Of a stretch of 64,000 bases of DNA, positions 1 to 64,000 are shown one piece after another (positions within the stretch are counted from its first letter, which is position 1; each line of letters starts with the position of its first letter). Source of the DNA: Clostridia bacterium. Lineage in GTDB: Bacteria; Bacillota; Clostridia; Oscillospirales; Acutalibacteraceae. The position numbers and the translations under genes were made by a program. The notes beneath the pieces were generated by a model. That model was not told where the DNA came from. It worked only from the letters and a program-made list of their open reading frames with translations, and did not search any database. Location: NCBI GenBank assembly GCA_017461235.1, contig JAFTYU010000004.1, positions 32,840-96,839 on the forward strand, written 5' to 3'.

Positions 1-869
1 CCTAAGCTTGATTTATCAACGTAGCAGATCAAAAGGTTTGAGAAATTTTGTTGATTACCGTCACTATCTTTGAAGGTGTTACCGTTAAGAGAACTGTAAT
101 AAAGATTGTCTTCGGCGTTATAGGTGTATGTGTATGTGGCATAGTTTGAAAAGTCAACTACCATCTCTGTACACTCACCGTCATTAAGCTTGCGGTTGGA
201 AGAACTGAATTTGAAGGGGTTGAGATAGTCTTCGTCGATTTCAGTTCTGAATTCTTTATTTTCAATAGCATTTACAACTTTTTCACCTGTTGTGTAAGCT
301 CTGTGCTCAGATGAAACGTTTCGTGAAGTATCTCTTGAGAATGTGTTGCCATCGCTCATACCGTCAATGTGATCCGTGCCATGGTTGCTCATAGCGTTGT
401 ATGCCTGCGGGCTACCGCCGAAATGAACGAAGATTGCATCAAAACCTTCAACAAGCTCAACAAAGTAGTGTCTTGCACTTCTTGTGGGGCCTACCTTATC
501 GGGAATGCGTGAAGCATCCGCAAACATAAGGAGCATTCTTGTGATACCGCCTTCGGCTTCCATTTCCCAGACGATATCAGCGTCGGTTATACCCCATTGG
601 GGTCGTGCATCTTTATGGTTTTCAACCGAAATCATAATAGGTCGGTTATTGAGAAGCTCTTTATCGTAACCCTGTTCACCTGTCAAGGGATTTATATCAC
701 CTGATAAATAAGGTGACGTAGTAGTGGGTGCTGCGGTAGTTTGTATGGGTTCAGTTGTAGTTTCTTCTTCGGTATTTTTACCGCAACCTGCAAATGCTCC
801 GACTGTAATTACGAGTGCAAGTGAAAGTGCGATTAATCTGAATATTGTGTTTTTCTTGAGTTTTGCCAA
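1..869 (-). CDS. DUF3048 (YerB-like) lipoprotein, 3' end cut by window edge
   Basis: Reading leftwards, the protein begins with a short basic segment, a hydrophobic stretch and a lipobox-like AFAGC, so it is probably a membrane-anchored lipoprotein. A Thr/Glu-rich linker follows, then a DUF3048 region with NRPIMISVENH, GPTRSARHYFVEL and IFVHFGGSPQAYNA. The reading frame runs off base 1, so the C-terminus is missing. An ATG at 878 sits directly against the AAAGGA ribosome site; the in-frame TTG at 869 has normal spacing and is preferred. It lies 23 nt downstream of the stop of the 893-3019 membrane-protein gene on the same strand and is probably co-transcribed with it. The molecular function of DUF3048 is not established. 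Confidence 0.85.
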   Translation of the reverse strand, partial: MAKLKKNTIFRLIALSLALVITVGAFAGCGKNTEEETTTEPIQTTAAPTTTSPYLSGDINPLTGEQGYDKELLNNRPIMISVENHKDARPQWGITDADIVWEMEAEGGITRMLLMFADASRIPDKVGPTRSARHYFVELVEGFDAIFVHFGGSPQAYNAMSNHGTDHIDGMSDGNTFSRDTSRNVSSEHRAYTTGEKVVNAIENKEFRTEIDEDYLNPFKFSSSNRKLNDGECTEMVVDFSNYATYTYTYNAEDNLYYSSLNGNTFKDSDGNQQNFSNLLICYVDKSSL

Positions 870-892
870 TGGTGTCATTCCTTTGTAATAAA

Positions 893-3019
893 TTAAATCC
901 AGAACTCAACAAGATGTAAAATCTTGGCGTATAAAGTTGGGTTCTGTGTATCTATTGTAACATCTGCCACAGAAAAAACAAGTGCTATTGTGTAAACAAT
1001 GCTTAAAATTGTCGAAATGAATAAAAGTGTGTTTAAATTTATGTGACTTTCTTTTAAATCAAAGTTTTCGAACAAGGCAAAAACGGTAATAGCCGTTGCT
1101 ATAAAGAAAATTATACCAAAGTCACTGTAGTATCTTTGCAACAATCCGCCTGCCTGTGTATCTGCAATAACAAGGGCAAAACCGACACCGAGAAGAACAA
1201 GAACAAAACCAAGCAGCTTTGCTTCCTTCAGCTTTTTTCGTACCTTTGGCAACGCGCCTGTAAACCACAAGAAGGGAAGACAGGTTATCATACCACCGAA
1301 ACAAAATTCGTAAATTGTTCTGCCTATATAATTTGTGTCGATTTTCACTGCCTTGATATAGGGAAAAACACCTGTGAATTGTGGCGGCTGGAAAAGATAT
1401 GTGAAAATACCGAGTCCTGTTCTTCCCATATCAAAACCGCGTTTTGTAACGTCATTTGTAGTAAGATTATATCCAGAACCAAAGTCGACGGGTGAGCCGA
1501 AACGGATATAATTATAGTACATTATACCTGCGGCAACAACGATGAAAGGGATTGCCAACATAACAAGGTTAAGTATGCCTTTTTTAGTCGCGATGTGTTT
1601 TTCTTTAAAGAAATAACCTGCAAACAGCGGTATTGCTACTGCGCAGACGAGAACTGTCTGGGGACGGCAGCCGACTGCAAGGGCACAGAAAAGTGAACCG
1701 AGAAGGAGAAAAACATTCTGGCATTTTTGCGTGTGCTTTCCTTTTATCCAACAGAACAGCCCCCATACAATAAATGCCAACGCCGTCATAATGGGTACGG
1801 AATAAAAGTCCGGCCTTTTCACAAGAAACATCGAACCGCAACAGTTTACAGTTACCAAAGACACGAGCATATAAACGCCGACGGAAACGTTTTTGAATTT
1901 TTTTTCGCAAATGATACCCAGTAGCTTGAATACACCTATAGCGAAAATCATGGCGAAAATTATTATGCCTGCTGCCGACGGGAAAGGTGCATTGAAAATA
2001 GCTCTGAACGGCAGATACATTAATAAAAGCGGAACTATGCCGAAATAAACGTAATAGTGCCCGTCAAAGTATGCCACGTCCCAGCGGTATGTGTCGCCTG
2101 TAAGGTTTTCTGTAATCTTTCTTGCAACTGTATCGTATGGATTGTCCATATCAATAAGGGATTGTGGCACATCATCGTTATCGATATATGTTTTGCCCTG
2201 AAGTATAGCTTGAGCCAATTCATCGTATTGATTGTGATGCTTAAAGGCAAGCTGTGAAAATGTTATGCCTTCATCGGTTATATCAAATCCTAAAAACGAA
2301 GGATTCATAGTGCCGACGAAAACAAAAATAATACATTGCAAGGCAATAAACGCTACGGTAAGATTGTATTTAAGATTTTTTGCTTGAGTGATATTGTGTA
2401 GGTATATGGGGGATGAAGGTCTGAAAATGTATAATAAAAATAAAATACCGATTAACAGAATAAATCTTAAAATTGAAAATTCAAACGGTCGTTGGTTGTT
2501 TATGGTGATGGAGTTTACATTTATTGATTCTTCATCACCGAATTTTATTTTCAGCTCTTCGGTTGCGCCTATTGTATTTATGTTGATATACTCACTTTTT
2601 TCAATGGAGTAATAAATCTGTCTTTCGGGAGTGGCATAGTAATATTGATTGGCTTCATCAGTAAGGTAAAGAGTAACATCCACGACATCCGTGTTATGCT
2701 CGGTAAGGTCTATTCTGATATTGTCGATTTCAACATTGATATCATTGAATTCAATCTCACTAAAGCCTGTAAAACTGTAAAAGCCTTCTTCGTTAAGGTA
2801 TTCCGCCATATATGCGGATAAATCAACAGGCGTGTTATCTGCGGTAGTGTAATAGTTGATGTTGAAAACAGAAACTTCCAGCCCGGCCGCAAAAAGCAAT
2901 ATAGCGGCTAATGCCGTAACGCAGGATTTAATAAAATTATCCTGTTTTTTGCTTATTTTGTAAATTACAAGGGCAGCGGCACTTGCAATTAAAAAAACTA
3001 TAATACAAACTGCAATCAT
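893..3019 (-). CDS. Polytopic membrane protein, GT-C glycosyltransferase-like
   Basis: The product has 708 residues. An N-terminal pair of membrane segments is followed by an extracytoplasmic beta-rich region of about 120 residues, then roughly ten further membrane helices. The layout (soluble insert, a YFDGHYYVYFGIVPLL segment before a helix, many helices, YYNYIRFGSP on a loop) resembles GT-C-fold membrane glycosyltransferases and related O-antigen or polymer proteins, but no diagnostic motif is visible. The start is supported by GGGAG eight bases upstream of ATG. It is the first gene of a two-gene leftward unit with the DUF3048 lipoprotein. The function is not assigned; the GT-C relation is inference from topology. 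Confidence 0.7.
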   Translation of the reverse strand: MIAVCIIVFLIASAAALVIYKISKKQDNFIKSCVTALAAILLFAAGLEVSVFNINYYTTADNTPVDLSAYMAEYLNEEGFYSFTGFSEIEFNDINVEIDNIRIDLTEHNTDVVDVTLYLTDEANQYYYATPERQIYYSIEKSEYININTIGATEELKIKFGDEESINVNSITINNQRPFEFSILRFILLIGILFLLYIFRPSSPIYLHNITQAKNLKYNLTVAFIALQCIIFVFVGTMNPSFLGFDITDEGITFSQLAFKHHNQYDELAQAILQGKTYIDNDDVPQSLIDMDNPYDTVARKITENLTGDTYRWDVAYFDGHYYVYFGIVPLLLMYLPFRAIFNAPFPSAAGIIIFAMIFAIGVFKLLGIICEKKFKNVSVGVYMLVSLVTVNCCGSMFLVKRPDFYSVPIMTALAFIVWGLFCWIKGKHTQKCQNVFLLLGSLFCALAVGCRPQTVLVCAVAIPLFAGYFFKEKHIATKKGILNLVMLAIPFIVVAAGIMYYNYIRFGSPVDFGSGYNLTTNDVTKRGFDMGRTGLGIFTYLFQPPQFTGVFPYIKAVKIDTNYIGRTIYEFCFGGMITCLPFLWFTGALPKVRKKLKEAKLLGFVLVLLGVGFALVIADTQAGGLLQRYYSDFGIIFFIATAITVFALFENFDLKESHINLNTLLFISTILSIVYTIALVFSVADVTIDTQNPTLYAKILHLVEFWI

Positions 3020-3169
3020 AAAAATAACTCCCGAAAAAATATGTAGAGTGTATATACTTTACTCTGTTTATTAAACCATAAAAACTCAGATTTGTAAATA
3101 TTTCACGTCATTGAGCATATATTATAAAGATTTCTGAATACGGAAAAAGTGAAAAGCGGAGGTTGTATT

Positions 3170-4072
3170 ATGCAGAAAACGGTAAAAAATGTTACGCTTA
3201 CATATGAGGTGTACAAAAGATATGTCAATGAATTAAAGGCTGTGTATCCGCAGATGAAGGTCGCATCCTGCGGTAAATCGGTACTGGGTAAAAAAATATA
3301 TTCTTTTGTTATTGGCGAAGGAAAAGAGACCGTAGTTTACGTAGGGGGTACACACGGGCTGGAATGGCTTACTTCTTTGGTATTATTACGCTTTTGTGAA
3401 AACATTATGTATCAGAGTGAAAATGATGGTCAGCTATCGGGATACAATGTGAGAAAACTTCTTAATAACAGGCGTCTTATAATAATACCCGAAATTAACC
3501 CCGATGGTATAGAAATTGCCGTGAAAGGTGCTTGCGCCTGCGAAGAATATAAAATGATTGATTCCCGTATATGTAACGGTGATTTCAGCGGATGGAGCGC
3601 AAACGCAAGGGGAGTGGACATTAACCACAACTTTAATGCGGATTGGTACGCTTTACGTGATTACGAAAAAGAGCGGGGTATCGACTCACCGTCACCAAGA
3701 CGCTTTGGGGGTGCCTTTCCCGAAAGTGAACCCGAAACAAAAGCCATAACACGCTTGTGCCGTAATATAATGCCGGATATGCTTTTTACATTCCACTCGC
3801 AAGGGGAAGAAATTTATTATGAGTACGGAAATAATACACCTGAAAAATCTTATACGATAGCCAAGGTTTTAGGTGGGTTGACCGACTATGCACTTGTAAA
3901 AAACGAAGGACACGCCGCATCGGGAGGCTTGAAAGACTGGTTCATTGAAGAGTTTCGCAGACCTGCTTTTACCGTGGAAATAGGAAAGGGCAAAAATCCG
4001 TTGCCTTTAAGTGATTTTGATGATATATATTTTAAAACCGAACCACTTATGGTTTTGGGTTTGGTGCTTTGA
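3170..4072 (+). CDS. M14-family zinc carboxypeptidase
   Basis: A 300-residue zinc peptidase related to gamma-D-glutamyl-diaminopimelate peptidases. Visible M14 features are GGTHGLEW (HxxE zinc pair), EINPDGIE, GVDINHNFNADW (substrate-binding Asn-Arg region, here N-H-N), TFHSQGEEIYY (second zinc His) and FTVEIGKGKNP (catalytic Glu). No signal peptide is seen, so action on imported cell-wall peptides is plausible. The start ATG at 3170 is chosen because GGAGG lies seven bases upstream; an upstream in-frame GTG at 3149 has no ribosome site. It is transcribed divergently from the membrane-protein gene and precedes the SOS promoter of dinB. Confidence 0.85.
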   Translation: MQKTVKNVTLTYEVYKRYVNELKAVYPQMKVASCGKSVLGKKIYSFVIGEGKETVVYVGGTHGLEWLTSLVLLRFCENIMYQSENDGQLSGYNVRKLLNNRRLIIIPEINPDGIEIAVKGACACEEYKMIDSRICNGDFSGWSANARGVDINHNFNADWYALRDYEKERGIDSPSPRRFGGAFPESEPETKAITRLCRNIMPDMLFTFHSQGEEIYYEYGNNTPEKSYTIAKVLGGLTDYALVKNEGHAASGGLKDWFIEEFRRPAFTVEIGKGKNPLPLSDFDDIYFKTEPLMVLGLVL

Positions 4073-4098
4073 AAATTTAAATGATTTCAAAATATCAC

Positions 4099-4127
4099 TT
4101 TACAAAGAACAAATGTTCTGTTATAAT
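4099..4127 (+). promoter_or_regulatory. Sigma-A promoter of dinB
   Basis: A -35 TTTACA (4099-4104), a 17-nt spacer and a perfect -10 TATAAT (4122-4127) lie about 40 nt upstream of the dinB GTG start. The first LexA operator occupies the spacer and the second the start-site region, so LexA binding would directly block RNA polymerase. Confidence 0.85.
4107..4118. promoter_or_regulatory. LexA (SOS) operator 1
   Basis: The perfect palindrome GAACAAATGTTC matches the Gram-positive LexA/DinR box (GAAC-N4-GTTC). It lies between the -35 and -10 of the dinB promoter. Confidence 0.9.
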
Positions 4128-4134
4128 ACAAAAC

Positions 4135-4146
4135 GAACAAATGTTC
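4135..4146. promoter_or_regulatory. LexA (SOS) operator 2
   Basis: A second identical GAACAAATGTTC copy, preceded by C (CGAAC form), is centred 28 bp downstream of the first and overlaps the expected transcription start. Paired identical boxes imply tight repression of dinB. Confidence 0.9.
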
Positions 4147-4164
4147 AGAAAGAAGTGACGGCGT

Positions 4165-5370
4165 GTGGAACGCACCATATTACATTGCGATTGCAACAGT
4201 TTTTTTGCATCTGTTGAGGGTGTGCTTAATCCGGAATTGAAAAAATATGCTTATGCAGTTTGCGGTGACCCGGAGTACAGACACGGTATAATTCTTGCCA
4301 AAAATGAAGCGGCAAAAAAATACGGCGTAAAAACCGGGGAGGCTATATGGCAGGCAAAATCCAAATGTCCGAAACTGGTTACCGTAACCCCACATTATGA
4401 GCTGTATAAAAAATATTCCGAAACCGTTTTCAATATTTATTGTAGGTACACCGACCTTGTTGAGCCTTTCGGTATAGATGAATGCTGGCTGGACGTAAGC
4501 GGTACAACGCATCTTTTCGGTAGTGGTCAGGATATTGCTGATGAATTAAGGCGTGTCGTAAAGGCGGAAACGGGTTTAACCATATCTGTAGGTGTGTCTT
4601 ATAACAAAATTTTTGCAAAAATGGGCAGTGATTATAAAAAGCCTGATGCTACAACTGTCATAAGTGAAGATAATTTTAAAAAGATAATTTATCCTTTGCC
4701 TGTGAACGATATGTTTATGGTAGGTCGGCGTACTGCGGAAAAGCTCCGCGGTGTAGGGATATTTACTATAGGTGATATCGCAAGTGCAGATGAACGGACT
4801 CTCAGACGGCTGTTGGGTGAAAACGGCAGAGTTCTTTGGCAGAATGTAAACGGGTATGATTATTCGCCTGTTTTACCATTTAATTATCGCGAAGCATATA
4901 AATCAATCGGTAACGGCGTAACGTTCAAGCGCGACCTTACAAGTAAAAAAGATGTGCGTACCTGCGTTTTCTTTTTGTGTGATAAAGTAGCCGCAAGGCT
5001 CCGAAAGCACAACGTTGAATGTTCAGCAATACAGGTCGGTATAAAGGATACAAATATGCAAAGTATAAGTCGGTCTGTTCAGCTTTCATCGCCGACGGAT
5101 TTAAGCTTCGATTTGCGGCGTTCGGCACTTTCTTTGATTCAGGATAATATCGACGTAACGCAAAAGCCAATAAGGGCGTTGACCGTAACAGGCACAAAGC
5201 TTCTTAACGGGGACGAAGTCTGTGAACAGATATCTTTTCTTGATCTTGATTATCATATAAAACGTGAAAAAGAACAAAGACTTGAAAACGCCAAGGACGA
5301 TATACGTCATAAATACGGCTTGGGTACGTTAACACGTTGTTCGTTTATCCGTAATGAGTTCGGGTTTTAG
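4165..5370 (+). CDS. dinB: DNA polymerase IV (Y-family translesion polymerase)
   Basis: A 401-residue error-prone polymerase. The N-terminal HCDCNSFFASVE carries the first metal-binding Asp, and FGIDECWLDVSG carries the catalytic Asp-Glu pair. VGVSYNKIFAKMGSDYKKP is the Y-family palm/fingers motif. A helix-hairpin-helix thumb (AEKLRGVGIFTIGDIA) and a little-finger domain follow, so the protein looks complete. GTG at 4165 is used; another GTG lies two bases earlier in a different frame. Two LexA boxes flank the -10 sequence, so expression is expected only on DNA damage. The YlmC-like gene follows 12 nt after the stop and may be co-transcribed. Confidence 0.95.
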   Translation: MERTILHCDCNSFFASVEGVLNPELKKYAYAVCGDPEYRHGIILAKNEAAKKYGVKTGEAIWQAKSKCPKLVTVTPHYELYKKYSETVFNIYCRYTDLVEPFGIDECWLDVSGTTHLFGSGQDIADELRRVVKAETGLTISVGVSYNKIFAKMGSDYKKPDATTVISEDNFKKIIYPLPVNDMFMVGRRTAEKLRGVGIFTIGDIASADERTLRRLLGENGRVLWQNVNGYDYSPVLPFNYREAYKSIGNGVTFKRDLTSKKDVRTCVFFLCDKVAARLRKHNVECSAIQVGIKDTNMQSISRSVQLSSPTDLSFDLRRSALSLIQDNIDVTQKPIRALTVTGTKLLNGDEVCEQISFLDLDYHIKREKEQRLENAKDDIRHKYGLGTLTRCSFIRNEFGF

Positions 5371-5382
5371 GGGTGGTTTATA

Positions 5383-5631
5383 TTGAAGTGTACGGTAACT
5401 GCGTTACGCGCCAAAGAAGTAGTCAATGTTGATAACGGCTGTCGCCTTGGTTGTGTCAGTGATGTTGAAATAGATACTTGTACAGGGTGCCTTGTGAGCA
5501 TAACTGTTTTTTGCGGTAGGGGAATATGCGGTTTTTTGGGTCGTGGTGAAGAAATCGTTATTTGCTGGAAGGATATAGTGGTAATCGGTGAAGATACCAT
5601 TCTCGTCCGCAAAGGCGGTGCTAAATTATAA
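5383..5631 (+). CDS. YlmC/YmxH family sporulation protein (PRC-barrel)
   Basis: An 82-residue protein of the YlmC/YmxH family, small PRC-barrel proteins of spore-formers. The N-terminal LRAKEVVNVDNGCRLGCVSD segment and the GRGEEIVICWKDIVVIGEDTILV segment match the family. It starts with TTG at 5383, preceded by GGGGTGG six bases upstream. The role in sporulation is known only loosely for the family. It lies just downstream of dinB, so it may be carried by the SOS transcript, or may have its own promoter that was not recognised. Confidence 0.8.
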   Translation: MKCTVTALRAKEVVNVDNGCRLGCVSDVEIDTCTGCLVSITVFCGRGICGFLGRGEEIVICWKDIVVIGEDTILVRKGGAKL

Positions 5632-5706
5632 AAAATCACAGATTTAAAAAATCCTGACATCATTAAGTATCATAATACACGTTAAAGTCAGAAAATTACG
5701 CGTAAT

Positions 5707-6105
5707 AAAAAAAGAGTTGCATTTGAGGCACCCTCCGTAAGGAAGATGCCTCAGCTATATTCGTGCTTTGCACGAGCGATATAACGTTCGTTGCGATATG
5801 CGGTAAACCGCACGATATACGGCTTTCGCCGTGAGAAAAGACACGAATATAATATCGCAAAAGCCGAAGGCTTTTATATCGCTTTCTTTTAAAAATATCT
5901 TGCTATAGGCTAGGATTTTAAAAGAAAATATCGCTGTGAGACCCGTCTCACAATATCACTTATTATTTCATATTTGAGATAGGTATAATTTAAAAGTATG
6001 TAACCCACTATGACACTTTCACTAACTGAAAGTGTCAATTTTTCTTTATATAGAAAAACGGAGACTACTTCTTTACGAAGCGTCTCCGTTAAGGCAACTC
6101 TTTTT
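5707..6105. repeat. Heptamer/mini-hairpin array element A with inverted ends
   Basis: A gene-free stretch between the YlmC-like gene and the RHS gene. It is bounded by inverted AAAAAGAGTTGC (5709-5720) and its complement (6094-6105). Inside, GCGATAT-type heptamers at 5776, 5793 and 5812 (the third ACGATAT) and their complement ATATCGC/ATATCAC at 5852, 5876, 5928 and 5953 are separated by short perfect palindromes. Examples are TCGTGC-TTT-GCACGA, AACG-TT-CGTT, GCGGT-AA-ACCGC, ACGGC-TTTC-GCCGT, AAAAGCC-GAA-GGCTTTT and TGTGAGAC-CC-GTCTCACA. The right part holds two more hairpins (6012-6036 and 6057-6090). No ORF is evident. It looks like a non-coding, MITE-like or structured-RNA element; the same plan recurs at 46972-47144 with another heptamer. 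Confidence 0.7.
6012..6045 (+). terminator. Rho-independent-type hairpin
   Basis: A perfect 10-bp stem GACACTTTCA/TGAAAGTGTC with a 5-nt loop, followed by AATTTTTC. It lies inside element A upstream of the RHS gene. Confidence 0.55.
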
Positions 6106-6308
6106 GTGTTTATATATAGTCAAAACCAACTAAATACAGAACTTCTTTTTGTGCAATGATACAAACTTAAAAAATTTTTGAAAAAACGTGAAATTTTATG
6201 CGTTTTTTGTCATATATAAGTGAACCCCATAAAAAAACAGGAGATGATACCGATGGTTTGGTAAAAAACCGGTGCGTGATAATTTGAAAATTTTATAGGA
6301 GGTAAATG

Positions 6309-9300
6309 ATGAAAACTTTTATAAAAACCATGTCACTCATAATGTCGGTCATAATGTTTTTAGGTGTTTTTTCTGCGGCGAATCCTGCCATAGCGGCAGA
6401 GGTTCAGGAAAGTCAAGAGAATACTGAGTCTGCCGAAAAAATGGCAGAAGATATGTTATCTGGTTCTATAAATGAAATTGTAGAAGAACGTGATAAATTC
6501 ACTAAAGTGTACAAAACGGGACAAGGAACTAAAAAAGCTGTTATTTCTTCTACACCCGTTCATTACGAAGAAAATGGAAACTGGTATGAAATTGATAATA
6601 GCCTTGTTGAGGTTCCCGAAACGGATTTTTATACTAATTCGAATAACTTCTTTGAAGTAGAACTTCCAAAAGAACTAACCGGTAATTCTCAAATCGGTAT
6701 TGAAAAAGACGGTTTTTCATTAACGTTTGAGTTAAATGGAACAGATATTCTTGATAAGAAAAAGAAATCGAAAGCTAAAAAAGTTGAACCAAATACTGAT
6801 AATGTATCCGATAATTATAATATAGCGGATAAAACGCAATCCGGATTGATTTTTGAAGATGTAGGCGATAATACAAGTATTGAATATTGTGTAACGTCTG
6901 CCGGTATAAAGGAAAATATTATCTTAGAAAAGAAACCGAAACAAGAGGTTACGTACAGCTATGATATAACAGCCGATAATTTGAGTGCAACTTTGAATGA
7001 CGATAAATCCGTTTCATTTACAAGTACGCAAGGCGACATTGTATTTAAAATTCCTACACCGATAATGTATGATAGCAACTCTGCATCATCACAAGATATT
7101 GAAGTTGCTTTAATGGGAGAAAGCGGTAAATACGTTTTGGAATACAAGCCGTCTTATGAATGGTTGAAAACCGATGCAAAATACCCGGTTATCATCGATC
7201 CTGTTATTGAAGTGAACGATGACAACTACGGAATAATTGATACTATGGTATCATCCGCCTCACCAACAGTAAATAGTGGTAGTGAATTATCACTTTACAC
7301 GGGACATACATCAGAAGGAATCGAATATATATCATATATAGATATTGTAAATAACTATTATTTCAATAACGGTTTAGCGATTAAAAATGCGTTGTTGTAT
7401 GTATATACCGGTCTCGTAGTTTCATCAGGTGATTCATCCGAATTTGAAGTTGCCGCCTGTCCCGTCGTTGGTAATTGGACTGAAAATTCGGTAACCTTTA
7501 ACAATAAACCGTCTCTTGATACGAATGTTATTCTTGATATAAGAACATATACGAGTGAATCAAGCGGAAAATATTCGGTGTATGATGTAACAGAAGCCTT
7601 TGCTTCCAACAGTTCAGATTACAATGGCATAGCTTTAATAACTTCTGCAACAGATGATGGTGTCGCTGTTTTTTGTTCATCAGAAGATAGTAATTCTGAA
7701 AACAGACGTCCGTATTTTGTGATAGAGTATTATGAATCACAAGGTGTGGAAGAACAATTTGATTACCATCTACAAAGCGCGGGCAGAGCCGGAAAGGTAT
7801 ATTACAATGATTACAGTAATCAGATATATATCGAAAGGGATGAGTTGGGTTTATCCGGACTTACTATGCCCGTTCAGATTAAGCGCTTTTACAACAGCAA
7901 TGCAGGAGGTTCCATATCTTTTTACAATTTAATATTCTTCGGTGTTGCGGCGTATTACGGTTTTGGTTGGAAAACCAATTATAACCAAAGTGTGGAATAT
8001 GCAGGGATAATAGATGGTAAAGAGTATATTCTTTATAATAACGATCAAGGTCAAACTGTATATTTTGAAAAAAGTGATACTGTACAGGATGGAAAACGTA
8101 AATGGGTTGAAGTTGTAGATGTTTTTTCAACTGAAAAAGGCTACGAACTGTGGTTAAGTACCTCATATGAAAGTGATTTATCTGCTAATTTTGGTTATGC
8201 AACAATTAAAGATTCACAGAATCAAACCTATGAGTTTAATACACAAGGTTTATTGACTAAAATAAATTCGGGTGAAGACGGTTCAACCGCCTCTATTACT
8301 GTAAACTACAATGCAAACTATTCTATTAATAAAATCGTGGATGGCGTAGGTAGAGAATATCGTTTTTTATATACCGAATATGAAAGCGAAGATTGTTCAT
8401 TGTTAACATCTATACAAGCCTATACTGCCAGTGGAAATGCAATAAAACTCAAAGACGCTGATAACAATAACGTGGATTATAAAATCACATATGGATACAC
8501 ATTCAGAGAAATTAACGGTAGCCGTGTGCCGATATTAACGTCGGCAACATATCCTGACGGAGAAAGTGTTACCTATGATGTTACGGACAATTTAACAAGT
8601 GTCAAAAACATAGACGGCTACACGTTGGAATATGCATTTTCAGGGGTTGGTAATTGCACAATAACAGAAAAGGTGTATTCCGAAAATTCGATTGACCCAA
8701 CTTTGGGCGGAAGTCTGACTGTTACGCAGGTTAATGCATATGAAAAAACTTTTACTGATGCCAATAACGTGAGCCAGACAAAGCAGTTTGATTTGTACGG
8801 CAGAACCATATCGATCATTAATAACGACGGCACGGTAGTTTCACGGGCTTTCAGCGATACTATGATGTCTTGTGGCACCCTTAACGAGAGTTTGTACATT
8901 GACTATGAGACTGATTATGCTGTTGATGGAGAGAATATAGTTATTAACGGCGGTTTTGATGACGGATTATCCTCTTGGGATATTTCAGATAGTTCAAAAA
9001 TAAGTAGGGTAACTTATACGGAGTCAGAATCAAATACATTGAGTGCTATGCGGTTTGTGGGTGATACAGACAGTTTGTTATACGCGATACAAACTATTGA
9101 GGTTCCCGATGGCGTTTCAGGCGATGGGTATCATTTTAGTTTTTTGAGTAAAAATTTCAAGAATCACAACGTTGATGATCTGGCGTATTCAAGCGGTATT
9201 ATAGTTGAAGCCAAAACAGCGGACGGTACTTGGGAATCTGTTACGCGAATATATCCCAATCCGTTCAATGATAACTGGCAAAAATACAGTTGTGAATTTA

Positions 9301-12284
9301 ATATTGATTTTGAATATGATGAAATCAGATTATTTGTTATCCATATTTGCCAATACGGAATGGCTTGGTTTGACGATATGTCTTTAATAAACACGTACAG
9401 ACCGAGTGAGAGTACGTCAACTGATACCGAAACGGATAGTGAAACTACAGCCATGTGTTCATGTTCATATTGCGAAAACAACTGCGAATGCAGTCATGAC
9501 GGCACAACGGTCTGCACACCCGAAAGCTGTCCGGATTGCGGTGAATGCACCTGCGAAGGTTGTACACAACTTGATTGTTCCTGCAGAGATTGTTCAGATA
9601 CTTGTAGCAAAGTATCATGTAACCGTGGCTATGAATACAGCAACACCGCAGAGGGTTCCTGGTTCTCTATGTCCGATGGCGAAAAAGAAATGAATATTTC
9701 TCAAAGTGTGAGCGGTAATTACTACGGCAGTCAAAATGACATGAATGGCGTAAATACGTTTTATAACTATAATCAGTCAAACGGACAACTGAATTCCGTA
9801 ACAAACGGCAATGATTACGTTACGTCTTACTCGTACGATGCTATGAATCAGCTGAAAAGTGTTACAACTTCTGTCAGTAATCTTAGCTGCGGAAACAATA
9901 TGAATACCGCATATACTTATGAAGATGATAGAATAAGCAATATAACTCACAACGGATTTTCATATAACTATGAATACGATGCATGGGGTAACGTGATCTC
10001 GGTTAAAGTCGGTCAGCAGTCATTGGTAAATTATGAATACGGTGAAGGAGTCAACAGAAACAGAATCAACCGTCTGACGTACGGAAACGGCGATTACACA
10101 GACTATGTGTATGACAATGCCGGGAATGTTGTTACGATAAAATCATATTCATCTACAGGAACTCTTACTGCCGATTATAAATACACCTATGACACTAACG
10201 GTATGATTTCTGTTATTGAAAATAAACTTGAAAATACAGAGATACGTTATGATGAAAATAACATAACAATAGTTTTACTGAATGCAGAGGGAGAGAACGA
10301 CGATATCACGCTTTATTCTACTCAGTTAAACAATAATGAAGAAAAAGTTGAAAACTTAGGTGGAATATCTTATACTGAATGTGCCTCTACCTATTCAGGT
10401 AACGTGGATAAAGGTACTTCAGTTACAAATCAGGAAATTACGAGCAACACTAAAAACTATAATTTTGTTTCTGAAACCGATTATTTCGGAAGACAAACAA
10501 AGAAAGAGTTTTCAACAGTTGTTTCTGAAACAACCGATTCAAAGCAAACCTTGAATATCGAAACATCTTACGGATATAAAAATTTAACAGGTAACAGAAC
10601 AACGTCTCTTGTCAGCAGCTATAAACCCGTGTTAACCAAAGAAACCGAAACTCTTTCGGGTGAAACAAGTGAAATACAAACACAGACCTTATCCGACTAT
10701 GAGTATTTATATACCTACGATACAAACGGTAATTTAACCGATATCAGCGTAAATATATCTGATCTGGGTTTTAACGGCGTTTCTGTTGGCAGTTGTGTTT
10801 ATGATGAGGCTGGGCAATTAGTTCGCGAAAATAGCCTCATATCAGAAAAAAGTTACGTTTACGTATATGACAAAGGCGGAAACATAACTCAGAAAATAGA
10901 ATATGAATATTCTGCTGATGAGTTGGGTGACCCTATATCAACCGTAAATTACACTTATGATACAGAGTGGAAAGATAAACTGACCGCTTACGGCGATACC
11001 GCGATTGTAACGGATGCAATCGGCAACCCGCTTAATATGACAAGTGTTGATTTCTTAGGTAATGAAGTGAACGCTACCCTTGAATGGAACGGAAGACAGT
11101 TATCCGCCGCCATAGTTGACGGTACAAGGTATGAATACACCTACGATTCGGAGGGTATAAGGACAAAAATGGCTGTTTACGATGTGGAAACAGATACCCT
11201 TATGACCCAATATTATTACATTTGGGAAAACGGAAAACTTCAGGGCTACACGGTAATTAACGCCGACGGAGAAATTGAAAACACAGTCAAAATGCTGTTC
11301 GATAATACAGATGATTCCGTTGGCTACGAACTTTATTCGGCAGATGACAATACTACAAAAACCTTCTTCTTTTTGAAGGATATGAACGGTAACATAACAA
11401 CCGTTTATAATGAAAACGGCGAAGATGTTTTACAGTACGCATACGATTCCTGGGGTAACGTAAACGTAATTTTAGACAGAAGCAGTCTGGAAGGTATTAA
11501 TAAATCAGCAGAAGCCGCCGTATATACTCCCATAACCTACAGAGGCTATATGTATGACTTCTACACAGGCCTTTATTACCTTCAGTCGAGATACTATAAC
11601 CCCTTGTATTGCAGGTTTTTGAATATGGATGATACGTCCATACTCGAAAGGAGCTCAGGTACAGTTCACGGTGCAAATCTTTTTGCTTATTGTAATAACG
11701 ATCCTATTCAGTTGATTGATCCAACCGGAAGAATGGGTAGCGGAGCAGGTACAATCGAACAAGAACGACAAGATGAATGGTCATCGGATGGACTTTGGTT
11801 TTTCTGGGCTCTGATTGTTCTGAGTGTAATTGTATATACTGTATTTATTGTTATGATTAACATTGCGATAGAAGTTTGGTCTTGGCTAAGTGAGCTTGTT
11901 ACCAAAGTAGTATCAGATGTTCAACATAAATTGGGTATTGATGTTCCTGAAACGTTAGAAGGTCAGATGGAACGAGCCAAAGTTAAAGCTAATGAACGTG
12001 GTAGAAGCAATAAAATTAATAGACATCATATCGTTGCAAGGATAGACCCCAGAGCAGACAAATCTAGAAAAATTTTAGATTACGCAAAAATTGGAATTAA
12101 TAGCGAAGAAAATATTGCAACAATGAATCGTGAAGCTCATTGGTATATACATACATCATTGTATCATGCTAGTGTGAAAAGCTATCTGCAAAACGCAAAG
12201 AATACGGGGGTTGATGATATTTCCCGAAGAACTGCAGTTCATACAGCTTTAGCAACACTGAAATGGGAGTTGACCTATTTATGA
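6309..12284 (+). CDS. Secreted RHS/YD-repeat polymorphic toxin with AHH nuclease tip
   Basis: A 1991-residue polymorphic toxin. A Sec signal peptide (about residues 1-30) is followed by a DNRLRE-type domain (about 300-475) and YD/RHS repeats. A carbohydrate-binding-like segment starts at NGGFDDGLSSWD (about 880-1035). Next come a Cys-rich insert with 16 Cys (about 1050-1107), more YD repeats and the RHS core signature YDFYTGLYYLQSRYYNP (about 1745). A hydrophobic stretch (about 1828-1860) precedes the tip. The tip has RHHIVARIDPRADKSR and EAHWYIHTSLYH, matching AHH nucleases of the HNH/endonuclease VII superfamily. AGGAGG six bases upstream favours ATG 6309 over 6306. The stop overlaps the next start (ATGA), coupling toxin to putative immunity. 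Contact-dependent antagonism is inferred from the family. Confidence 0.9.
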   Translation: MKTFIKTMSLIMSVIMFLGVFSAANPAIAAEVQESQENTESAEKMAEDMLSGSINEIVEERDKFTKVYKTGQGTKKAVISSTPVHYEENGNWYEIDNSLVEVPETDFYTNSNNFFEVELPKELTGNSQIGIEKDGFSLTFELNGTDILDKKKKSKAKKVEPNTDNVSDNYNIADKTQSGLIFEDVGDNTSIEYCVTSAGIKENIILEKKPKQEVTYSYDITADNLSATLNDDKSVSFTSTQGDIVFKIPTPIMYDSNSASSQDIEVALMGESGKYVLEYKPSYEWLKTDAKYPVIIDPVIEVNDDNYGIIDTMVSSASPTVNSGSELSLYTGHTSEGIEYISYIDIVNNYYFNNGLAIKNALLYVYTGLVVSSGDSSEFEVAACPVVGNWTENSVTFNNKPSLDTNVILDIRTYTSESSGKYSVYDVTEAFASNSSDYNGIALITSATDDGVAVFCSSEDSNSENRRPYFVIEYYESQGVEEQFDYHLQSAGRAGKVYYNDYSNQIYIERDELGLSGLTMPVQIKRFYNSNAGGSISFYNLIFFGVAAYYGFGWKTNYNQSVEYAGIIDGKEYILYNNDQGQTVYFEKSDTVQDGKRKWVEVVDVFSTEKGYELWLSTSYESDLSANFGYATIKDSQNQTYEFNTQGLLTKINSGEDGSTASITVNYNANYSINKIVDGVGREYRFLYTEYESEDCSLLTSIQAYTASGNAIKLKDADNNNVDYKITYGYTFREINGSRVPILTSATYPDGESVTYDVTDNLTSVKNIDGYTLEYAFSGVGNCTITEKVYSENSIDPTLGGSLTVTQVNAYEKTFTDANNVSQTKQFDLYGRTISIINNDGTVVSRAFSDTMMSCGTLNESLYIDYETDYAVDGENIVINGGFDDGLSSWDISDSSKISRVTYTESESNTLSAMRFVGDTDSLLYAIQTIEVPDGVSGDGYHFSFLSKNFKNHNVDDLAYSSGIIVEAKTADGTWESVTRIYPNPFNDNWQKYSCEFNIDFEYDEIRLFVIHICQYGMAWFDDMSLINTYRPSESTSTDTETDSETTAMCSCSYCENNCECSHDGTTVCTPESCPDCGECTCEGCTQLDCSCRDCSDTCSKVSCNRGYEYSNTAEGSWFSMSDGEKEMNISQSVSGNYYGSQNDMNGVNTFYNYNQSNGQLNSVTNGNDYVTSYSYDAMNQLKSVTTSVSNLSCGNNMNTAYTYEDDRISNITHNGFSYNYEYDAWGNVISVKVGQQSLVNYEYGEGVNRNRINRLTYGNGDYTDYVYDNAGNVVTIKSYSSTGTLTADYKYTYDTNGMISVIENKLENTEIRYDENNITIVLLNAEGENDDITLYSTQLNNNEEKVENLGGISYTECASTYSGNVDKGTSVTNQEITSNTKNYNFVSETDYFGRQTKKEFSTVVSETTDSKQTLNIETSYGYKNLTGNRTTSLVSSYKPVLTKETETLSGETSEIQTQTLSDYEYLYTYDTNGNLTDISVNISDLGFNGVSVGSCVYDEAGQLVRENSLISEKSYVYVYDKGGNITQKIEYEYSADELGDPISTVNYTYDTEWKDKLTAYGDTAIVTDAIGNPLNMTSVDFLGNEVNATLEWNGRQLSAAIVDGTRYEYTYDSEGIRTKMAVYDVETDTLMTQYYYIWENGKLQGYTVINADGEIENTVKMLFDNTDDSVGYELYSADDNTTKTFFFLKDMNGNITTVYNENGEDVLQYAYDSWGNVNVILDRSSLEGINKSAEAAVYTPITYRGYMYDFYTGLYYLQSRYYNPLYCRFLNMDDTSILERSSGTVHGANLFAYCNNDPIQLIDPTGRMGSGAGTIEQERQDEWSSDGLWFFWALIVLSVIVYTVFIVMINIAIEVWSWLSELVTKVVSDVQHKLGIDVPETLEGQMERAKVKANERGRSNKINRHHIVARIDPRADKSRKILDYAKIGINSEENIATMNREAHWYIHTSLYHASVKSYLQNAKNTGVDDISRRTAVHTALATLKWELTYL

Positions 12285-13159
12285 TAATCGAAAACACCAA
12301 TATTGAGTATGTAGAGCACATTAAAAATTGTGATTTTGATATCCCTAAAAGTGGAAAATTTATTGTGCGAACCAATAATCATCTGGTATGGATTGAAGAT
12401 TTTAAGACGAGAGAGATACTTATTCACAAAAAGTACAGGGCACATATTATTAGGAGTATTACCCCTGATGAAAAGTACGGATTGTTTACTGCCGAAGGTG
12501 AAACAGAGCTTGTTGTCTTGTCATTACCGGATTTAGTTAAGGTTAGCAGTGTTTCTGTGGACTATTGTCAAGGATTGACCTTCATTTCCAATGATGAGGT
12601 TATGTTTTGGCAATCTGCAAAGCCTTACCCTAAGCGAGAATTGAAAATTTGGAATTTCAAGACAAATAATATCGAAACAATTTATTCCGTGCTGTCAGTA
12701 AATGTTTTTTCGGTAAACGATAAATTTATTTGTGTAGAAGACGATGAAAAAAGAAAAAATCACAAACTCATTGTGTTTGACCGGAGAAAATCAAAATCCT
12801 TCGATGTCAATAAATGGTGGTGTAGTTATGATGATTTTTCACAATTAAATGGAACAAAGTTGTTGTGTACACCCTGTAAAAACGGTGGAAAAACTGTGTA
12901 TTTATGCGATGTTGAAAAGCAAACGTATGAAATTATATCAAGAAGAAAGCTTTCTAGTTTAAGATGGATAACAAAAGATTTATTCTGGTTTGAAGAAAGT
13001 GGAGAAAACTATGATTGTAGTTCCGGTATAATGGATTTATCAGGCAATGTTCTTTGGATAACAAAAGGAGAATATCACTTGAGAAATTTAACCAATGACC
13101 AATATTTTAATGTTAGGTGTTGCTGTGATAATTTTTTGTTCAAAATATTGGATGAATAA
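12281..13159 (+). CDS. Putative immunity protein A (beta-propeller-like)
   Basis: A 292-residue soluble protein beginning at ATG 12281, which overlaps the toxin stop by four bases. The paralogue at 17564 has the same overlap, fixing the start. The sequence shows repeated strand-turn units such as LVWIEDFKTREILIHK, LKIWNFKTNNIETIY and VYLCDVEKQTYEII, suggesting a WD40/beta-propeller-like fold. There is no signal peptide or membrane segment, so it is cytoplasmic. Its position directly behind a nuclease tip, and its co-duplication with a fragment of that tip at 17.3-18.4 kb, support an immunity role. That role is inference from context; no known immunity family was recognised. Confidence 0.7.
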   Translation: MIIENTNIEYVEHIKNCDFDIPKSGKFIVRTNNHLVWIEDFKTREILIHKKYRAHIIRSITPDEKYGLFTAEGETELVVLSLPDLVKVSSVSVDYCQGLTFISNDEVMFWQSAKPYPKRELKIWNFKTNNIETIYSVLSVNVFSVNDKFICVEDDEKRKNHKLIVFDRRKSKSFDVNKWWCSYDDFSQLNGTKLLCTPCKNGGKTVYLCDVEKQTYEIISRRKLSSLRWITKDLFWFEESGENYDCSSGIMDLSGNVLWITKGEYHLRNLTNDQYFNVRCCCDNFLFKILDE

Positions 13160-13180
13160 GACAGCGGGATAATATACCAA

Positions 13181-13305
13181 TCAGGGGACGGTTCTATGAT
13201 TGAGCCATAAACCCTTATAAATCAAGGTTTTTGCTCTTTTAAAATTTAAAATCGGGGGGCGGTTTTCGTTGGGGAAACCATCCAATAACAGAACCGCTCC
13301 CTTGA
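13181..13305. repeat. RHS-island repeat, full copy 1 (inverted ends)
   Basis: A 125-bp unit starting TCAGGGGACGGTTCTATGAT and ending with the near-complement (CAGAACCGCTCCCTTGA). The two ends are therefore imperfect inverted repeats of about 22 nt. The middle contains AAATCAAGG, CTCTTTT and GGTTTTCGTTGGGG. Other copies are at 17231-17347 and 18464-18584, with partial copies at 14301 and 16178. It lies between immunity gene A and an orphan paralogue. Confidence 0.85.
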
Positions 13306-13339
13306 TTGTTCTACTATGCACGATATTGGCGGTGTTATA

Positions 13340-14290
13340 ATGAAAAAAGTAGTTGGTTTAAGAAAAAAATACAAATTATCAGGCTCATGTGTTGCTATAT
13401 CAACAAGTAACAAGTATATGGTTCGCTCAACGGATAGGAAGATTTATTTATCTGATTTCAAAACAAACCAAATAATTAAAACCATTAAGTCTGATTGCGT
13501 TATCCTTAGAAATATTTCACCAAACGATAAATACTGTGTTGGTACGTTTAATGGTGAATTAGGAATTAAAGTTTTTAATTTACCGGAGTTGGAAGAAGTT
13601 GTGTCCTTGGACGTTGCCGAAGACGAATATGTTGTTTTCGTCGATTTTCTATCCGATGCTGAATTTGTTTATTGTGTACGGGTACGAAAAGAGGCTGGAA
13701 AGTTATACACTTATAATATCGAAACAGGTAAATTAAGTGTAGTGTACACCATCGATTATGATAAGTTTTGTTTACCATTGCAACATCCCTTTTGGAATGA
13801 TGGATTGCTGTGTATTCCGTTACAGAATAAAAAAAATGAAAACGCTCTTACAAAATTTGTTATGTGGGACGGTAAAAATTTTCAAGAGAAAGAAATACCG
13901 TGCCAGGAAGACGGCAATTTCTATGATTTCAGTAACATTTTAAATAATAAAATTTTATTTAACAAATATATAGAAGAGGGAAACGTTGTTTTGGGCGTTT
14001 ATGATTTTGATTCTAAAGAATTTACACCTATTTCATCTTTCAGTCGCCCTATAGAAACCTATTGGGTTTCTGATGATTTGTTTTGGTTTTCACAAGTTAA
14101 TGTAGGCAAATTAGGACGTAGTGGACTTATGAATCTGAAAGGCGAGATTCAGATTATGCACGATACTTTTTCCTTTGCAAATACTAATTGTAACGAGGAT
14201 TATTTTATTGTTGATGCAATGTCATCATATGTTTACGAAAAGATTTATGAGTATGACGATGCAACAACGAAAAACACGTCAACAAATTAA
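13340..14290 (+). CDS. Orphan beta-propeller-like immunity paralogue
   Basis: A 316-residue protein with the same blade-like pattern as immunity protein A (IYLSDFKTNQIIKTIK, LGIKVFNLPELEEVVSLD, LYTYNIETGKLSVVY, VLGVYDFDSKEFTPIS). It shares the C-terminal plan of a WVSDDLFWFSQ segment followed by SGLMNLKGEIQIMHD, which corresponds to WITKDLFWFEE and SGIMDLSGNVLWITK in protein A. ATG 13340 is chosen over ATG 13316 because GGCGG lies shortly upstream. No toxin tip precedes it; it directly follows a full repeat copy. It is probably an orphan immunity gene left after loss or exchange of its toxin tip. Substrate specificity is unknown. Confidence 0.65.
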   Translation: MKKVVGLRKKYKLSGSCVAISTSNKYMVRSTDRKIYLSDFKTNQIIKTIKSDCVILRNISPNDKYCVGTFNGELGIKVFNLPELEEVVSLDVAEDEYVVFVDFLSDAEFVYCVRVRKEAGKLYTYNIETGKLSVVYTIDYDKFCLPLQHPFWNDGLLCIPLQNKKNENALTKFVMWDGKNFQEKEIPCQEDGNFYDFSNILNNKILFNKYIEEGNVVLGVYDFDSKEFTPISSFSRPIETYWVSDDLFWFSQVNVGKLGRSGLMNLKGEIQIMHDTFSFANTNCNEDYFIVDAMSSYVYEKIYEYDDATTKNTSTN

Positions 14291-14300
14291 ATAACTAAAA

Positions 14301-14352
14301 ATCAAGGGCGGTTTTCGTTGGGAAACCATCCAATAACAGAACCGACCCCTGA
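14301..14352. repeat. RHS-island repeat, right half
   Basis: The right half of the repeat (AATCAAGGGCGG ... CAGAACCGACCCCTGA) is joined directly to RHS-core coding sequence at about 14357, marking a recombination junction. Confidence 0.75.
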
Positions 14353-15136
14353 TTTTTTAACCTACAGATGTTATATGTATGACTTCTACACAGGCCTTTA
14401 TTACCTTCAGTCGAGGTACTATAATCCCCTGTATTGCAGGTTTTTGAATATGGATGATACGTCCATACTCGAAAGGACAAGCGGCACGGTTCACGGTGCA
14501 AATTTGTTTGCTTATTGTAATAATAATCCCATAATGAATGTGGATTATACGGGTATGTATGTTGGTGCTACAGCCGTAGGTGCGGGTATATCCGTGATAT
14601 CTGTTATAGGATATCTCGTAATTATTGGTATTATATTTATAATTTTAGTATGGCTTGTTAATCCTAATCTTTTTCAATTTGATGGTATGGATTTTTCTTT
14701 AGATGAAATGATAACTAAATGGAAAATCTGGTGTACCGTAATGGCTTTCAAATTGATTAATGTTACTATATCATCTTTAACAAAAGATATTGACAGCAGA
14801 ATAACGAATTATAAATATCGTAATGGACAGCAAGAACATCATATAGCACCTCGAAAAATATTTTTTAATAAGGGTAAGCCCGATAGTATATTTTGTTCTT
14901 ATTATCTTGAAGTTAGTGGTATTGATATTGATTCCCCCATAAATAAAATGTGGCTAAACGCATCTTTTCATAGTGCTTTAAATACTAATATTTATTATTC
15001 TGCTGTATATCAATTAACCGGGGTATTTTATGATGAGTTGGATAAAACGGGTGTGTATTTGGCTTTAGTGATTTTGAGAATTTATTTGTCAGTTTTCAAT
15101 TATATGTACATGCTTAGTCATGGTGGTGGTATATAA
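14318..15136 (+). CDS. Orphan RHS core-plus-tip cassette B (AHH-like toxin tip)
   Basis: The open frame (272 codons) begins inside the repeat at a TTG without a ribosome site, and its first internal ATG is at 14375. From about 14357 it reproduces the RHS core (YDFYTGLYYLQSRYYNP, NMDDTSILER, ANLFAYCNNNP) nearly base for base with 11531-11705. It then diverges into another tip. That tip has two hydrophobic segments and a C-terminal region QEHHIAPRK ... NKMWLNASFHSALN, resembling an HHI/His-rich AHH-type nuclease. It lacks a signal peptide and the RHS shell, so it is best read as a silent donor cassette that could replace the tip of the main gene by recombination in the shared core. Its stop overlaps the next start (TAATG). 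Confidence 0.7.
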   Translation: MGNHPITEPTPDFLTYRCYMYDFYTGLYYLQSRYYNPLYCRFLNMDDTSILERTSGTVHGANLFAYCNNNPIMNVDYTGMYVGATAVGAGISVISVIGYLVIIGIIFIILVWLVNPNLFQFDGMDFSLDEMITKWKIWCTVMAFKLINVTISSLTKDIDSRITNYKYRNGQQEHHIAPRKIFFNKGKPDSIFCSYYLEVSGIDIDSPINKMWLNASFHSALNTNIYYSAVYQLTGVFYDELDKTGVYLALVILRIYLSVFNYMYMLSHGGGI

Positions 15137-16173
15137 TGACGCAATTAATCAAAGAGAAAAATGCCAAAGTTGTCTTTAATTTTGATGACACAAAAGTGAT
15201 TGTAGCTAAAAGTCAAAACGAACAGACATATTTATATGATTTTAATCTCAATACCAAAACGAAAATTGATGTTTTTGGATTAGGTGTGTTTTCTATCGTT
15301 TTTTCAAAGGATAATGAATTTGTGACCCTTATCTTATATAATAAAAAAACTTGTGATTTGGAAAAGTTATTAATCATTGATTGTATAAACGGTGAAGCTG
15401 TTAAGGTTGTATCTATAAAAGATTACGTTCAGGATGATGTAGGGTTAATATCACCTATACATAATTCAAAAAATTATATTGTAGTATCTTTGCAAAAATC
15501 AAATGCAACCGGTGCAGTACTTTTGGTTGTTGATTTAAATAATAATTTTTCGGTTTGTGTAAAGGAGCTTCACAAAACGATAATTAAAACCGTCCATTGC
15601 ATTGAAGATAAACTATTGGTGTTGTCAACGAAGGGTTTACTCTATTTGTTTGATTGTCCCAACCTGCAAATTCAGGATGAGTTTTTGTATGACAAGGGGA
15701 TTTTATGTTCTGTTAAATCCTATGATTGTTGTGGTAAAATACAATTATACTCCTTTATTCATCCACATTTAATGCCGTACCGAAAGTATATGGTTAGTGA
15801 ATTTGACGTGCTTTCTGGTAAAATAAGTTTGGTCAGCAAGTTTACAAAATATCAAAGAAAAATGCCCGAACCCGACCGGTATTTGTTCAGTAAGGGCTGT
15901 ATTCTTGCTACTAAAATGAAAAGAAAAATTTTAAAAAAGAAACAGATATTCGGTGCATATAAAATTGAAAATTTGGATTTTATTGGTGAATTTTTGATTA
16001 ATGACAATTCAGTCTGTTTTTTTAACGGTGAAAAAACTGTGGATATATTGACAAAAGACGATTTGAAATTGTCTGCTTATGAAAACATAGAGGGTTATTA
16101 TTGTTCTAACACAGGGAAATATTCCCTTGTGTTCACCAACAAATTTACTTATGTTTTTGAAACGGACGGTTAA
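15136..16173 (+). CDS. Putative immunity protein B (beta-propeller-like)
   Basis: A 345-residue protein starting at ATG 15136, whose first base is the last base of the tip-B stop codon, so it is translationally coupled. Blade-like repeats are visible (TYLYDFNLNTKTKIDV, LLIIDCINGEAVKVV, VLLVVDLNNNFSVCVK, LYLFDCPNLQIQDE, VSEFDVLSGKISLVSK). It has no signal peptide. It is only distantly similar to immunity protein A and is presumably specific for tip B. The immunity role is inferred from position and shared fold pattern. Confidence 0.65.
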   Translation: MTQLIKEKNAKVVFNFDDTKVIVAKSQNEQTYLYDFNLNTKTKIDVFGLGVFSIVFSKDNEFVTLILYNKKTCDLEKLLIIDCINGEAVKVVSIKDYVQDDVGLISPIHNSKNYIVVSLQKSNATGAVLLVVDLNNNFSVCVKELHKTIIKTVHCIEDKLLVLSTKGLLYLFDCPNLQIQDEFLYDKGILCSVKSYDCCGKIQLYSFIHPHLMPYRKYMVSEFDVLSGKISLVSKFTKYQRKMPEPDRYLFSKGCILATKMKRKILKKKQIFGAYKIENLDFIGEFLINDNSVCFFNGEKTVDILTKDDLKLSAYENIEGYYCSNTGKYSLVFTNKFTYVFETDG

Positions 16174-16177
16174 AAAA

Positions 16178-16262
16178 TCAGGGGGATGGTTAGCGTGATT
16201 GAATCGTAAACCCCGATGAATCAAGGCTTTTACTCTTTTAAAATTTAAAATCAGGGGTGGTT
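16178..16262. repeat. RHS-island repeat, left part (diverged)
   Basis: TCAGGGGGATGGTTAGCGTG and the downstream AATCAAGG ... AAATTTAAAATCAGGGG match the left two thirds of the full copies. It is truncated at a junction with a short RHS-tip remnant. Confidence 0.65.
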
Positions 16263-16381
16263 CTCCGCACAACAATCCTGCACCTAATGAGTTCGGTTCG
16301 TTTGTAGAGAAACATTATGATGTTATTTCGTTTGCTCTTGTTTTAGGAGTTTCTCTCAATTTGATAATTAATGGAGGTTAA
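16259..16381 (+). pseudogene. Truncated RHS tip remnant C
   Basis: An open stretch with no start continues from the repeat. It reads HNNPAPNEFGSFVEKHYDV followed by a hydrophobic segment and the stop at 16379-16381. The NNP corresponds to the YCNNNP junction where RHS cores end and variable tips begin. It is therefore the 3' remnant of a further tip, about 36 codons long. The ribosome site of the following membrane-protein gene (GGAGG) lies within its last codons, the same tight arrangement as the intact tip/immunity pairs. Confidence 0.55.
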
Positions 16382-16383
16382 CA

Positions 16384-17232
16384 ATGAAGAAAAAGATAGT
16401 ACTTATTGTTGTAATGTTTCTGGTCCTAACTTTAGTTTTACCGTATGTATATGTTGAGATAATGTCTGCTGTATATTATGATGAAACTGTTAATCTGTAT
16501 GAAAAAACAGGTCTGATTTCATCTGACAATTATCATAAGGTCTTTTGGTTTTCGCAGGATAATGCCAAGGTACTCTATTCTGAACCGCACCGTGTTGTCA
16601 TATGTGAGTTTTCTAAGGATGAAAACGGTGTATGGCAATATGAAAATATAGAACCTGTGCTTTTTAGAAATAATTTGGAGTTGTTGCCTTTTAACTTTAG
16701 CATACCGGAAAAGAATATTTATCCGTTGTATTTAACCAAGCATTTAATAGAACCGGAAGAATCTAAAGAGAATTTTGATTTGTATGAAAAGGAATTAAAG
16801 ATATTAGCTGAGTCCGAAAACCTTTCATTTGATGTAATGTTAGCCGAAAATGCTATCGATAGAATAATTTTACTTTCGGATAAAAACAATAGTTTTGTAA
16901 TAAATTTGTTTAATGACTACGATGGTTCTCGCGGTTATGAGAAAGCTGAGATATTTTATACATGTACAAAAGGTTTTGACTTTGATTTGAATTTATTAGT
17001 GCGAATTCAAGAAAAAATCTTACACAAAATTGCAAATGAAAAAAATATTGCGGCGGTTTTTGCCCCCGATGAGATATTTAACGAGGCAAAACTTGTGCGA
17101 GATATCTACCCCGATGCCTACGAAATTAACTCAATGGATATTTTGGGAAATGGTGAGTATCTATTGAGTTATATCGAAACAAAAAACGATGAAATAATTT
17201 TAATTTCAGGAACTACCAAACGGGCAAGATAG
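16384..17232 (+). CDS. Membrane-anchored protein, candidate immunity protein C
   Basis: A 282-residue protein with one N-terminal membrane segment (about residues 4-24) and an extracytoplasmic or peripheral alpha/beta domain. GGAGG lies seven bases upstream of ATG 16384. No family was recognised. It directly follows the remnant of an RHS tip whose visible end is hydrophobic and precedes another repeat copy, the position occupied by immunity genes elsewhere in the island. A membrane-located immunity protein against a membrane-active tip is a reasonable guess, but it rests only on position. Confidence 0.5.
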   Translation: MKKKIVLIVVMFLVLTLVLPYVYVEIMSAVYYDETVNLYEKTGLISSDNYHKVFWFSQDNAKVLYSEPHRVVICEFSKDENGVWQYENIEPVLFRNNLELLPFNFSIPEKNIYPLYLTKHLIEPEESKENFDLYEKELKILAESENLSFDVMLAENAIDRIILLSDKNNSFVINLFNDYDGSRGYEKAEIFYTCTKGFDFDLNLLVRIQEKILHKIANEKNIAAVFAPDEIFNEAKLVRDIYPDAYEINSMDILGNGEYLLSYIETKNDEIILISGTTKRAR

Positions 17233-17347
17233 GGCCGGTTCTATGATTGAGCCGTAAGCCCTGATAAATCAAGGTTTTGCTCTTTAGAATTTAAAATCAA
17301 GGGCGGTTTTCGTTGGGGAAACCATCAAATAACAGAACCGTCCCTGA
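17231..17347. repeat. RHS-island repeat, full copy 2
   Basis: Starts AGGGCCGGTTCTATGATTG and ends CAGAACCGTCCCTGA with inverted ends as in copy 1. It is joined almost directly to the toxin-tip fragment at about 17373. Confidence 0.8.
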
Positions 17348-17567
17348 TTTTCTGATTATAGAAGGTGCAGGCATTGGAATTAATAGCGAAGAAAATATTG
17401 CAACAATGAATCGTGAAGCGCATTGGTATATACATACATCTTTGTATCATGCTAGTGTGGAATGTTATCTAACAAGTGCACGAGATACAAGTGATGATAA
17501 AACTTTACAGGATGCTGCAGTTCATTTGGCTTTGGCAACATTAAAAACAAAATTGGAGTATTTATGA
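17313..17567 (+). pseudogene. Truncated AHH toxin tip A'
   Basis: From about 17373 the frame reproduces the last third of the AHH tip of the main RHS protein (GINSEENIATMNREAHWYIH, then SLYHAS), ending in the same LEYL-like C-terminus and ATGA overlap. The HHIVAR catalytic half is absent and the upstream part is repeat sequence. The tip is therefore broken and cannot encode an active nuclease. It is a remnant of a duplicated tip/immunity pair. Confidence 0.75.
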
Positions 17568-18442
17568 TAATCGAAAACACAAACATTGAGTATGTAGAAC
17601 ACATTAAAAACTCTGTTTTTGATATTCCTAAAAGTGGGAATTATATAGTGCGTTCAAACAATCAATTGGTCTGGATTGAAGATTTTAAGACGAGAGAAAT
17701 ACTTATTCATAAAAAGTACAGGTCCCATATAATAAATAGTATTACACCTGATGAAAAGTACGGATTGTTTACTGCCGAAGGTGAAACAGAGCTTGTTGTC
17801 TTGTCATTACCGGATTTAGTCAAGGTTAATAGTATTTCTGTAGACTATTGTCCTGAGCTAACTTTTATTTCCAATAATGAAGTTATGTATTATCAATTTA
17901 CAAAACCACACCCGAATCGTGATTTGAAAATTTGGAATTTCAAGACCAATAAAATTGAAACCATATACTCCTCTGTGTCAGGTGGCGGTTTTTTTGAAAT
18001 GGATAAGTTTATTCGTTTAGAGGATGATGAGAACGCAAAAAAACACAAACTCATCGTATTTAATGGTAGAGAATCAAACTCATTCGATATCAATAAATGG
18101 TGGTGCAGTTATGATGATTTTTCACAATTAAACGGAACAAAGTTGTTGTGTACACCACGGAAAAACGGTGGAAAAACTGCGTATTTATGCGATGTTGAAA
18201 AGCAAACGTATGAAATTATATCCGAAAAAAATCTTTCAGGTTTAAGGTGGATAACAAAAGATTTCTTTTGGTTTGAGGAGCATTGCTATAAATTTCAATT
18301 CTATTCAGGTATTATGGATTTATCAGGCAATGTTCTTTGGATAACCAAAGGTGGATATCACTTAAGGAAATTAACCAATGACAACTATTTTTATGTAAAT
18401 TATTGCGGTGATAGTTTTTTGTTCAAAATATTGGATGAATAA
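17564..18442 (+). CDS. Putative immunity protein A' (paralogue of A)
   Basis: A 292-residue close paralogue of the protein at 12281-13159. Long identical runs occur at both ends (MIIENTNIEYVEHIKN; NKWWCSYDDFSQLNGTKLL), with variation concentrated in the middle (about residues 105-160). It starts at ATG 17564 overlapping the stop of the truncated tip. Blade-like repeats are conserved. It is retained intact although its toxin tip is broken, as expected for an orphan immunity gene protecting against siblings that still carry that tip. Confidence 0.7.
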   Translation: MIIENTNIEYVEHIKNSVFDIPKSGNYIVRSNNQLVWIEDFKTREILIHKKYRSHIINSITPDEKYGLFTAEGETELVVLSLPDLVKVNSISVDYCPELTFISNNEVMYYQFTKPHPNRDLKIWNFKTNKIETIYSSVSGGGFFEMDKFIRLEDDENAKKHKLIVFNGRESNSFDINKWWCSYDDFSQLNGTKLLCTPRKNGGKTAYLCDVEKQTYEIISEKNLSGLRWITKDFFWFEEHCYKFQFYSGIMDLSGNVLWITKGGYHLRKLTNDNYFYVNYCGDSFLFKILDE

Positions 18443-18463
18443 GACAGCGGGATAATATACCAA

Positions 18464-18584
18464 TCAGGGGACGGTTCTATGATTGAGCCATAAACCCTTA
18501 TAAATCAAGGTTTTGCTCTTTAGAATTTAAAATCAAGGGCGGTTTTCGTTGGGAAACCATCCAATAACAGAACCGCTCCCCTGA
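18464..18584. repeat. RHS-island repeat, full copy 3
   Basis: Starts TCAGGGGACGGTTCTATGAT and ends CAGAACCGCTCCCCTGA, followed by TTTTTTTC. Because its ends are complementary and T-rich sequence follows, this copy could also act as a transcription terminator. The preceding bases (AAGACAGCGGGATAATATAC) match those before copy 1, so gene and repeat were duplicated together. Confidence 0.85.
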
Positions 18585-18602
18585 TTTTTTTCTGATTTTC
18601 CC

Positions 18603-18631
18603 TTGTCCTGTTAAATATGGTATGTTAAAAT
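18603..18631 (+). promoter_or_regulatory. Candidate promoter
   Basis: TTGTCC (18603-18608), 17-nt spacer, TAAAAT (18626-18631), 40 nt upstream of the ATG at 18671. Confidence 0.45.
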
Positions 18632-18683
18632 GAAAATACTAATTTGAATAACATTTTGGAGGATAACACAATGAGTAAAACTG

Positions 18684-19085
18684 ATGATGCTATTTTTAAA
18701 AGAGCTTGATGCAAAATTTAACGATTTATTCGGTGATATTGAAGGTGTTGGTGAAGTATCAGATAACACCCTTACAGAGATGTTGCTGGATGACAATGCA
18801 GGTGGCTCGTCAGAGAGTTTGTTAAAAAACATTGTTTTAACCGATGAAAAAGGAAATGATGTTACATTTGAATTTCTTGATTTAATTAAATATAACAATG
18901 AAGAATATGTGGTGTTTCTACCTGAGGAGGAATCAGACGAAGCAGGTGAAGTTATTATTCTTAAAATTGAAACTTCTGACGATGGGGGCGAAACTTATGT
19001 AAGTGTAGATGATGAGGCAGCGCTTACAATTGTTTTTGAGATCTTTAAAGAGAGAAATAAGGATGTTTTTAATTTTGTCGATTAA
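18684..19085 (+). CDS. DUF1292-like acidic protein, start region frameshifted
   Basis: A 133-residue acidic protein. Its second half (VTFEFLDLIKYNNEEYVVFL ... DEAGEVIILKIE ... YVSVDDEAAL) matches DUF1292 (YrzB-like) proteins; the first half is an unassigned acidic extension. The only good ribosome site (GGAGG, about 18659) serves ATG 18671, which reads MSKTDDAIFKRA and stops at 18709. The long frame is +1 relative to it and has ATG codons at 18684 and 18687 without a ribosome site. A one-base difference in the TTTTTAAAA run would join them. Either the gene is frameshifted, or translation couples or shifts there. It closes the RHS island. Confidence 0.6.
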   Translation: MMLFLKELDAKFNDLFGDIEGVGEVSDNTLTEMLLDDNAGGSSESLLKNIVLTDEKGNDVTFEFLDLIKYNNEEYVVFLPEEESDEAGEVIILKIETSDDGGETYVSVDDEAALTIVFEIFKERNKDVFNFVD

Positions 19086-19179
19086 TTATTGAAAATAAGA
19101 CAAGGGATGGTTCTGCGTTTCAGTCTTAATGCTAAAAAATCTCTTTATAATCAACAGTTTTTAATTTAATACAAAAAAC

Positions 19180-19219
19180 AACCGTTTCGAGGTGTTTCCC
19201 CGAAACGGTTGGCTTTTTA
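19180..19219. terminator. Bidirectional terminator
   Basis: Stem AACCGTTTCG/CGAAACGGTT with an 11-nt loop. A T-run follows on the + side (GGCTTTTTATTT) and an A-rich stretch precedes it (T-run on the minus strand). It separates the island from the convergent sialidase gene. Confidence 0.8.
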
Positions 19220-20689
19220 TTTCCTTGTTTTATTATAAATTTTAGATTTGATTCTGTTTATAAATGAAAGCTTACCGTCGTCATGTGTTTTTAAGTCTTC
19301 TATTGTGAAAGCGGCAACGGATAACTCGAATTTATTGCTTTCATAAAGGTCAATTATATTGCCGTCGGCGGTTTCGGTAAGACATGAATAAACAAAACTG
19401 AAAGGGTTGAGACCGGTTGTTACATTTTTGCGGTATTTCCATTCGACAACATTGTTTTCATCATAAAGACCGATTTTTATAACCCCGCATTTTCGGATTT
19501 TTGCCGAAGGGTAAGAGATAACAATCGCATCTTTACCGTCAACCTTTTTGCTGTAATTTATAACGGAAAACTGACAGTTTGAGCAGTATGCAAGGTCTTG
19601 GTCAAGCGTGTATTTTCCCCAGGTTTCACCATAATCTGCAGAATCACAATAGCTGATGTATCCCGCGGTATTTCGTGAATACATTCTCAGAATGTTATTA
19701 TTGAGTAAAACAAACTGTGTTTCTGAGCTTTTTCCGGCGTTGCCAACCTTGTTGGCTTTTTCCGAACGGTGCCAGGTTTCGCCGTCATCGGTGTAGATAA
19801 CGCTTGTATATTCCTTGCCGTCATTGTTATCGTAAACGGCAAAAATAACTCTCGTTTTTCCATTCTTTTCAATACAGATGCCTCTGCCGGGGGCAAAACC
19901 CGTGAACCCCTTTGAATTAACTTCGGTATTCACTATTTTGCCGTCAGACCAGGTTTCACCGCCGTCTGTGCTCTTTTTTACCCAGAGATAGTATGTGGGA
20001 TAAATCTTTATGGGCGCGTAGGCGTAAAAGATGTTTGCAACGATTTCTTTATCACTCAGAGAGCCGTCTTTTTTCATTTGTTTTATCATAAACGGTGAAA
20101 GATTCTCGCCGTTTTTCTGATATATGTTGTAATCCTTATCAACAAAATAATCATTGTAAAGAGTGTTGTCCGCAAACTTAAGAACGGGTGCAAATCCGTT
20201 TTCAAATTCACCTACATAGTATGGGTATGTTTCTTTATTGAGTTTTGTGCTTTCGGCCTTGTTGGGTGTTGTTTTGTCGCAAAGAGCAAGCTTTCCGTCA
20301 ATATATCCGTTCTCTTTGCCGTATGTGCCTGCACTCCAAAGACCCATATATGCAGGACAGGCGTCGCAAACGTGATAAACTGTTCCGTCTGAGCTTTCAA
20401 CTATCGCTGAGTCAATGAATGACGCAGATGTTGCAACGGCTTTGTGATGGTCGATGTCTTCCATATCGTCAAAATGGTTGATGAATTTGACATCTGACCA
20501 ACTTTTGCCGTTGTTATCGGAATAACGCACGGCAGTTTCAATATTTGCAGGGTCATCGGAGCCGCCGCCGTAACGGATATCCGTACAAGCAATGATTCTG
20601 CCGCTTTTTAAGGTGTACATAGCAGGTATTCTGAAAAGCTTAGTGTTTGCCGTACCGGGAGCATAAGGGTTTGTTATGGTTTGTATCAT
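19217..20689 (-). CDS. Exo-alpha-sialidase (GH33, BNR repeats)
   Basis: A 490-residue sialidase of family GH33. The N-terminal FRIPAMYTLKSGRIIACTDIR carries the FRIP arginine-triad motif. Asp-box repeats are visible as SDNNGKSW, STDGGETW, TDDGETWH and SADYGETW, consistent with a six-bladed propeller. There is no signal peptide or anchor, so it probably acts in the cytoplasm on imported sialylated oligosaccharides, or is released by another route. It is the second gene after the GH38 mannosidase, with a 15-nt gap, and has its own ribosome site (GAGGTG) upstream of ATG 20689. The pairing suggests salvage of host N-glycan fragments. Confidence 0.85.
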   Translation of the reverse strand: MIQTITNPYAPGTANTKLFRIPAMYTLKSGRIIACTDIRYGGGSDDPANIETAVRYSDNNGKSWSDVKFINHFDDMEDIDHHKAVATSASFIDSAIVESSDGTVYHVCDACPAYMGLWSAGTYGKENGYIDGKLALCDKTTPNKAESTKLNKETYPYYVGEFENGFAPVLKFADNTLYNDYFVDKDYNIYQKNGENLSPFMIKQMKKDGSLSDKEIVANIFYAYAPIKIYPTYYLWVKKSTDGGETWSDGKIVNTEVNSKGFTGFAPGRGICIEKNGKTRVIFAVYDNNDGKEYTSVIYTDDGETWHRSEKANKVGNAGKSSETQFVLLNNNILRMYSRNTAGYISYCDSADYGETWGKYTLDQDLAYCSNCQFSVINYSKKVDGKDAIVISYPSAKIRKCGVIKIGLYDENNVVEWKYRKNVTTGLNPFSFVYSCLTETADGNIIDLYESNKFELSVAAFTIEDLKTHDDGKLSFINRIKSKIYNKTRK

Positions 20690-20704
20690 AATTACACCTC
20701 TTGA

Positions 20705-23700
20705 TTATTTTACGAGTCTGAAGGTTTTAACTTCAAAGGGTTTTATATTGAAGATGAGTTTGTTATCGGAGCAAGCAAATTCGCCTTCATTTTCTTCCAT
20801 AAGGTTACATTCGTAAACCTTTGAGAAGGGGAGATTTACCGTGAGTGTTCTGTCACCGCGTACGCGGCGGCTCTCATAAACTCGCAATATAATTCCGTTA
20901 CCGTCCTGAGCCTGTTTTACCGCGTCTATTATAATATCGTCATTATCGCAGTTGATAAAGCTGTAGCAGTCGGGCAGCTTGCCTTCGTGAGCATTCGTTA
21001 GTGTAGCCTTTAAGGGAAGGTTGAGCTCAAAGGCTTCTTTTACGGTACCGCCTGTCTGCCATGTGCCTGCGTGAGGATAATAGGCATACGTGAATGTGTG
21101 CATACCCAAATCGCCTTTTCTGTCCGGGCAGGTAGGAGCACGCAGAAGTGTTATTCTCATACGGCTGTCAAGTATATCATAGCCATACTTGCAGTCATTG
21201 AGAATGCTTACGCCGTAATCACCTTCGGAAAGGTCTGCCCATTTGTGGGCACATTGCTCGTAGCGCGCAGCATCAAAGGGTGAGTTGCGGTGAGTTGGAC
21301 GTTTAATTGCACCGTGAGCGGCTTCAAAAGTAGCTTCGTTATTAAGAATATTAACGTCAAAGGCTGCTTTCATAACCTTGTCGCGCTCCTGCCAGTCAAT
21401 CTCTGTTTCAAATAAAACTTTTCTGCTGTCGGCATAAAGAATGATGTTCTGTGTAATAGTTGATTTATTGAATTTTCTTGTAACTTTAAGCACCGCGCGA
21501 AGAGGTGAACGCTCCGTGATTTCGATGCTTTCTGCTTTGCGGAGCTCCCATTTTTTCTTTTCATAGTTTTGCTCAAGGTTCCAAGCAGTTTCGTGAACGC
21601 ATTTATCAATAAATACGGAAATAAGATTACCTTCACCATCAAGAGTTTCACGGTTGTTTTCTTTATCAAATATTGATGTAAGAATGCCGTTTTCGTCATA
21701 TTCTACGCGCAGAAGCTTATTTTCAATTACGCCGTCACCGATATGTACGTTTTCGGCATCTTTTGCAGTTGCGTAGGGGAAAAATTTGTATCCCATGGCA
21801 GGAACGTTTTCTGCAATAAATTCGGTGTATTCTTCACCGTTTTTTGTAAAGCTTCTGCAAAGAGAGTCAAAGGATTTGTTGCCCTTTACCGTAACGGGAG
21901 CGGTAACTGTGTGCGAAAGGAAGTTCCACACAATAATACCGGTTTCTGTTACGTTGATATCCGGGATAATTGCATCAAGGGCGCTGTTGAACATTTCGTT
22001 ACCTTCGTTTTCAAGCTTCTTGAAATCAGGTCTGCAATCCTCCATGGCTTCGTGGATGGATGTACCGGGAAGAATATCGTGGAACTGGTTTTTAAGAAGC
22101 AAAAGCCATAAGTTCTGCATTCTCTCTTTATCGTAGCCTTTACCGAAAACACCTGCCATTTCAATCCTTGAAAGTAAGAATTCATTCTTGCGGTTTCTTT
22201 TTTTAATGAATCCCTGGCTTGTATATGTGCCGCGGTGGTTTTCATAATATAATTCGTCATTATATACGGGGAGTTCGTCGCGGATTTTTTCTGCTTCCGC
22301 AAAGAATTCCTGCGGGTGCCCCATTCTTGCAGAAGGAAGTCCGGGGAAATTTTTGAGCCTTTTGGCATTTTCCAGCATTCTGTAGGTGCTTCCTCCGCCG
22401 CCGTCACCGTAGCCGAACATACCGAAGGCGGTTTTCATAGAGCCTTTTAAATCACATTCATCAGCAGATTCAACAAGGTAGGCAGGGTCATAATCTCCCT
22501 GATAGTGAGTTCTCTGGTTAAATGCAAGTATCTCGGAACCGTCTGCGCCCTTCCATTTGAAAAGAGTGTGCGGAAAACGGTTGGTATCCTGATTACGAAG
22601 TTTTGAAGTGATAAAATACTTCATACCGCTCTTTTTGATAATCTGAGGCAAAGCATGTGAAAAGCCGAAACAGTCGGGGAGCCAGTATGTATCCGATGAA
22701 ACACCGAATTCTTTAAGGAAAAACTCTCTGCCGTAAAGGAGTTGTCTTATCATACTTTCGCCTGATGCCACGTTTGTATCACATTCAACCCAGGTGTTAC
22801 CGACAATGTTCCATTGCACGTTTTTAACTTTTTCCTTGATTCTTTCGTAAAGCTCGGGGTTGTTATTCTTTATCCAATGGTAAACAATCGCCTGACTCTG
22901 TGTGAAGGTGAACTCGGGATAGTGGTCCATAAGGGCTAAATTGTTGGCAAAAGTACGTGACGTTTTGCGTTCTGTTTCCTGAACGCGCCAGAGCCACGCA
23001 ATGTCAAGGTGACTATGACCGTCCATAATAACCTCGAACTGAGGTGTGTGCTTTATTTTAGCAAGTTCGGTATCAAAATATTCGCAAGCCTCGGCAATAG
23101 ATTTTCTTGTGTCTGAATCATCAAAATTAAAGTCAACAAGGTGTAGAGAATCATCAAGAACTTTGTAAACCGCCTCGCGGATATAAGCATCTTTTATGTA
23201 TTTTAAAGCATCCCAAGCCATAACGCAGTTGAGATAGAATTTTTCGCAGATTTCATCAATGCAGGCGAAGTTTGCAAATTTTAATTTGTATTCCATTTCT
23301 TTTTTGCCTGCCATGGCATCGTTGCAGAAAGATGCGGAGTCAACAACTGCTTCGAGTTCGATATCCATCGGCTCACCGAATTTTAAAAATTTATCGTTCA
23401 TTACAACAGTTTCGCGTGCAACCCAACCGCTGTTTTCACGGGATGAAACGGAGTTGGCAATTTTACCGTCGATTTTAACCATGATTTCACCGCCGAAATC
23501 AAGGTTGAGATAAATCTTCTTGCCCTTGAAGCTTTCGGGTAGAGTGCACTGAGTTTTGAAAATTCTTGCGCAGTCATATCTTGCAAACCAATGCTCGCCG
23601 AGTTTTTTTGTTTCTGCGGTTTCGGGAAAAAATTCATACTTGCCCTCACCAAGATAATTGCCGTCATAAGAGATCCATTCAGGCATAGAAACGCTGTCGG

Positions 23701-23764
23701 TTTCACAGTATTTTTTTAATTGCTCCAGCATATCGAATAAAACGTGTTCTTTTGGGGTTCGCAT
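20705..23764 (-). CDS. Alpha-mannosidase (GH38)
   Basis: A 1019-residue cytoplasmic class II alpha-mannosidase. The catalytic-domain signatures are GHSHLDIAWLWRVQET (zinc-binding His and Asp), NTWVECDTNVASGES and WLPDCFGFSHALPQ (nucleophile Asp), followed by middle and C-terminal beta domains, the usual length for the bacterial family. There is no signal peptide. ATG 23764 is chosen because AGGAG lies seven bases upstream; a more upstream ATG at 23782 precedes that site. It heads a two-gene operon with the GH33 sialidase. The likely role is trimming alpha-mannosyl residues of imported glycans. Confidence 0.92.
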   Translation of the reverse strand: MRTPKEHVLFDMLEQLKKYCETDSVSMPEWISYDGNYLGEGKYEFFPETAETKKLGEHWFARYDCARIFKTQCTLPESFKGKKIYLNLDFGGEIMVKIDGKIANSVSSRENSGWVARETVVMNDKFLKFGEPMDIELEAVVDSASFCNDAMAGKKEMEYKLKFANFACIDEICEKFYLNCVMAWDALKYIKDAYIREAVYKVLDDSLHLVDFNFDDSDTRKSIAEACEYFDTELAKIKHTPQFEVIMDGHSHLDIAWLWRVQETERKTSRTFANNLALMDHYPEFTFTQSQAIVYHWIKNNNPELYERIKEKVKNVQWNIVGNTWVECDTNVASGESMIRQLLYGREFFLKEFGVSSDTYWLPDCFGFSHALPQIIKKSGMKYFITSKLRNQDTNRFPHTLFKWKGADGSEILAFNQRTHYQGDYDPAYLVESADECDLKGSMKTAFGMFGYGDGGGGSTYRMLENAKRLKNFPGLPSARMGHPQEFFAEAEKIRDELPVYNDELYYENHRGTYTSQGFIKKRNRKNEFLLSRIEMAGVFGKGYDKERMQNLWLLLLKNQFHDILPGTSIHEAMEDCRPDFKKLENEGNEMFNSALDAIIPDINVTETGIIVWNFLSHTVTAPVTVKGNKSFDSLCRSFTKNGEEYTEFIAENVPAMGYKFFPYATAKDAENVHIGDGVIENKLLRVEYDENGILTSIFDKENNRETLDGEGNLISVFIDKCVHETAWNLEQNYEKKKWELRKAESIEITERSPLRAVLKVTRKFNKSTITQNIILYADSRKVLFETEIDWQERDKVMKAAFDVNILNNEATFEAAHGAIKRPTHRNSPFDAARYEQCAHKWADLSEGDYGVSILNDCKYGYDILDSRMRITLLRAPTCPDRKGDLGMHTFTYAYYPHAGTWQTGGTVKEAFELNLPLKATLTNAHEGKLPDCYSFINCDNDDIIIDAVKQAQDGNGIILRVYESRRVRGDRTLTVNLPFSKVYECNLMEENEGEFACSDNKLIFNIKPFEVKTFRLVK

Positions 23765-23951
23765 AATGATTCTCCTAATCATAGAATATTTATTTTAATA
23801 TAGCACAATTAAAATGCGATTATCAAGAAGAAAAACGTATATTTGAAAGTTTTTATTATTATATAATAAAGTTGTTGTATTGTCTTTTAATTTAAGATGT
23901 TCCGTGGTATAATATTATGAATATTGATTTAAAAGGAGGGCGGAAAGTTTT

Positions 23952-25916
23952 ATGGATAAATTCAAGCTTGTTTCACCATATAAGCCCACAGGGGACCAAC
24001 CCGAAGCAATTAAAACGCTCGTTGACGGCGTCAACAAAGGTTATGATGAACAAACTCTTTTAGGTGTAACCGGTTCGGGTAAAACCTTTACGATGGCTAA
24101 CGTTATAGCCCAACTTAACCGCCCCACTCTCGTTCTTGCCCATAATAAAACACTTGCTGCACAGCTCTGCTCTGAGTTTAAAGAGTTTTTTCCTGAAAAT
24201 GCGGTTGAATATTTTGTATCTTATTACGACTACTATCAGCCTGAAGCATATATTCCTTCAACGGATACCTATATTGAAAAGGATAGTGCTGTAAATGACG
24301 AAATAGATAAATTGCGCCATTCCTCAACATCGGCACTCTCTGAAAGGCGCGATGTTATAATTGTTGCCAGCGTATCCTGTATTTACACTCTGGGCGATCC
24401 TATTGACTACCGCAGTATGGTTATTTCTCTGCGTACGGGTATGCAGAAGGACAGGGACGAGCTTATAAAAAAACTTGTGGAAATTCAATACGAACGCAAC
24501 GATGTCAGTTTCACGCGAAATAAGTTCAGAGTAAAAGGGGACACCGTTGAGATTTTTCCCGTTTATTCTTCGGAAAGTGCGTACAGAGTTGAGTTTTTCG
24601 GGGACGAGATTGACAGAATTTCCGAAATTCATCCCCTTACGGGTGAGGTTAAATGCACTCTTTCTCACGTTGCCGTTTATCCGGCATCACACTACGTTGT
24701 TGAGCCTGATAAAATGGAAAAGGCACTTGAAAATATTTATAATGAAATGGAGCAACGGGTGGAGGAGTTTAAATCTCAAGGTAAACTTTTAGAAGCTCAA
24801 CGTATTCAGCAAATAACACTTTATGATATAGAAATGCTCCGTGAAACAGGCTTCTGCAAGGGTATTGAAAACTATTCCCGTGTTATGTCGGGCAGGGAGC
24901 CCGGCTCTGCACCCTTTACATTGCTGGACTATTTTCCCGATGATTTTGTTTTGTTCGTTGACGAATCTCACGTAACGCTTCCCCAGGTGCGTGGTATGTT
25001 CGGCGGTGACCGTTCGAGAAAAGAAAGTCTTGTTAACTTCGGGTTCAGGCTTCCTTCTGCATTCGATAACCGCCCGTTGAAATTTGATGAGTTTTACAAA
25101 AAAACTCATCAGAAAATATTTGTCAGCGCAACTCCGGGTGAACTCGAAAAAGAAAAAAGCTCGCAGATTGCGGAGCAGGTTATAAGGCCCACGGGTCTTC
25201 TTGATCCCGAAATAAGCGTAAGACCTACCGAAGGTCAGATTGATGACCTTATATCCGAAATAAATATGCGAGTTGCCAAGGAAGAAAGAGTTCTTGTTAC
25301 AACTCTCACACGCAAAATGGCGGAAGACTTAACAGATTATCTCACCGATTACGGCATAAAAGTGCGTTATATGCATTTTGATGTTGATACCATTGAACGT
25401 ATGGAGCTTATACGTGACTTGCGTTTAGGTGAATTTGACGTTCTCGTAGGTATAAACCTTCTGCGTGAAGGTCTTGATATACCCGAAGTGTCCCTTGTTG
25501 CAATTCTCGATGCGGATAAGGAAGGCTTTTTAAGAAGTGAAACCTCGCTTATACAAACGGTAGGCAGAGCGGCAAGAAACGCCAACGGTCAGGTAATTAT
25601 GTATGCCGATGAAGTCACGGGCTCTATGGAAAGGGCAATTACGGAAACTTACCGCCGTCGTGAAAAGCAAATGAAATATAATGAAGAACACGGTATTGTT
25701 CCCGAAACCATAAAGAAGGATGTGCGTGAAATTCTGGAGATAAGCTCCAAGGATAATATTCAGGAGCGCGTAGCAAAGCGCAGACTTTCCGAAAAGGAAA
25801 AGAATGAGCTTATTGATGCTCTTACAAAAGAAATGAAAGCCGCCGCTAAACTGCTTGAATTTGAACACGCAGCATATCTTAGAGATAAAATACAAAAAAT
25901 CAAAGACGGAAAATAA
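23952..25916 (+). CDS. uvrB: Excinuclease ABC subunit B
   Basis: A 654-residue helicase-like damage-verification subunit of nucleotide excision repair. Walker A GVTGSGKT is at residues 38-45. The beta-hairpin region ([12 protein letters not shown]), the DESH box ([11 protein letters not shown]), motif VI (QTVGRAARN) and the C-terminal UVR domain that contacts UvrC ([20 protein letters not shown]) are all present. The length is normal. A strong AGGAGGG precedes ATG 23952, and a TATAAT at 23908-23913 is a likely -10 without a clear -35. No LexA box was seen in the 190-bp upstream gap, in contrast to dinB. It is followed after 12 nt by uvrA. Confidence 0.97.
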
Positions 25917-25928
25917 AAAAGGATTTTT

Positions 25929-28754
25929 ATGGAAAAGAATTTAATTGTCAAAGGTGCAAGAGAACACAATTTAAAAAATGTAAGTGTTGAAATACCAAGG
26001 GATAAGTTCGTTGTCTTCACGGGACTTTCGGGTTCAGGTAAGTCATCGCTTGCTTTTGATACTATTTATGCGGAAGGTCAACGCAGATATATGGAGAGTT
26101 TATCTTCATATGCCCGTCAGTTTTTGGGTATTATGGAAAAACCTGATGTTGACAGTATTGACGGACTTTCACCCGCTATCTCAATTGACCAGAAAACCAC
26201 ATCTAAAAACCCACGTTCAACAGTGGGTACCGTTACCGAGATATATGATTATTTAAGGCTCTTATATGCTCGCGTAGGTGTGCCTCATTGCCCGGTTTGC
26301 GGTAAAGAGATAAAGCAACAGTCAATTGACCAGATTGTTGATAAAATCCTGAAATTGCCCGAAGGAACAAGGTTTCAGATTCTTGCGCCTATTGCTAAGG
26401 GCAAAAAGGGTGAGTTTCAGAAGGAGCTTGAATCTGCGTCAAAATCAGGCTTTTCAAGAGCACGTATTGACGGTGAGCTTGTTGACCTTTCAGAAAAAAT
26501 AAAGCTTAAGAAGAATATTAAACACAATATAGAGATAATTGTTGACCGTCTTATTATGAAAGACGGAATTATGTCACGTCTTACGGATTCGTTGGAAACC
26601 GCTTTTTCACTTACGGAAGGTAATGTTCTTGTGGATGTTGTAGGTGGCGAAGAGATTCTGTTTTCGCAGAATTTTGCCTGCCCTGAGCACGGATCGTGTA
26701 TGGATGAGCTTGAACCACGTATGTTCTCTTTCAATAATCCCTTCGGTGCGTGTCCCACTTGTTCGGGTCTCAGCGTGTTTATGCGAGTATCGGAAGATTT
26801 GCTCGTTCCCAATAAAAAGCTTTCCATTAACGAAGGTGCCATAAAGGGTAGCGGATGGAGTAATACCGATTCAAGCAGTATTGCAGGGATGTATTATAAC
26901 GCTCTCGCAGATAAATATAACTTTACTTTTGATACTCCGTTCAGGGAGATTTCTGCTGAAGGACGCAAAGCAATTTTTTACGGCACAGACGGGGAACGTA
27001 TAAAAATGGTTCGTCAGAACGAATACGGTAGCGGAACTTATATGACGGAGTTTGAAGGAATTATAAACAATCTCGAACGCCGTTACCGCGAAACCACAAG
27101 CGATTGGTCACGTAGGGAGATTGAACAGTATATGACCGCATGTCCTTGCCCCGACTGTAAGGGTGCACGACTTAAACCCGGTTCTCTTGCGGTAACCGTG
27201 GGCGGTAAAAACATAAAAGAATTTACGGATATGTCTATCCGCGAAGAGCTTGAATTTATCGAGAATCTTGAGCTTACAGAAAAAGAGCAGATTATCGGTA
27301 AACAGATTATTAAAGAAATCCGTTCACGACTTGCGTTTTTGTGTAATGTAGGTCTTGATTATCTTACTCTTTCGCGTTCGTCCGGTACCTTGTCAGGCGG
27401 CGAAAGTCAACGTATCCGCCTTGCAACCCAGATAGGTTCATCGCTTATGGGTGTTCTTTATATCCTTGATGAGCCCAGCATCGGTCTTCACCAGCGCGAT
27501 AATGCAAAACTGCTCAAATCCTTGTGTGATTTGCGTGATATGGGTAATACACTTATTGTTGTCGAACACGATGAAGATACTATGAATGAAGCGGATTTTA
27601 TCGTAGATGTTGGTCCCGGTGCAGGTGTTCACGGCGGCGAAATCGTTTGTGCGGGTACTGTGGAAGATATAAAAAAATGTGAAAAATCCCTGACGGGTCA
27701 GTATCTTTCGGGTAAAAAGAAAATTGAAGTTCCCGAAAAACGACGTAAAGGAAACGGCAAATTTATTGAAATAAAGGGTGCAAAGCAAAACAACCTTAAA
27801 AATATAGACGTTAAAATTCCTTTGGGCGAGCTTGTGGCGGTTACGGGTGTTTCAGGTTCGGGAAAATCATCACTCGTTAACGAAATACTCTACAAAAAGC
27901 TTGCCGCAGAGCTCAATAATGCGCGTAAATTTGCCGGTAAGCATGACGATATAACAGGTATTGAACATCTTGATAAGGTTATAAATATTGACCAGTCACC
28001 CATAGGAAGAACACCACGTTCAAATACCGCAACATATACAGGTGTTTTCAATGATATCAGAACTCTTTTTGCTTCTACTCAGGATGCAAAAGCCAAGGGA
28101 TACGATGCAAGCCGATTCTCCTTTAACGTAAAAGGGGGAAGGTGCGAATCCTGTGAAGGTGACGGTATAATCAAAATTGAAATGAACTTCCTTTCGGATG
28201 TTTACGTTCCCTGTGAAGTATGCCGTGGGGCAAGGTATAACCGTGAAACGTTGGAAGTAAAATATAAAGGTAAAAGTATAAGCGACGTTCTCAATATGAC
28301 CGTTGAGGAAGCTCTTGATTTCTTCTCAAATATACCGAAAATCAGGAATAAGCTTGAAACTATTTACGATGTAGGACTTGGTTATATCACTCTCGGGCAG
28401 TCTGCTACGACTCTTTCCGGCGGTGAGGCACAACGCGTCAAGCTTGCTACAGAGCTTTCAAAAAAATCAACCGGCAAGACCATATATATACTTGATGAAC
28501 CTACAACGGGACTTCATACTGCGGATGTAAAAAAGCTTCTTGATGTTCTGAACAAGCTTGTTGATGCAAACAACTCCGTAGTGGTTATTGAGCATAATCT
28601 TGATGTGATAAAAACTGCCGATCATATTATTGATCTGGGACCGGAAGGCGGTAACGGCGGCGGTGAAGTTGTTGCAACGGGTACACCTGAGGATGTTGCC
28701 AAGTGTAAAAAATCCTACACAGGCAAATATTTGAAAACTTTGTTAAATGTTTAA
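25929..28754 (+). CDS. uvrA: Excinuclease ABC subunit A
   Basis: A 941-residue tandem ABC ATPase that loads UvrB on damaged DNA. Two Walker A motifs ([16 protein letters not shown] and [15 protein letters not shown]) and two signature motifs ([13 protein letters not shown] and [13 protein letters not shown]) are present. The Cys-rich zinc modules include CPVCGKE, CPTCSG and CESCEGDG with CEVCRGA. The length matches the family. It is translated from ATG 25929 just after uvrB, forming a uvrBA operon. The region 28755-28821 downstream contains a separate promoter. Confidence 0.97.
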
Positions 28755-28762
28755 TGTAAAAC

Positions 28763-28791
28763 TTGATATGTTTTTAAAGATGTTATATAAT
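28763..28791 (+). promoter_or_regulatory. Promoter of M28 peptidase gene
   Basis: TTGATA (28763-28768), 17-nt spacer and TATAAT (28786-28791), 30 nt before the start codon. Confidence 0.75.
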
Positions 28792-28821
28792 TGTTAAAAA
28801 TTGATGTAAAGAAGGATGAAA

Positions 28822-30081
28822 ATGAAAGCCAACGAAAGTATACCCAATTTTGATATAAAAGTCAGGGAATATACAAACTATGCTTTGAAAAGCATAAAGA
28901 ATGTTTGTAAAAACTTCGGTCCCAGACCCGTGGGCAGTGATGCAGAAAAAGATGCACAGGAATATATGCTCAAAGACCTTGAAAAATTTTGTGACGAGGC
29001 ACGCCGTGAAGAATATAAATGCAGTGATAAAGCATTTATGTCATGGGTTCCCATCGGTGCGGCATTGCTTATTCTCAATACAGTATTTTTCACTTTAGGC
29101 TGGCATATTGCAGCGCTTGTGTTATCTGCGATTACTCTGTTTCTCGTGCTTGCTGAATTTATATTTTACAAACCGATTCTTGACGTTTTCTTTCCCCAAA
29201 AAACGAGCGGTAACGTTTATGGTGTGCGTAAGGCAACGGGCGAAACTAAAAAACGTATAATTCTTTCGGGGCATACCGACTCTGCTTTTGAATGGACTTA
29301 TACATACAAAGGTGGCAGAACTGTTGTTGCTCTCATTATCGTTACTGCGGTAATTGCCATCCTTCTCGGTATAGGTGCCAATATTTTCGGTATGGTTCGT
29401 GCCGACGGAGTTATCGGTTCAATCGTATGGAGTGCTCAGGGCGGTATAGCTCTTAAAATTCTTGCGGTCATTATGTATATAACCGTTCCGGTGCTTGTTA
29501 TGGCATTCAAGTTTTCTAACTACAAACTCCCTGTTATGGGTGCAAATGATGACCTTTCAGGTTGTTTCATTTCTTGTGCTGCCGCAAAATTTTTGAGCGA
29601 TAACGATATCCGTTTTGAAAATACCGAGGTTGCAGTTCTTTGTGCAGGCGGTGAAGAAGCAGGTCTTCGCGGTTCAAAGGCATTTGCGAAAGCCAATAAA
29701 AAGATGCTTTGTGAAGACGGAGTTGAAACTGTTTTTGTAAGTTTTGATACTATCCGTGAACTTGAGTTCGCAAAAATCTACGAAAAAGATATGACAGGTA
29801 TGGTTAAAAATGACCGTCGTGTTGCAGAGCTTCTTCAAAAAGCCGCCGCAAACGTGGGTATGGAAGTTCCCATCGGTACTATTGAATTAGGTTCAACAGA
29901 TGCCGCCGCAATGTCACAGGCAGGCGTTCCTGCAAGTGCATTTACCGCAATGGATCCCACACCCGCAAGGTACTATCACACACGTCTTGACGATGCGAAC
30001 AATCTTTCGCCTCAGGCTATTGACACAGGTGTGAAAATTGCACTTGAAGCAATTTTCCTTTATGACGAAAAGGGAATATAA
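28822..30081 (+). CDS. M28-family membrane-associated metallopeptidase
   Basis: A 419-residue M28 (aminopeptidase-like) zinc peptidase. Metal-site motifs are SGHTDSAFEW, GANDDLSGC, CAGGEEAGLRGSKAF, ELGSTDAAAMSQAG and YYHTRLDD. Two pairs of hydrophobic segments (about residues 75-115 and 165-225) interrupt the catalytic domain, so the enzyme is membrane-embedded, an arrangement seen in several clostridial M28 proteins. ATG 28822 has GAAGG six bases upstream; the preceding ATG 28816 abuts the ribosome site. A promoter precedes it and a terminator follows it, so it appears monocistronic. Confidence 0.85.
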   Translation: MKANESIPNFDIKVREYTNYALKSIKNVCKNFGPRPVGSDAEKDAQEYMLKDLEKFCDEARREEYKCSDKAFMSWVPIGAALLILNTVFFTLGWHIAALVLSAITLFLVLAEFIFYKPILDVFFPQKTSGNVYGVRKATGETKKRIILSGHTDSAFEWTYTYKGGRTVVALIIVTAVIAILLGIGANIFGMVRADGVIGSIVWSAQGGIALKILAVIMYITVPVLVMAFKFSNYKLPVMGANDDLSGCFISCAAAKFLSDNDIRFENTEVAVLCAGGEEAGLRGSKAFAKANKKMLCEDGVETVFVSFDTIRELEFAKIYEKDMTGMVKNDRRVAELLQKAAANVGMEVPIGTIELGSTDAAAMSQAGVPASAFTAMDPTPARYYHTRLDDANNLSPQAIDTGVKIALEAIFLYDEKGI

Positions 30082-30085
30082 GATA

Positions 30086-30115
30086 ACAAGCCTTCCGTTT
30101 CCGGAAGGCTTGTTT
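30086..30115 (+). terminator. Terminator after M28 peptidase gene
   Basis: Stem ACAAGCCTTCC/GGAAGGCTTGT (11 bp) with a 6-nt loop, followed by TT. Confidence 0.75.
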
Positions 30116-30176
30116 AATCGAATAATGAATAATGATTAATGAAAAACGAATAATTTCGGGGCTGCGCCGATTATTC

Positions 30177-31022
30177 TTATTTCTTATCGCCCTTCTTTTC
30201 GTAACCGAAGGTTGAAGCGAAAAGGTCAATTTTGAAGGCTTTGATTACCGAACTGAAAAGTCTTGACCCCTGTACGGGCATAAGACGGTTAAATTTGCCC
30301 ATTGCGTTGCCGTCAAAGCCAACAACGATATAATTCTTTTTCCTGAGAATACCCTTAAGGATTTTGTTGACCGCCTTGTCACAGGGTGTTGAAACCATTT
30401 CTATAAGATTTGTACCGTTTGTGGCACCCTGGTTTCTCATAATATCCGTTTTTGTAAATCCTGGGCAAACAAGACCTATGTAAGCTTCGCCTCTGAGTTC
30501 TTCTCTCATAGCTTCTGTCATACCTTTAACGGCGGCTTTACTTGCAGAATACATTGACGTTCCGCCGAGAGACATAAGTGCTGCAGATGATGCAACGTTT
30601 ATAATTGCGGGGGTCTCACTCTTGAGAAGAACGGGAAGCATAATTTTTGAAGAATATGCCGCAGAATAGAAGTCAATGTTGATTGATTCATCAATTTCTT
30701 CTTTGGTATAGTTCATAAGTCTGTCAAAACGAGGGAGAACGCCTGCGTTATTGATAAGAACATCGGGCTTTATATCGTTTTCAACAAGCCAGTCATGGAA
30801 GCTTTGCCAATTATCATAGCTTGAGACATCAAAAAGCTTGTAAGAAAACAATTTTGAATAATCACCAAGCTCTTCAACGAAGTTGAGCATTTTCTTTTCG
30901 CTTCTTGCAACACCGATTACATTACAGTTGTGCTCTTTCATAAGCCTTTCGGCAAGCATTTTGCCGATACCGCTTGATGCACCCGTGATGATTACAGTCT
31001 TGTTATCAATCCACTTTGACAT
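30177..31022 (-). CDS. SDR-family NAD(P)-dependent oxidoreductase
   Basis: A 281-residue classical short-chain dehydrogenase. Visible are the Rossmann motif TGASSGIGK near the N-terminus, NNAG (NVLINNAGVLP-type segment), the catalytic Ser region INVASSAALMS and the YSASK active-site motif. The C-terminus is basic with KIDLFASTFGYEKKGDKK. ATG 31022 has GAGGTG six bases upstream. The substrate cannot be deduced. It lies alone on the minus strand, downstream of the PHP-domain gene, with a 90-nt gap. Confidence 0.88.
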   Translation of the reverse strand: MSKWIDNKTVIITGASSGIGKMLAERLMKEHNCNVIGVARSEKKMLNFVEELGDYSKLFSYKLFDVSSYDNWQSFHDWLVENDIKPDVLINNAGVLPRFDRLMNYTKEEIDESINIDFYSAAYSSKIMLPVLLKSETPAIINVASSAALMSLGGTSMYSASKAAVKGMTEAMREELRGEAYIGLVCPGFTKTDIMRNQGATNGTNLIEMVSTPCDKAVNKILKGILRKKNYIVVGFDGNAMGKFNRLMPVQGSRLFSSVIKAFKIDLFASTFGYEKKGDKK

Positions 31023-31111
31023 TAAACACACCTCAAAATAAATATTTATATTGGAATTATATCACAGCAACTCATTATTTTCAATAATTTGTCAATGGCT
31101 TTTGTGATTTT

Positions 31112-31810
31112 TTATTCAGGTCTTGTATAGGGGATATCCGTTATTTTAAGTCTGTAATTGCCTGAACGTAATTCTTCAAGCAATTCTTCGTTTGTTTTAA
31201 CAGGCTTTTTAAAATATATACCACCTATAGCTGCATCGTCGATTTCGTGGAAGTCAGAGCCCGATGTAACAATTGTTTTACCGTGGATTTTCGCCCAATG
31301 CTCCGCAGTTTCGTTACCTGAATGGTGACGGGGATTTCCGTTGAAAATCTCGTATCCGTCAAGAATTTTCCAGTCTTCAACAACCATTCCGCGACGGAAG
31401 GGGTGTGCCTGAATTACAAGAAGGCCGTTTTCGTGAGCGAGTTTTGCAAATTGCTTGGGGCGCATTGCCATAAGGTCACCGTGTGATCTTAAAAAATCTT
31501 CTGTGATGCCGTAAACAAGGTAGTCATTGGGATGGTTATAAAAATTAATTTCCATGCCGAGAATGACGTTGTATTTATCACCTGCGGCTTTTTTCAGCAA
31601 CTCATAACCCTTCAGGAAATGGTCTATTTTTTCATCCCATGAAACGTCTGAAAGTCCGGCTTGTTTAAAGGTTGAATTATTAAGGTGATTGGTACTGACG
31701 ATGCCTGTATAACCCTTTCCTTCGTAGTATTCAATCATTTCTTCAGCAGTTGCAACGGCGCAGACGCTGACCTCAACGGTGTGTGCGTGCATTTCGTATA
31801 AATATTCCAT
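31112..31810 (-). CDS. PHP-domain metal-dependent hydrolase
   Basis: A 232-residue PHP-domain protein. The metal-binding signatures HAHTVEVS, STNHLN, LGMEINFY, QAHPFRRG and GSDFHEID are all in order, so the trinuclear metal site looks intact. It is probably a small phosphoesterase; related stand-alone PHP proteins act on nucleotide or sugar phosphates, but the substrate here is unknown. ATG 31810 is preferred over TTG 31816 because of the GAAAAGAG spacing. It is preceded by a good minus-strand promoter. Confidence 0.8.
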   Translation of the reverse strand: MEYLYEMHAHTVEVSVCAVATAEEMIEYYEGKGYTGIVSTNHLNNSTFKQAGLSDVSWDEKIDHFLKGYELLKKAAGDKYNVILGMEINFYNHPNDYLVYGITEDFLRSHGDLMAMRPKQFAKLAHENGLLVIQAHPFRRGMVVEDWKILDGYEIFNGNPRHHSGNETAEHWAKIHGKTIVTSGSDFHEIDDAAIGGIYFKKPVKTNEELLEELRSGNYRLKITDIPYTRPE

Positions 31811-31848
31811 CTGCAAAAACTCTTTTCTAAAAATAAAATAACGGGAAA

Positions 31849-31877
31849 ATTATACAATTTTTTTTTACGATTGTCTA
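31849..31877 (-). promoter_or_regulatory. Promoter of PHP-domain gene
   Basis: On the minus strand: TAGACA (31877-31872), 17-nt spacer, TATAAT (31854-31849). Confidence 0.7.
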
Positions 31878-31930
31878 CCTGTGGAGCGACAAAAAATAAA
31901 AAATTGAAAGTATTTATAACAAAAATAGTA

Positions 31931-31958
31931 TTGCAAATAATCACAAAAATGATACAAT
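31931..31958 (+). promoter_or_regulatory. Candidate promoter of Gfo/Idh/MocA gene
   Basis: TTGCAA (31931-31936), 16-nt spacer, TACAAT (31953-31958), 35 nt before the start. It is divergent from the PHP promoter. Confidence 0.5.
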
Positions 31959-31992
31959 TGTTTTTGTAATAATCTTTCGGGAGGATAACAAA

Positions 31993-33063
31993 ATGAAAAC
32001 TTTAAAAGCTGCCGTTATCGGTGTTGGCAGTATATCGTACGAACACATTAACGGATATATCAAGAACCCCAATGTAGAGTTATACGCTTTCTGCGATATA
32101 AACGAAAAACAGCTTAAATTGATGGCTGAGAAATTCAATGTGCCTGAAGAACGTTGCTTTGCCGACAAGGATGAAATGTTCAAAGCTTTGCCTGAAATTG
32201 ATATTGTAAGTGTTACAACGTGGAACTCTGCCCATGCCGAGTGTACAATTGCTGCACTTAACGCGGGCAAAGACGTTATTTGTGAAAAACCGATGGCTAT
32301 GAACACCGCCCAGGCAAACGCTATGCTCGATGCTGCTAAAAAGAACGGCAAGCATCTTCAGATCGGTTTTGTGCGCCGTTACGGTAACGATGCGGACATT
32401 ATGCGTGATTTCATCAATGCGGATAAATTCGGGGATATTTATTACGCAAAGGCAACTTATCTTCGTCGTAACGGTAACCCCGGCGGTTGGTTTGGTGACA
32501 AATCACGTTCAGGCGGCGGACCCCTTATAGATTTAGGTGTTCACGTTATTGACCTTTCCCGTTATCTTTGCGGCAATCCCAAACCCGTTTCCGTTTACGG
32601 TGCAACCTTCCAAAAGCTTTACAACCGTCCGAATATCAAAGGCGGAAAAGGCTATAACTCTGTTTCTGCAGGTGAAAATGACATCTGTGACGTTGAAGAC
32701 CTTGCAACCGCTCTTATCCGTTTTGATAACGGGCTGGTTCTTTCGGTTGAAGCAAGCTTTTCTCTCAATATAAAGAATCCCGAGGGCAACATTCAGTTCT
32801 TCGGCACTAAAGCAGGCGCTAAGCTTGATCCGCAGGTTGAGATTTTTACAGATGAAAACGGTCACCTTATTGATATCAGTTTTAATAAAGATACGGGTCT
32901 TAGCTTTGATGGACTTTTCTGCCGCGAGATAGACCATTTTGTCGATTGTGTTCTCAATGGTACACCTTGTAAGGCTCCTGCAGAAGACGGCGTTGAGATT
33001 ATGAAGATACTTGATGCGATTTACGAATCTGCAAGAACAGGTCACGAAGTGATTATAGGTTAA
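31993..33063 (+). CDS. Gfo/Idh/MocA-family oxidoreductase
   Basis: A 356-residue NAD(P)-dependent sugar or inositol-type dehydrogenase. The N-terminal Rossmann segment AAVIGVGSISYEH, the conserved CEKPMAMN (catalytic Lys of the EKP motif) and GGGPLIDLGVHVIDL with the downstream catalytic-type His/Asp belong to the Gfo/Idh/MocA family. A strong GGAGG lies eight bases upstream of ATG 31993. The physiological substrate is not predictable from sequence. The stop overlaps the start of the following membrane-protein gene (TAATG). Confidence 0.9.
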   Translation: MKTLKAAVIGVGSISYEHINGYIKNPNVELYAFCDINEKQLKLMAEKFNVPEERCFADKDEMFKALPEIDIVSVTTWNSAHAECTIAALNAGKDVICEKPMAMNTAQANAMLDAAKKNGKHLQIGFVRRYGNDADIMRDFINADKFGDIYYAKATYLRRNGNPGGWFGDKSRSGGGPLIDLGVHVIDLSRYLCGNPKPVSVYGATFQKLYNRPNIKGGKGYNSVSAGENDICDVEDLATALIRFDNGLVLSVEASFSLNIKNPEGNIQFFGTKAGAKLDPQVEIFTDENGHLIDISFNKDTGLSFDGLFCREIDHFVDCVLNGTPCKAPAEDGVEIMKILDAIYESARTGHEVIIG

Positions 33064-33596
33064 TGAATAAGGCTAAAATTACTGCCGTATGCGGTATGAC
33101 GACGGCATTATCCGTAGTGCTTATGATGACGTCAACACTTTTGCCGGTGCTTATGTACGTTCTGCCTGTTGTAACGAGTCTTGGTGTGTTATACGTACGG
33201 GATTTATCAAATAAAAAATGGGCATTCGGTGTCTATGCGGCAACATCCGTTTTATCTATGATTCTTTTAACGGATAAAGAAACTGCATTGACATATGTGC
33301 TTTTCTTCGGGTATTATACGCTTGTGAAAAACTCCTTTGAAAAATTACCGAAAATTGTTTCGCGGTTGATTAAAACATTGGTTTTTAATGCCGCCGCCAT
33401 AACCATAGGCATTTTAGGTGTTTGGCTTTTCGGCGTGTCAGGGGAGGAGTACAGTGAGTTCGGTAAATTAACAATACCATTGTTGTTAGGACTTGCAAAT
33501 CTTGCTTTTGTTTTGTATGACTTTGCCATAACCAAAAACGGTATTCTTATTGAGCTTCTGGCAAGAAAAACTAAAAAAATATTGCGTTTGCGATAA
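33063..33596 (+). CDS. Small polytopic membrane protein (ECF S-component-like)
   Basis: A 177-residue hydrophobic protein with about five membrane segments and a basic C-terminus (ARKTKKILRLR). The N-terminal MNKAKITAVCGMTTALSVVL start resembles substrate-binding S-components of ECF transporters or related DUF membrane proteins. No diagnostic motif was recognised, so the function stays open. Its ATG shares a base with the stop of the oxidoreductase gene, so the two are translationally coupled, which suggests a link between a transported compound and that enzyme. Confidence 0.65.
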   Translation: MNKAKITAVCGMTTALSVVLMMTSTLLPVLMYVLPVVTSLGVLYVRDLSNKKWAFGVYAATSVLSMILLTDKETALTYVLFFGYYTLVKNSFEKLPKIVSRLIKTLVFNAAAITIGILGVWLFGVSGEEYSEFGKLTIPLLLGLANLAFVLYDFAITKNGILIELLARKTKKILRLR

Positions 33597-33600
33597 TTGT

Positions 33601-33633
33601 CGGACTGTGTAGGGTTTTGTCCTGCACAGTCCG
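33601..33633 (+). terminator. Hairpin, probable terminator
   Basis: CGGACTGTG pairs with CACAGTCCG and extends through AGG/CCT. The following T-run is weak (TTGCTTATTTAAC). Confidence 0.5.
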
Positions 33634-33676
33634 TTGCTTATTTAACAAAAACCGTTGTTTATCAGCTTATTCACTA

Positions 33677-33706
33677 TTGACAAACAAAGGAAAATAAAGG
33701 TATAAT
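33677..33706 (+). promoter_or_regulatory. Promoter of the epimerase pair
   Basis: Consensus TTGACA (33677-33682), 18-nt spacer and consensus TATAAT (33701-33706), 37 nt upstream of the start codon. Confidence 0.85.
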
Positions 33707-33742
33707 TAAAACGTATGAATACATATTGATGGAGGTATTTTT

Positions 33743-35254
33743 ATGCAGAAAAAAACCGTAGCTCTTACCGGCTCATCCGGTACAATGGGTTGGGCAGGCT
33801 TTAAAGAGCTCTATGCCAAAAAGAATGAGTTTAATATCGTTGTTCTTAACCGTGATAGCGAAAAGAACAGAAAGAAATTCGCAGCTTATGAAAATGACCC
33901 TGCGGTTAAATTAGTATGGGGCGACCTTACTAATTACGAAGACGTTCTCGAAATGGTTAACGGCGCAGACTACGTTCTTCACGTTGGCGGTATGGTTTCT
34001 CCTGCGGCTGACTATTATCCTGTTAAAACACAGAAAACAAACGTTGCTGCTGCTCAGAATATCGTAAATGCAGTTAAAGCACAACCTGACCCCGATGCAG
34101 TTAAGGTTGTTTACATAGGTACAGTTGCCGAAACAGGTGACAGAAACGCTCCCATCCATTGGGGTAGAACAGGTGACCCGCTTAAAGTCAGTGTTTATGA
34201 CCACTATGCTATCAGTAAAATCAAGGCAGAAGCAGTTTTTGCAGAATCAGGTCTTAAACATTGGGTATCACTTCGTCAGTCAGGTATTCTTTACCCCGCA
34301 ATTCTTAAAAATATGGAACCCATTATGTATCACGTTCCCATTAACGGTATGCTTGAATGGGCAACAGTTGAAGACTCAGGCCGTCTTCTTGCAAACGTTT
34401 GCGGTGACGACATTCCTGAAGAATTCTGGAGAAGATTCTATAACATCGGTTCAGGTGAACAATACAGAATCACAAACTATGAGTTTGAAGAATTGCTTCT
34501 CGGTACACTCGGTCTTGGTTCACCCAAGAAACTCTTTGACCCCCATTGGTTCACAACACGTAACTTCCACGGTCAGTGGTACTATGACGGTGATGAACTT
34601 GAGAAATATTGTCATTTCCGTGCAAATATTCCTGTTAAGGATTATTTCAAACAGATGATGAACAATGTTGAGTCATATTATAAATTGGCATTCCTTGCAA
34701 AACCCATTGCACCGCTTCTTAAGAAGCTCTGGATGAAGAAAATTGCAGAAACTCCCGAGTACGGTACACTCTGGTGGGCAGAAAACAAGGTTGACGTGAG
34801 AATGACTGCTTACTACGGCAGTATGGAAGAATACGAAAAACTCCCCAGAAAGTGGGAAGATTTTGAAATCATCATCCCTGCAAAACAGACAACTGCAGAT
34901 GATGTTGTTGTTCTTGACCACGGTTACGATGAAACAAAGCCCTTTGATTCACTTACGCTTGAAGACCTTCAGAAGGCTGCCGAGTTCAGAGGAGGTAAAT
35001 GTCTTGCAACTGAAATCGTTGATATGTACACTCCTGTTAAATGGGTAAGCGCCAGAGGAAATGAGTTCGAGATGACTCCCAACCTTGTTCTTAAAGGTGG
35101 TCACTGGTGTCCTGAAGAGCTTCCCTGGCCCTGGAAATATGATGAAGAAGCAAGAATTAATCCGTTCTTTGCACAGGTTTGGGATCGTAAAGGTGAAGAT
35201 AATGTATATGGTCCTGAAATCTTTGATAACTTTAAGGAGAAGGTTACAGAATGA
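33743..35254 (+). CDS. Extended-SDR NAD(P)-dependent epimerase/dehydratase, 1
   Basis: A 503-residue protein with an N-terminal extended short-chain dehydrogenase domain. ALTGSSGTMGWAG is the nucleotide-binding glycine motif. VYIGTVAETGDR and YDHYAISKIKAE supply the Ser/Thr and YxxxK active-site segments. The last 200 residues form an extension with FEMTPNLVLKGGHWCPEELP that was not recognised. GGAGG precedes ATG 33743, behind a near-perfect promoter. Its codon pattern (frequent GTT, CTT, ACA) resembles that of the acyl-CoA synthetase and VOR genes and suggests strong expression. It overlaps the next gene by four bases (ATGA). The substrate is unknown. Confidence 0.82.
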   Translation: MQKKTVALTGSSGTMGWAGFKELYAKKNEFNIVVLNRDSEKNRKKFAAYENDPAVKLVWGDLTNYEDVLEMVNGADYVLHVGGMVSPAADYYPVKTQKTNVAAAQNIVNAVKAQPDPDAVKVVYIGTVAETGDRNAPIHWGRTGDPLKVSVYDHYAISKIKAEAVFAESGLKHWVSLRQSGILYPAILKNMEPIMYHVPINGMLEWATVEDSGRLLANVCGDDIPEEFWRRFYNIGSGEQYRITNYEFEELLLGTLGLGSPKKLFDPHWFTTRNFHGQWYYDGDELEKYCHFRANIPVKDYFKQMMNNVESYYKLAFLAKPIAPLLKKLWMKKIAETPEYGTLWWAENKVDVRMTAYYGSMEEYEKLPRKWEDFEIIIPAKQTTADDVVVLDHGYDETKPFDSLTLEDLQKAAEFRGGKCLATEIVDMYTPVKWVSARGNEFEMTPNLVLKGGHWCPEELPWPWKYDEEARINPFFAQVWDRKGEDNVYGPEIFDNFKEKVTE

Positions 35255-36270
35255 AAGTATTTATGATTGGCGGTACAGGACTTCTTGGTTGCGAAGCCGC
35301 ACGTATATTTATTGAAAGAGGTCACGAAGTAACAAGCGTTGCGCTTCCCCCTCTTCCGGAAGGTGCTCCCATTCCTGAAGAAATGAAGCTCGAGTTCTGC
35401 AATATCTATGAGAAAACAGATGATGAAATCCGCGAGCTTTTAAAGGGTCACGATTGTTTTGTGTTCGCTGCAGGTATTGACGAGCGTGTTGAATTCCCTG
35501 CACCGGTTTACGATGCATATTACAAATATAACATCCAACCCCTTGAAAGAATACTTCCTCTTTGTAAAGAGGTTGGGGTTAAGAGTGCAGTTATTCTCGG
35601 TTCTTACTTTGCATATCTTGCAAAAGAGCGTCCCGATATGAAGCTTACCGAGAAACATCCCTACATCAGAAGCCGTATTGATCAGGAGAACGTTGCTTTC
35701 TCATTCGCAGACGAAAACTTTGATGTAGCAGTTCTTGAACTTCCTTACATTTTCGGTACACAGCCCGGCAGAAAACCCGTTTGGGTTATCCTTATTGAAC
35801 AGATTAAGAGAATGGATAAGCTTCCCTTCACAATGTACCCCGGTGGCGGTACTGCTATGCTCACCGTTCGTCAGGTCGGTGAGGTGATTGTTGGCGCCGC
35901 TGAGAAATCAAAGGGCGCAAAGGCTTGGCCTATCAGCATGTATAATATGACATGGAAGGAATTTCTTAAAATCGTTTATGCTGCAAGAGGTATGGGCGAA
36001 AATCGAAAGGTTATCAGCGTAGCACCCTGGATGATGAGAATGGGTCTCGGCGGAGTTAAGAAAGAGTACGCTGCAAAAGGTATCGAGAGTGGTATCGACG
36101 TTGACGGACTTGCAGATATCATGGATGTGAATCTCTTTATTCCCGACAGATTTTCAAAAGAACTGGGCGCAACAGATGATGATATCAAAGCCGCTATTTT
36201 TGATTCAATCAAAGTTTCACAGGCTTCTTATGACGGCAAAGTCAAGCTTCTTGAAATGAAGGGCGAATAA
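35251..36270 (+). CDS. NAD-dependent epimerase/dehydratase, 2
   Basis: A 339-residue atypical extended-SDR protein. The nucleotide-binding motif MIGGTGLLGCEAARIF is clear. The active-site tyrosine region is less typical (YIRSRIDQENVAF). It begins at ATG 35251 overlapping the upstream stop by four bases, so the pair is coupled and probably acts on related substrates. A strong terminator follows at 36294. Confidence 0.8.
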   Translation: MKVFMIGGTGLLGCEAARIFIERGHEVTSVALPPLPEGAPIPEEMKLEFCNIYEKTDDEIRELLKGHDCFVFAAGIDERVEFPAPVYDAYYKYNIQPLERILPLCKEVGVKSAVILGSYFAYLAKERPDMKLTEKHPYIRSRIDQENVAFSFADENFDVAVLELPYIFGTQPGRKPVWVILIEQIKRMDKLPFTMYPGGGTAMLTVRQVGEVIVGAAEKSKGAKAWPISMYNMTWKEFLKIVYAARGMGENRKVISVAPWMMRMGLGGVKKEYAAKGIESGIDVDGLADIMDVNLFIPDRFSKELGATDDDIKAAIFDSIKVSQASYDGKVKLLEMKGE

Positions 36271-36293
36271 TAAAAATACTCCATAAATAAGAT

Positions 36294-36334
36294 GCTCCAC
36301 ATATCTGTTTAAAACAGATGTGTGGAGCTTTTTT
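36294..36334. terminator. Terminator between convergent genes
   Basis: Stem GCTCCACATATCTGTTT/ACAGATGTGTGGAGC with an AAA-type loop, followed by TTTTTT. It ends the epimerase operon and overlaps the 3' end of the convergent amidohydrolase gene. Confidence 0.88.
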
Positions 36335-37166
36335 ATTCTTTGATTTTCAATGCTCTGAGAATATTGTTGTAAAGTATGTCCTGCAGTTCAGTTTCAGATA
36401 AACCAAGAGAGCAAAGATATTCTAAATCTTCACTTTGTCGCCACATAGGATAATCCGTACCGAAAATTACTTTGTCCGTTCCGTAGGTGTTTATAAGTTT
36501 TTTAGTCGTTACCTTATCCAATGCATAAAACGATGAACAGGTGTCAACGTAAAAATTCGGATAGCCTGCAAGTTTTTCGGTTGCATCTTCCCATATTGAC
36601 CAACCGCCGAAATGCGCACCGATTATTGTTAAATCAGGAAACATTTTAAGAATTTTTTTGATTCTGTTGGGGTTAGAGTTGTCAAATCTTGAGTCACCCG
36701 TGTGCAGAAGCACGGGTAAATTGTGTTTGTTGCAGAGTTCAAAGATTTTTATTACTCTTGGGTCATCGGCTTTGAAATTCTGAATATCAGGATGGAGTTT
36801 GACACCGTGAAGACCTAATTCAATAAGGTGCTCCAAATCTTCTTCAAGAGCTTCACTTTCAGGGTGGAGTGAGCCGAGACCTATAAAACGGTCGGGGTAA
36901 AGCGCAACTTCGCTTGATATGTAAGAGTTAATACTTTGTGCGTGGTGTGGTGTTGTCGCAACGGACGTAACAACGCATTTTTCAACACCGTTTTCATCAC
37001 ATTGTTTAATAAGATTTTCGGCAGTACCCACAAAGGCACAACCGTCAATTTTTCCCGACGCACTTATACCGTAAAATTGGTCGATGCTGTCAGTTGCCTT
37101 TTTGGCAATGGCATCAGGGAATATGTGACAATGTGAATCAATTATTTTGAAATCTTTGTAATTCAT
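36333..37166 (-). CDS. Amidohydrolase-family metal-dependent hydrolase
   Basis: A 277-residue TIM-barrel hydrolase of the amidohydrolase_2 group (decarboxylase-like ACMSD family). Visible motifs are IIDSHCHIFPDA (HxH), GVKLHPDIQNF, PVLLHTGDSRF, IIGAHFGG and IFGTDYPMWR (metal Asp). The start is ATG 37166 with a short AGG-containing ribosome site. A terminator separates it from the acyl-CoA synthetase fusion upstream, so it is probably a separate transcript. The substrate is unknown. Confidence 0.82.
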   Translation of the reverse strand: MNYKDFKIIDSHCHIFPDAIAKKATDSIDQFYGISASGKIDGCAFVGTAENLIKQCDENGVEKCVVTSVATTPHHAQSINSYISSEVALYPDRFIGLGSLHPESEALEEDLEHLIELGLHGVKLHPDIQNFKADDPRVIKIFELCNKHNLPVLLHTGDSRFDNSNPNRIKKILKMFPDLTIIGAHFGGWSIWEDATEKLAGYPNFYVDTCSSFYALDKVTTKKLINTYGTDKVIFGTDYPMWRQSEDLEYLCSLGLSETELQDILYNNILRALKIKE

Positions 37167-37185
37167 TTTAGGACCTGCTCTGTTT

Positions 37186-37221
37186 AAAAATACAGAAGTC
37201 GAGTACCTGACCCGACTTCTG
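37186..37221 (-). terminator. Terminator of the Leu T-box operon
   Basis: Read on the minus strand: CAGAAGTCG ... CGACTTCTG with a loop of about 11 nt, followed by TATTTTTA. It follows the stop of the synthetase fusion gene by a few bases. Confidence 0.8.
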
Positions 37222-37228
37222 ATGGAAT

Positions 37229-39688
37229 TTATTTTTGATTATTGTATCTGTCGAGTGATTCTTCTCTCATCTTGTATTTGAGAATCTTACCTGCGGCATT
37301 CATTGGGAACTCGTTTACAAATAAGAAATATTTGGGAACTTTGTGTTTTGCAATCGATGCATAACCGTATTCCTTCATTTCTTTTTCGTCAGCGGTTTCA
37401 CCCTTATGAAGAATAATCCAAGCACAGCATTCTTCGCCGTACTGTTCATCGGGAACACCAACAACCTGCACATCGCGAACCTTGGGGTTGGTAAGGTAGA
37501 ATTCTTCAATTTCACGGGGATAGAGATTTTCACCGCCACGTATAATCATATCTTTAAGACGTCCCGTAACTTTGTAGTAGCCGTCAGGAGTTCTCATACA
37601 AATGTCACCGGAGTGAAGCCAACCTTCGCTATCAATAGCCTGAGCAGTTGCTTCAGGCATTTTGTAGTAGCCCTTCATAATGTTAAAGCCACGTGCAACA
37701 AATTCACCGCTCTGACCGTCAGGAAGCTCAAGACCGGTTTCGGGGTCAATAATTTTACATTCAACACCGGGGAATGCACTACCAACAGTTTCAACACGGT
37801 GGTCAAGGTCTTCGTTTACTTCACCCATTGTGCAGCCGGGAGACGCTTCTGTCTGACCATAAACTGAAATAATTTCACGCATATTCATTTCTACAGATGC
37901 ACGGCGCATAAGGTCTGCAGGGCAGTTAGCACCGGCCATAATGCCTGTTCGCATATATGAGAAGTCGGTTTTTGCGAAATCGGGATGGCCGAACATTGCA
38001 ATAAACATTGTGGGAACACCATTGAAACAGGTAATATGCTCATTATTTACACAAGCGAGTGATGACTTGGGTGAGAAATAGGGGATGGGGCAAAGTGTAC
38101 CACCATGGGTCATCATAGATGTCATTGAAAGCACCATGCCGAAGCAGTGGAACATAGGAACCTGAATCATCATTCGGTCAGCAGTTGATAAATCCATTCT
38201 GTCACCGATTGTTTTACCGTTGTTTATAATGTTACGATGTGTAAGCATAACACCCTTCGGGAAGCCTGTTGTACCTGAGGTATATTGCATATTACAAACA
38301 TCATCAGGCTTTACGAGTGAGGAACGTCTGCGAACCTCTTCTCTCGGAACAAGTGAAGAACGTGATAACATCTGTTCCCATGTAAGACAGCCATCCATTT
38401 CGAATCCTGCAGTAACAACGTTACGAAGGAAGGGAAGATTCTTGGAGTACAAGGGTGAACCGGGCTTAAGGCTTTTGAGTTCGGGACAAAGTTCTTCAAT
38501 AATATCCTTATAGTTGATGTCCTTGCAGTACTCAATCATAATAAGGGTGTGAGTATCTGACTGCTTGAGAAGGTATTCTATTTCGTGGATTTTATAAGCG
38601 GTGTTAACAGTAACAAGAACTGCACCGATTTTTGTTGTTGCCCAGAAGGTAATGAACCACTGCGGAACATTGGTTGCCCAGATTGCAACGTGGTCACCTG
38701 CTTTTACACCGAGTGAAATCAATGCAGCAGCACATTCGTCAACGTCACGACGAAACTGCTCGTAAGTTCTTGTATAGTCAAGAGTGGGGTATTTAAAAGC
38801 ATACTGATCGGGATATTTTTCCGCCATTTTATCAAGTACATCTGAGAATGTAGCGTCAATAACATCATATTTTTTCCAAGGGAATGTACCTGATTTATCA
38901 CGGTTGTAATATATATGGTCATAAACTTTTTTATCACGACCTAAAGATGAGATGTAGTTTGTGAAGTGAGTGAGGACAATGTCAGCGTCGCTGATTTCTT
39001 CGTTCCATGCAGCACAGATGAAGCCCTCATAATTAAGGGAAGAAAGAGCATTCAACAACTTCTCGACATCCAAATCACCTTCGCCGATTAAAACGGTTTT
39101 TCCGTCTTTCATATCGCCGAGACGAACGTATTTAATGTAAGCACCTAAGTTTTTGATAGTGGTTTCAGCAGTTTCACCTGCATCGAAATATGTTCCTCTT
39201 ACATTCCATGAAACACCGATAGCAGCTGAAGCAAAGTGGTTGATAACACCAATTACATTTTCTGTTCGTGCAAAATATCCTGTTGTTTCAAATAAAATGT
39301 TGACGTCACCCGACTGAGCTTTTTTGATCGCGCCTGCCATTTTCTCGTCAAGAATATCAAAAGCGACTTCGCTCTGTGTGTGAACAATAACATTTTCAAT
39401 ACCTGATGCAACTGCAAGATTAACATATTTTTCAACAAGCTCGGCAGTAGTGCTTTCGCTTTCTATGGGGGTGGGCATACGAAGAGCCGAAACAGCAAGG
39501 TTTCTGTTAATGAGCTTTCTTTTTGCGTCAGCAATACGTTCACGCCTCAAAATACTGTCGTGATGTTCGCTTCGTTCTTTTATGGCATCGTAAATTTCAA
39601 ACCCTTCAAAACCATAATCAAAGGCATAGCGACAGGTGTCAAGGAAAGAGGTTCGACGCACATTTTTGGTCGAAAATACAATTTTCAT
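37229..39688 (-). CDS. Fusion: xylose-isomerase-like TIM barrel + AMP-forming acyl-CoA synthetase
   Basis: An 819-residue two-domain protein. Residues 1 to about 255 form a sugar-phosphate isomerase/epimerase-like (AP-endonuclease-2 type) TIM barrel (VFSTKNVRRTSFLDTCRYAF, FEGFEIYDA, YVRLGDMKDGK). From about 270 it is a complete ANL-superfamily acyl-CoA synthetase. Visible are MQYTSGTTGFPKGVMLTH (P-loop), VYGQTEASPG, GWLHSGDICMR, GRLKDMIIRGGENLYPREIE and the terminal catalytic-Lys motif MNAAGKILKYKM. The ATG follows the LeuA-like stop by one base, with GAGGAGG inside the upstream gene. It is controlled by the predicted Leu T-box. Isovalerate activation is inferred from context; the acyl substrate cannot be read from sequence. 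Confidence 0.85.
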   Translation of the reverse strand: MKIVFSTKNVRRTSFLDTCRYAFDYGFEGFEIYDAIKERSEHHDSILRRERIADAKRKLINRNLAVSALRMPTPIESESTTAELVEKYVNLAVASGIENVIVHTQSEVAFDILDEKMAGAIKKAQSGDVNILFETTGYFARTENVIGVINHFASAAIGVSWNVRGTYFDAGETAETTIKNLGAYIKYVRLGDMKDGKTVLIGEGDLDVEKLLNALSSLNYEGFICAAWNEEISDADIVLTHFTNYISSLGRDKKVYDHIYYNRDKSGTFPWKKYDVIDATFSDVLDKMAEKYPDQYAFKYPTLDYTRTYEQFRRDVDECAAALISLGVKAGDHVAIWATNVPQWFITFWATTKIGAVLVTVNTAYKIHEIEYLLKQSDTHTLIMIEYCKDINYKDIIEELCPELKSLKPGSPLYSKNLPFLRNVVTAGFEMDGCLTWEQMLSRSSLVPREEVRRRSSLVKPDDVCNMQYTSGTTGFPKGVMLTHRNIINNGKTIGDRMDLSTADRMMIQVPMFHCFGMVLSMTSMMTHGGTLCPIPYFSPKSSLACVNNEHITCFNGVPTMFIAMFGHPDFAKTDFSYMRTGIMAGANCPADLMRRASVEMNMREIISVYGQTEASPGCTMGEVNEDLDHRVETVGSAFPGVECKIIDPETGLELPDGQSGEFVARGFNIMKGYYKMPEATAQAIDSEGWLHSGDICMRTPDGYYKVTGRLKDMIIRGGENLYPREIEEFYLTNPKVRDVQVVGVPDEQYGEECCAWIILHKGETADEKEMKEYGYASIAKHKVPKYFLFVNEFPMNAAGKILKYKMREESLDRYNNQK

Positions 39689-39689
39689 A

Positions 39690-41078
39690 TTATGCCTCCT
39701 CGAATACGATTTTGTTCAATGCGTTAATATATGCTCTTATGCTTGCGGCAACAATGTCAGTAGATGTGCCGTTACCTGAATAGAGTTTTCCGTTGTTGCG
39801 AAGCCTTACAAGCGCAGAGCCGAGAGCTTCTTTGCCTTCTGTTACGGATTGTACCTGGAAATCATCAAGCTCATAGTGATGACCTATACACTGCTCAATT
39901 GCACGGAAAACAGAGTCAATGGGACCGTCACCGTTGCTTACGCCACAAATGATTTCGTCGTTACATTTCAATGTAACCTGAGACATAGATGCTGACATAT
40001 TGCTGCTTGTTGTTGTGTATGTTTCAAAGTGATAGGTGGAAGGAGCCTGCATTGCAGAGCTTGCTATAATTGCTTCAAACTCTTTATAGCCAACAGCACC
40101 CTTCTTTTCACATACCTGTTTAAGAGCTTTTTGTACATTGCCCACATCTGAATCGGAAAGCTCGTAGCCTAAAACGGCAGCTGCCTGAGCAACCTGATCA
40201 ATTGTGGAATCGGTGTCGAGAAGGATTTTTTTGCCGTCGCTTACAGCTTTGTTGGTTTCATAGGCATCGTGGCTGATGCTTGATAACATATCTTCGATAC
40301 TTGCGTGGATTTTTGTGTTGTTAAGCTTGATTTCAGCATCAATCTGTGTACCGCAAGCATTAATTGCATCAGAAATTTCACCTGTGAGAAGAGCATTTTT
40401 ACCTGCCATTGCACATTTGAGACCATCAGCACCGCTTTTGACAGCATAAAATGCAGAAGCAACTGCCATACTGACGTTGTCCGATACCTGAACATAAACA
40501 GGGATGCTTACTGCTGCTTTTACCTTTGCAACCAATTCTGCGATATTGTCAGGAGTTAAAGCACCTGCATCGTCACAGATTGTAACAATATTTGCACCTG
40601 AAGCTTCTGCTTCTTTCACGGCAGCAATAAGGAAATCTTCATCTGCTCTTGTTGCATCAAGTGCAGAAAATTCAACGTCAGCACAGAATTCCTTTGCAGC
40701 TTTGATAAGTGCTGAAATTTTTTCGAGCATTTTTGCCTGTTTTACGTGATATGTGTATTCCATACGGAGCGTGGAAACGGGAAGCTCAATCTGAAGACGG
40801 GGCTTCTGCGCATCCTTTATGCATTCCCAAGCAACAGCAACATCCTCCGTGTTGAAGCCAACAGGGATTGCAAAAATTGCATTTTGCACGTTCTGTGCAA
40901 TTGTTTTATAGATGATTTTATCTTCGGCAGGGGATTTGACTGCAGGAACTTCAATTACATCCACACCGATTTTATCGGCACAGTTTGCAATTGATGATTT
41001 TTCTCTGAATAGCAAGGACACAGCTCTGTCCTCTGAAATCTTTTTTAGAGTGATGTCGGAAATGATAATTTTTTTCAT
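39690..41078 (-). CDS. LeuA-like protein with degenerate catalytic site and intact LeuA regulatory domain
   Basis: A 462-residue protein with an HMGL-like barrel and a C-terminal LeuA allosteric/dimer domain (VTLKCNDEIICGVSNGDGPI, then LGSALVRLRNNGKLYSGNGTSTDI). The barrel starts IIISDITLKKISEDRA where isopropylmalate synthases have a DTTLRDGEQ-type motif. The usual metal-binding HxHND is replaced by YVQVSDNVSMAVA, so the catalytic Arg, Asp and His residues appear lost. It may be a leucine sensor or an enzyme of changed chemistry rather than 2-isopropylmalate synthase. ATG 41078 is preferred over ATG 41087, which touches the AAAGGA site. It is the first gene behind the Leu T-box leader. Confidence 0.75.
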   Translation of the reverse strand: MKKIIISDITLKKISEDRAVSLLFREKSSIANCADKIGVDVIEVPAVKSPAEDKIIYKTIAQNVQNAIFAIPVGFNTEDVAVAWECIKDAQKPRLQIELPVSTLRMEYTYHVKQAKMLEKISALIKAAKEFCADVEFSALDATRADEDFLIAAVKEAEASGANIVTICDDAGALTPDNIAELVAKVKAAVSIPVYVQVSDNVSMAVASAFYAVKSGADGLKCAMAGKNALLTGEISDAINACGTQIDAEIKLNNTKIHASIEDMLSSISHDAYETNKAVSDGKKILLDTDSTIDQVAQAAAVLGYELSDSDVGNVQKALKQVCEKKGAVGYKEFEAIIASSAMQAPSTYHFETYTTTSSNMSASMSQVTLKCNDEIICGVSNGDGPIDSVFRAIEQCIGHHYELDDFQVQSVTEGKEALGSALVRLRNNGKLYSGNGTSTDIVAASIRAYINALNKIVFEEA

Positions 41079-41127
41079 TTTATTCATCCTTTCGAACGTA
41101 TAATATATAATGTATATAGCGTGGCAA

Positions 41128-41407
41128 TAAAAAACCTGAGGTCAAAAGTAATTTTGACCTCAGGGACGAATTACAAAATCCGCGGTACCACCCCGGTTAC
41201 TGCATAAGCAGTCACTCATTAAGACTCTGTATAAAGCCTGTAGCCATGGTAACGGGGCCGCCGTAGTTTCTTACACGTAACAACGGTTGGGAAACTCTGC
41301 TCCGGAACGAGACCGAGCTTTTGCAACATATCGGCTCACAGCAACCGCCGACTCTCTGTAATGTCAAACCAAAAACACGTAATTCCTTCATCGCATTTAT
41401 GAATATG
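41128..41407 (-). promoter_or_regulatory. T-box leader, predicted specifier CUC (Leu)
   Basis: A minus-strand leader. The stem-I apex has AGAGAGTCGGCGGTTGCTGT and the T-box bulge GGTGGTACCGCGG is at 41192-41180. The terminator has the arm CCTGAGGTCAAAA and its complement (41164-41135), followed by TTTTTTATT. The predicted specifier CTC is at 41311-41309, six bases before GAGC, the same distance as in the other two leaders. It controls the LeuA-like gene and the synthetase fusion. Uncharged tRNA-Leu should favour antitermination. Confidence 0.9.
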
Positions 41408-41413
41408 GGAGAA

Positions 41414-41442
41414 ATGATATCATTAAATTTGTTTTTTGTCAA
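41414..41442 (-). promoter_or_regulatory. Promoter of Leu T-box transcript
   Basis: Minus strand: TTGACA (41442-41437), 17-nt spacer, TATCAT (41419-41414). Confidence 0.8.
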
Positions 41443-41503
41443 CATTTATTTTGGTTTTTTTTGAAAAAATCAAAAAACACAAGAAAAAATTGAACGAAAA
41501 CTA

Positions 41504-41530
41504 TTGACAGAAAAAAAGAAGTGTGATAAT
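41504..41530 (+). promoter_or_regulatory. Promoter of Ile T-box transcript
   Basis: TTGACA (41504-41509) and GATAAT (41525-41530) with a 15-nt spacer. It is divergent from the Leu T-box promoter, 60 bp away, across an A/T-rich stretch. Confidence 0.65.
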
Positions 41531-41559
41531 CTTGTTACCAAATTGAAAATATCACAAAT

Positions 41560-41834
41560 AAAAGCTGTGACGAAGACGGTCGAAAACAACAGTTTACAGA
41601 GAGTCGGCGGTTGCTGTGAGCCGATAGCTTGTTTTTTTCATTGACCCATCCCTTCTGAGCCGAAGGTCCGAACGATTTATATCAAGTAGGCGCCTCCCGA
41701 GAATGCTGCGTTAGTGCAACGGAGTTGATAGACTCTTAAGGTGGCAATTTTTATAATTGCAATTTGAGTGGTACCGCGGATATTGATTATTCGTCTCAAA
41801 GTAAAACGAAAGTTTTTCTTTGGGACTTTTTTAT
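41560..41834 (+). promoter_or_regulatory. T-box leader, predicted specifier AUC (Ile)
   Basis: A plus-strand leader. The stem-I apex (AGAGAGTCGGCGGTTGCTGT) is at 41598-41617, the predicted specifier ATC is at 41648-41650 six bases before GAGC, and the T-box TGGTACCGCGG is at 41769-41779. The terminator hairpin at 41793-41826 is followed by TTTTTTTATTT. The apex is identical over 33 nt to that of the divergent Leu leader. It controls the first HTH-cupin-acyl-CoA synthetase gene. Confidence 0.9.
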
Positions 41835-41877
41835 TTGTGCATTTTTGATTATTTCTTTTTTGAAAGGATGAAAAGTT

Positions 41878-44151
41878 ATGGTCGATAATTCAGTAACAAA
41901 CAAACTCGCTGAGGTTGCTCAGCGTATATCCGAGCTTCGTAACATTTACGGTTTCACTGATGAAGAAATGGCTGCAAAAACCGAAGTTACACTTGATGAA
42001 TACCATGCGTATCTTGACGGCAGGGAGGATATGCCTTTTGCTTTCGTTCACAAATGCGCTCTTGCGTTCGGTGTTGAAATCACCGATTTGTTAGAGGGTC
42101 AGAGTGCAAAGCTTTCAACATACAATGTTACACGTTGCGGAGAAGGCAAAACTACCGCTAATGAGGAAGGCATACTTATTCAGAACCTTGCGCCCAATTT
42201 TAAAAAGAAGCTTGCCAACCCTTATTGGGTTAAATATGAATATTCAAGTGAGTTACAGTCCAAACCCATTGAGGTTACTACTCACTCCGGACAGGAGTTT
42301 GACCTTGTTATCAAGGGGACACTCAAGGTTCAGGTCGGCGATAATATAGAAGTTCTTCACGAAGGTGACAGTATCTATTATAAGAGCTCCACTCCTCACG
42401 GTATGATTGCCGTTGACGGTGAGGATTGTCTTTTCCTTGCTATGGTTATGGCTGAAGATGAAAAAGTTGCGGATGAGCATATGAGCTCCGTAAATGTAGG
42501 CAGAGCACCTAAAGAGGAAAAGCTTGTCTGTGACAAATTTATTACAACGACCGTTGATGCAAAAGGCGTTTGTGACAGTATCTCATTCACAAATGAAGAT
42601 AAATTTAACTTTGCTTACGATATCATCGATGAGCTTGGCAGAAAATATCCTGAAAAACTTGCTATGCTCCATATCGCAGAAGATATGACAGAACGAAGAT
42701 TCACATTTAAAGATATCAAAGAAGCATCATCACAGGCGGCTAACTATTTTAAATCTTTAGGTATAAAGAAAGGTGACAGAGTCCTTCTTGTTCTTAAACG
42801 TAACTATCAGTTCTGGATTGCTATACTCGGACTTCATAAGCTGGGTGCAGTTGCTATCCCGGCAACAAACCAGTTGGTTGTACACGATTATGAATATCGT
42901 TTCAATTCTGCAGGGGTTTCTGCGGTAATTGCTACTGCTGACGGTAAAGCAACCGAAAGCATTGATGAAGCACAGGTAAACAGCCCCACGCTTAAAATTA
43001 AAATCGTTGCCAACGGCGCAAAAGACGGTTGGCACAATTTCGATGAAGAATACGGTCTTTTCAGCCGTCGTTTTGTACGCGATGAAGATACCGCTTGCGG
43101 CGATGACCCCATGATTATGCTCTTTACATCGGGCACAACGGGTTATCCTAAAATCGCTACTCACTCTCACAAATATCCTTTAGGTCACTTTATCACCGCC
43201 AAATACTGGCATTGCGTTGAGCGTGACGGTATCCACTTTACCATTTCCGAAACAGGTTGGGGTAAAGCGCTCTGGGGTAAGCTTTACGGTCAGTGGCTCT
43301 GCGAAGGCGCAGTTTTCGTTTATGACTTCGACCGTTTTGATGCATCGAAAATTCTTCCGATGTTTGCAAAGTATAACATCACAACCTTCTGCGCACCCCC
43401 CACAATGTACAGAATGCTTATTAAACAGGATATCTCACAGTATGACCTTTCTTCAATAAAGCATGCAACAACTGCAGGCGAGGCTCTCAACCCCGAAGTA
43501 TTCAAGCAGTTTGAAAAAGCAACGGGCTTGCGTGTTCACGAAGGCTTTGGTCAGACTGAAACAACACTTTCAATTGCAAACCTTAACGGCACACCTATCA
43601 AAATCGGTGCTATGGGTAAACCCACACCCCTTTATGATATTGATATCGTTGATTCTGACGGCAACCCTGTTGCAGACGGTGAAACAGGCGAAATCGTAGT
43701 TCATACCGATAATAACGTTCCTTGCGGTCTTTTCCTTGGCTATTACAATAACGAGGAAGCCACCAAAGAAGTATATCACGACGGACTTTATCATACAGGT
43801 GATACCGCATGGCGTGACGAAGACGGTTATCTGTGGTACGTTGGTCGAGTTGACGACGTTATCAAATCATCAGGCTACCGTATCGGACCCTTCGAGATTG
43901 AAAATGTTATTATGGAGCTTCCCTATGTTCTCGAATGCGGTGTTTCTGCCGCTCCCGATGAATTGAGGGGCCAGGTTGTCAAGGCAAGTATCGTTCTTAC
44001 AAAAGGTACCGAGGGTACCGAAGAACTGAAGAAGGAAATTCAGAATTACGTTAAGAAAAATACTGCTCCCTATAAATACCCCCGTATAGTCGTTTTCAGA
44101 GATGAGCTTCCCAAAACAATCAGCGGAAAAATCATCAGAAACAAGCTGTAA
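41878..44151 (+). CDS. HTH-cupin-acyl-CoA synthetase triple fusion 1 (Ile T-box)
   Basis: A 757-residue protein. Residues about 8-75 form an XRE-type helix-turn-helix (EVAQRISELRNIYGFTDEEM, then AALAFGVEITDLLEG-like core). About 125-195 is a cupin (EFDLVIKGTLKVQVGD, GDSIYYKSSTPHGM). From about 230 it is a full AMP-forming acyl-CoA synthetase: MLFTSGTTGYPKIATHSHKY (P-loop), EGFGQTETT, YHTGDTAW, GRVDDVIKSSGYRIGPFE and the terminal SGKIIRNKL catalytic-Lys motif. The stand-alone form of the first two parts is a common transcriptional-regulator layout, so regulator and enzyme are fused. The predicted substrate, from the Ile T-box and the neighbouring VOR/BCAT genes, is 2-methylbutyrate; this is inference. 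Confidence 0.85.
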   Translation: MVDNSVTNKLAEVAQRISELRNIYGFTDEEMAAKTEVTLDEYHAYLDGREDMPFAFVHKCALAFGVEITDLLEGQSAKLSTYNVTRCGEGKTTANEEGILIQNLAPNFKKKLANPYWVKYEYSSELQSKPIEVTTHSGQEFDLVIKGTLKVQVGDNIEVLHEGDSIYYKSSTPHGMIAVDGEDCLFLAMVMAEDEKVADEHMSSVNVGRAPKEEKLVCDKFITTTVDAKGVCDSISFTNEDKFNFAYDIIDELGRKYPEKLAMLHIAEDMTERRFTFKDIKEASSQAANYFKSLGIKKGDRVLLVLKRNYQFWIAILGLHKLGAVAIPATNQLVVHDYEYRFNSAGVSAVIATADGKATESIDEAQVNSPTLKIKIVANGAKDGWHNFDEEYGLFSRRFVRDEDTACGDDPMIMLFTSGTTGYPKIATHSHKYPLGHFITAKYWHCVERDGIHFTISETGWGKALWGKLYGQWLCEGAVFVYDFDRFDASKILPMFAKYNITTFCAPPTMYRMLIKQDISQYDLSSIKHATTAGEALNPEVFKQFEKATGLRVHEGFGQTETTLSIANLNGTPIKIGAMGKPTPLYDIDIVDSDGNPVADGETGEIVVHTDNNVPCGLFLGYYNNEEATKEVYHDGLYHTGDTAWRDEDGYLWYVGRVDDVIKSSGYRIGPFEIENVIMELPYVLECGVSAAPDELRGQVVKASIVLTKGTEGTEELKKEIQNYVKKNTAPYKYPRIVVFRDELPKTISGKIIRNKL

Positions 44152-44187
44152 TCCGACGGAAAATATTAACAAAATAAACTTCTGCTA

Positions 44188-44216
44188 TTGACAAAACAGG
44201 GCAGATGTGGTATCTT
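44188..44216 (+). promoter_or_regulatory. Promoter of Val T-box transcript
   Basis: TTGACA (44188-44193), 17-nt spacer, TATCTT (44211-44216), directly after the first synthetase gene. Confidence 0.75.
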
Positions 44217-44222
44217 TGAGAA

Positions 44223-44512
44223 AATTAAATATTAAAGGCGTTGAAGAAAAGGGCGCGGTGAATTCACCTTTCAGAGAAGTGGCGGTTGGTGCAAGCCACA
44301 GGTAGGGTTGCCGATGTTTGTAGTTTCCGAGCCGGGAGGAAGAAAAGCCGATTCAGGCTTAGTAGAACCTCTCCGTGATTGCTGCGTGAATGCATAGGGG
44401 TTGTTTGACCTTGAGTGGCAGTTTTAAACTGCAATTTGAGTGGTACCGCGGGTATAAATTTGTGTTTTTACTCGTCTCAAAGATTATCTTTGGGACGAGT
44501 TCTTGTTTTTTT
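44223..44512 (+). promoter_or_regulatory. T-box leader, predicted specifier GUA (Val)
   Basis: The stem-I apex has AGAGAAGTGGCGGTTGGTGC. The predicted specifier GTA is at 44320-44322, six bases before GAGC, and the T-box TGGTACCGCGG is at 44441-44451. The terminator stem ACTCGTCTCAAAGA with its complement is at 44470-44500, followed by TCTTGTTTTTTT. It controls the second HTH-cupin-acyl-CoA synthetase gene and possibly the downstream VOR/BCAT genes by read-through. Confidence 0.9.
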
Positions 44513-44540
44513 CGTCCCGCCGAATTACAGGAGGATAATT

Positions 44541-46829
44541 ATGGAAAAAATTACCGGTCTTGATTACAAAATCAAGGAAATGGCAGCGCGTATTAAAGAA
44601 CTTCGTGAAATCGAAAATCTCAGCGTTGCCGAAATGGCAATTAAAACAGATGTTACGGAAAGTGAATATCTTGCTTGTGAAAACGGTGAAAAGGACCTTA
44701 ACTTTGCCTTTATTTACCGTTGTGCTCTCGCATTTAATGTTGACGTTACAAGCATCATCGAGGGTCACAGCCCTAAGCTTTCAAACTACGTCTTCACAAA
44801 AGCGGGCAAGGGACAGAAAATAGAAAAAGCCCATGGTATGACCTACTATAACCTTGCGGCATCCTTTAAGAACAGAATTGCTGAACCGCTTTTCGTTCGC
44901 AGTACATATGATGAAACAAAACAGCACAGCGATATAGAACTCACTACCCACGCAGGTCAGGAGCTTGATATCGTTATTGAAGGTAAGCTTAAAGTTCAGG
45001 TTGGCGAGCATTACGAGATTCTCGGTCCCGGTGACAGTATCTATTATGACAGTTCCACACCCCACGGTATGATTGCGGTTGACGGTAGCGACTGTACCTT
45101 CTATGCGTTGGTTCTTAATCCCACCGGTGAACCTATTCCCGAGCTCACTCACGCACAGACCATCAGAGATACAAATACGGCTCATAAAGATACAAAAGAC
45201 CGTATTTACCGTAAATTTATTGATGTTGAAGAAAACGAAAAAGGAACACCCACATCAATAAAATTCAAAAATACGGAGAATTTCAACTTTGCATTCGACC
45301 TTATTGATGCCCTTGCTGAAAAAGAGCCCGATAAATTGGCAATGCTCCACATTTCAAGGGATAAAACTGAACGCCGTTTCACTTTTAAAGATATGAAAAA
45401 GGCATCTAACCAGGCGGCTAACTACTTTAAATCTTTGGGTATCAAAAAAGGCGACAGAGTAATGCTTATTCTCAAGCGTCATTACCAGTATTGGTTTGCG
45501 ATGCTGGGTCTCAATAAATTGGGCGCTATCGGTATTCCCGCACCCAATCAGCTTCTTGAACATGACCTTGAATACCGTTTCAATGCGGCAGGTGTTAAAG
45601 CGATACTCTGTACAACTGACGGCGACGTTGCCAATCAGGTTGACATCGCGGCAGAAAAAAGCCCTTCGCTTCAGATTAAAATTGCGGTCGGCGGTGAACG
45701 CGACGGCTGGCGCAATTATGACGAAGAAAGTGCGTTATTCAGTTCGCGCTACGAACGCGGTGAGAATGCTCCCGGCGGCGACGACCTTATGTTAATGTTC
45801 TTTACATCGGGTACAACGGGTTATCCTAAGATTGCCGTACATAATTATAAATATGCACTCGGTCATTTCCATACAGCAAAATATTGGCATAACGTTGACC
45901 CTGACGGACTTCATTTCACTATTTCCGACACAGGTTGGGCGAAGTCTATGTGGGGTAAATTTTATGGTCAATGGCTCTGTGAAGCAGCACTTTTTGTTTA
46001 TGATTTTGATCGTTTTGATGCTGCGGATATTCTTCCTATGTTCGCAAAACACAAGATAACAACTTTCTGCGCACCACCCACAATGCTCAGAATGATGATA
46101 AAACAAGATATATCAAAATACGATTTCAGTTCGGTTAAACATATGACAACCGCAGGTGAAGCCCTTAACCCCGAGGTTTACCGTCAGTTTGAAAAGGCGA
46201 CGGGACTTCAGATTCTCGAAGGCTTCGGTCAGACTGAAAGCACAATGATTATAGGTAATATGACGGGTGCATCCCATAAAATCGGTTCTATGGGTAAACC
46301 TGCTCCTATATATGACGTATGCCTTCTTGACGGCGACGGCAATCCTGTTAAAGCAGGTGAAAACGGAGAAATTGTTGTTAAGGTTAAGGATGGCGCACCT
46401 TGCGGCCTGTTCACAGGCTATTACAATGATGAAGATAAAACAAAAGAAGTTTGGCATGACGGTTATTACCATACGGGCGACGTTGCCTGGATGGACGAAG
46501 ACGGCTTCTATTGGTATGTCGGCAGAGTTGACGATGTTATCAAATCATCCGGTTACCGCATAGGACCCTTCGAAATCGAAAGTGTTATTATGGAGCTTCC
46601 GTATGTTCTTGAGTGCGGTGTTTCTGCCGCTCCTGATGAAGTTCGTGGTCAGGTAGTTAAAGCAAGCATCGTTCTCGTTAAAGGCACGGAAGGTACCGAT
46701 GAACTCAAAAAGGAAATTCAACAGTACGTAAAAGAGCGTACAGCTCCTTACAAATATCCCCGTATTGTTGTATTCAGAGATGAACTTCCTAAAACTACAA
46801 GTGGCAAAATCCAGCGAAATAAGCTTTGA
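44541..46829 (+). CDS. HTH-cupin-acyl-CoA synthetase triple fusion 2 (Val T-box)
   Basis: A 762-residue paralogue of the preceding synthetase with the same order of domains: XRE-type HTH (about 10-80), cupin (about 130-200; ELDIVIEGKLKVQVGE, GDSIYYDSSTPHGM) and acyl-CoA synthetase (MFFTSGTTGYPKIAVHNYKY, EGFGQTEST, YHTGDVAW, GRVDDVIKSSGYRIGPFEIE, SGKIQRNKL). ATG 44541 has AGGAGG six bases upstream; a farther upstream in-frame ATG lies in the T-box leader and is rejected. The Val-type specifier and the neighbouring VOR and aminotransferase genes suggest isobutyrate as substrate, which is inference. The two copies are most alike in the synthetase part. Confidence 0.85.
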   Translation: MEKITGLDYKIKEMAARIKELREIENLSVAEMAIKTDVTESEYLACENGEKDLNFAFIYRCALAFNVDVTSIIEGHSPKLSNYVFTKAGKGQKIEKAHGMTYYNLAASFKNRIAEPLFVRSTYDETKQHSDIELTTHAGQELDIVIEGKLKVQVGEHYEILGPGDSIYYDSSTPHGMIAVDGSDCTFYALVLNPTGEPIPELTHAQTIRDTNTAHKDTKDRIYRKFIDVEENEKGTPTSIKFKNTENFNFAFDLIDALAEKEPDKLAMLHISRDKTERRFTFKDMKKASNQAANYFKSLGIKKGDRVMLILKRHYQYWFAMLGLNKLGAIGIPAPNQLLEHDLEYRFNAAGVKAILCTTDGDVANQVDIAAEKSPSLQIKIAVGGERDGWRNYDEESALFSSRYERGENAPGGDDLMLMFFTSGTTGYPKIAVHNYKYALGHFHTAKYWHNVDPDGLHFTISDTGWAKSMWGKFYGQWLCEAALFVYDFDRFDAADILPMFAKHKITTFCAPPTMLRMMIKQDISKYDFSSVKHMTTAGEALNPEVYRQFEKATGLQILEGFGQTESTMIIGNMTGASHKIGSMGKPAPIYDVCLLDGDGNPVKAGENGEIVVKVKDGAPCGLFTGYYNDEDKTKEVWHDGYYHTGDVAWMDEDGFYWYVGRVDDVIKSSGYRIGPFEIESVIMELPYVLECGVSAAPDEVRGQVVKASIVLVKGTEGTDELKKEIQQYVKERTAPYKYPRIVVFRDELPKTTSGKIQRNKL

Positions 46830-46838
46830 TAAATCGCG

Positions 46839-46902
46839 AATTTTCGGTTTTGCTCACACTCGCAGTACCTTTGTACAGCTTCGGTTCGCAAAATCCGAAA
46901 CT
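46839..46902. repeat. Large imperfect hairpin with dispersed repeat core
   Basis: TTTCGGTTTTGC and GCAAAATCCGAAA are complementary with one bulge. The enclosed CACTCGCAGTACCTTTGTAC (from 46857) plus AGCTTCGG resembles the unit at 57687-57714. It lies just after the second synthetase gene and could slow or end transcription, but it has no clear T-run. Confidence 0.5.
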
Positions 46903-46971
46903 TCATTGATTTCTCTGCGCTTATTAAACGATTATTGTAAATTATGAATTACGAATTATAATCGGCGATAC

Positions 46972-47144
46972 AAGTGAAGTTTTTTGTTGTACAAAAAGTG
47001 AAGTTATGTTAAAACATAGTGAAGGTTTTATCTAGTTATAAAAGTGAAGTTAAGTTTGCCCTTTATATCACTTGCGAAGCAAACTTCACTGCTTTGCAAC
47101 TTCACTACGAAGTAACTTCACTTGCCGTAAGGCAAACTTAGTTA
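46972..47144. repeat. Heptamer/mini-hairpin array element B
   Basis: It holds most of the 352-nt gap between the synthetase and P-loop genes. GTGAAGT occurs three times in direct orientation, plus a GTGAAGG variant, separated by mini-palindromes (TTTTTGT-TGT-ACAAAAA, TATGTT-AA-AACATA, TTTTAT-CTAGTT-ATAAAA). After a centre at about 47055-47075 the complement ACTTCAC follows three times, separated by TTGC-GAA-GCAA, TGC-TTT-GCA and TAC-GAA-GTA, ending in TTGCC-GTAA-GGCAA. It has the same design as element A at 5.7 kb but a different heptamer. No ORF is evident. Confidence 0.75.
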
Positions 47145-47181
47145 ATTCTAAAGTTGCTCCTAACCTGAAAGTTGGTGAAAT

Positions 47182-47844
47182 ATGCAGTACAAACGAATGA
47201 CTCTCTTTGCGGGGCACTACGGTAGCGGCAAAACAAACATTGCCGTCAACTACGCACTGCATCTTAAAAGCCTTGGTGAAGACGTAGTTATTGCCGACCT
47301 TGATATAGTTAATCCTTATTTCAGAACCCGCGACAGTCTTGAAGAACTGAACGCGGCAGGGATAAAACTCATCTCTTCAGAGTTTGCAAGCTCCAATGTG
47401 GATTTACCTGCATTGCCGCAGGAAGTTTATTCCCTTCTTGACAAACGTGAAGAAAAGGCGATAATGGATATAGGCGGTGATGACCGCGGAGCTTACGCTC
47501 TGGGTAGGTATTCTGATGCCATTAAGGCGGAAGATGATTACGAAATGCTTTTCGTTTTCAATAAATACAGACCTCTGACACCTACTGCAGAAGATGCGCT
47601 TGAAATAATGAGTGAAATTGAAGCAGCAGGTCATATAAATTTCACTGCAATTGTTAATAACTCCAATCTTGGGGCTTTAACAACAGCACAAGATATTCTC
47701 GATTCGGTTGAAGAAACCGAAAGACTCAGCCGTTTATCGGGTTTGCCCGTGAAAATGACAACGGTTAGAGATGATTTAGTTTATAATCTCAACGGAAAAG
47801 TGGAAAATCTGTTTCCGCTGACTTTACAAAAGAAAATTGTATAA
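47182..47844 (+). CDS. P-loop ATPase (MinD/ParA-like) linked to 2-oxoacid oxidoreductase
   Basis: A 220-residue ATPase with an N-terminal Walker A variant AGHYGSGKTN, DLDIVNPYFRTRDS (MinD/ParA-like second motif) and IMDIGGDDRGAYALG (Walker B-like). It ends with the NLFPLTL segment. It has no partner ParB, and the next gene, 21 nt downstream, is the ferredoxin subunit of the VOR operon. It may help cofactor or cluster loading of that complex, which is only inference from context. The start is ATG 47182 with a weak ribosome site. The upstream gap holds element B rather than a recognisable promoter. Confidence 0.75.
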   Translation: MQYKRMTLFAGHYGSGKTNIAVNYALHLKSLGEDVVIADLDIVNPYFRTRDSLEELNAAGIKLISSEFASSNVDLPALPQEVYSLLDKREEKAIMDIGGDDRGAYALGRYSDAIKAEDDYEMLFVFNKYRPLTPTAEDALEIMSEIEAAGHINFTAIVNNSNLGALTTAQDILDSVEETERLSRLSGLPVKMTTVRDDLVYNLNGKVENLFPLTLQKKIV

Positions 47845-47865
47845 AGCAAAGCAGGAGGAAGAACA

Positions 47866-48072
47866 ATGGCAAAAGTTACATTTGCAGAAAATGTATGTAA
47901 GGGTTGCGGTTTATGCGTAACTGCTTGTCCGAAAAAAATTGTGGAGCTCGATTCCGCAAAACTTAATGCAAAGGGTCACCATCCCGCCCACTGCATTGAC
48001 CAGAGTCAGTGCATCGGTTGTGCATTCTGTGCAACAATGTGTCCCGACTGTGCAATAACCGTTGAAAGGTAA
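47866..48072 (+). CDS. 2-oxoacid:ferredoxin oxidoreductase, delta (2[4Fe-4S]) subunit
   Basis: A 68-residue ferredoxin-like subunit with two cluster motifs, CKGCGLCVTACPKK and CIGCAFCATMCPDC, both of the CxxCxxCxxxCP type. GGAGG lies upstream of ATG 47866. Its place directly before the alpha, beta and gamma genes marks it as the electron-transfer subunit of a four-subunit VOR/KOR-type enzyme, passing electrons between the TPP subunit and free ferredoxin. Confidence 0.9.
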   Translation: MAKVTFAENVCKGCGLCVTACPKKIVELDSAKLNAKGHHPAHCIDQSQCIGCAFCATMCPDCAITVER

Positions 48073-48082
48073 GGTGAGATAA

Positions 48083-49147
48083 ATGGGTGAAAAAGTTTTA
48101 ATGAAAGGTAATGAAGCTATTGCTGAAGCCGCTATCAGAGCAGGCTGTTTGCATTATTTCGGCTATCCCATTACCCCACAGACAGAAATTGCCGCATATA
48201 TGGCAAAGCGTATGCCCAAGGTTGGTGGCGTATTCCTTCAGGCAGAAAGTGAAATTGCTGCTATCAATATGGTTCTTGGCGTTGCTGCAACAGGCAAACG
48301 TGTTATGACATCATCTTCAAGTCCCGGAGTTTCTCTTAAGAGTGAAGGCATTTCTTACATAGCAGGTTCTGATGTTCCGGCACTTATTGTTAACGTTCAG
48401 CGTGGCGGCCCCGGTCTCGGCGGTATTCAACCTTCGCAGTCCGACTATTTCCAGGCAGTTAAGGGCGGTAGCCACGGTGACTTTATGAAAATCGTTCTTG
48501 CACCTTCATCAGTGCAGGAGATGGCTTCTCTTACAAGCACCGCATTTGATCTTGCCGATAAATACAGAATGCCTGCAATGATTCTTGCAGACGGTACTAT
48601 GGGTCAGATGATGGAGCCTGTTGAGCTTCCCGAAACAGAGCCTAACACATTCGATAAACCCTGGGCTCTTACAGGTACAAAGGGCGAGAGAAAGCACAAT
48701 ATTGTAAACTCTCTTTATCTCAAACCCGAAGAGCTTGAGAAAACAAACTTCGAGCGTTTCGCCAGATATAAAACAATTGAGGAAAACGAAGTTCTTTATG
48801 AAGAATATCTTATGGACGATGCAGAAATCTGCGTAGTCTCCTTTGGTATAACTGCTCGTGTTGCTAAAAACGCAATAGTTGAAGCACGTGCTAAAGGTAT
48901 CAAGGTTGGTATGATTCGTCCCATTACTCTCTGGCCCTTCCCCAAGAAGGTTTTAAGAGCTGCCGCAGATAAATGCAAGGCGTTCCTTTCAGTCGAAATG
49001 AATATGGGTCAGATGATTGAAGATGTTAAGCTTGCAACAGAATGCAAGAAGCCCGTATATCTTTGCAACCGTACAGGCGGTATGATCCCTTCTCCCGAAG
49101 AGGTTCTTGCAAAGATTGTAGAAATCAATGAAGGAGGCGACAAATAA
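48083..49147 (+). CDS. vorB: 2-oxoacid:ferredoxin oxidoreductase alpha subunit (VorB type)
   Basis: A 354-residue alpha subunit of the pyruvate/2-oxoacid:ferredoxin oxidoreductase superfamily, 3-methyl-2-oxobutanoate (VOR) type. [44 protein letters not shown] and [18 protein letters not shown] are the characteristic alpha-subunit segments. The alternative assignment is 2-oxoglutarate (KOR) type, since families are close. The nearby BCAT and BCAA T-boxes favour branched-chain 2-oxoacids. It overlaps the beta gene (TAATG). Confidence 0.88.
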
Positions 49148-49899
49148 TGGTAGTATTTGAAAAGCCAAAGACACTCACAGATGCACCGCTTCACTATTGT
49201 CCCGGTTGTACACACGGTATTATCCACAGACTTGTTGCCGAAGTTATTGATGAACTCGGTATTGACGGCAGAACAATAGGTGTAGCACCTGTTGGTTGCT
49301 CAGTTATGGCTTATGATTATTTCACTTGTGATTTTATTCAGGCACCCCATGGCAGAGCTCCGGCTGTTGCTACAGGTGTAAAACGTGCTGACCCCGAAAA
49401 TAACATTGTTTTTACATATCAGGGTGACGGTGACCTTGCCGCTATAGGTACTGCAGAAACTGTTCACGCCGCCGCAAGACGTGAAAACATCACGGTTATT
49501 TTCGTTAATAATGCTATTTACGGTATGACGGGCGGTCAGATGGCTCCCACAACACTTCCCGGTCAGGTGACACAGACTTCACCTTACGGCAGAGATGTTG
49601 AAACAGTAGGTTATCCTGTTAAGGTTTGTGAGCTCCTTCAGAATGTTGACGGTGCCGCTTACCTTGAGAGAGTTGCAGTTAATAATCCTGCAAACGTTAA
49701 AAAAGCTAAGAAAGCTATCAAAAAAGCTTTCCAGAATCAGCTTGAAGGTAAAGGCTTCTCACTTGTAGAAGTTGTTTCAACCTGTCCTACAAACTGGGGT
49801 CTTACACCACAGAAGGCGCTTGAGTGGCTCGAGGAAAATATGATTCCATACTATCCTCTCGGTGTTTATAAAGATATCTATGCAGAGGAGGCAAAATAA
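49147..49899 (+). CDS. 2-oxoacid:ferredoxin oxidoreductase beta subunit (TPP-binding)
   Basis: A 250-residue thiamine-diphosphate-binding subunit. [14 protein letters not shown] near the start is a conserved CxxC(G/T)H motif. [14 protein letters not shown] and [18 protein letters not shown] together form the GDG-NN TPP/Mg motif. The start shares a base with the stop of the alpha gene, so expression is coupled. With ferredoxin as partner the enzyme is reversible: oxidative decarboxylation of 2-oxoacids or reductive carboxylation of acyl-CoAs. Confidence 0.92.
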
Positions 49900-49901
49900 T
49901 T

Positions 49902-50438
49902 ATGAGTAACACATGTAATATTCTTTTTGCCGGCTTCGGCGGTCAGGGTATCCTTTTTGCAGGTAAATTTGTTGCATACAAAGGTCTTCTTGAGAATAAA
50001 CAGGTTTCATGGCTTCCTTCATATGGTCCTGAAATGCGTGGCGGTACAGCTAACTGTAGTGTTATCGTAAGTGATGAACCTATCGGTTCACCAATTGTAG
50101 GCAAGCCCGATGTTCTTGTTGCTATGAACCTTCCTTCTCTTGACAAATACGAAAATGAAGTTGTTTCAGGCGGTAAAATTTTTGTTGACTCAACTCTTAT
50201 TTCGCGTAAGGTCGAAAGAACAGATGTTGATGTGTACTATATTCCTGCAACATCCATTGCTAATGAGCAGGGTATAAGCACGCTCGCTAATATGATTATC
50301 ACAGGTAAACTTCTTAAGGAAGTTCCGATGCTCGGTTTCGACGGTATTGATGCACCTCTCTCAAAGGTTGTTTCAGCACGTAAAGCACACCTTCTTGAGG
50401 TTAACAAAACCGCACTTAAACTTGGTTACGACTATTAA
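49902..50438 (+). CDS. 2-oxoacid:ferredoxin oxidoreductase gamma subunit
   Basis: A 178-residue gamma subunit. The glycine-rich [20 protein letters not shown] and [19 protein letters not shown] segments are diagnostic for the family. It starts two bases after the beta stop. It completes a delta-alpha-beta-gamma operon; the aminotransferase gene follows after 24 nt. Confidence 0.92.
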
Positions 50439-50462
50439 TTGATTTGAAAAGAGGTTATTTCA

Positions 50463-51539
50463 ATGAGTTACGATTTCAAAATTGAAAGAACTGCAACTCC
50501 CAAGGCAAAACCTGTTGATGAAAGCAAACTCGGTTTTGGTAAAATCTTTACAGACCATATGTTCCTTATGAACTATGATGAAGGCAAAGGTTGGCATGAT
50601 GGCAGAGTTGTACCTTACGGTCCCATCTCTCTCGACCCTTCTGCAATGGTTTTCCACTATGCACAGGAGCTTTTTGAAGGTCTTAAAGCATACAGAACTG
50701 CTGACGGAAATATTCAGCTTTTCCGTCCCCAGAAAAATATTGAAAGAATGAATAACACCTGCGACCGTCTTTGCGTTCCGCGTCTTGATCCGGATATGGT
50801 TCTTGAAGCTATCAAGACTGTTGTTGATGTTGACAGCGATTGGGTTCCCCATAGCGACGGAACATCTCTTTATATCCGTCCTTTCATAATCGCCACTGAT
50901 GAGTTTCTTGGTGTTCATCCTTCACACAGCTATCTTTTTGCTATAATCCTTTCACCTGTTGGTTCTTATTATCCTAACGGTATGGACCCTGTTAAAATCG
51001 CTATCGAACGTGAATACGTACGTTGCGTTAAGGGCGGTACAGGTATGGCAAAGGCAGGCGGTAACTATGCCGCATCTCTTATCGGTCAGGAAAAGGCTGA
51101 TAAAATGGGCTACGCGCAGGTTCTCTGGCTCGACGGTGTTGAGAGAAAGTATATCGACGAAGTTGGCGCTATGAACGTTTTCTTTGTTATTGACGGTGTT
51201 GTTATTACACCTGAACTTACAGACGGCAATATCCTTCCCGGTGTTACAAGAGCAAGTAGTATCGAAGTTCTTAAGGCTCACGGCTACAAGGTTGAGGAAC
51301 GTAAGATTTCCATAGATGAAGTTAAAGAGGCTCACAAGAACGGCACTCTTAATGAATCCTTCGGTACAGGAACAGCTGCTGTTATTTCACCCGTTGGTGA
51401 GTATATTGACGGTGACGAACATATCGTTATTAACAATAACGAAATCGGTCCTGTTGCTCAGTTCCTCTACGATGAACTCACAGGTATTCAGTGGGGTAAA
51501 ATCGAAGATAAGAACGGCTGGATTGTCAAAGTAAAATAA
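50463..51539 (+). CDS. ilvE: Branched-chain amino acid aminotransferase
   Basis: A 358-residue class IV PLP aminotransferase of the longer BCAT-II group. FHYAQELFEGLKAYR, KGGTGMAKAGGNYAASL (PLP Lys region), VLWLDGVERKYIDEVGAMN and GTGTAAVISPVG are family hallmarks. It interconverts Val, Leu and Ile with their 2-oxoacids. It has GAAAAGAGG upstream and ends the VOR operon before a strong terminator. With VOR upstream it would complete conversion of branched acyl-CoAs to amino acids or, in reverse, their degradation. T-box control of the acyl-CoA synthetases favours the synthetic direction. Confidence 0.94.
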   Translation: MSYDFKIERTATPKAKPVDESKLGFGKIFTDHMFLMNYDEGKGWHDGRVVPYGPISLDPSAMVFHYAQELFEGLKAYRTADGNIQLFRPQKNIERMNNTCDRLCVPRLDPDMVLEAIKTVVDVDSDWVPHSDGTSLYIRPFIIATDEFLGVHPSHSYLFAIILSPVGSYYPNGMDPVKIAIEREYVRCVKGGTGMAKAGGNYAASLIGQEKADKMGYAQVLWLDGVERKYIDEVGAMNVFFVIDGVVITPELTDGNILPGVTRASSIEVLKAHGYKVEERKISIDEVKEAHKNGTLNESFGTGTAAVISPVGEYIDGDEHIVINNNEIGPVAQFLYDELTGIQWGKIEDKNGWIVKVK

Positions 51540-51543
51540 AGAT

Positions 51544-51578
51544 AATTTGCAACTCTCACACGAGAGTTGCAAATTTTT
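51544..51578 (+). terminator. Terminator of the VOR/BCAT operon
   Basis: Stem ATTTGCAACTCTC/GAGAGTTGCAAAT with a 4-nt loop and a following T7 run. Confidence 0.92.
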
Positions 51579-51627
51579 TTATATTGTGTTAAAATCCCAA
51601 TAACATTATGTGAAAAGGAGTCGTTTT

Positions 51628-53121
51628 GTGGACGATAAAAGATTTAAAGACGAAAATAGCAATTCTTTTTCAATAAATGACGATTACGAAGAGCTTTTGA
51701 AATCAGTTGATTCCTATCTTGATTTTGAAAATGATTATATTGAGCTTTCGGACGGTACCGGCGATGAGTATGAAGATATATTCAGTAACTCTGACGGTGA
51801 TGTGTATATAAGCCGAAGGAATAATCATAAGCCTGAAGCTGATGACGTTTATATAACAAAGCGCAGAAACAGGGATATTTATACAGATGTTTATTCCGAG
51901 ACACCTTCTGTATCGTCCCGTAACACCGCGAGAAGGGCGCCGGCGTCTCAATCGGATATAAACCCACGCCCGAGAACGCCGGGTTATAACAGTGTTCCGC
52001 CCCGTAAGGCGAACGATAGGTTCAATACTCAGGAAGTGGCAAAAAAAGAAATTTTTGATGACGATATCTCAGACCACGATGCACGACTGGGCAGAAGGAC
52101 ATCCGAATCGAATAAAAAGAAATCAAAAGCACCTAAAGTGTTAATTTCTCTGTTGGTTATTGTACTTGCTGTTGTTGTCGGTTTTGGTGGTATTCTGTTT
52201 GTTGCGGCTAACAGCATTGTAGGCGAATTTATTGAAGCAGAGCCAATTGAACACATTGAGGATGTGGATTCGCTCGTAAGTGAAAGTCACGTGCGAAATA
52301 TTCTTCTCATAGGAGCAGACAAGGAAAAAGGCGGAGCTTCACGAAGCGACAGCATTATGATAGCGTCCGTCAACAAGCAAACGGGTAAGATTACTGTTGT
52401 ATCAATATTGCGAGATACACACGTTGATGTGCCGGGTCACCGCGAATCAAAAATCAATGCGGCTTATGCCTGGGGCGGTGCGAATTTGCTCATACAGACC
52501 ATAGAGCAGAACTTTGGCATTAAAATTGACGATTATGCAACGGTGGATTTTGAAATGTTCACGGCGTTGATTGACGGTCTTGGCGGCATTGACGTTGAGG
52601 TTACGGAAGATGAGGCGGATTACATAAATAATCGCCACAAATACGGTAGCGAAGAAAAGCCTGAAACTGTACCAAGTGGTGACAATGTTCATCTTACGGG
52701 TTATCAGGCGCTCTGGTATGCCCGTATAAGAAAACTTGACTCTGATTTTAACCGCACCGAACGTCAGCGTAAGGTTATCGGGGCAATAGTGGAAAAAACA
52801 AAGGATAGCCTTAATCCTGTAGGTATCTTCGGATTGGTTTCAACAGCTAAAGATGTTGCTCCTTATATTGAAACGACTTTATCCACAACGGATTTCTGGT
52901 CACTGGTGTTAAGTCTTAGCTCCTGTATGACAAAATCCGGTGCGGATATGGACAAGATGTTTGTATCTGCACAATTGCCATTTGAGGATACCTGGTGGTT
53001 TTCAAGTCAGTGGGACGGTTCAAGTATATCAGTGGATTTTGAAGAAAACAGACAACTTCTTTATGAACTTCTGTATGAAGACGCTGTTGAAGAATCTACC
53101 GAAGAAACAACAGAAGATTAA
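51628..53121 (+). CDS. LCP (LytR-CpsA-Psr) family cell-wall ligase
   Basis: A 497-residue protein. An acidic, disordered cytoplasmic part (about residues 1-165) precedes one membrane helix (VLISLLVIVLAVVVGFG region). An extracytoplasmic LCP domain follows: RNILLIGADKEKGGASRSDS, SILRDTHVDVPGH, KINAAYAWGGANLLIQTIE and RIRKLDSDFNRTERQRKVI carry the conserved Arg/Asp residues that bind the polyprenyl-pyrophosphate. LCP enzymes attach teichoic acids or other glycopolymers to peptidoglycan. GTG 51628 is chosen (AAGGAG seven bases upstream); GTG 51610 precedes that site. The long N-terminal extension is unusual. Confidence 0.9.
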   Translation: MDDKRFKDENSNSFSINDDYEELLKSVDSYLDFENDYIELSDGTGDEYEDIFSNSDGDVYISRRNNHKPEADDVYITKRRNRDIYTDVYSETPSVSSRNTARRAPASQSDINPRPRTPGYNSVPPRKANDRFNTQEVAKKEIFDDDISDHDARLGRRTSESNKKKSKAPKVLISLLVIVLAVVVGFGGILFVAANSIVGEFIEAEPIEHIEDVDSLVSESHVRNILLIGADKEKGGASRSDSIMIASVNKQTGKITVVSILRDTHVDVPGHRESKINAAYAWGGANLLIQTIEQNFGIKIDDYATVDFEMFTALIDGLGGIDVEVTEDEADYINNRHKYGSEEKPETVPSGDNVHLTGYQALWYARIRKLDSDFNRTERQRKVIGAIVEKTKDSLNPVGIFGLVSTAKDVAPYIETTLSTTDFWSLVLSLSSCMTKSGADMDKMFVSAQLPFEDTWWFSSQWDGSSISVDFEENRQLLYELLYEDAVEESTEETTED

Positions 53122-53138
53122 AAAGTAATATTAGAGTT

Positions 53139-53186
53139 AACTCCCTCATATATTTCATTGAGAATATATGAAGGGAGTTTATTTTT
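53139..53186 (+). terminator. Terminator overlapping the ribosome site of the next gene
   Basis: Arms AACTCCCTCATATAT (53139-53153) and ATATATGAAGGGAGTT (53164-53179), followed by TATTTTT. The AAGGGAG in the 3' arm is also the ribosome-binding site of the gene at 53187. Confidence 0.75.
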
Positions 53187-54713
53187 ATGGATATTTCATT
53201 AAAACACGAGGACTATAAATTTCTTAAAACGATGTATGACAATACGGTGGAGGAATGTGTTGAAGCGGAATTGTCACTTCCTGAATATATGCCGGAAATA
53301 TTGCGTATAATCAAATCTACCGCCGAAACAAAAGTCAATTCCTGTCGTGTTTCGGGAGAAAGGGTGACTGTTGACGGTGTGTGCGATTTGAGAATGATAT
53401 ATACTGCCGAGGATGGCGGTATTTATACCTTTTCTCAGTCAAAACCATTTACGCGTCATTGCGAAAATTCTGATTTTACCAAGGCGTGTGATGCAAAAGT
53501 AAGCATAAGCACGTCTTACGTCAATTGCAGGGCAACGGGCACAAAGCGCGCGGAAATAAAAGCGGGTCTTGGTATAAAATTCCTTGTCAGCAGTGAAGAA
53601 TGTGAGCAAATTTTAAAGATTGATGATGCAAAAAGCATCGAGCAAAAAACAATTGATGCTAAAACAATCTCTCTCGGGTGTTGCAGTACAAAGAATTTTT
53701 CTATGAGTGATACGGTAGTATTGAATACTCCGTCTGCTTTTGTTGTCAGCACCAATGCTGTTGCCGTTTGTCAGGAAACTCGTAAAATAAGTAATAAAAT
53801 TATGATTAAAGGCGAAGCGGTGGTTGATATTTGTTACGTTAATGCAAATGACAAAACCTGCACTGAACGCGTAAAACACAGTATGCCGATTAATCAGATT
53901 ATTGAGTATGATTCAATGGATGAAAGATATAACGGAAGCATTTCTTTAAAGGTTGCGGCACTTGATGTTATTCAAAAAGGAGAGTCAACAGGTATGTCAA
54001 CTTCCTTTGATATTTCCTTGAGTATAGGTGCTACGGCTACTATGTGGGAAGAAAAAGAACTTTGTGTTATAACTGATGCTTACTCTACTCGCATGGCACT
54101 TGATTTAAAAAAATCACCTTTAATACTCTATGATGTTGCTGATGATTTTAAAGATACATATCTTTTTGAAGACAGGTTTTCCGTGTCGGGTGACGGGGTT
54201 GTGTCGGTTGCTGATTGTTGTGCTCAGATAACCAATGTGAAGATGGCTGTTGAAAATGGTGAGCTTGTGATAAGTGGTAGTTTGTCTGTTAACGCAGTTG
54301 TTAAGGATACAACGGGCAATTTATCGTCTGTGGGAAAAATTTTCGATTTTTCATATAAACGTAAAGGGGATTATAACCACAAGAACATCTGTTGTATTCC
54401 CGATTTGGATGTTGTTTCGCTGGATTGTAACGTGAAAGAAGAAAGTTTTGTCGGCGTTCGTGCCGAAATAAGCGTTTCTGCGTGGGTAATGAGCCAAGTT
54501 ACTGTTGATGCGGTCATTGATATAAGCGAGAGCGAAAAACCCCTTAAACGCAAATATAATGCCATTACTGTGTATTTTCCTGAGGAGAATAACGAAAGTC
54601 TTTGGGGTATTGCCCGTCGTTATAATACAACGGTTAAAGCAATCGCTGCAGAAAACAACCTTGAAGGAGACACTACCGAAAATCTGAAAATGATTTTCAT
54701 TCCGTCTGCCTGA
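53187..54713 (+). CDS. DUF3794 (SPOCS) and LysM domain protein
   Basis: A 508-residue protein with several DUF3794/SPOCS repeats (LSLPEYMPEILRIIKSTAET near the N-terminus; later repeats around 170-280 and 300-440) and a C-terminal LysM (YFPEENNESLWGIARRYNTT to the end). This architecture is common in sporulation-associated proteins of Clostridia and is thought to act in the spore envelope. There is no signal peptide, consistent with synthesis in the mother cell. The ribosome site lies inside a hairpin. No sigma-E/K promoter was identified with confidence. Confidence 0.82.
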   Translation: MDISLKHEDYKFLKTMYDNTVEECVEAELSLPEYMPEILRIIKSTAETKVNSCRVSGERVTVDGVCDLRMIYTAEDGGIYTFSQSKPFTRHCENSDFTKACDAKVSISTSYVNCRATGTKRAEIKAGLGIKFLVSSEECEQILKIDDAKSIEQKTIDAKTISLGCCSTKNFSMSDTVVLNTPSAFVVSTNAVAVCQETRKISNKIMIKGEAVVDICYVNANDKTCTERVKHSMPINQIIEYDSMDERYNGSISLKVAALDVIQKGESTGMSTSFDISLSIGATATMWEEKELCVITDAYSTRMALDLKKSPLILYDVADDFKDTYLFEDRFSVSGDGVVSVADCCAQITNVKMAVENGELVISGSLSVNAVVKDTTGNLSSVGKIFDFSYKRKGDYNHKNICCIPDLDVVSLDCNVKEESFVGVRAEISVSAWVMSQVTVDAVIDISESEKPLKRKYNAITVYFPEENNESLWGIARRYNTTVKAIAAENNLEGDTTENLKMIFIPSA

Positions 54714-54749
54714 AATGTTGAAAATAAAGTTAATTAATAGTATAATGCT

Positions 54750-54775
54750 ACAGGAATCTTTTTTTAGATTCCTGT
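54750..54775 (+). terminator. Hairpin after DUF3794-LysM gene
   Basis: Perfect stem ACAGGAATCT/AGATTCCTGT with a T-rich loop. No adjacent T-run follows, so termination strength is uncertain. Confidence 0.45.
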
Positions 54776-54798
54776 AAATGCTTTTTCGGGGTGATTTT

Positions 54799-55502
54799 AT
54801 GAGTTGCAAAAAAATACTGACTTTCAGTTTTGATGACGGTGTTACTCAGGATGAACGATTTGTTGAGATATTAAACAGATATGGCTTGAAATGCACCTTT
54901 AATATTAACTCGGGGCTTTTAGGTACTGACGGTTTTTTGATGATTGACGGTAAAAAATATCCCATAAAAAGATAACACCCGAAATGGTACGGGAAATCTA
55001 CCGGGGGCACGAGATTGCTGCCCATACTCTTACTCACCCTAATCTCACAACACTTCCGCCTGAAAAAATTGTTGAGCAGGTAGAAGGGGACAGGCTTGCT
55101 TTAAGCGAGTTGGCAGGGTACGAGGTGACGGGTTTTGCCTATCCTTGCGGCGGCATAAACAGTAACAAAGCTGTGGCGGATATTATAAAAAATAAAACGG
55201 GAGTGACATTTGCCCGTAACATTACTAATTCCTTCAATTTTGATTTGCCCCGTGATTTATATTTACTAAGGCCTACCGCAAGCCTTACAAAAAATAAATC
55301 GAAGCTTCTCGATTTGTGCGAGCAATTTTTAAAATCGCAATCTGAAACAACACAGCTTTTTTATATATGGGGTCACAGTTACGAGCTTGATATTGATAAC
55401 AGCTGGGATTATTTCGAGAGTATTTGTAAAATGCTGAGTGGTAAAGACGATATTTATTACAGCACAAACACCGAAGCATTGAATTATATAAAAAGTATTT
55501 AG
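54799..55502 (+). pseudogene. Polysaccharide deacetylase, frameshifted
   Basis: A NodB-type deacetylase split in two frames. The first part (ATG 54799, GGGGTG upstream) has TFSFDDGVTQDERFV, carrying the catalytic and metal Asp, and reads to IKR-stop at 54973. The second frame continues KITPEMVREIYRGHE, AAHTLTHPNL (metal His pair) and GFAYPCGG to 55502. One missing A in the AAAAA run at 54966-54970 accounts for the break. If the base is truly absent the gene is inactive; a sequencing or assembly error is possible. It would act on peptidoglycan or other N-acetylated glycans. Confidence 0.85.
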
Positions 55503-55534
55503 TGAAAATATATTAAAAAACTTAAAAATAATTG

Positions 55535-55563
55535 TTGCATTTTACAAAAGTATGTGTTATTAT
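55535..55563 (+). promoter_or_regulatory. Promoter of rplS
   Basis: TTGCAT (55535-55540), 17-nt spacer, TATTAT (55558-55563). Confidence 0.7.
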
Positions 55564-55580
55564 ACTTAAGTCTATGTGTG

Positions 55581-55660
55581 CGTTGTTACCCGCGAGGTGT
55601 CAACGGCAGTTAATGGCAACATTAAAGCTGGCGGTCCGCTGCCCATTTACGGTATGAACG
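55581..55660 (+). promoter_or_regulatory. Structured leader of rplS (L19 leader type)
   Basis: Between promoter and gene are a CGTTG/CAACG hairpin (55581-55605) and a GGCAG/CTGCC helix (55605-55643) enclosing TTAATG-GCAA-CATTAA. Low-GC Gram-positive bacteria have an L19 autoregulatory leader in this place; the covariance match was not tested. Confidence 0.55.
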
Positions 55661-55682
55661 CTTGAAAAAAACGGAGGTTATT

Positions 55683-56027
55683 ATGGACGCATTAAAACTT
55701 ATTGCACAGGACAGCCTTAAGGCTGAGAAGCCCGCTTTCGAGATCGGTGATACTATCCGTATCGACGTTAAAATCCGTGAAGGCGAGAGAGAAAGAATCC
55801 AGGCTTTCGAGGGTACCGTTATTGCTAAACGTGGTAGCGGCGTGAGCGAAACATTCACAGTTCGCCGTGTTTCTTACGGTGTAGGTGTTGAAAGGGTTTT
55901 CCCCGTTCACTCTCCCAACGTTGCAGATATTAAAATTGTTCGCCGCGGTAAAGTTCGCAGAGCAAAACTTTATTATCTTCGTGACAGAGTCGGCAAGGCT
56001 TCTAAGGTTAAGGAAAAAATCGGCTGA
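55683..56027 (+). CDS. rplS: Ribosomal protein L19
   Basis: A 114-residue large-subunit protein. [54 protein letters not shown] and [18 protein letters not shown] are typical L19. It starts at ATG 55683 after CGGAGG. Strong promoter and leader upstream; lepB and rbgA follow as in many Firmicutes (rplS-lepB-rbgA-rnhB). Confidence 0.97.
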
Positions 56028-56102
56028 TAAAGTCGGAAGGTGGGGGCAGATATATTTATCTGCCCTTGATTCTTATCTTAATGAAATCGGATGGTTGATT
56101 TT

Positions 56103-56792
56103 ATGAATAAAGACGATTTGTTTATTGATATTGAAGTCAATTCCCAAAGTGACGATAAAGCTTCAGTTGAAGAAGTGGTTTATACCGCATCTGAAACTGA
56201 CAGTGCAGAAGAAACGGTGGTTGCAGACATTGCACCGGAGAAGGAAGATATACCACCTAAAAAGAAAGCACTCCTGACTGCTTATGATTTAGTGTCTGTT
56301 ATAATGAGTTCTTTCGTTATTATCGCAATTATTTTCGTTTTCGTGTGCAGACTTGTGGGTGTTGACGGCGAGTCTATGACCAATACACTTCAGGACGGAG
56401 ATTGGCTTCTTACTGTTAATAAGTCTGAGTATGTTTGCGGTGATATTGTTGTTATTACTCAGGATACCTTTTTCCACGCACCGCTTATTAAGCGAGTTAT
56501 TGCAACAGGCGGTCAGACTATTGATATTGATGAAATGACCGGCGATGTTTACGTTGACGGCAAGCTTCTTGACGAGCCCTACACACGTGAAGATTATATT
56601 AATAATATAGGCGTTCATGATTATCCCTATACCGTTCCGGATGGTTATCTTTTCTGTATGGGCGATAACAGAAACGGCTCAACAGACAGTAGATTTTCTG
56701 AAGTCGGCGTTATAGATGAGCGCGAAATTCTCGGCAAAGCAGTTATTAGAATTATACCCTTCGGGGATTTTGATATTTACGATTATGAATGA
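56103..56792 (+). CDS. lepB: Signal peptidase I
   Basis: A 229-residue type I signal peptidase. An acidic cytoplasmic N-terminus (about residues 1-55) precedes one membrane helix (about 60-85). Box B DGESMTNTL has the catalytic Ser at about residue 91. KRVIATGGQTIDI has the general-base Lys at about residue 130. GYLFCMGDNRNGSTDSR is box E. ATG 56103 is preferred over ATG 56091, although the ribosome site is weak. It ends overlapping the rbgA start by 8 nt. Confidence 0.94.
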   Translation: MNKDDLFIDIEVNSQSDDKASVEEVVYTASETDSAEETVVADIAPEKEDIPPKKKALLTAYDLVSVIMSSFVIIAIIFVFVCRLVGVDGESMTNTLQDGDWLLTVNKSEYVCGDIVVITQDTFFHAPLIKRVIATGGQTIDIDEMTGDVYVDGKLLDEPYTREDYINNIGVHDYPYTVPDGYLFCMGDNRNGSTDSRFSEVGVIDEREILGKAVIRIIPFGDFDIYDYE

Positions 56793-57651
56793 TTCACAAA
56801 AACAAACAGTACAATGGTTTCCCGGTCATATGGCAAAAACACGCAGGCTTATTAAAGAGAGCCTGCCTTTTGTCGATTTGGTGACAGAAATAGTTGATGC
56901 CAGAATACCTATGAGCTCGTCAAACCCTGAGCTTGCAGAGATGATTGGTAATAAACCGCGAATAGTGCTTCTTAACAAATGCGACGTTGCCGACGAAAAA
57001 ACGACGGCAAAATGGGTTGAATATTACAAGAAAAAAGGTATATATGCATTGCCTGTTGATTGCCGTTCGGGTAAGGGGCTTAATGCATATTTGCCCCTTG
57101 TTCGCAATGTTCTTAAGGACAAAATCAAACGCAATACCGAAAAAGGTATGGTGGGAAAGCCGTTGCGTGTGATGGTTGTGGGTATCCCTAATACAGGTAA
57201 ATCTTCATTTATTAACAAAATGGCAGGCAGAAATCGCGCAAAAGTGGCGGATAAACCCGGTGTTACACGCTCAAATAGTTGGTTCGCAGTGGGTAGCGGT
57301 ATTGAGTTGCTTGATACGCCCGGCGTTTTATGGCCAAAGTTTGACGATAAATCCGTTGGTGACAGGTTGGCGTTTATAGGCTCTGTTAAGGATGAGGTTG
57401 TTGATATCGAATCCTTGGCAATGCGACTGATAGATGTTCTTAAAAACGGTTATGCAGAAAGATTGACAGAGCGTTTTAAAATTACCGATTTTGATGATAA
57501 AGAGAATTATGAGATACTCGAAATGATAGGCAGAAAACGCGGTATGTTAATTTCAGGTGGCGAAATAGACTATGAAAGAGCATCCGTTATGCTTTTGGAT
57601 GAATACAGGGGCGGTAAGCTCGGAAGATTAAGTCTTGAAATGCCCGAATAA
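56785..57651 (+). CDS. rbgA: Ribosome biogenesis GTPase RbgA (YlqF)
   Basis: A 288-residue circularly permuted GTPase: the G4 motif LLNKCD precedes G1 GIPNTGKSSF and G3 LLDTPG. The N-terminal VQWFPGHMAKTRR and the C-terminal GGEIDYERAS helical domain are typical of RbgA, which matures the 50S subunit. The start ATG 56785 lies inside lepB. A terminator follows at 57664. Confidence 0.95.
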   Translation: MNDSQKQTVQWFPGHMAKTRRLIKESLPFVDLVTEIVDARIPMSSSNPELAEMIGNKPRIVLLNKCDVADEKTTAKWVEYYKKKGIYALPVDCRSGKGLNAYLPLVRNVLKDKIKRNTEKGMVGKPLRVMVVGIPNTGKSSFINKMAGRNRAKVADKPGVTRSNSWFAVGSGIELLDTPGVLWPKFDDKSVGDRLAFIGSVKDEVVDIESLAMRLIDVLKNGYAERLTERFKITDFDDKENYEILEMIGRKRGMLISGGEIDYERASVMLLDEYRGGKLGRLSLEMPE

Positions 57652-57663
57652 ACTGTGTCTTTT

Positions 57664-57682
57664 AGCGCATAAGGCGCTTTTT
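57664..57682 (+). terminator. Terminator after rbgA
   Basis: Stem AGCGC/GCGCT with a 5-nt loop and a T5 run. Confidence 0.65.
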
Positions 57683-57686
57683 CCAT

Positions 57687-57714
57687 CACTCGGAGTATCT
57701 GTATACACCTTCGG
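57687..57714. repeat. Dispersed palindromic unit
   Basis: CACTCGGAGTATCTGTATAC plus ACCTTCGG resembles the unit at 46857-46884, with about six differences. It lies in the rbgA-rnhB gap (57652-57857), which otherwise holds two terminators and A/T-rich sequence. Confidence 0.5.
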
Positions 57715-57809
57715 AGTGAAAAAACACCTTCTGCATCTAAAATCAACAGTTTATTAATGATTGCAGTATATCGTAATCTATTGATTTATTTTTATAAATG
57801 TTTTAAAAT

Positions 57810-57844
57810 AAAAGTCGAAGCAAATGCTTCGACTTTTATTTTTT
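57810..57844 (+). terminator. Hairpin terminator upstream of rnhB
   Basis: Stem AAAAGTCGAAGC/GCTTCGACTTTT with a 4-nt loop, followed by ATTTTTTT, ending 13 nt before the rnhB start. It could attenuate read-through into rnhB. Confidence 0.8.
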
Positions 57845-57857
57845 TGAGGTTTTTATT

Positions 57858-58466
57858 ATGTTGGATTTTTCTTATGAAAAAGAGGCGCACGATAATGGTT
57901 TTGCGGTAGTATGCGGTGTTGATGAAGCAGGCAGGGGACCTTTAGCAGGACCTGTTTTTGCCGCTGCGGTTATTCTTCCCGAAAACTACACCCACGAAAT
58001 TTTAAATGACTCCAAGAAGCTTTCTGAAAAAAAGCGTGATATGGTTTACGATGATATAATTAGGGATGCGGTCAGTTACTCTGTGGGAATAGCTACAGAA
58101 AAAGAAATCGATGACATTAATATTCTCAATGCCACTTTTCTTGCGATGAAAAGGGCTGTGGATGGACTTTCTGTTAAACCTGACCTTGCATATATCGACG
58201 GCAATCAATATCCGCACACGGGCGTTAAAGAGATAACAATTATCAAAGGCGACAGTAAATGTATGTCCGTTGCGGCAGCATCAATAATTGCAAAAGTAAG
58301 CCGTGACAGATTTATGTTGGAGATTGCTGAAAAATATCCGGAATATCAATTTGAAAAGCATAAAGGCTACGGTACAAAACTCCACTATGAAATGATAGAA
58401 CAAAACGGCATTTCACCTGTTCACAGACGCTCATTTTTAAAGAAAATACTCGGTGATAATAAATGA
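57858..58466 (+). CDS. rnhB: Ribonuclease HII
   Basis: A 202-residue RNase HII. CGVDEAGRGPLAGPV holds the first two catalytic acids (Asp-Glu). YIDGNQYP and KGDSKCMSVAAASIIAKVSRD supply further active-site segments. HKGYGTKLHYE is typical of the C-terminus. GAGG lies nine bases upstream of ATG 57858. Its stop overlaps the yraN start (ATGA). Confidence 0.96.
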   Translation: MLDFSYEKEAHDNGFAVVCGVDEAGRGPLAGPVFAAAVILPENYTHEILNDSKKLSEKKRDMVYDDIIRDAVSYSVGIATEKEIDDINILNATFLAMKRAVDGLSVKPDLAYIDGNQYPHTGVKEITIIKGDSKCMSVAAASIIAKVSRDRFMLEIAEKYPEYQFEKHKGYGTKLHYEMIEQNGISPVHRRSFLKKILGDNK

Positions 58467-58822
58467 ATGCAAAACTCATAGGCATATACGGAGAGCAGAC
58501 TGCCGCCCGTTACTTAAGACAGGAAAAATATGATATTCTTTCGGCTAACTTCACTGCAGGAACAGGAGAAATCGATATTGTTGCTGAAAAAAATAATGTG
58601 ATTTGCTTTGTTGAGGTTAAAACACGCAAAGAAGGCGGTATGTTCAGTCCTGCCGATGCGGTTGATTTCCGCAAACAGAACAACATAAAAAGCGCCGCGA
58701 GCGGTTTTATGAACAAGTACAACCTGAAAAAGGAAATGCGTTTTGACATAATCGAAGTTCTTCTTCAGGAAGATAACGTGTATAATGTTAAAAAGATTAA
58801 TCATTTGAAGAACGTATTTTGA
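58463..58822 (+). CDS. YraN-family (UPF0102) nuclease-fold protein
   Basis: A 119-residue protein with the restriction-endonuclease-like core of the YraN family. GEQTAARYLRQEKYDILSAN, GTGEIDIVAEKNNVICFVEV and KTRKEGGMFSPADAV carry the E-x(n)-D-ExK arrangement. It follows rnhB with a four-base overlap, the usual gene order. A biological role is not firmly known. Confidence 0.92.
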   Translation: MNAKLIGIYGEQTAARYLRQEKYDILSANFTAGTGEIDIVAEKNNVICFVEVKTRKEGGMFSPADAVDFRKQNNIKSAASGFMNKYNLKKEMRFDIIEVLLQEDNVYNVKKINHLKNVF

Positions 58823-58829
58823 GGTGAGT

Positions 58830-59738
58830 ATGAAAATTTTTGATTTACATTGCGATACGGCAGGAGAGTGCTATAATCAAGGTGTTTCTTTGAAAAATAA
58901 TAATTTACATATAAGCCTTGAAAGAGCCGCAATATACGATAGTTACACTCAGCTTTTTGCCGTGTGGATTCCCGACGAATTACGCGGTGAAGATGCTGTG
59001 AATTATTTCAACAACGTTGCCGATAATTTTTACAGAGAGGTTGCTCTTTACAATAATCTGATATCAATGTATGGCGATAGCGCGCAAACTCCCGTGAAAG
59101 CTATTATGACTGTTGAAGGCGGTTCTGCCTGCGGCGGCACACTTGGTGGCTTGAATGCGTTATATAAAAAAGGCGTCAGGGTTATAACTCTGACGTGGAA
59201 TGATAAGAATGAAATTGCAAGCGGTGCATTTTCCGAAGGCGGTTTTACCGTTTTCGGTAAAGAGTTTGTTAAAATGGCAGAAAATCTGGGGATAGTCCTT
59301 GACGTTTCTCACCTTAACAGACAAAGCTTTTTTGAATTTGCAGAGATTTCAACCAAGCCCTTTATAGCGAGTCACTCCAATGCCGATATTGTTGATAACC
59401 CTTACGGAAAGAAACGAAACCTGACCAAAGAACAGTTGAATATAATAAAAGAGCGTCAAGGGCTTGTGGGACTTAACTACTGTCGTGATTTTATAGAGAA
59501 TCCGGGAGTGCTCGGTGTGGATGCACTTGCAGAGCAGGTGAGCTTTTTTATTAAAAACGGATATGAGAATATTATGTCTCTGGGCAGCGATTTTGACGGG
59601 TGCGAAATACATCAGGATTTATGCGGAGTTGAAAAAACAGGGGATGTATATCACCGACTTTTACAAAAAGGTTTTTCAAAAGAAGCGCTTGAAAAACTCT
59701 TTTGGAAAAATGCAGAAAACTTTTTTCACAATATATAA
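58830..59738 (+). CDS. Membrane-dipeptidase-like (M19) peptidase
   Basis: A 302-residue member of the renal dipeptidase family. IFDLHCDTAGE (HxD zinc ligands), AIMTVEGGSACGG (bridging Glu), LDVSHLNRQSF and ASHSNADIV (His ligands) and LGSDFDGCE match M19. The family cleaves dipeptides, often with D-residues. ATG 58830 has GAGG spacing of about six; GTG 58824 would overlap the ribosome site. A bidirectional terminator follows. Confidence 0.9.
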   Translation: MKIFDLHCDTAGECYNQGVSLKNNNLHISLERAAIYDSYTQLFAVWIPDELRGEDAVNYFNNVADNFYREVALYNNLISMYGDSAQTPVKAIMTVEGGSACGGTLGGLNALYKKGVRVITLTWNDKNEIASGAFSEGGFTVFGKEFVKMAENLGIVLDVSHLNRQSFFEFAEISTKPFIASHSNADIVDNPYGKKRNLTKEQLNIIKERQGLVGLNYCRDFIENPGVLGVDALAEQVSFFIKNGYENIMSLGSDFDGCEIHQDLCGVEKTGDVYHRLLQKGFSKEALEKLFWKNAENFFHNI

Positions 59739-59742
59739 AAAA

Positions 59743-59779
59743 AGAACCATCTTCATACAACGAAGATGGTTCTCTTTAT
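59743..59779. terminator. Bidirectional terminator
   Basis: Stem AGAACCATCTTC/GAAGATGGTTCT with a 7-nt loop. A-run upstream and CTTTATT downstream serve the converging dipeptidase and foldase genes. Confidence 0.85.
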
Positions 59780-59782
59780 TGA

Positions 59783-61462
59783 TTATAAACCGAGATTGCG
59801 AGTAATGGCGTTTTCGTTTCTTTCTGCGAAGAAGTCAACAATCTTTTCGTTGGCAACTTCTGTTTTTTCCTGAACATCCTTGTAAATGCCGTCGTGGTAC
59901 TCGGTAGATTTTTCAGATGCAAGAGCATCACGGGCGTCGGTCTGCCATTTTACGCCTTCGCTCTTAACGAAATACATAATGTGATAACCGTATGTGGTCT
60001 TAACAATATCTGTATCACCAGGCTTGTGAGCGGCAAGAGCCCAATCACGGAACTCTGTTACATACTGGCTTTCAGAATTGATTCCTGTGTAAAGACCGCC
60101 TGTTTCTTTTGAACCTGCATCATCTGTTTTTTCTTTAACGAGTGCTGCAAAAGAATCTTCAGTTGCTTTACCTTTTTTCCATTCAGCAAGAATTTTTTCA
60201 GCTTCAACTTTAGCTGCTGCAAAATTAGCTTCAACTTCTTTGTCGCTGAGATCTTTGCCGTTTGCATCGGTTGTCTCTGCCTTAACGAGAAGGTGACGAA
60301 CATCTGCGGAACCAACAGATGTGTCCTTAGCGGCAGGAGAAACGATATATGCTATATAGTAGGCAGATTGTGATTCAACTTCAAATACATTGATATCACC
60401 GTATTTTCTTGCACTGTCAAAGGTCCAGTTTGCAAAATCTTCTGAAAGCTGTGCCAAAGAAGATTTAACAAGACCTTTTTCAATGGTATTTGAATCTTCC
60501 TTGTACATATCTTTGGCATCTTTTTCTGCATACTCAACTGCCAATTCCTTGAAAGAAGCTTCGCCGGTAACCTTGCTTGCGAATTCTTCGGCACGTGCTT
60601 TAGCCTGAGCCTTTGTATATTTTGATGTGTTGTTTTCGTCTTCGGCGTTAGCATAGACTACAGGGAAATATCTGATTGATGCAATTTCCATATCGTCTTT
60701 GTTCTGCTCGTAGTAATTTGCAAGATCTTTGTCTGTAGCGTCTTTTGCGGCATTTTCCTGATACCACTCAAGATAGTACTGAGAAACAAAGTCTATTTCA
60801 ACAAGCTCAAGATATTTTTCTTCTGTAAGACCTTCGCCGCAAACCTTTGAAATGTAAACGTTTACTGAAACATCTGCGCTGGCAGCCTGTTCTTCGTAAG
60901 TCTTTTTGAGTTCTGCAATCTCATCGTCCATGGTTTTCTGCTGTTCGTCGGTGAGCTTGAAGTCCTTGTTGTTCATGGCGTCATTATAGAGAGTCTTCAT
61001 AAGGAAACCTCTTTCAGGAGCCATAACTTTGAAGTAATCCGCCCAGGTTTTAACGCCTTCGGGAGCATCCTCGCCGGGATAATTCTGTTCAGCAGGATCT
61101 GCAGCAGTATTAAAGTATGTTGCGCCGTAACCACTATACTGTGAATCCAACTGCTGTGAAAGGTTACAAGCCTGATTGTAAAGGGACATATAGTAATAGT
61201 TGTACTCTGCAAAAGTGAGAGTCTGGTCACCGTATGTAGCGGCAGTGATAAGTTTCTGGGGAACATAGAATACACGTGTGAGAGCATTAACGGTAAATGC
61301 CAACACAAATCCCAATGCAACTAAAACACAAATAACCTTAACAATGATGCCTATTGCTTTATCGCGCTTTGCATGAGTTTTCTTTTTAGCGGCTTTAGCA
61401 ATTCTTTCTTTGCGCTGCTCGCGATAAATTTCGGCATTTGTTTTGATTTCGTTGTTTGCCAT
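59783..61462 (-). CDS. Membrane-anchored peptidyl-prolyl isomerase (parvulin, PrsA/SurA-like)
   Basis: A 559-residue protein. A basic cytoplasmic N-terminus (about residues 1-35) and one membrane helix (about 38-62) precede a SurA_N-like helical chaperone domain and a C-terminal parvulin (PpiC) domain: VRHLLVKAETTD, ETGGLYTGIN, FRDWALAAHKPGDTDIVKT and YGYHIMYFV. A signal-anchor replaces the lipobox of PrsA. It should fold secreted proteins outside the membrane. AAAGGATG precedes ATG 61462. A minus-strand promoter lies at 61524-61552. Confidence 0.87.
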   Translation of the reverse strand: MANNEIKTNAEIYREQRKERIAKAAKKKTHAKRDKAIGIIVKVICVLVALGFVLAFTVNALTRVFYVPQKLITAATYGDQTLTFAEYNYYYMSLYNQACNLSQQLDSQYSGYGATYFNTAADPAEQNYPGEDAPEGVKTWADYFKVMAPERGFLMKTLYNDAMNNKDFKLTDEQQKTMDDEIAELKKTYEEQAASADVSVNVYISKVCGEGLTEEKYLELVEIDFVSQYYLEWYQENAAKDATDKDLANYYEQNKDDMEIASIRYFPVVYANAEDENNTSKYTKAQAKARAEEFASKVTGEASFKELAVEYAEKDAKDMYKEDSNTIEKGLVKSSLAQLSEDFANWTFDSARKYGDINVFEVESQSAYYIAYIVSPAAKDTSVGSADVRHLLVKAETTDANGKDLSDKEVEANFAAAKVEAEKILAEWKKGKATEDSFAALVKEKTDDAGSKETGGLYTGINSESQYVTEFRDWALAAHKPGDTDIVKTTYGYHIMYFVKSEGVKWQTDARDALASEKSTEYHDGIYKDVQEKTEVANEKIVDFFAERNENAITRNLGL

Positions 61463-61523
61463 AAATTTTCATCCTTTGCTTTCTTTATATCAAGCGTCCG
61501 TGAAAAACACAGACATTGCTACT

Positions 61524-61552
61524 ATTCTATAACAAAAGCGAAAAATTTACAA
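61524..61552 (-). promoter_or_regulatory. Promoter of the PrsA-like gene
   Basis: Minus strand: TTGTAA (61552-61547), 17-nt spacer, TAGAAT (61529-61524). Confidence 0.6.
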
Positions 61553-61646
61553 GAGTTTTTACGATATTTATTTACCTATATATTGTTTATTAACATTTAT
61601 TTTATAGTTTATTTATAAAAATATCACAAAAAATATGTTGTTCGGT

Positions 61647-61676
61647 TTGACACGAGCAGTTAATGCGTGCTATTAT
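61647..61676 (+). promoter_or_regulatory. Promoter of the DUF5696 gene
   Basis: TTGACA (61647-61652), 18-nt spacer, TATTAT (61671-61676), 33 nt upstream of the start codon. Confidence 0.75.
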
Positions 61677-61709
61677 AAGACATATTATTGAAATTACGGT
61701 GCATTTGGT

Positions 61710-63821
61710 ATGAAAAAAATTACTCTTAAAAAGAAGATACTGTTGTCAGTATGTGCGGTAGTGTTAGTTGCCGCCATTGTTGCGGCGGTAGTTTTTTCGG
61801 GTTCGTTTTCAACGGATGAAATAAAGAATTACTCATATGTTGCTGAAAGCCAAAAGGGCTCTGATGATCTTTCGGGTTGTGATGTTTTCGTACAGGGTGA
61901 CGGTAACACAAAACTCGCCATAGACAGTAAAACTGCCGGTATGGCTTTGGTTTGTGATAACGGTAAAACCATCTTTAATTCCCGCTCTGTTGATGCAGCA
62001 AAAAACTCTCTCGCGTCAGTTCTCAACGTCAGATTGAGAGATAAAACGGGTAATTCATACACATTAAATTCCACCGAGAACTGTGCGGATTTCGGTACGT
62101 TTGAGGTGAAATCAGAAAATAAAAAGAGCGCATCTGTCACATTCAGCCTTTTCCCGGATGAAAAACAGGCTGAAAAAGGTGTGGAGAGCGCCGGAGTTTT
62201 CGCGCGGATAACCGTTGATTTCAAATATGATGACGGTGGCTTTGTGTGTAGTGTAGACACATCATCGGTTTTACTTCCCGAAGATTTTTTTATCGAAAAA
62301 CTCAGTTTATTACCGGGTTTTTTCTCTGTCAGTGAAGCATTCGGGGATGAGTTTTATACTGTTCCCGACGGTTGCGGCGCGGTAATTGATTTATCATCGT
62401 TTAGCGAAAAGCCACTGACGCTCAATATGAGTATGTATGGTTCAGACGTCACTTTTAATGAGTATTCACAGGGTGCAGTTCTTCCGTTCTTCGCTATGAG
62501 CAAAAACGGATGTCTTGTGAATACGGTTATCTCAGACGGTGACGCTCTTGCAGAAATTTCCTGTGAGAAACATTCTGAAGGTGGCGGTTATCTTTATAAC
62601 ACTTTCAATGTTACTGCTTGCGGTATGGTTGACGGCAAGTTGCGTATGGGAGAAACCTACAAAGGTATAGTCTCACAAACTTATTACGTTACAGAGAATA
62701 AAAAAGCCGATTATAACAATATAGCACGTCAGGTTCGCGACAGCCTTATTTCGCGTGGTTATTTACCACGTGAAATAAGTGATAAATTTATCGATTTACC
62801 TTTCTTTATAAACGTTCTCGGCAGTGCCGACGGCAAGAATCCTTCAACCACTTTTGAGGATGCTGCTGAGATAACAGCGTTGCTGGAGTCACGTGGTGTC
62901 AGAAACGTCGCACTCAGATTTTCCGGAGCAGGCAAAAAAGGCCTTGCTTCTGATGCTGACGAATTAAGTTTTGATTCCGATTTAGGCGGTAAAGACGGCT
63001 TTAGTAATATGCTTACTAAAGTTACCGATAACGGTAATTCTGTATGGTTGGATATTAATCTTTGTACCGAAAGATCAGGTTCATCGGGCGTAAAAACAGC
63101 TGTTTATGAGCTTCCGTCAAAAGTTGCAGGCTTCAAAGTGCAGAAGTTTTCCTTAACCAGTACAAAGGAAGTTAATTCCGATATTTCAGAAGCTTATAAA
63201 TTGATGACCGACTATAAAAATACGGACGTATGTATTAATGATGCAGCTCAATTGCTCTATACAGACCTTCAGGGAGGTCTTAACAGACAGCAGGTTCTTG
63301 AAAATATGAAGGAAAAAATGAGTTCCCTTAGTGTTAACGGTGATGTTATGTTGTCGTATCCTGCAGTTTACCTTATGGGCGAGACGGATGCTGTGTTCAA
63401 CGTACCCGAAACCGCATCCTGTGGTGGCAATGAAGGGGTAACGGAGATTCCTGTTTTACAGATGGTGCTCCACGGCAGCGTTATTTACGGCGGCAATTAT
63501 ATCAACGTAACGAATCTTTCTCAAGAAGATGCTTTGCTCAAAAACATTGAGTATGGTTCTGTGCCGTCTTTCCTGTTTACACACGAATCTTCAAGCAATC
63601 TCAATTATAATATTTATGCTACACAGACATCCGAGCTTTACTCGGATGCCAAGGCGTTGTTGCCTGTAATGGATATGAAAATAACTTCGCATGAAAAAGT
63701 TGTTTCAGGGGTTTACAAAACAACCTATGATTACAACAAAGTGGTATATGTCAACTATAATCCGTCTGTTGTTGAAGTCAACGGAATTATGATTTCCGCA
63801 AAAGATTATGTAGTTATATAA
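61710..63821 (+). CDS. DUF5696-like exported protein
   Basis: A 703-residue protein with one N-terminal membrane segment (about 10-30, signal-anchor or signal peptide without lipobox). The middle region LLPGFFSVSEAFGDEFYTVP then DGCGAVIDLSS, MYGSDVTFNEY and GDALAEISCE resembles DUF5696 proteins, which often accompany sugar ABC transporters. The second half (ESRGVRNVALRFSGAGKKG, ALLPVMDMKIT) suggests a glycosidase-like barrel, but no catalytic motif was identified. It is monocistronic between its own promoter and a perfect terminator. Confidence 0.65.
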   Translation: MKKITLKKKILLSVCAVVLVAAIVAAVVFSGSFSTDEIKNYSYVAESQKGSDDLSGCDVFVQGDGNTKLAIDSKTAGMALVCDNGKTIFNSRSVDAAKNSLASVLNVRLRDKTGNSYTLNSTENCADFGTFEVKSENKKSASVTFSLFPDEKQAEKGVESAGVFARITVDFKYDDGGFVCSVDTSSVLLPEDFFIEKLSLLPGFFSVSEAFGDEFYTVPDGCGAVIDLSSFSEKPLTLNMSMYGSDVTFNEYSQGAVLPFFAMSKNGCLVNTVISDGDALAEISCEKHSEGGGYLYNTFNVTACGMVDGKLRMGETYKGIVSQTYYVTENKKADYNNIARQVRDSLISRGYLPREISDKFIDLPFFINVLGSADGKNPSTTFEDAAEITALLESRGVRNVALRFSGAGKKGLASDADELSFDSDLGGKDGFSNMLTKVTDNGNSVWLDINLCTERSGSSGVKTAVYELPSKVAGFKVQKFSLTSTKEVNSDISEAYKLMTDYKNTDVCINDAAQLLYTDLQGGLNRQQVLENMKEKMSSLSVNGDVMLSYPAVYLMGETDAVFNVPETASCGGNEGVTEIPVLQMVLHGSVIYGGNYINVTNLSQEDALLKNIEYGSVPSFLFTHESSSNLNYNIYATQTSELYSDAKALLPVMDMKITSHEKVVSGVYKTTYDYNKVVYVNYNPSVVEVNGIMISAKDYVVI

Positions 63822-63866
63822 CAAAAAGAGACTGTAAAAACGAAAGTTTTTACAGTCTCTTTTTGT
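63821..63866 (+). terminator. Terminator after DUF5696 gene
   Basis: A perfect 21-bp stem with arms at 63821-63841 and 63846-63866 and a GAAA loop; the 3' arm has a T5 run. It begins on the last base of the stop codon. Confidence 0.93.
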
Positions 63867-63873
63867 ATAGTAA

Positions 63874-64000
63874 AACCACGCGTTAGACGCGTGGTTCAAT
63901 TAAATTATATAGCTGAAACAATTCCAAAAAGAAAACTCCTTCGTGATATAATGAAGTTGCGGTCTGCCAACTGCAACAAAAAAGTACGAAGGAGTGTACA
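63874..64000 (+). mobile_element. Probable left end of an IS200/IS605-type element (cut by window edge)
   Basis: A hairpin AACCACGCGT-TAG-ACGCGTGGTT (63874-63896) is typical of the subterminal palindromes of single-strand-transposing IS elements. Downstream are TATAAT (63947-63952), a GTTGC/GCAAC hairpin and ACTCCTTCGT (63935-63944). The last is complementary to ACGAAGGAGT (63986-63995), a ribosome site 5 nt before the window end. RNA pairing would hide the start of the presumed transposase, as in IS200. The ORF lies beyond base 64000, so the identity is not proven. Confidence 0.6.

Follow-up and report, generated by a model that had tools for sequence, protein, structure and literature searches.

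T-box-led acyl-CoA synthetases and a predicted route from scavenged branched-chain acids to leucine, isoleucine and valine in Clostridia

Introduction

What pathway is served by three acyl-CoA synthetases whose genes stand behind T-box leaders for leucine, isoleucine and valine, beside a 2-oxoisovalerate ferredoxin oxidoreductase (VOR) and a branched-chain amino acid aminotransferase (BCAT)? Several cultured rumen bacteria require isoacids. These acids are fed to ruminants and are reported precursors of the three amino acids in rumen microbes (PMC10311502, PMC7356843, PMC10658910), isobutyrate of valine, 2-methylbutyrate of isoleucine and 3-methylbutyrate of leucine (PMC7356843, PMC10658910). 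The locus examined here lies in a 64,000 nt stretch of DNA (the window) from Clostridia bacterium GCA_017461235.1, contig JAFTYU010000004.1, positions 32,840-96,839, forward strand. The organisms concerned are related to bacteria that live in the gut of plant-eating mammals.

Results

Gene content of the cluster

The features of the cluster, in window coordinates, are as follows.

36333..37166, minus: Amidohydrolase_2 gene, third in the Leu operon (PF04909, 119.8 bits)
37229..39688, minus: fusion of a TIM-barrel (xylose-isomerase-like) domain and an AMP-binding acyl-CoA synthetase, 819 aa; predicted isovalerate:CoA ligase, from its T-box only (PF01261, PF00501, PF13193)
39690..41087, minus: LeuA-like (2-isopropylmalate-synthase-like) protein, 465 aa; candidate leucine sensor (PF00682, PF08502, alignments, PDB searches)
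41135..41164, minus: Leu leader terminator hairpin, then a U run (fold)
41159..41400, minus: Leu T-box leader, specifier CUC at 41311-41309 (RF00230, 111.8 bits)
41558..41801, plus: Ile T-box leader, specifier AUC at 41648-41650 (RF00230, 97.4 bits)
41793..41826, plus: Ile leader terminator hairpin, then a U run (fold)
41878..44151, plus: Ile-type synthetase of 757 aa in which HTH, cupin and acyl-CoA synthetase parts are fused; predicted to ligate 2-methylbutyrate to CoA (domain and family profiles; 3etc leads the PDB sequence matches at 612 bits)
44232..44482, plus: Val T-box leader, specifier GUA at 44320-44322 (RF00230, E 3e-17, 83.9 bits against a gathering score of 93)
44473..44497, plus: Val leader terminator hairpin, then a U-rich run (fold and sequence)
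44541..46829, plus: Val-type synthetase of 762 aa with the same three fused parts (HTH, cupin, acyl-CoA synthetase); predicted to ligate isobutyrate to CoA (profiles; 3etc leads the PDB sequence matches at 621 bits; start codon by eye)
47182..47844, plus: P-loop ATPase, MinD/ParA-like (weak Pfam matches below cut-off)
47866..48072, plus: VorD-type 4Fe-4S ferredoxin subunit (profile search)
48083..49147, plus: VorB (alpha) subunit of VOR (NF005507, 556.3 bits, cut-off 399)
49147..49899, plus: VOR TPP-binding (beta) subunit (PF02775)
49902..50438, plus: VOR gamma subunit (PF01558)
50463..51539, plus: BCAT, ilvE type II (NF009897, 500.7 bits, cut-off 307)

Profile matches confirmed the delta, alpha, beta and gamma subunits of VOR and the BCAT that a preliminary description had placed downstream. 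That description had each T-box opening a synthetase transcript, which holds for Ile and Val; in the Leu operon the LeuA-like gene comes first and the synthetase second. All three synthetases have the AMP-binding and C-terminal domains (PF00501 and PF13193) and, unlike in the earlier description, are fusion proteins. The P-loop ATPase gene between the Val synthetase and VOR had likewise not been described. Also absent from that description were the fusions to HTH-cupin and TIM-barrel parts and the LeuA-like protein, which is apparently dead. For the Val synthetase, ATG at 44541 is the likelier start (762 aa, AGGAGG ahead); GTG at 44415 falls within the leader.

Three T-box leaders with Leu, Ile and Val specifiers

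A covariance search with RF00230 matched all three leaders (E values 2e-24 for Leu, 9.9e-21 for Ile and 3e-17 for Val), the first two passing the gathering score of 93 and the Val leader missing it. The specifiers proposed earlier, CUC, AUC and GUA, were borne out, each six bases ahead of GAGC. We rejected a chance fit of this six-base rule on two grounds. The register-fixing helices flanking the specifier were paired in 168/168 cells (28 leaders), with both-side changes in four of the six pairs. In addition, the rule was correct for four of six other leaders in this genome whose downstream genes were named by NCBIfam (pheS UUC, thrS ACC, ileS AUC, trpB UGG); it was off by one base for alaS, and the aspS leader was missed by the covariance model.

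When pieces of the leaders were folded, each could form an antiterminator and an overlapping, mutually exclusive terminator followed by a U-rich run. The variable base of the tRNA-pairing UGGN bulge is U in all three, matching the discriminator A of the genome's tRNA-Leu(GAG) and tRNA-Val(UAC); no tRNA-Ile(GAU) was found in this assembly, and the match was thus checked for Leu and Val only. These folds and specifiers suggest that the leaders would be switched by uncharged tRNA.

Specifier identity is conserved across relatives

Regular expressions gave wrong or no codons in some leaders, and specifiers were instead read with the covariance model. In a comparison set of 80 relatives plus the window (81 loci), Leu codons were read in 29/29 LeuA-like leaders and AUC in 74/74 Ile-type synthetase leaders, while Val-type leaders carried Val codons in 45 of 48 cases and AUC in three. 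A wider set of 197 cluster leaders, some of whose loci are the same contig, gave Leu codons in 39/39, AUC in 90/90 and, among 68 Val-type leaders, 60 Val codons and eight AUC. Nine further LeuA-like loci yielded eight leaders, all Leu (CUC in six, CUG in one, CUU in one). The codon changes are synonymous (CUC/CUG/CUU, GUA/GUC), suggesting conservation at the level of the amino acid. The bulge base was U in 194 of the 197 leaders, and no core was found in the remaining three. In a FastTree phylogeny that covered 155 labelled synthetases, near-copies included, the specifier amino acid changed three times, against an average of 46.9 when the Val label was shuffled. A cluster T-box match was absent from 3/81 loci, a Val T-box before the second synthetase from 17/62 tandem loci, and a Leu T-box from 3/32 LeuA-like genes. 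Taken as comparative sequence evidence, this breadth supports the original proposal that dedicated synthetases near VOR and BCAT would be under amino-acid-specific T-box control.

The LeuA-like protein lacks catalytic residues

Like LeuA, the LeuA-like protein has an HMGL-like barrel and a LeuA_dimer domain (PF08502, 108.1 bits); unlike LeuA, it has lost an entire segment together with metal-binding and catalytic residues. The HxH metal ligands, catalytic Arg, ERAGN loop and GIHQ segment, which we take to be 2-isopropylmalate synthase motifs, are seen in canonical rows of the alignment. HxH, ERAGN and GIHQ occurred in 0/47 LeuA-like rows (the sequence from the window was entered twice, leaving 46 distinct) compared with 6/6 canonical rows, and the catalytic Arg in 4/47. 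We therefore rejected the idea of a working 2-isopropylmalate synthase. Conservation in the regulatory half was three times that of the rest. Among 15 genus relatives, the LeuA-like protein was the only LeuA_dimer match and no short LeuC was found. We propose it as a probable leucine sensor that would adjust its partner synthetase.

That synthetase has other acyl-CoA synthetases as its nearest solved sequences, and its homology gives no pointer to isovalerate; the T-box is what suggests that it may be an isovalerate:CoA ligase. Columns of its TIM-barrel domain conserved across relatives could be listed from the alignment. An amidohydrolase match was present in 8/32 loci with the LeuA-like protein and TIM-barrel synthetase; by eye, the amidohydrolase retains HxH plus later His and Asp motifs.

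Predicted substrates of the Ile and Val synthetases

The Ile and Val enzymes combine an acidic HTH, a cupin and acyl-CoA synthetase domains in one chain. In all three synthetases of the cluster, Gly precedes the QTE motif, at a position where acetyl-CoA synthetase presumably has Trp. The role of that Trp is taken from PMC10455477, which also gives 2-methylbutyrate as the preferred acyl substrate of MacsMa (3etc). Among PDB sequences, the Ile enzyme and the Val enzyme each match this protein best. The best-scoring NCBIfam family for the two was MbcS (NF047394; 445 and 442 bits, cut-off 850 not reached), whose reported substrates are 2-methylbutyrate and isobutyrate, with isovalerate accepted poorly, and which serves fatty acids (PMC10026030). 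This substrate range fits MbcS-like enzymes for Ile and Val and a different type of enzyme for Leu. Unlike MacsMa and MbcS, the Ile and Val synthetases here are fused to HTH and cupin parts and led by T-boxes.

The three substrates first proposed thus differ in standing. 2-Methylbutyrate for the Ile enzyme is the best founded prediction, given the closest solved structure. Isobutyrate is plausible for the Val enzyme by homology, its closest structure also being 3etc and MbcS also using isobutyrate. For isovalerate the T-box is the one pointer.

VOR neighbourhood

Within flanks ending at 6 kb, VorB lay in 56/81 loci and BCAT in 10/81. Subunits and their order are like those of known VOR (VorDBAC); here the genes adjoin T-box-led synthetases and a P-loop ATPase, the latter directly 5' of vorD in 58 of 59 vorD-bearing loci. 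We infer that this VOR would run in the carboxylating direction.

Association with missing ilvC

We surveyed 297 genomes of the order, counting fusion matches rather than T-boxes (limit 1e-230, at most three candidates scored per genome, split and diverged synthetases excluded). Two or more matches, not necessarily of Ile plus Val type, were found in 31/297 genomes. Ketol-acid reductoisomerase (ilvC) was not found in 28 of these 31; its presence in 3/31, against 175/297 overall, gave a Fisher p of 2.5e-9, uncorrected for relatedness. Genomes with a single match, pooled unsorted, kept ilvC in 26/67 cases, and 53/297 genomes had neither ilvC nor a fusion match. Because 28/31 genomes with two or more matches show no ilvC, the isoacid route appears to replace de novo synthesis, and the absence of ilvC/ilvD from most carriers supports the anabolic direction proposed at the outset.

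The window's own genome was a candidate for lacking the de novo route (ilvBN, ilvC, ilvD). This was rejected, since it keeps an ilv/leu operon; ilvB there has an in-frame stop, and the operon has its own tandem Leu and Ile T-boxes.

Discussion

We conclude that the cluster is very probably anabolic, predicted from sequence to make leucine, isoleucine and valine, with isovalerate, 2-methylbutyrate and isobutyrate scavenged as the starting acids. Under shortage of one of these amino acids, its uncharged tRNA would bind the matching T-box; the NCCA end of the tRNA would pair with the UGGU bulge and block termination, allowing expression of the synthetase that serves this amino acid. This enzyme, assigned to its family by sequence, would use ATP to convert the branched acid to acyl-CoA, the common VOR with reduced ferredoxin would carboxylate acyl-CoA reductively to the 2-oxo acid, and BCAT, likewise placed by family, would transaminate this to the amino acid. 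In the Leu operon, the LeuA relative that has lost catalytic residues and kept LeuA_dimer would probably sense leucine and tune its partner. In most relatives with the fusion pair, the route would stand in for a lost de novo pathway. More tentatively, control may have two levels, a tRNA-sensing RNA picking the synthetase and sensor parts from old proteins then tuning it. For the Leu ligase, a dead isopropylmalate synthase would read leucine; the Ile and Val ligases would be tuned by their fused acidic HTH-cupin part, which probably does not bind DNA.

The strongest competing account concerns the Leu operon, where the LeuA-like protein, TIM-barrel synthetase and amidohydrolase could form an unknown enzymatic route to leucine instead of a sensor and an isovalerate ligase. 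The genes are linked under one Leu T-box, the amidohydrolase has recognizable motifs and the homology of the synthetase does not point to isovalerate; yet the absence of HxH, ERAGN and GIHQ from every LeuA-like row, the threefold higher conservation of the regulatory half and the amidohydrolase match in only a quarter of the loci make this unlikely. Carriers might also be plain amino-acid importers with the cluster as a minor salvage route. The 53 genomes with neither ilvC nor a fusion match show that ilvC loss alone does not require an isoacid route, but the strong association with missing ilvC and the conserved T-box control leave this reading distinctly improbable.

VOR and BCAT are reversible in principle, and the cluster could be imagined to degrade branched-chain amino acids with VOR running oxidatively. 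T-boxes, however, turn on at amino acid shortage, AMP-forming ligases consume ATP and ilvC was not found in most of the genomes carrying two fusion matches, so that degradation is barely credible. Highly unlikely, too, is a chief role of the synthetases in priming branched-chain fatty acid synthesis, as for MbcS in Staphylococcus aureus: MbcS is the best-scoring named family, although far under its cut-off, and is reported to serve fatty acids (PMC10026030), but such a role gives no reason for a T-box per amino acid, for the VOR and BCAT neighbours or for the link to missing ilvC.

With T-boxes of RF00230 the leaders share a Stem I with specifier, AGAGA and GAGC motifs, a UGGN bulge, a competing terminator and an amino-acid-related target, whereas the targets here are acyl-CoA synthetases. 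In the main texts of two T-box surveys the term acyl-CoA does not occur, nor does ferredoxin in that of 2008 (PMC2494555) or ferredoxin oxidoreductase in that of 2013 (PMC3766115). With the rumen isoacid route the cluster shares its precursors; that route is known as physiology, whereas here a conserved gene set and its regulation are proposed. Among the literature matches listed, there was no description of synthetases for the isoacid route with amino-acid-specific control.

If right, this analysis would supply genes and regulation for a feeding route that has until now been described as physiology, and a candidate leucine sensor built from a dead biosynthetic enzyme. The T-box specifier would mark, within the genome itself, what each synthetase's product is, and substrates, isoacid dependence and cross-feeding may in this way become predictable from genomes.

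T-box leaders of the cluster

RF00230 covariance scans matched all three leaders of the cluster, as the preliminary description had proposed when it suggested this check, and the specifier codons CUC, AUC and GUA, read by the six-base rule (specifier six bases before GAGC), stood, with the Val leader scoring below the gathering score.

41400-41159, minus strand, Leu T-box leader (RF00230 111.8 bits; specifier CUC)
41558-41801, plus strand, Ile T-box leader (RF00230 97.4 bits; specifier AUC)
44232-44482, plus strand, Val T-box leader (RF00230 83.9 bits, E 3e-17, below the gathering score of 93; specifier GUA)

An antiterminator and an overlapping terminator could both be folded from pieces of all three leaders, each with a U-rich run 3' of the terminator. 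The bulge base is U in all three, and tRNA-Leu(GAG) and tRNA-Val(UAC) of the same genome end in ACCA; the Thr leader of this genome has bulge base A against the UCCA end of tRNA-Thr. No tRNA-Ile(GAU) was found in this assembly (94 percent complete) on reading the 30 of its 31 tRNA matches that had loci, which 23 loci cover.

The six-base rule was examined on 28 Stem I sequences, 25 of them taken from relatives and three from the window, picked by specifier, GAG[CT] and AG[AC]GA, with the 5' arm playing no part in the choice. In the register-setting helices all 168 of 168 cells were paired and four of six pairs had changed on both sides; shifting the 3' partner by one base left only 39 or 52 percent pairing. 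As controls we used six other leaders of the window's genome, each before an NCBIfam-named gene: the rule gave the expected codons for pheS (UUC), thrS (ACC), ileS (AUC) and trpB (UGG) and was one base off for alaS, and the aspS leader had no match with a Stem I covariance model built from the 28 sequences.

Gene content and predicted substrates

The Leu T-box precedes a minus-strand operon of three genes, for a 2-isopropylmalate-synthase-like (LeuA-like) protein, a protein that joins a TIM barrel to an acyl-CoA synthetase, and an amidohydrolase. One HTH, cupin and acyl-CoA synthetase fusion follows the Ile leader and another the Val leader; the more likely start of the Val synthetase is the ATG at 44541, and the HTH domain passes one Pfam cut-off in the Val protein but falls just short of it in the Ile protein. 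A P-loop ATPase gene follows the fusions, then VOR delta, alpha, beta and gamma, and then a type II BCAT; the VOR and BCAT genes are as given by the preliminary description.

Of the 59 loci that contain vorD, 58 have a counterpart of the P-loop ATPase gene (47182-47844) at most 500 bases 5' of it, and the ATPase may perhaps act in VOR maturation or activation. A weak Gut-1 RNA match (47060-47144, minus strand; 31.9 bits against a gathering score of 50) falls where repeat-rich sequence separates the Val synthetase from the VOR operon. Elsewhere in the window, 6306-12284 encodes an RHS-repeat protein of 1992 aa whose C-terminal part matches an AHH nuclease; it looks like a polymorphic toxin.

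Gly precedes QTE in all three synthetases, at a position that we take to be Trp in acetyl-CoA synthetase. The role of this Trp is drawn from PMC10455477. Among solved sequences both HTH-cupin fusions matched 3etc best (612 and 621 bits; runners-up 346 and 362); according to the same paper, this enzyme of Methanosarcina prefers 2-methylbutyrate as acyl substrate. Their best NCBIfam match, well below its cut-off, was MbcS, which according to PMC10026030 uses 2-methylbutyrate and isobutyrate, and isovalerate poorly. The Leu synthetase falls elsewhere in the superfamily, and its predicted substrate, isovalerate, is therefore taken from its T-box.

Conservation of leaders and codons

The same arrangement and codons recur in relatives within the genus. 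Named genomes held at least 585 confirmed relatives of the synthetase, with or without the fusion, and the best 80 of these formed our locus set; by title 79 of the 80 are MAGs or bins, the other being Erysipelotrichaceae bacterium NK3D112, and a herbivore host (e.g. goat, sheep, deer, buffalo, yak, cattle, horse, rabbit) is named in 44 and none in 36. The Stem I model, run on these best 80 of at least 585 loci and on relatives, gave 210 matches that were read, 197 of them before a cluster gene, with controls and tandem ilvA leaders among the other 13. The 197 comprise LeuA-like leaders with a Leu codon in 39 of 39 (25 CUC, 14 CUG), Ile-type leaders with AUC in 90 of 90, and 68 Val-type leaders with GUA (56), GUC (4) or AUC (8), type being the best match to the window's two fusion proteins, with near ties in some loci. 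Because the named and unnamed loci overlap in some contigs, the best 80 plus the window give a cleaner count: Leu in 29/29, AUC in 74/74 Ile-type leaders, and 45 Val codons and three AUC among 48 Val-type leaders. The three Val-type leaders with AUC in this cleaner count precede the first synthetase at loci L121 and L144, where the next one has GUA, and a lone synthetase at L170. A FastTree tree built from 155 labelled synthetase domains needs three changes of specifier amino acid, compared with 46.9 on average when the Val label is shuffled, near-copies in the tree favouring a low count.

Nine further LeuA-like loci had a leader in eight cases, all Leu (six CUC, one CUG, one CUU), the register of the CUG and CUU leaders being less sure because they score only 50 and 43 bits; a CUC leader preceded canonical LeuA at one of six loci. 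The Val T-box before the second synthetase was missing from 17 of 62 tandem loci, 3 of 32 LeuA-like genes had no Leu T-box match, and 3 of 81 loci had no cluster T-box match, one of these three being truncated by the end of its contig. Within flanks of at most 6 kb, VorB occurred in 56 and BCAT in 10 of the 81 loci. At L126 and L177 no T-box match separates the LeuA-like gene, the TIM-barrel synthetase and the two fusions, which stand in one row and perhaps form one long operon.

Fusion matches and missing ilvC

We surveyed 297 genomes from the order, each at least 90 percent complete. Ketol-acid reductoisomerase (ilvC, PF01450) was present in 3 of the 31 with two or more fusion matches (limit 1e-230) versus 175 of 297 overall, and in 29 of 98 with any fusion match versus 146 of 199 without (Fisher p 2.5e-9 and 6.9e-13, respectively, with kinship ignored and carriers defined by gene matches alone). 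These 31 genomes represent 19 genera, 18 of which include an ilvC-less one. In the window's genus (22 genomes), no ilvC was found in 16 of 18 carriers, of which nine have a completeness of only 76 to 84 percent and seven of at least 90; G010 and G019, whose matches span the synthetase part only, were counted as non-carriers. Among 40 relatives, ilvD and ilvC occur together in 14 and neither occurs in the others. Twelve of those 14 also have a short LeuC of about 420 to 480 aa, as do G010 and G022, with all matches below the model cut-off. VorB scores above its cut-off in 29 of the 40, some without fusions.

The preliminary description had asked whether the window's genome lacks ilvBN, ilvC and ilvD; it does not, and carries both the fusion cluster and ilvA-ridA-leuACDB-ilvBHCD. 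Tandem Leu and Ile leaders (CUC then AUC) precede ilvA at 6899-7181 of L063 in this genome and at 1855-2137 of L072 in its relative G006; in both, the first T-box has a Stem I, and no antiterminator was detected. The ilvB of the window's genome (L063 13507-15180) has an in-frame TGA, which may mean that the de novo route is decaying or that the assembly is wrong here; the G006 copy is open.

Sensor-like parts

In an alignment of 47 LeuA-like rows (46 distinct) and six canonical LeuA, the HxH metal pair, ERAGN and GIHQ were found in none of the LeuA-like rows and in all six canonical ones, and columns conserved at 90 percent or more numbered 35 of 283 in the barrel half and 62 of 166 in the regulatory half. 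A profile built from 27 LeuA-like and four canonical sequences, 31 in all, matched isopropylmalate synthases and the solved regulatory domain 3f6g (E 0.00014). At the level of sequence, motif loss with a conserved regulatory half is what would be expected of a dead enzyme that has been retained as a sensor. All 153 HTH parts examined in Ile and Val fusions are acidic, with a median net charge of -6 taken as an absolute value and not scaled to ordinary HTH domains, and this would speak against DNA binding. HTH-cupin proteins encoded as separate genes (L064, L069, L070) are acidic as well, and the acidity therefore did not arise with the fusion.

Proposed mechanism

Isoacids are established precursors of Val, Ile and Leu, as described in PMC7356843 and PMC10658910. 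Among the literature matches listed, with most subscription papers and TBDB outside their scope, we found no T-box tied to isoacid synthetases, nor did term searches of the main text of PMC2494555, PMC3766115, PMC7778990 and PMC7583486 return one. We place ordinary T-boxes and isoacid physiology as known, and the regulated gene set with its odd sensor-like parts as the element for which no record was found. To the leaders, codons, folds, gene content, conservation and association with missing ilvC that we observed, the proposed mechanism would add four steps: uncharged tRNA would switch the cluster leaders, the synthetases would act on their predicted substrates, VOR would run in the reductive direction, and the LeuA-like protein would sense leucine.
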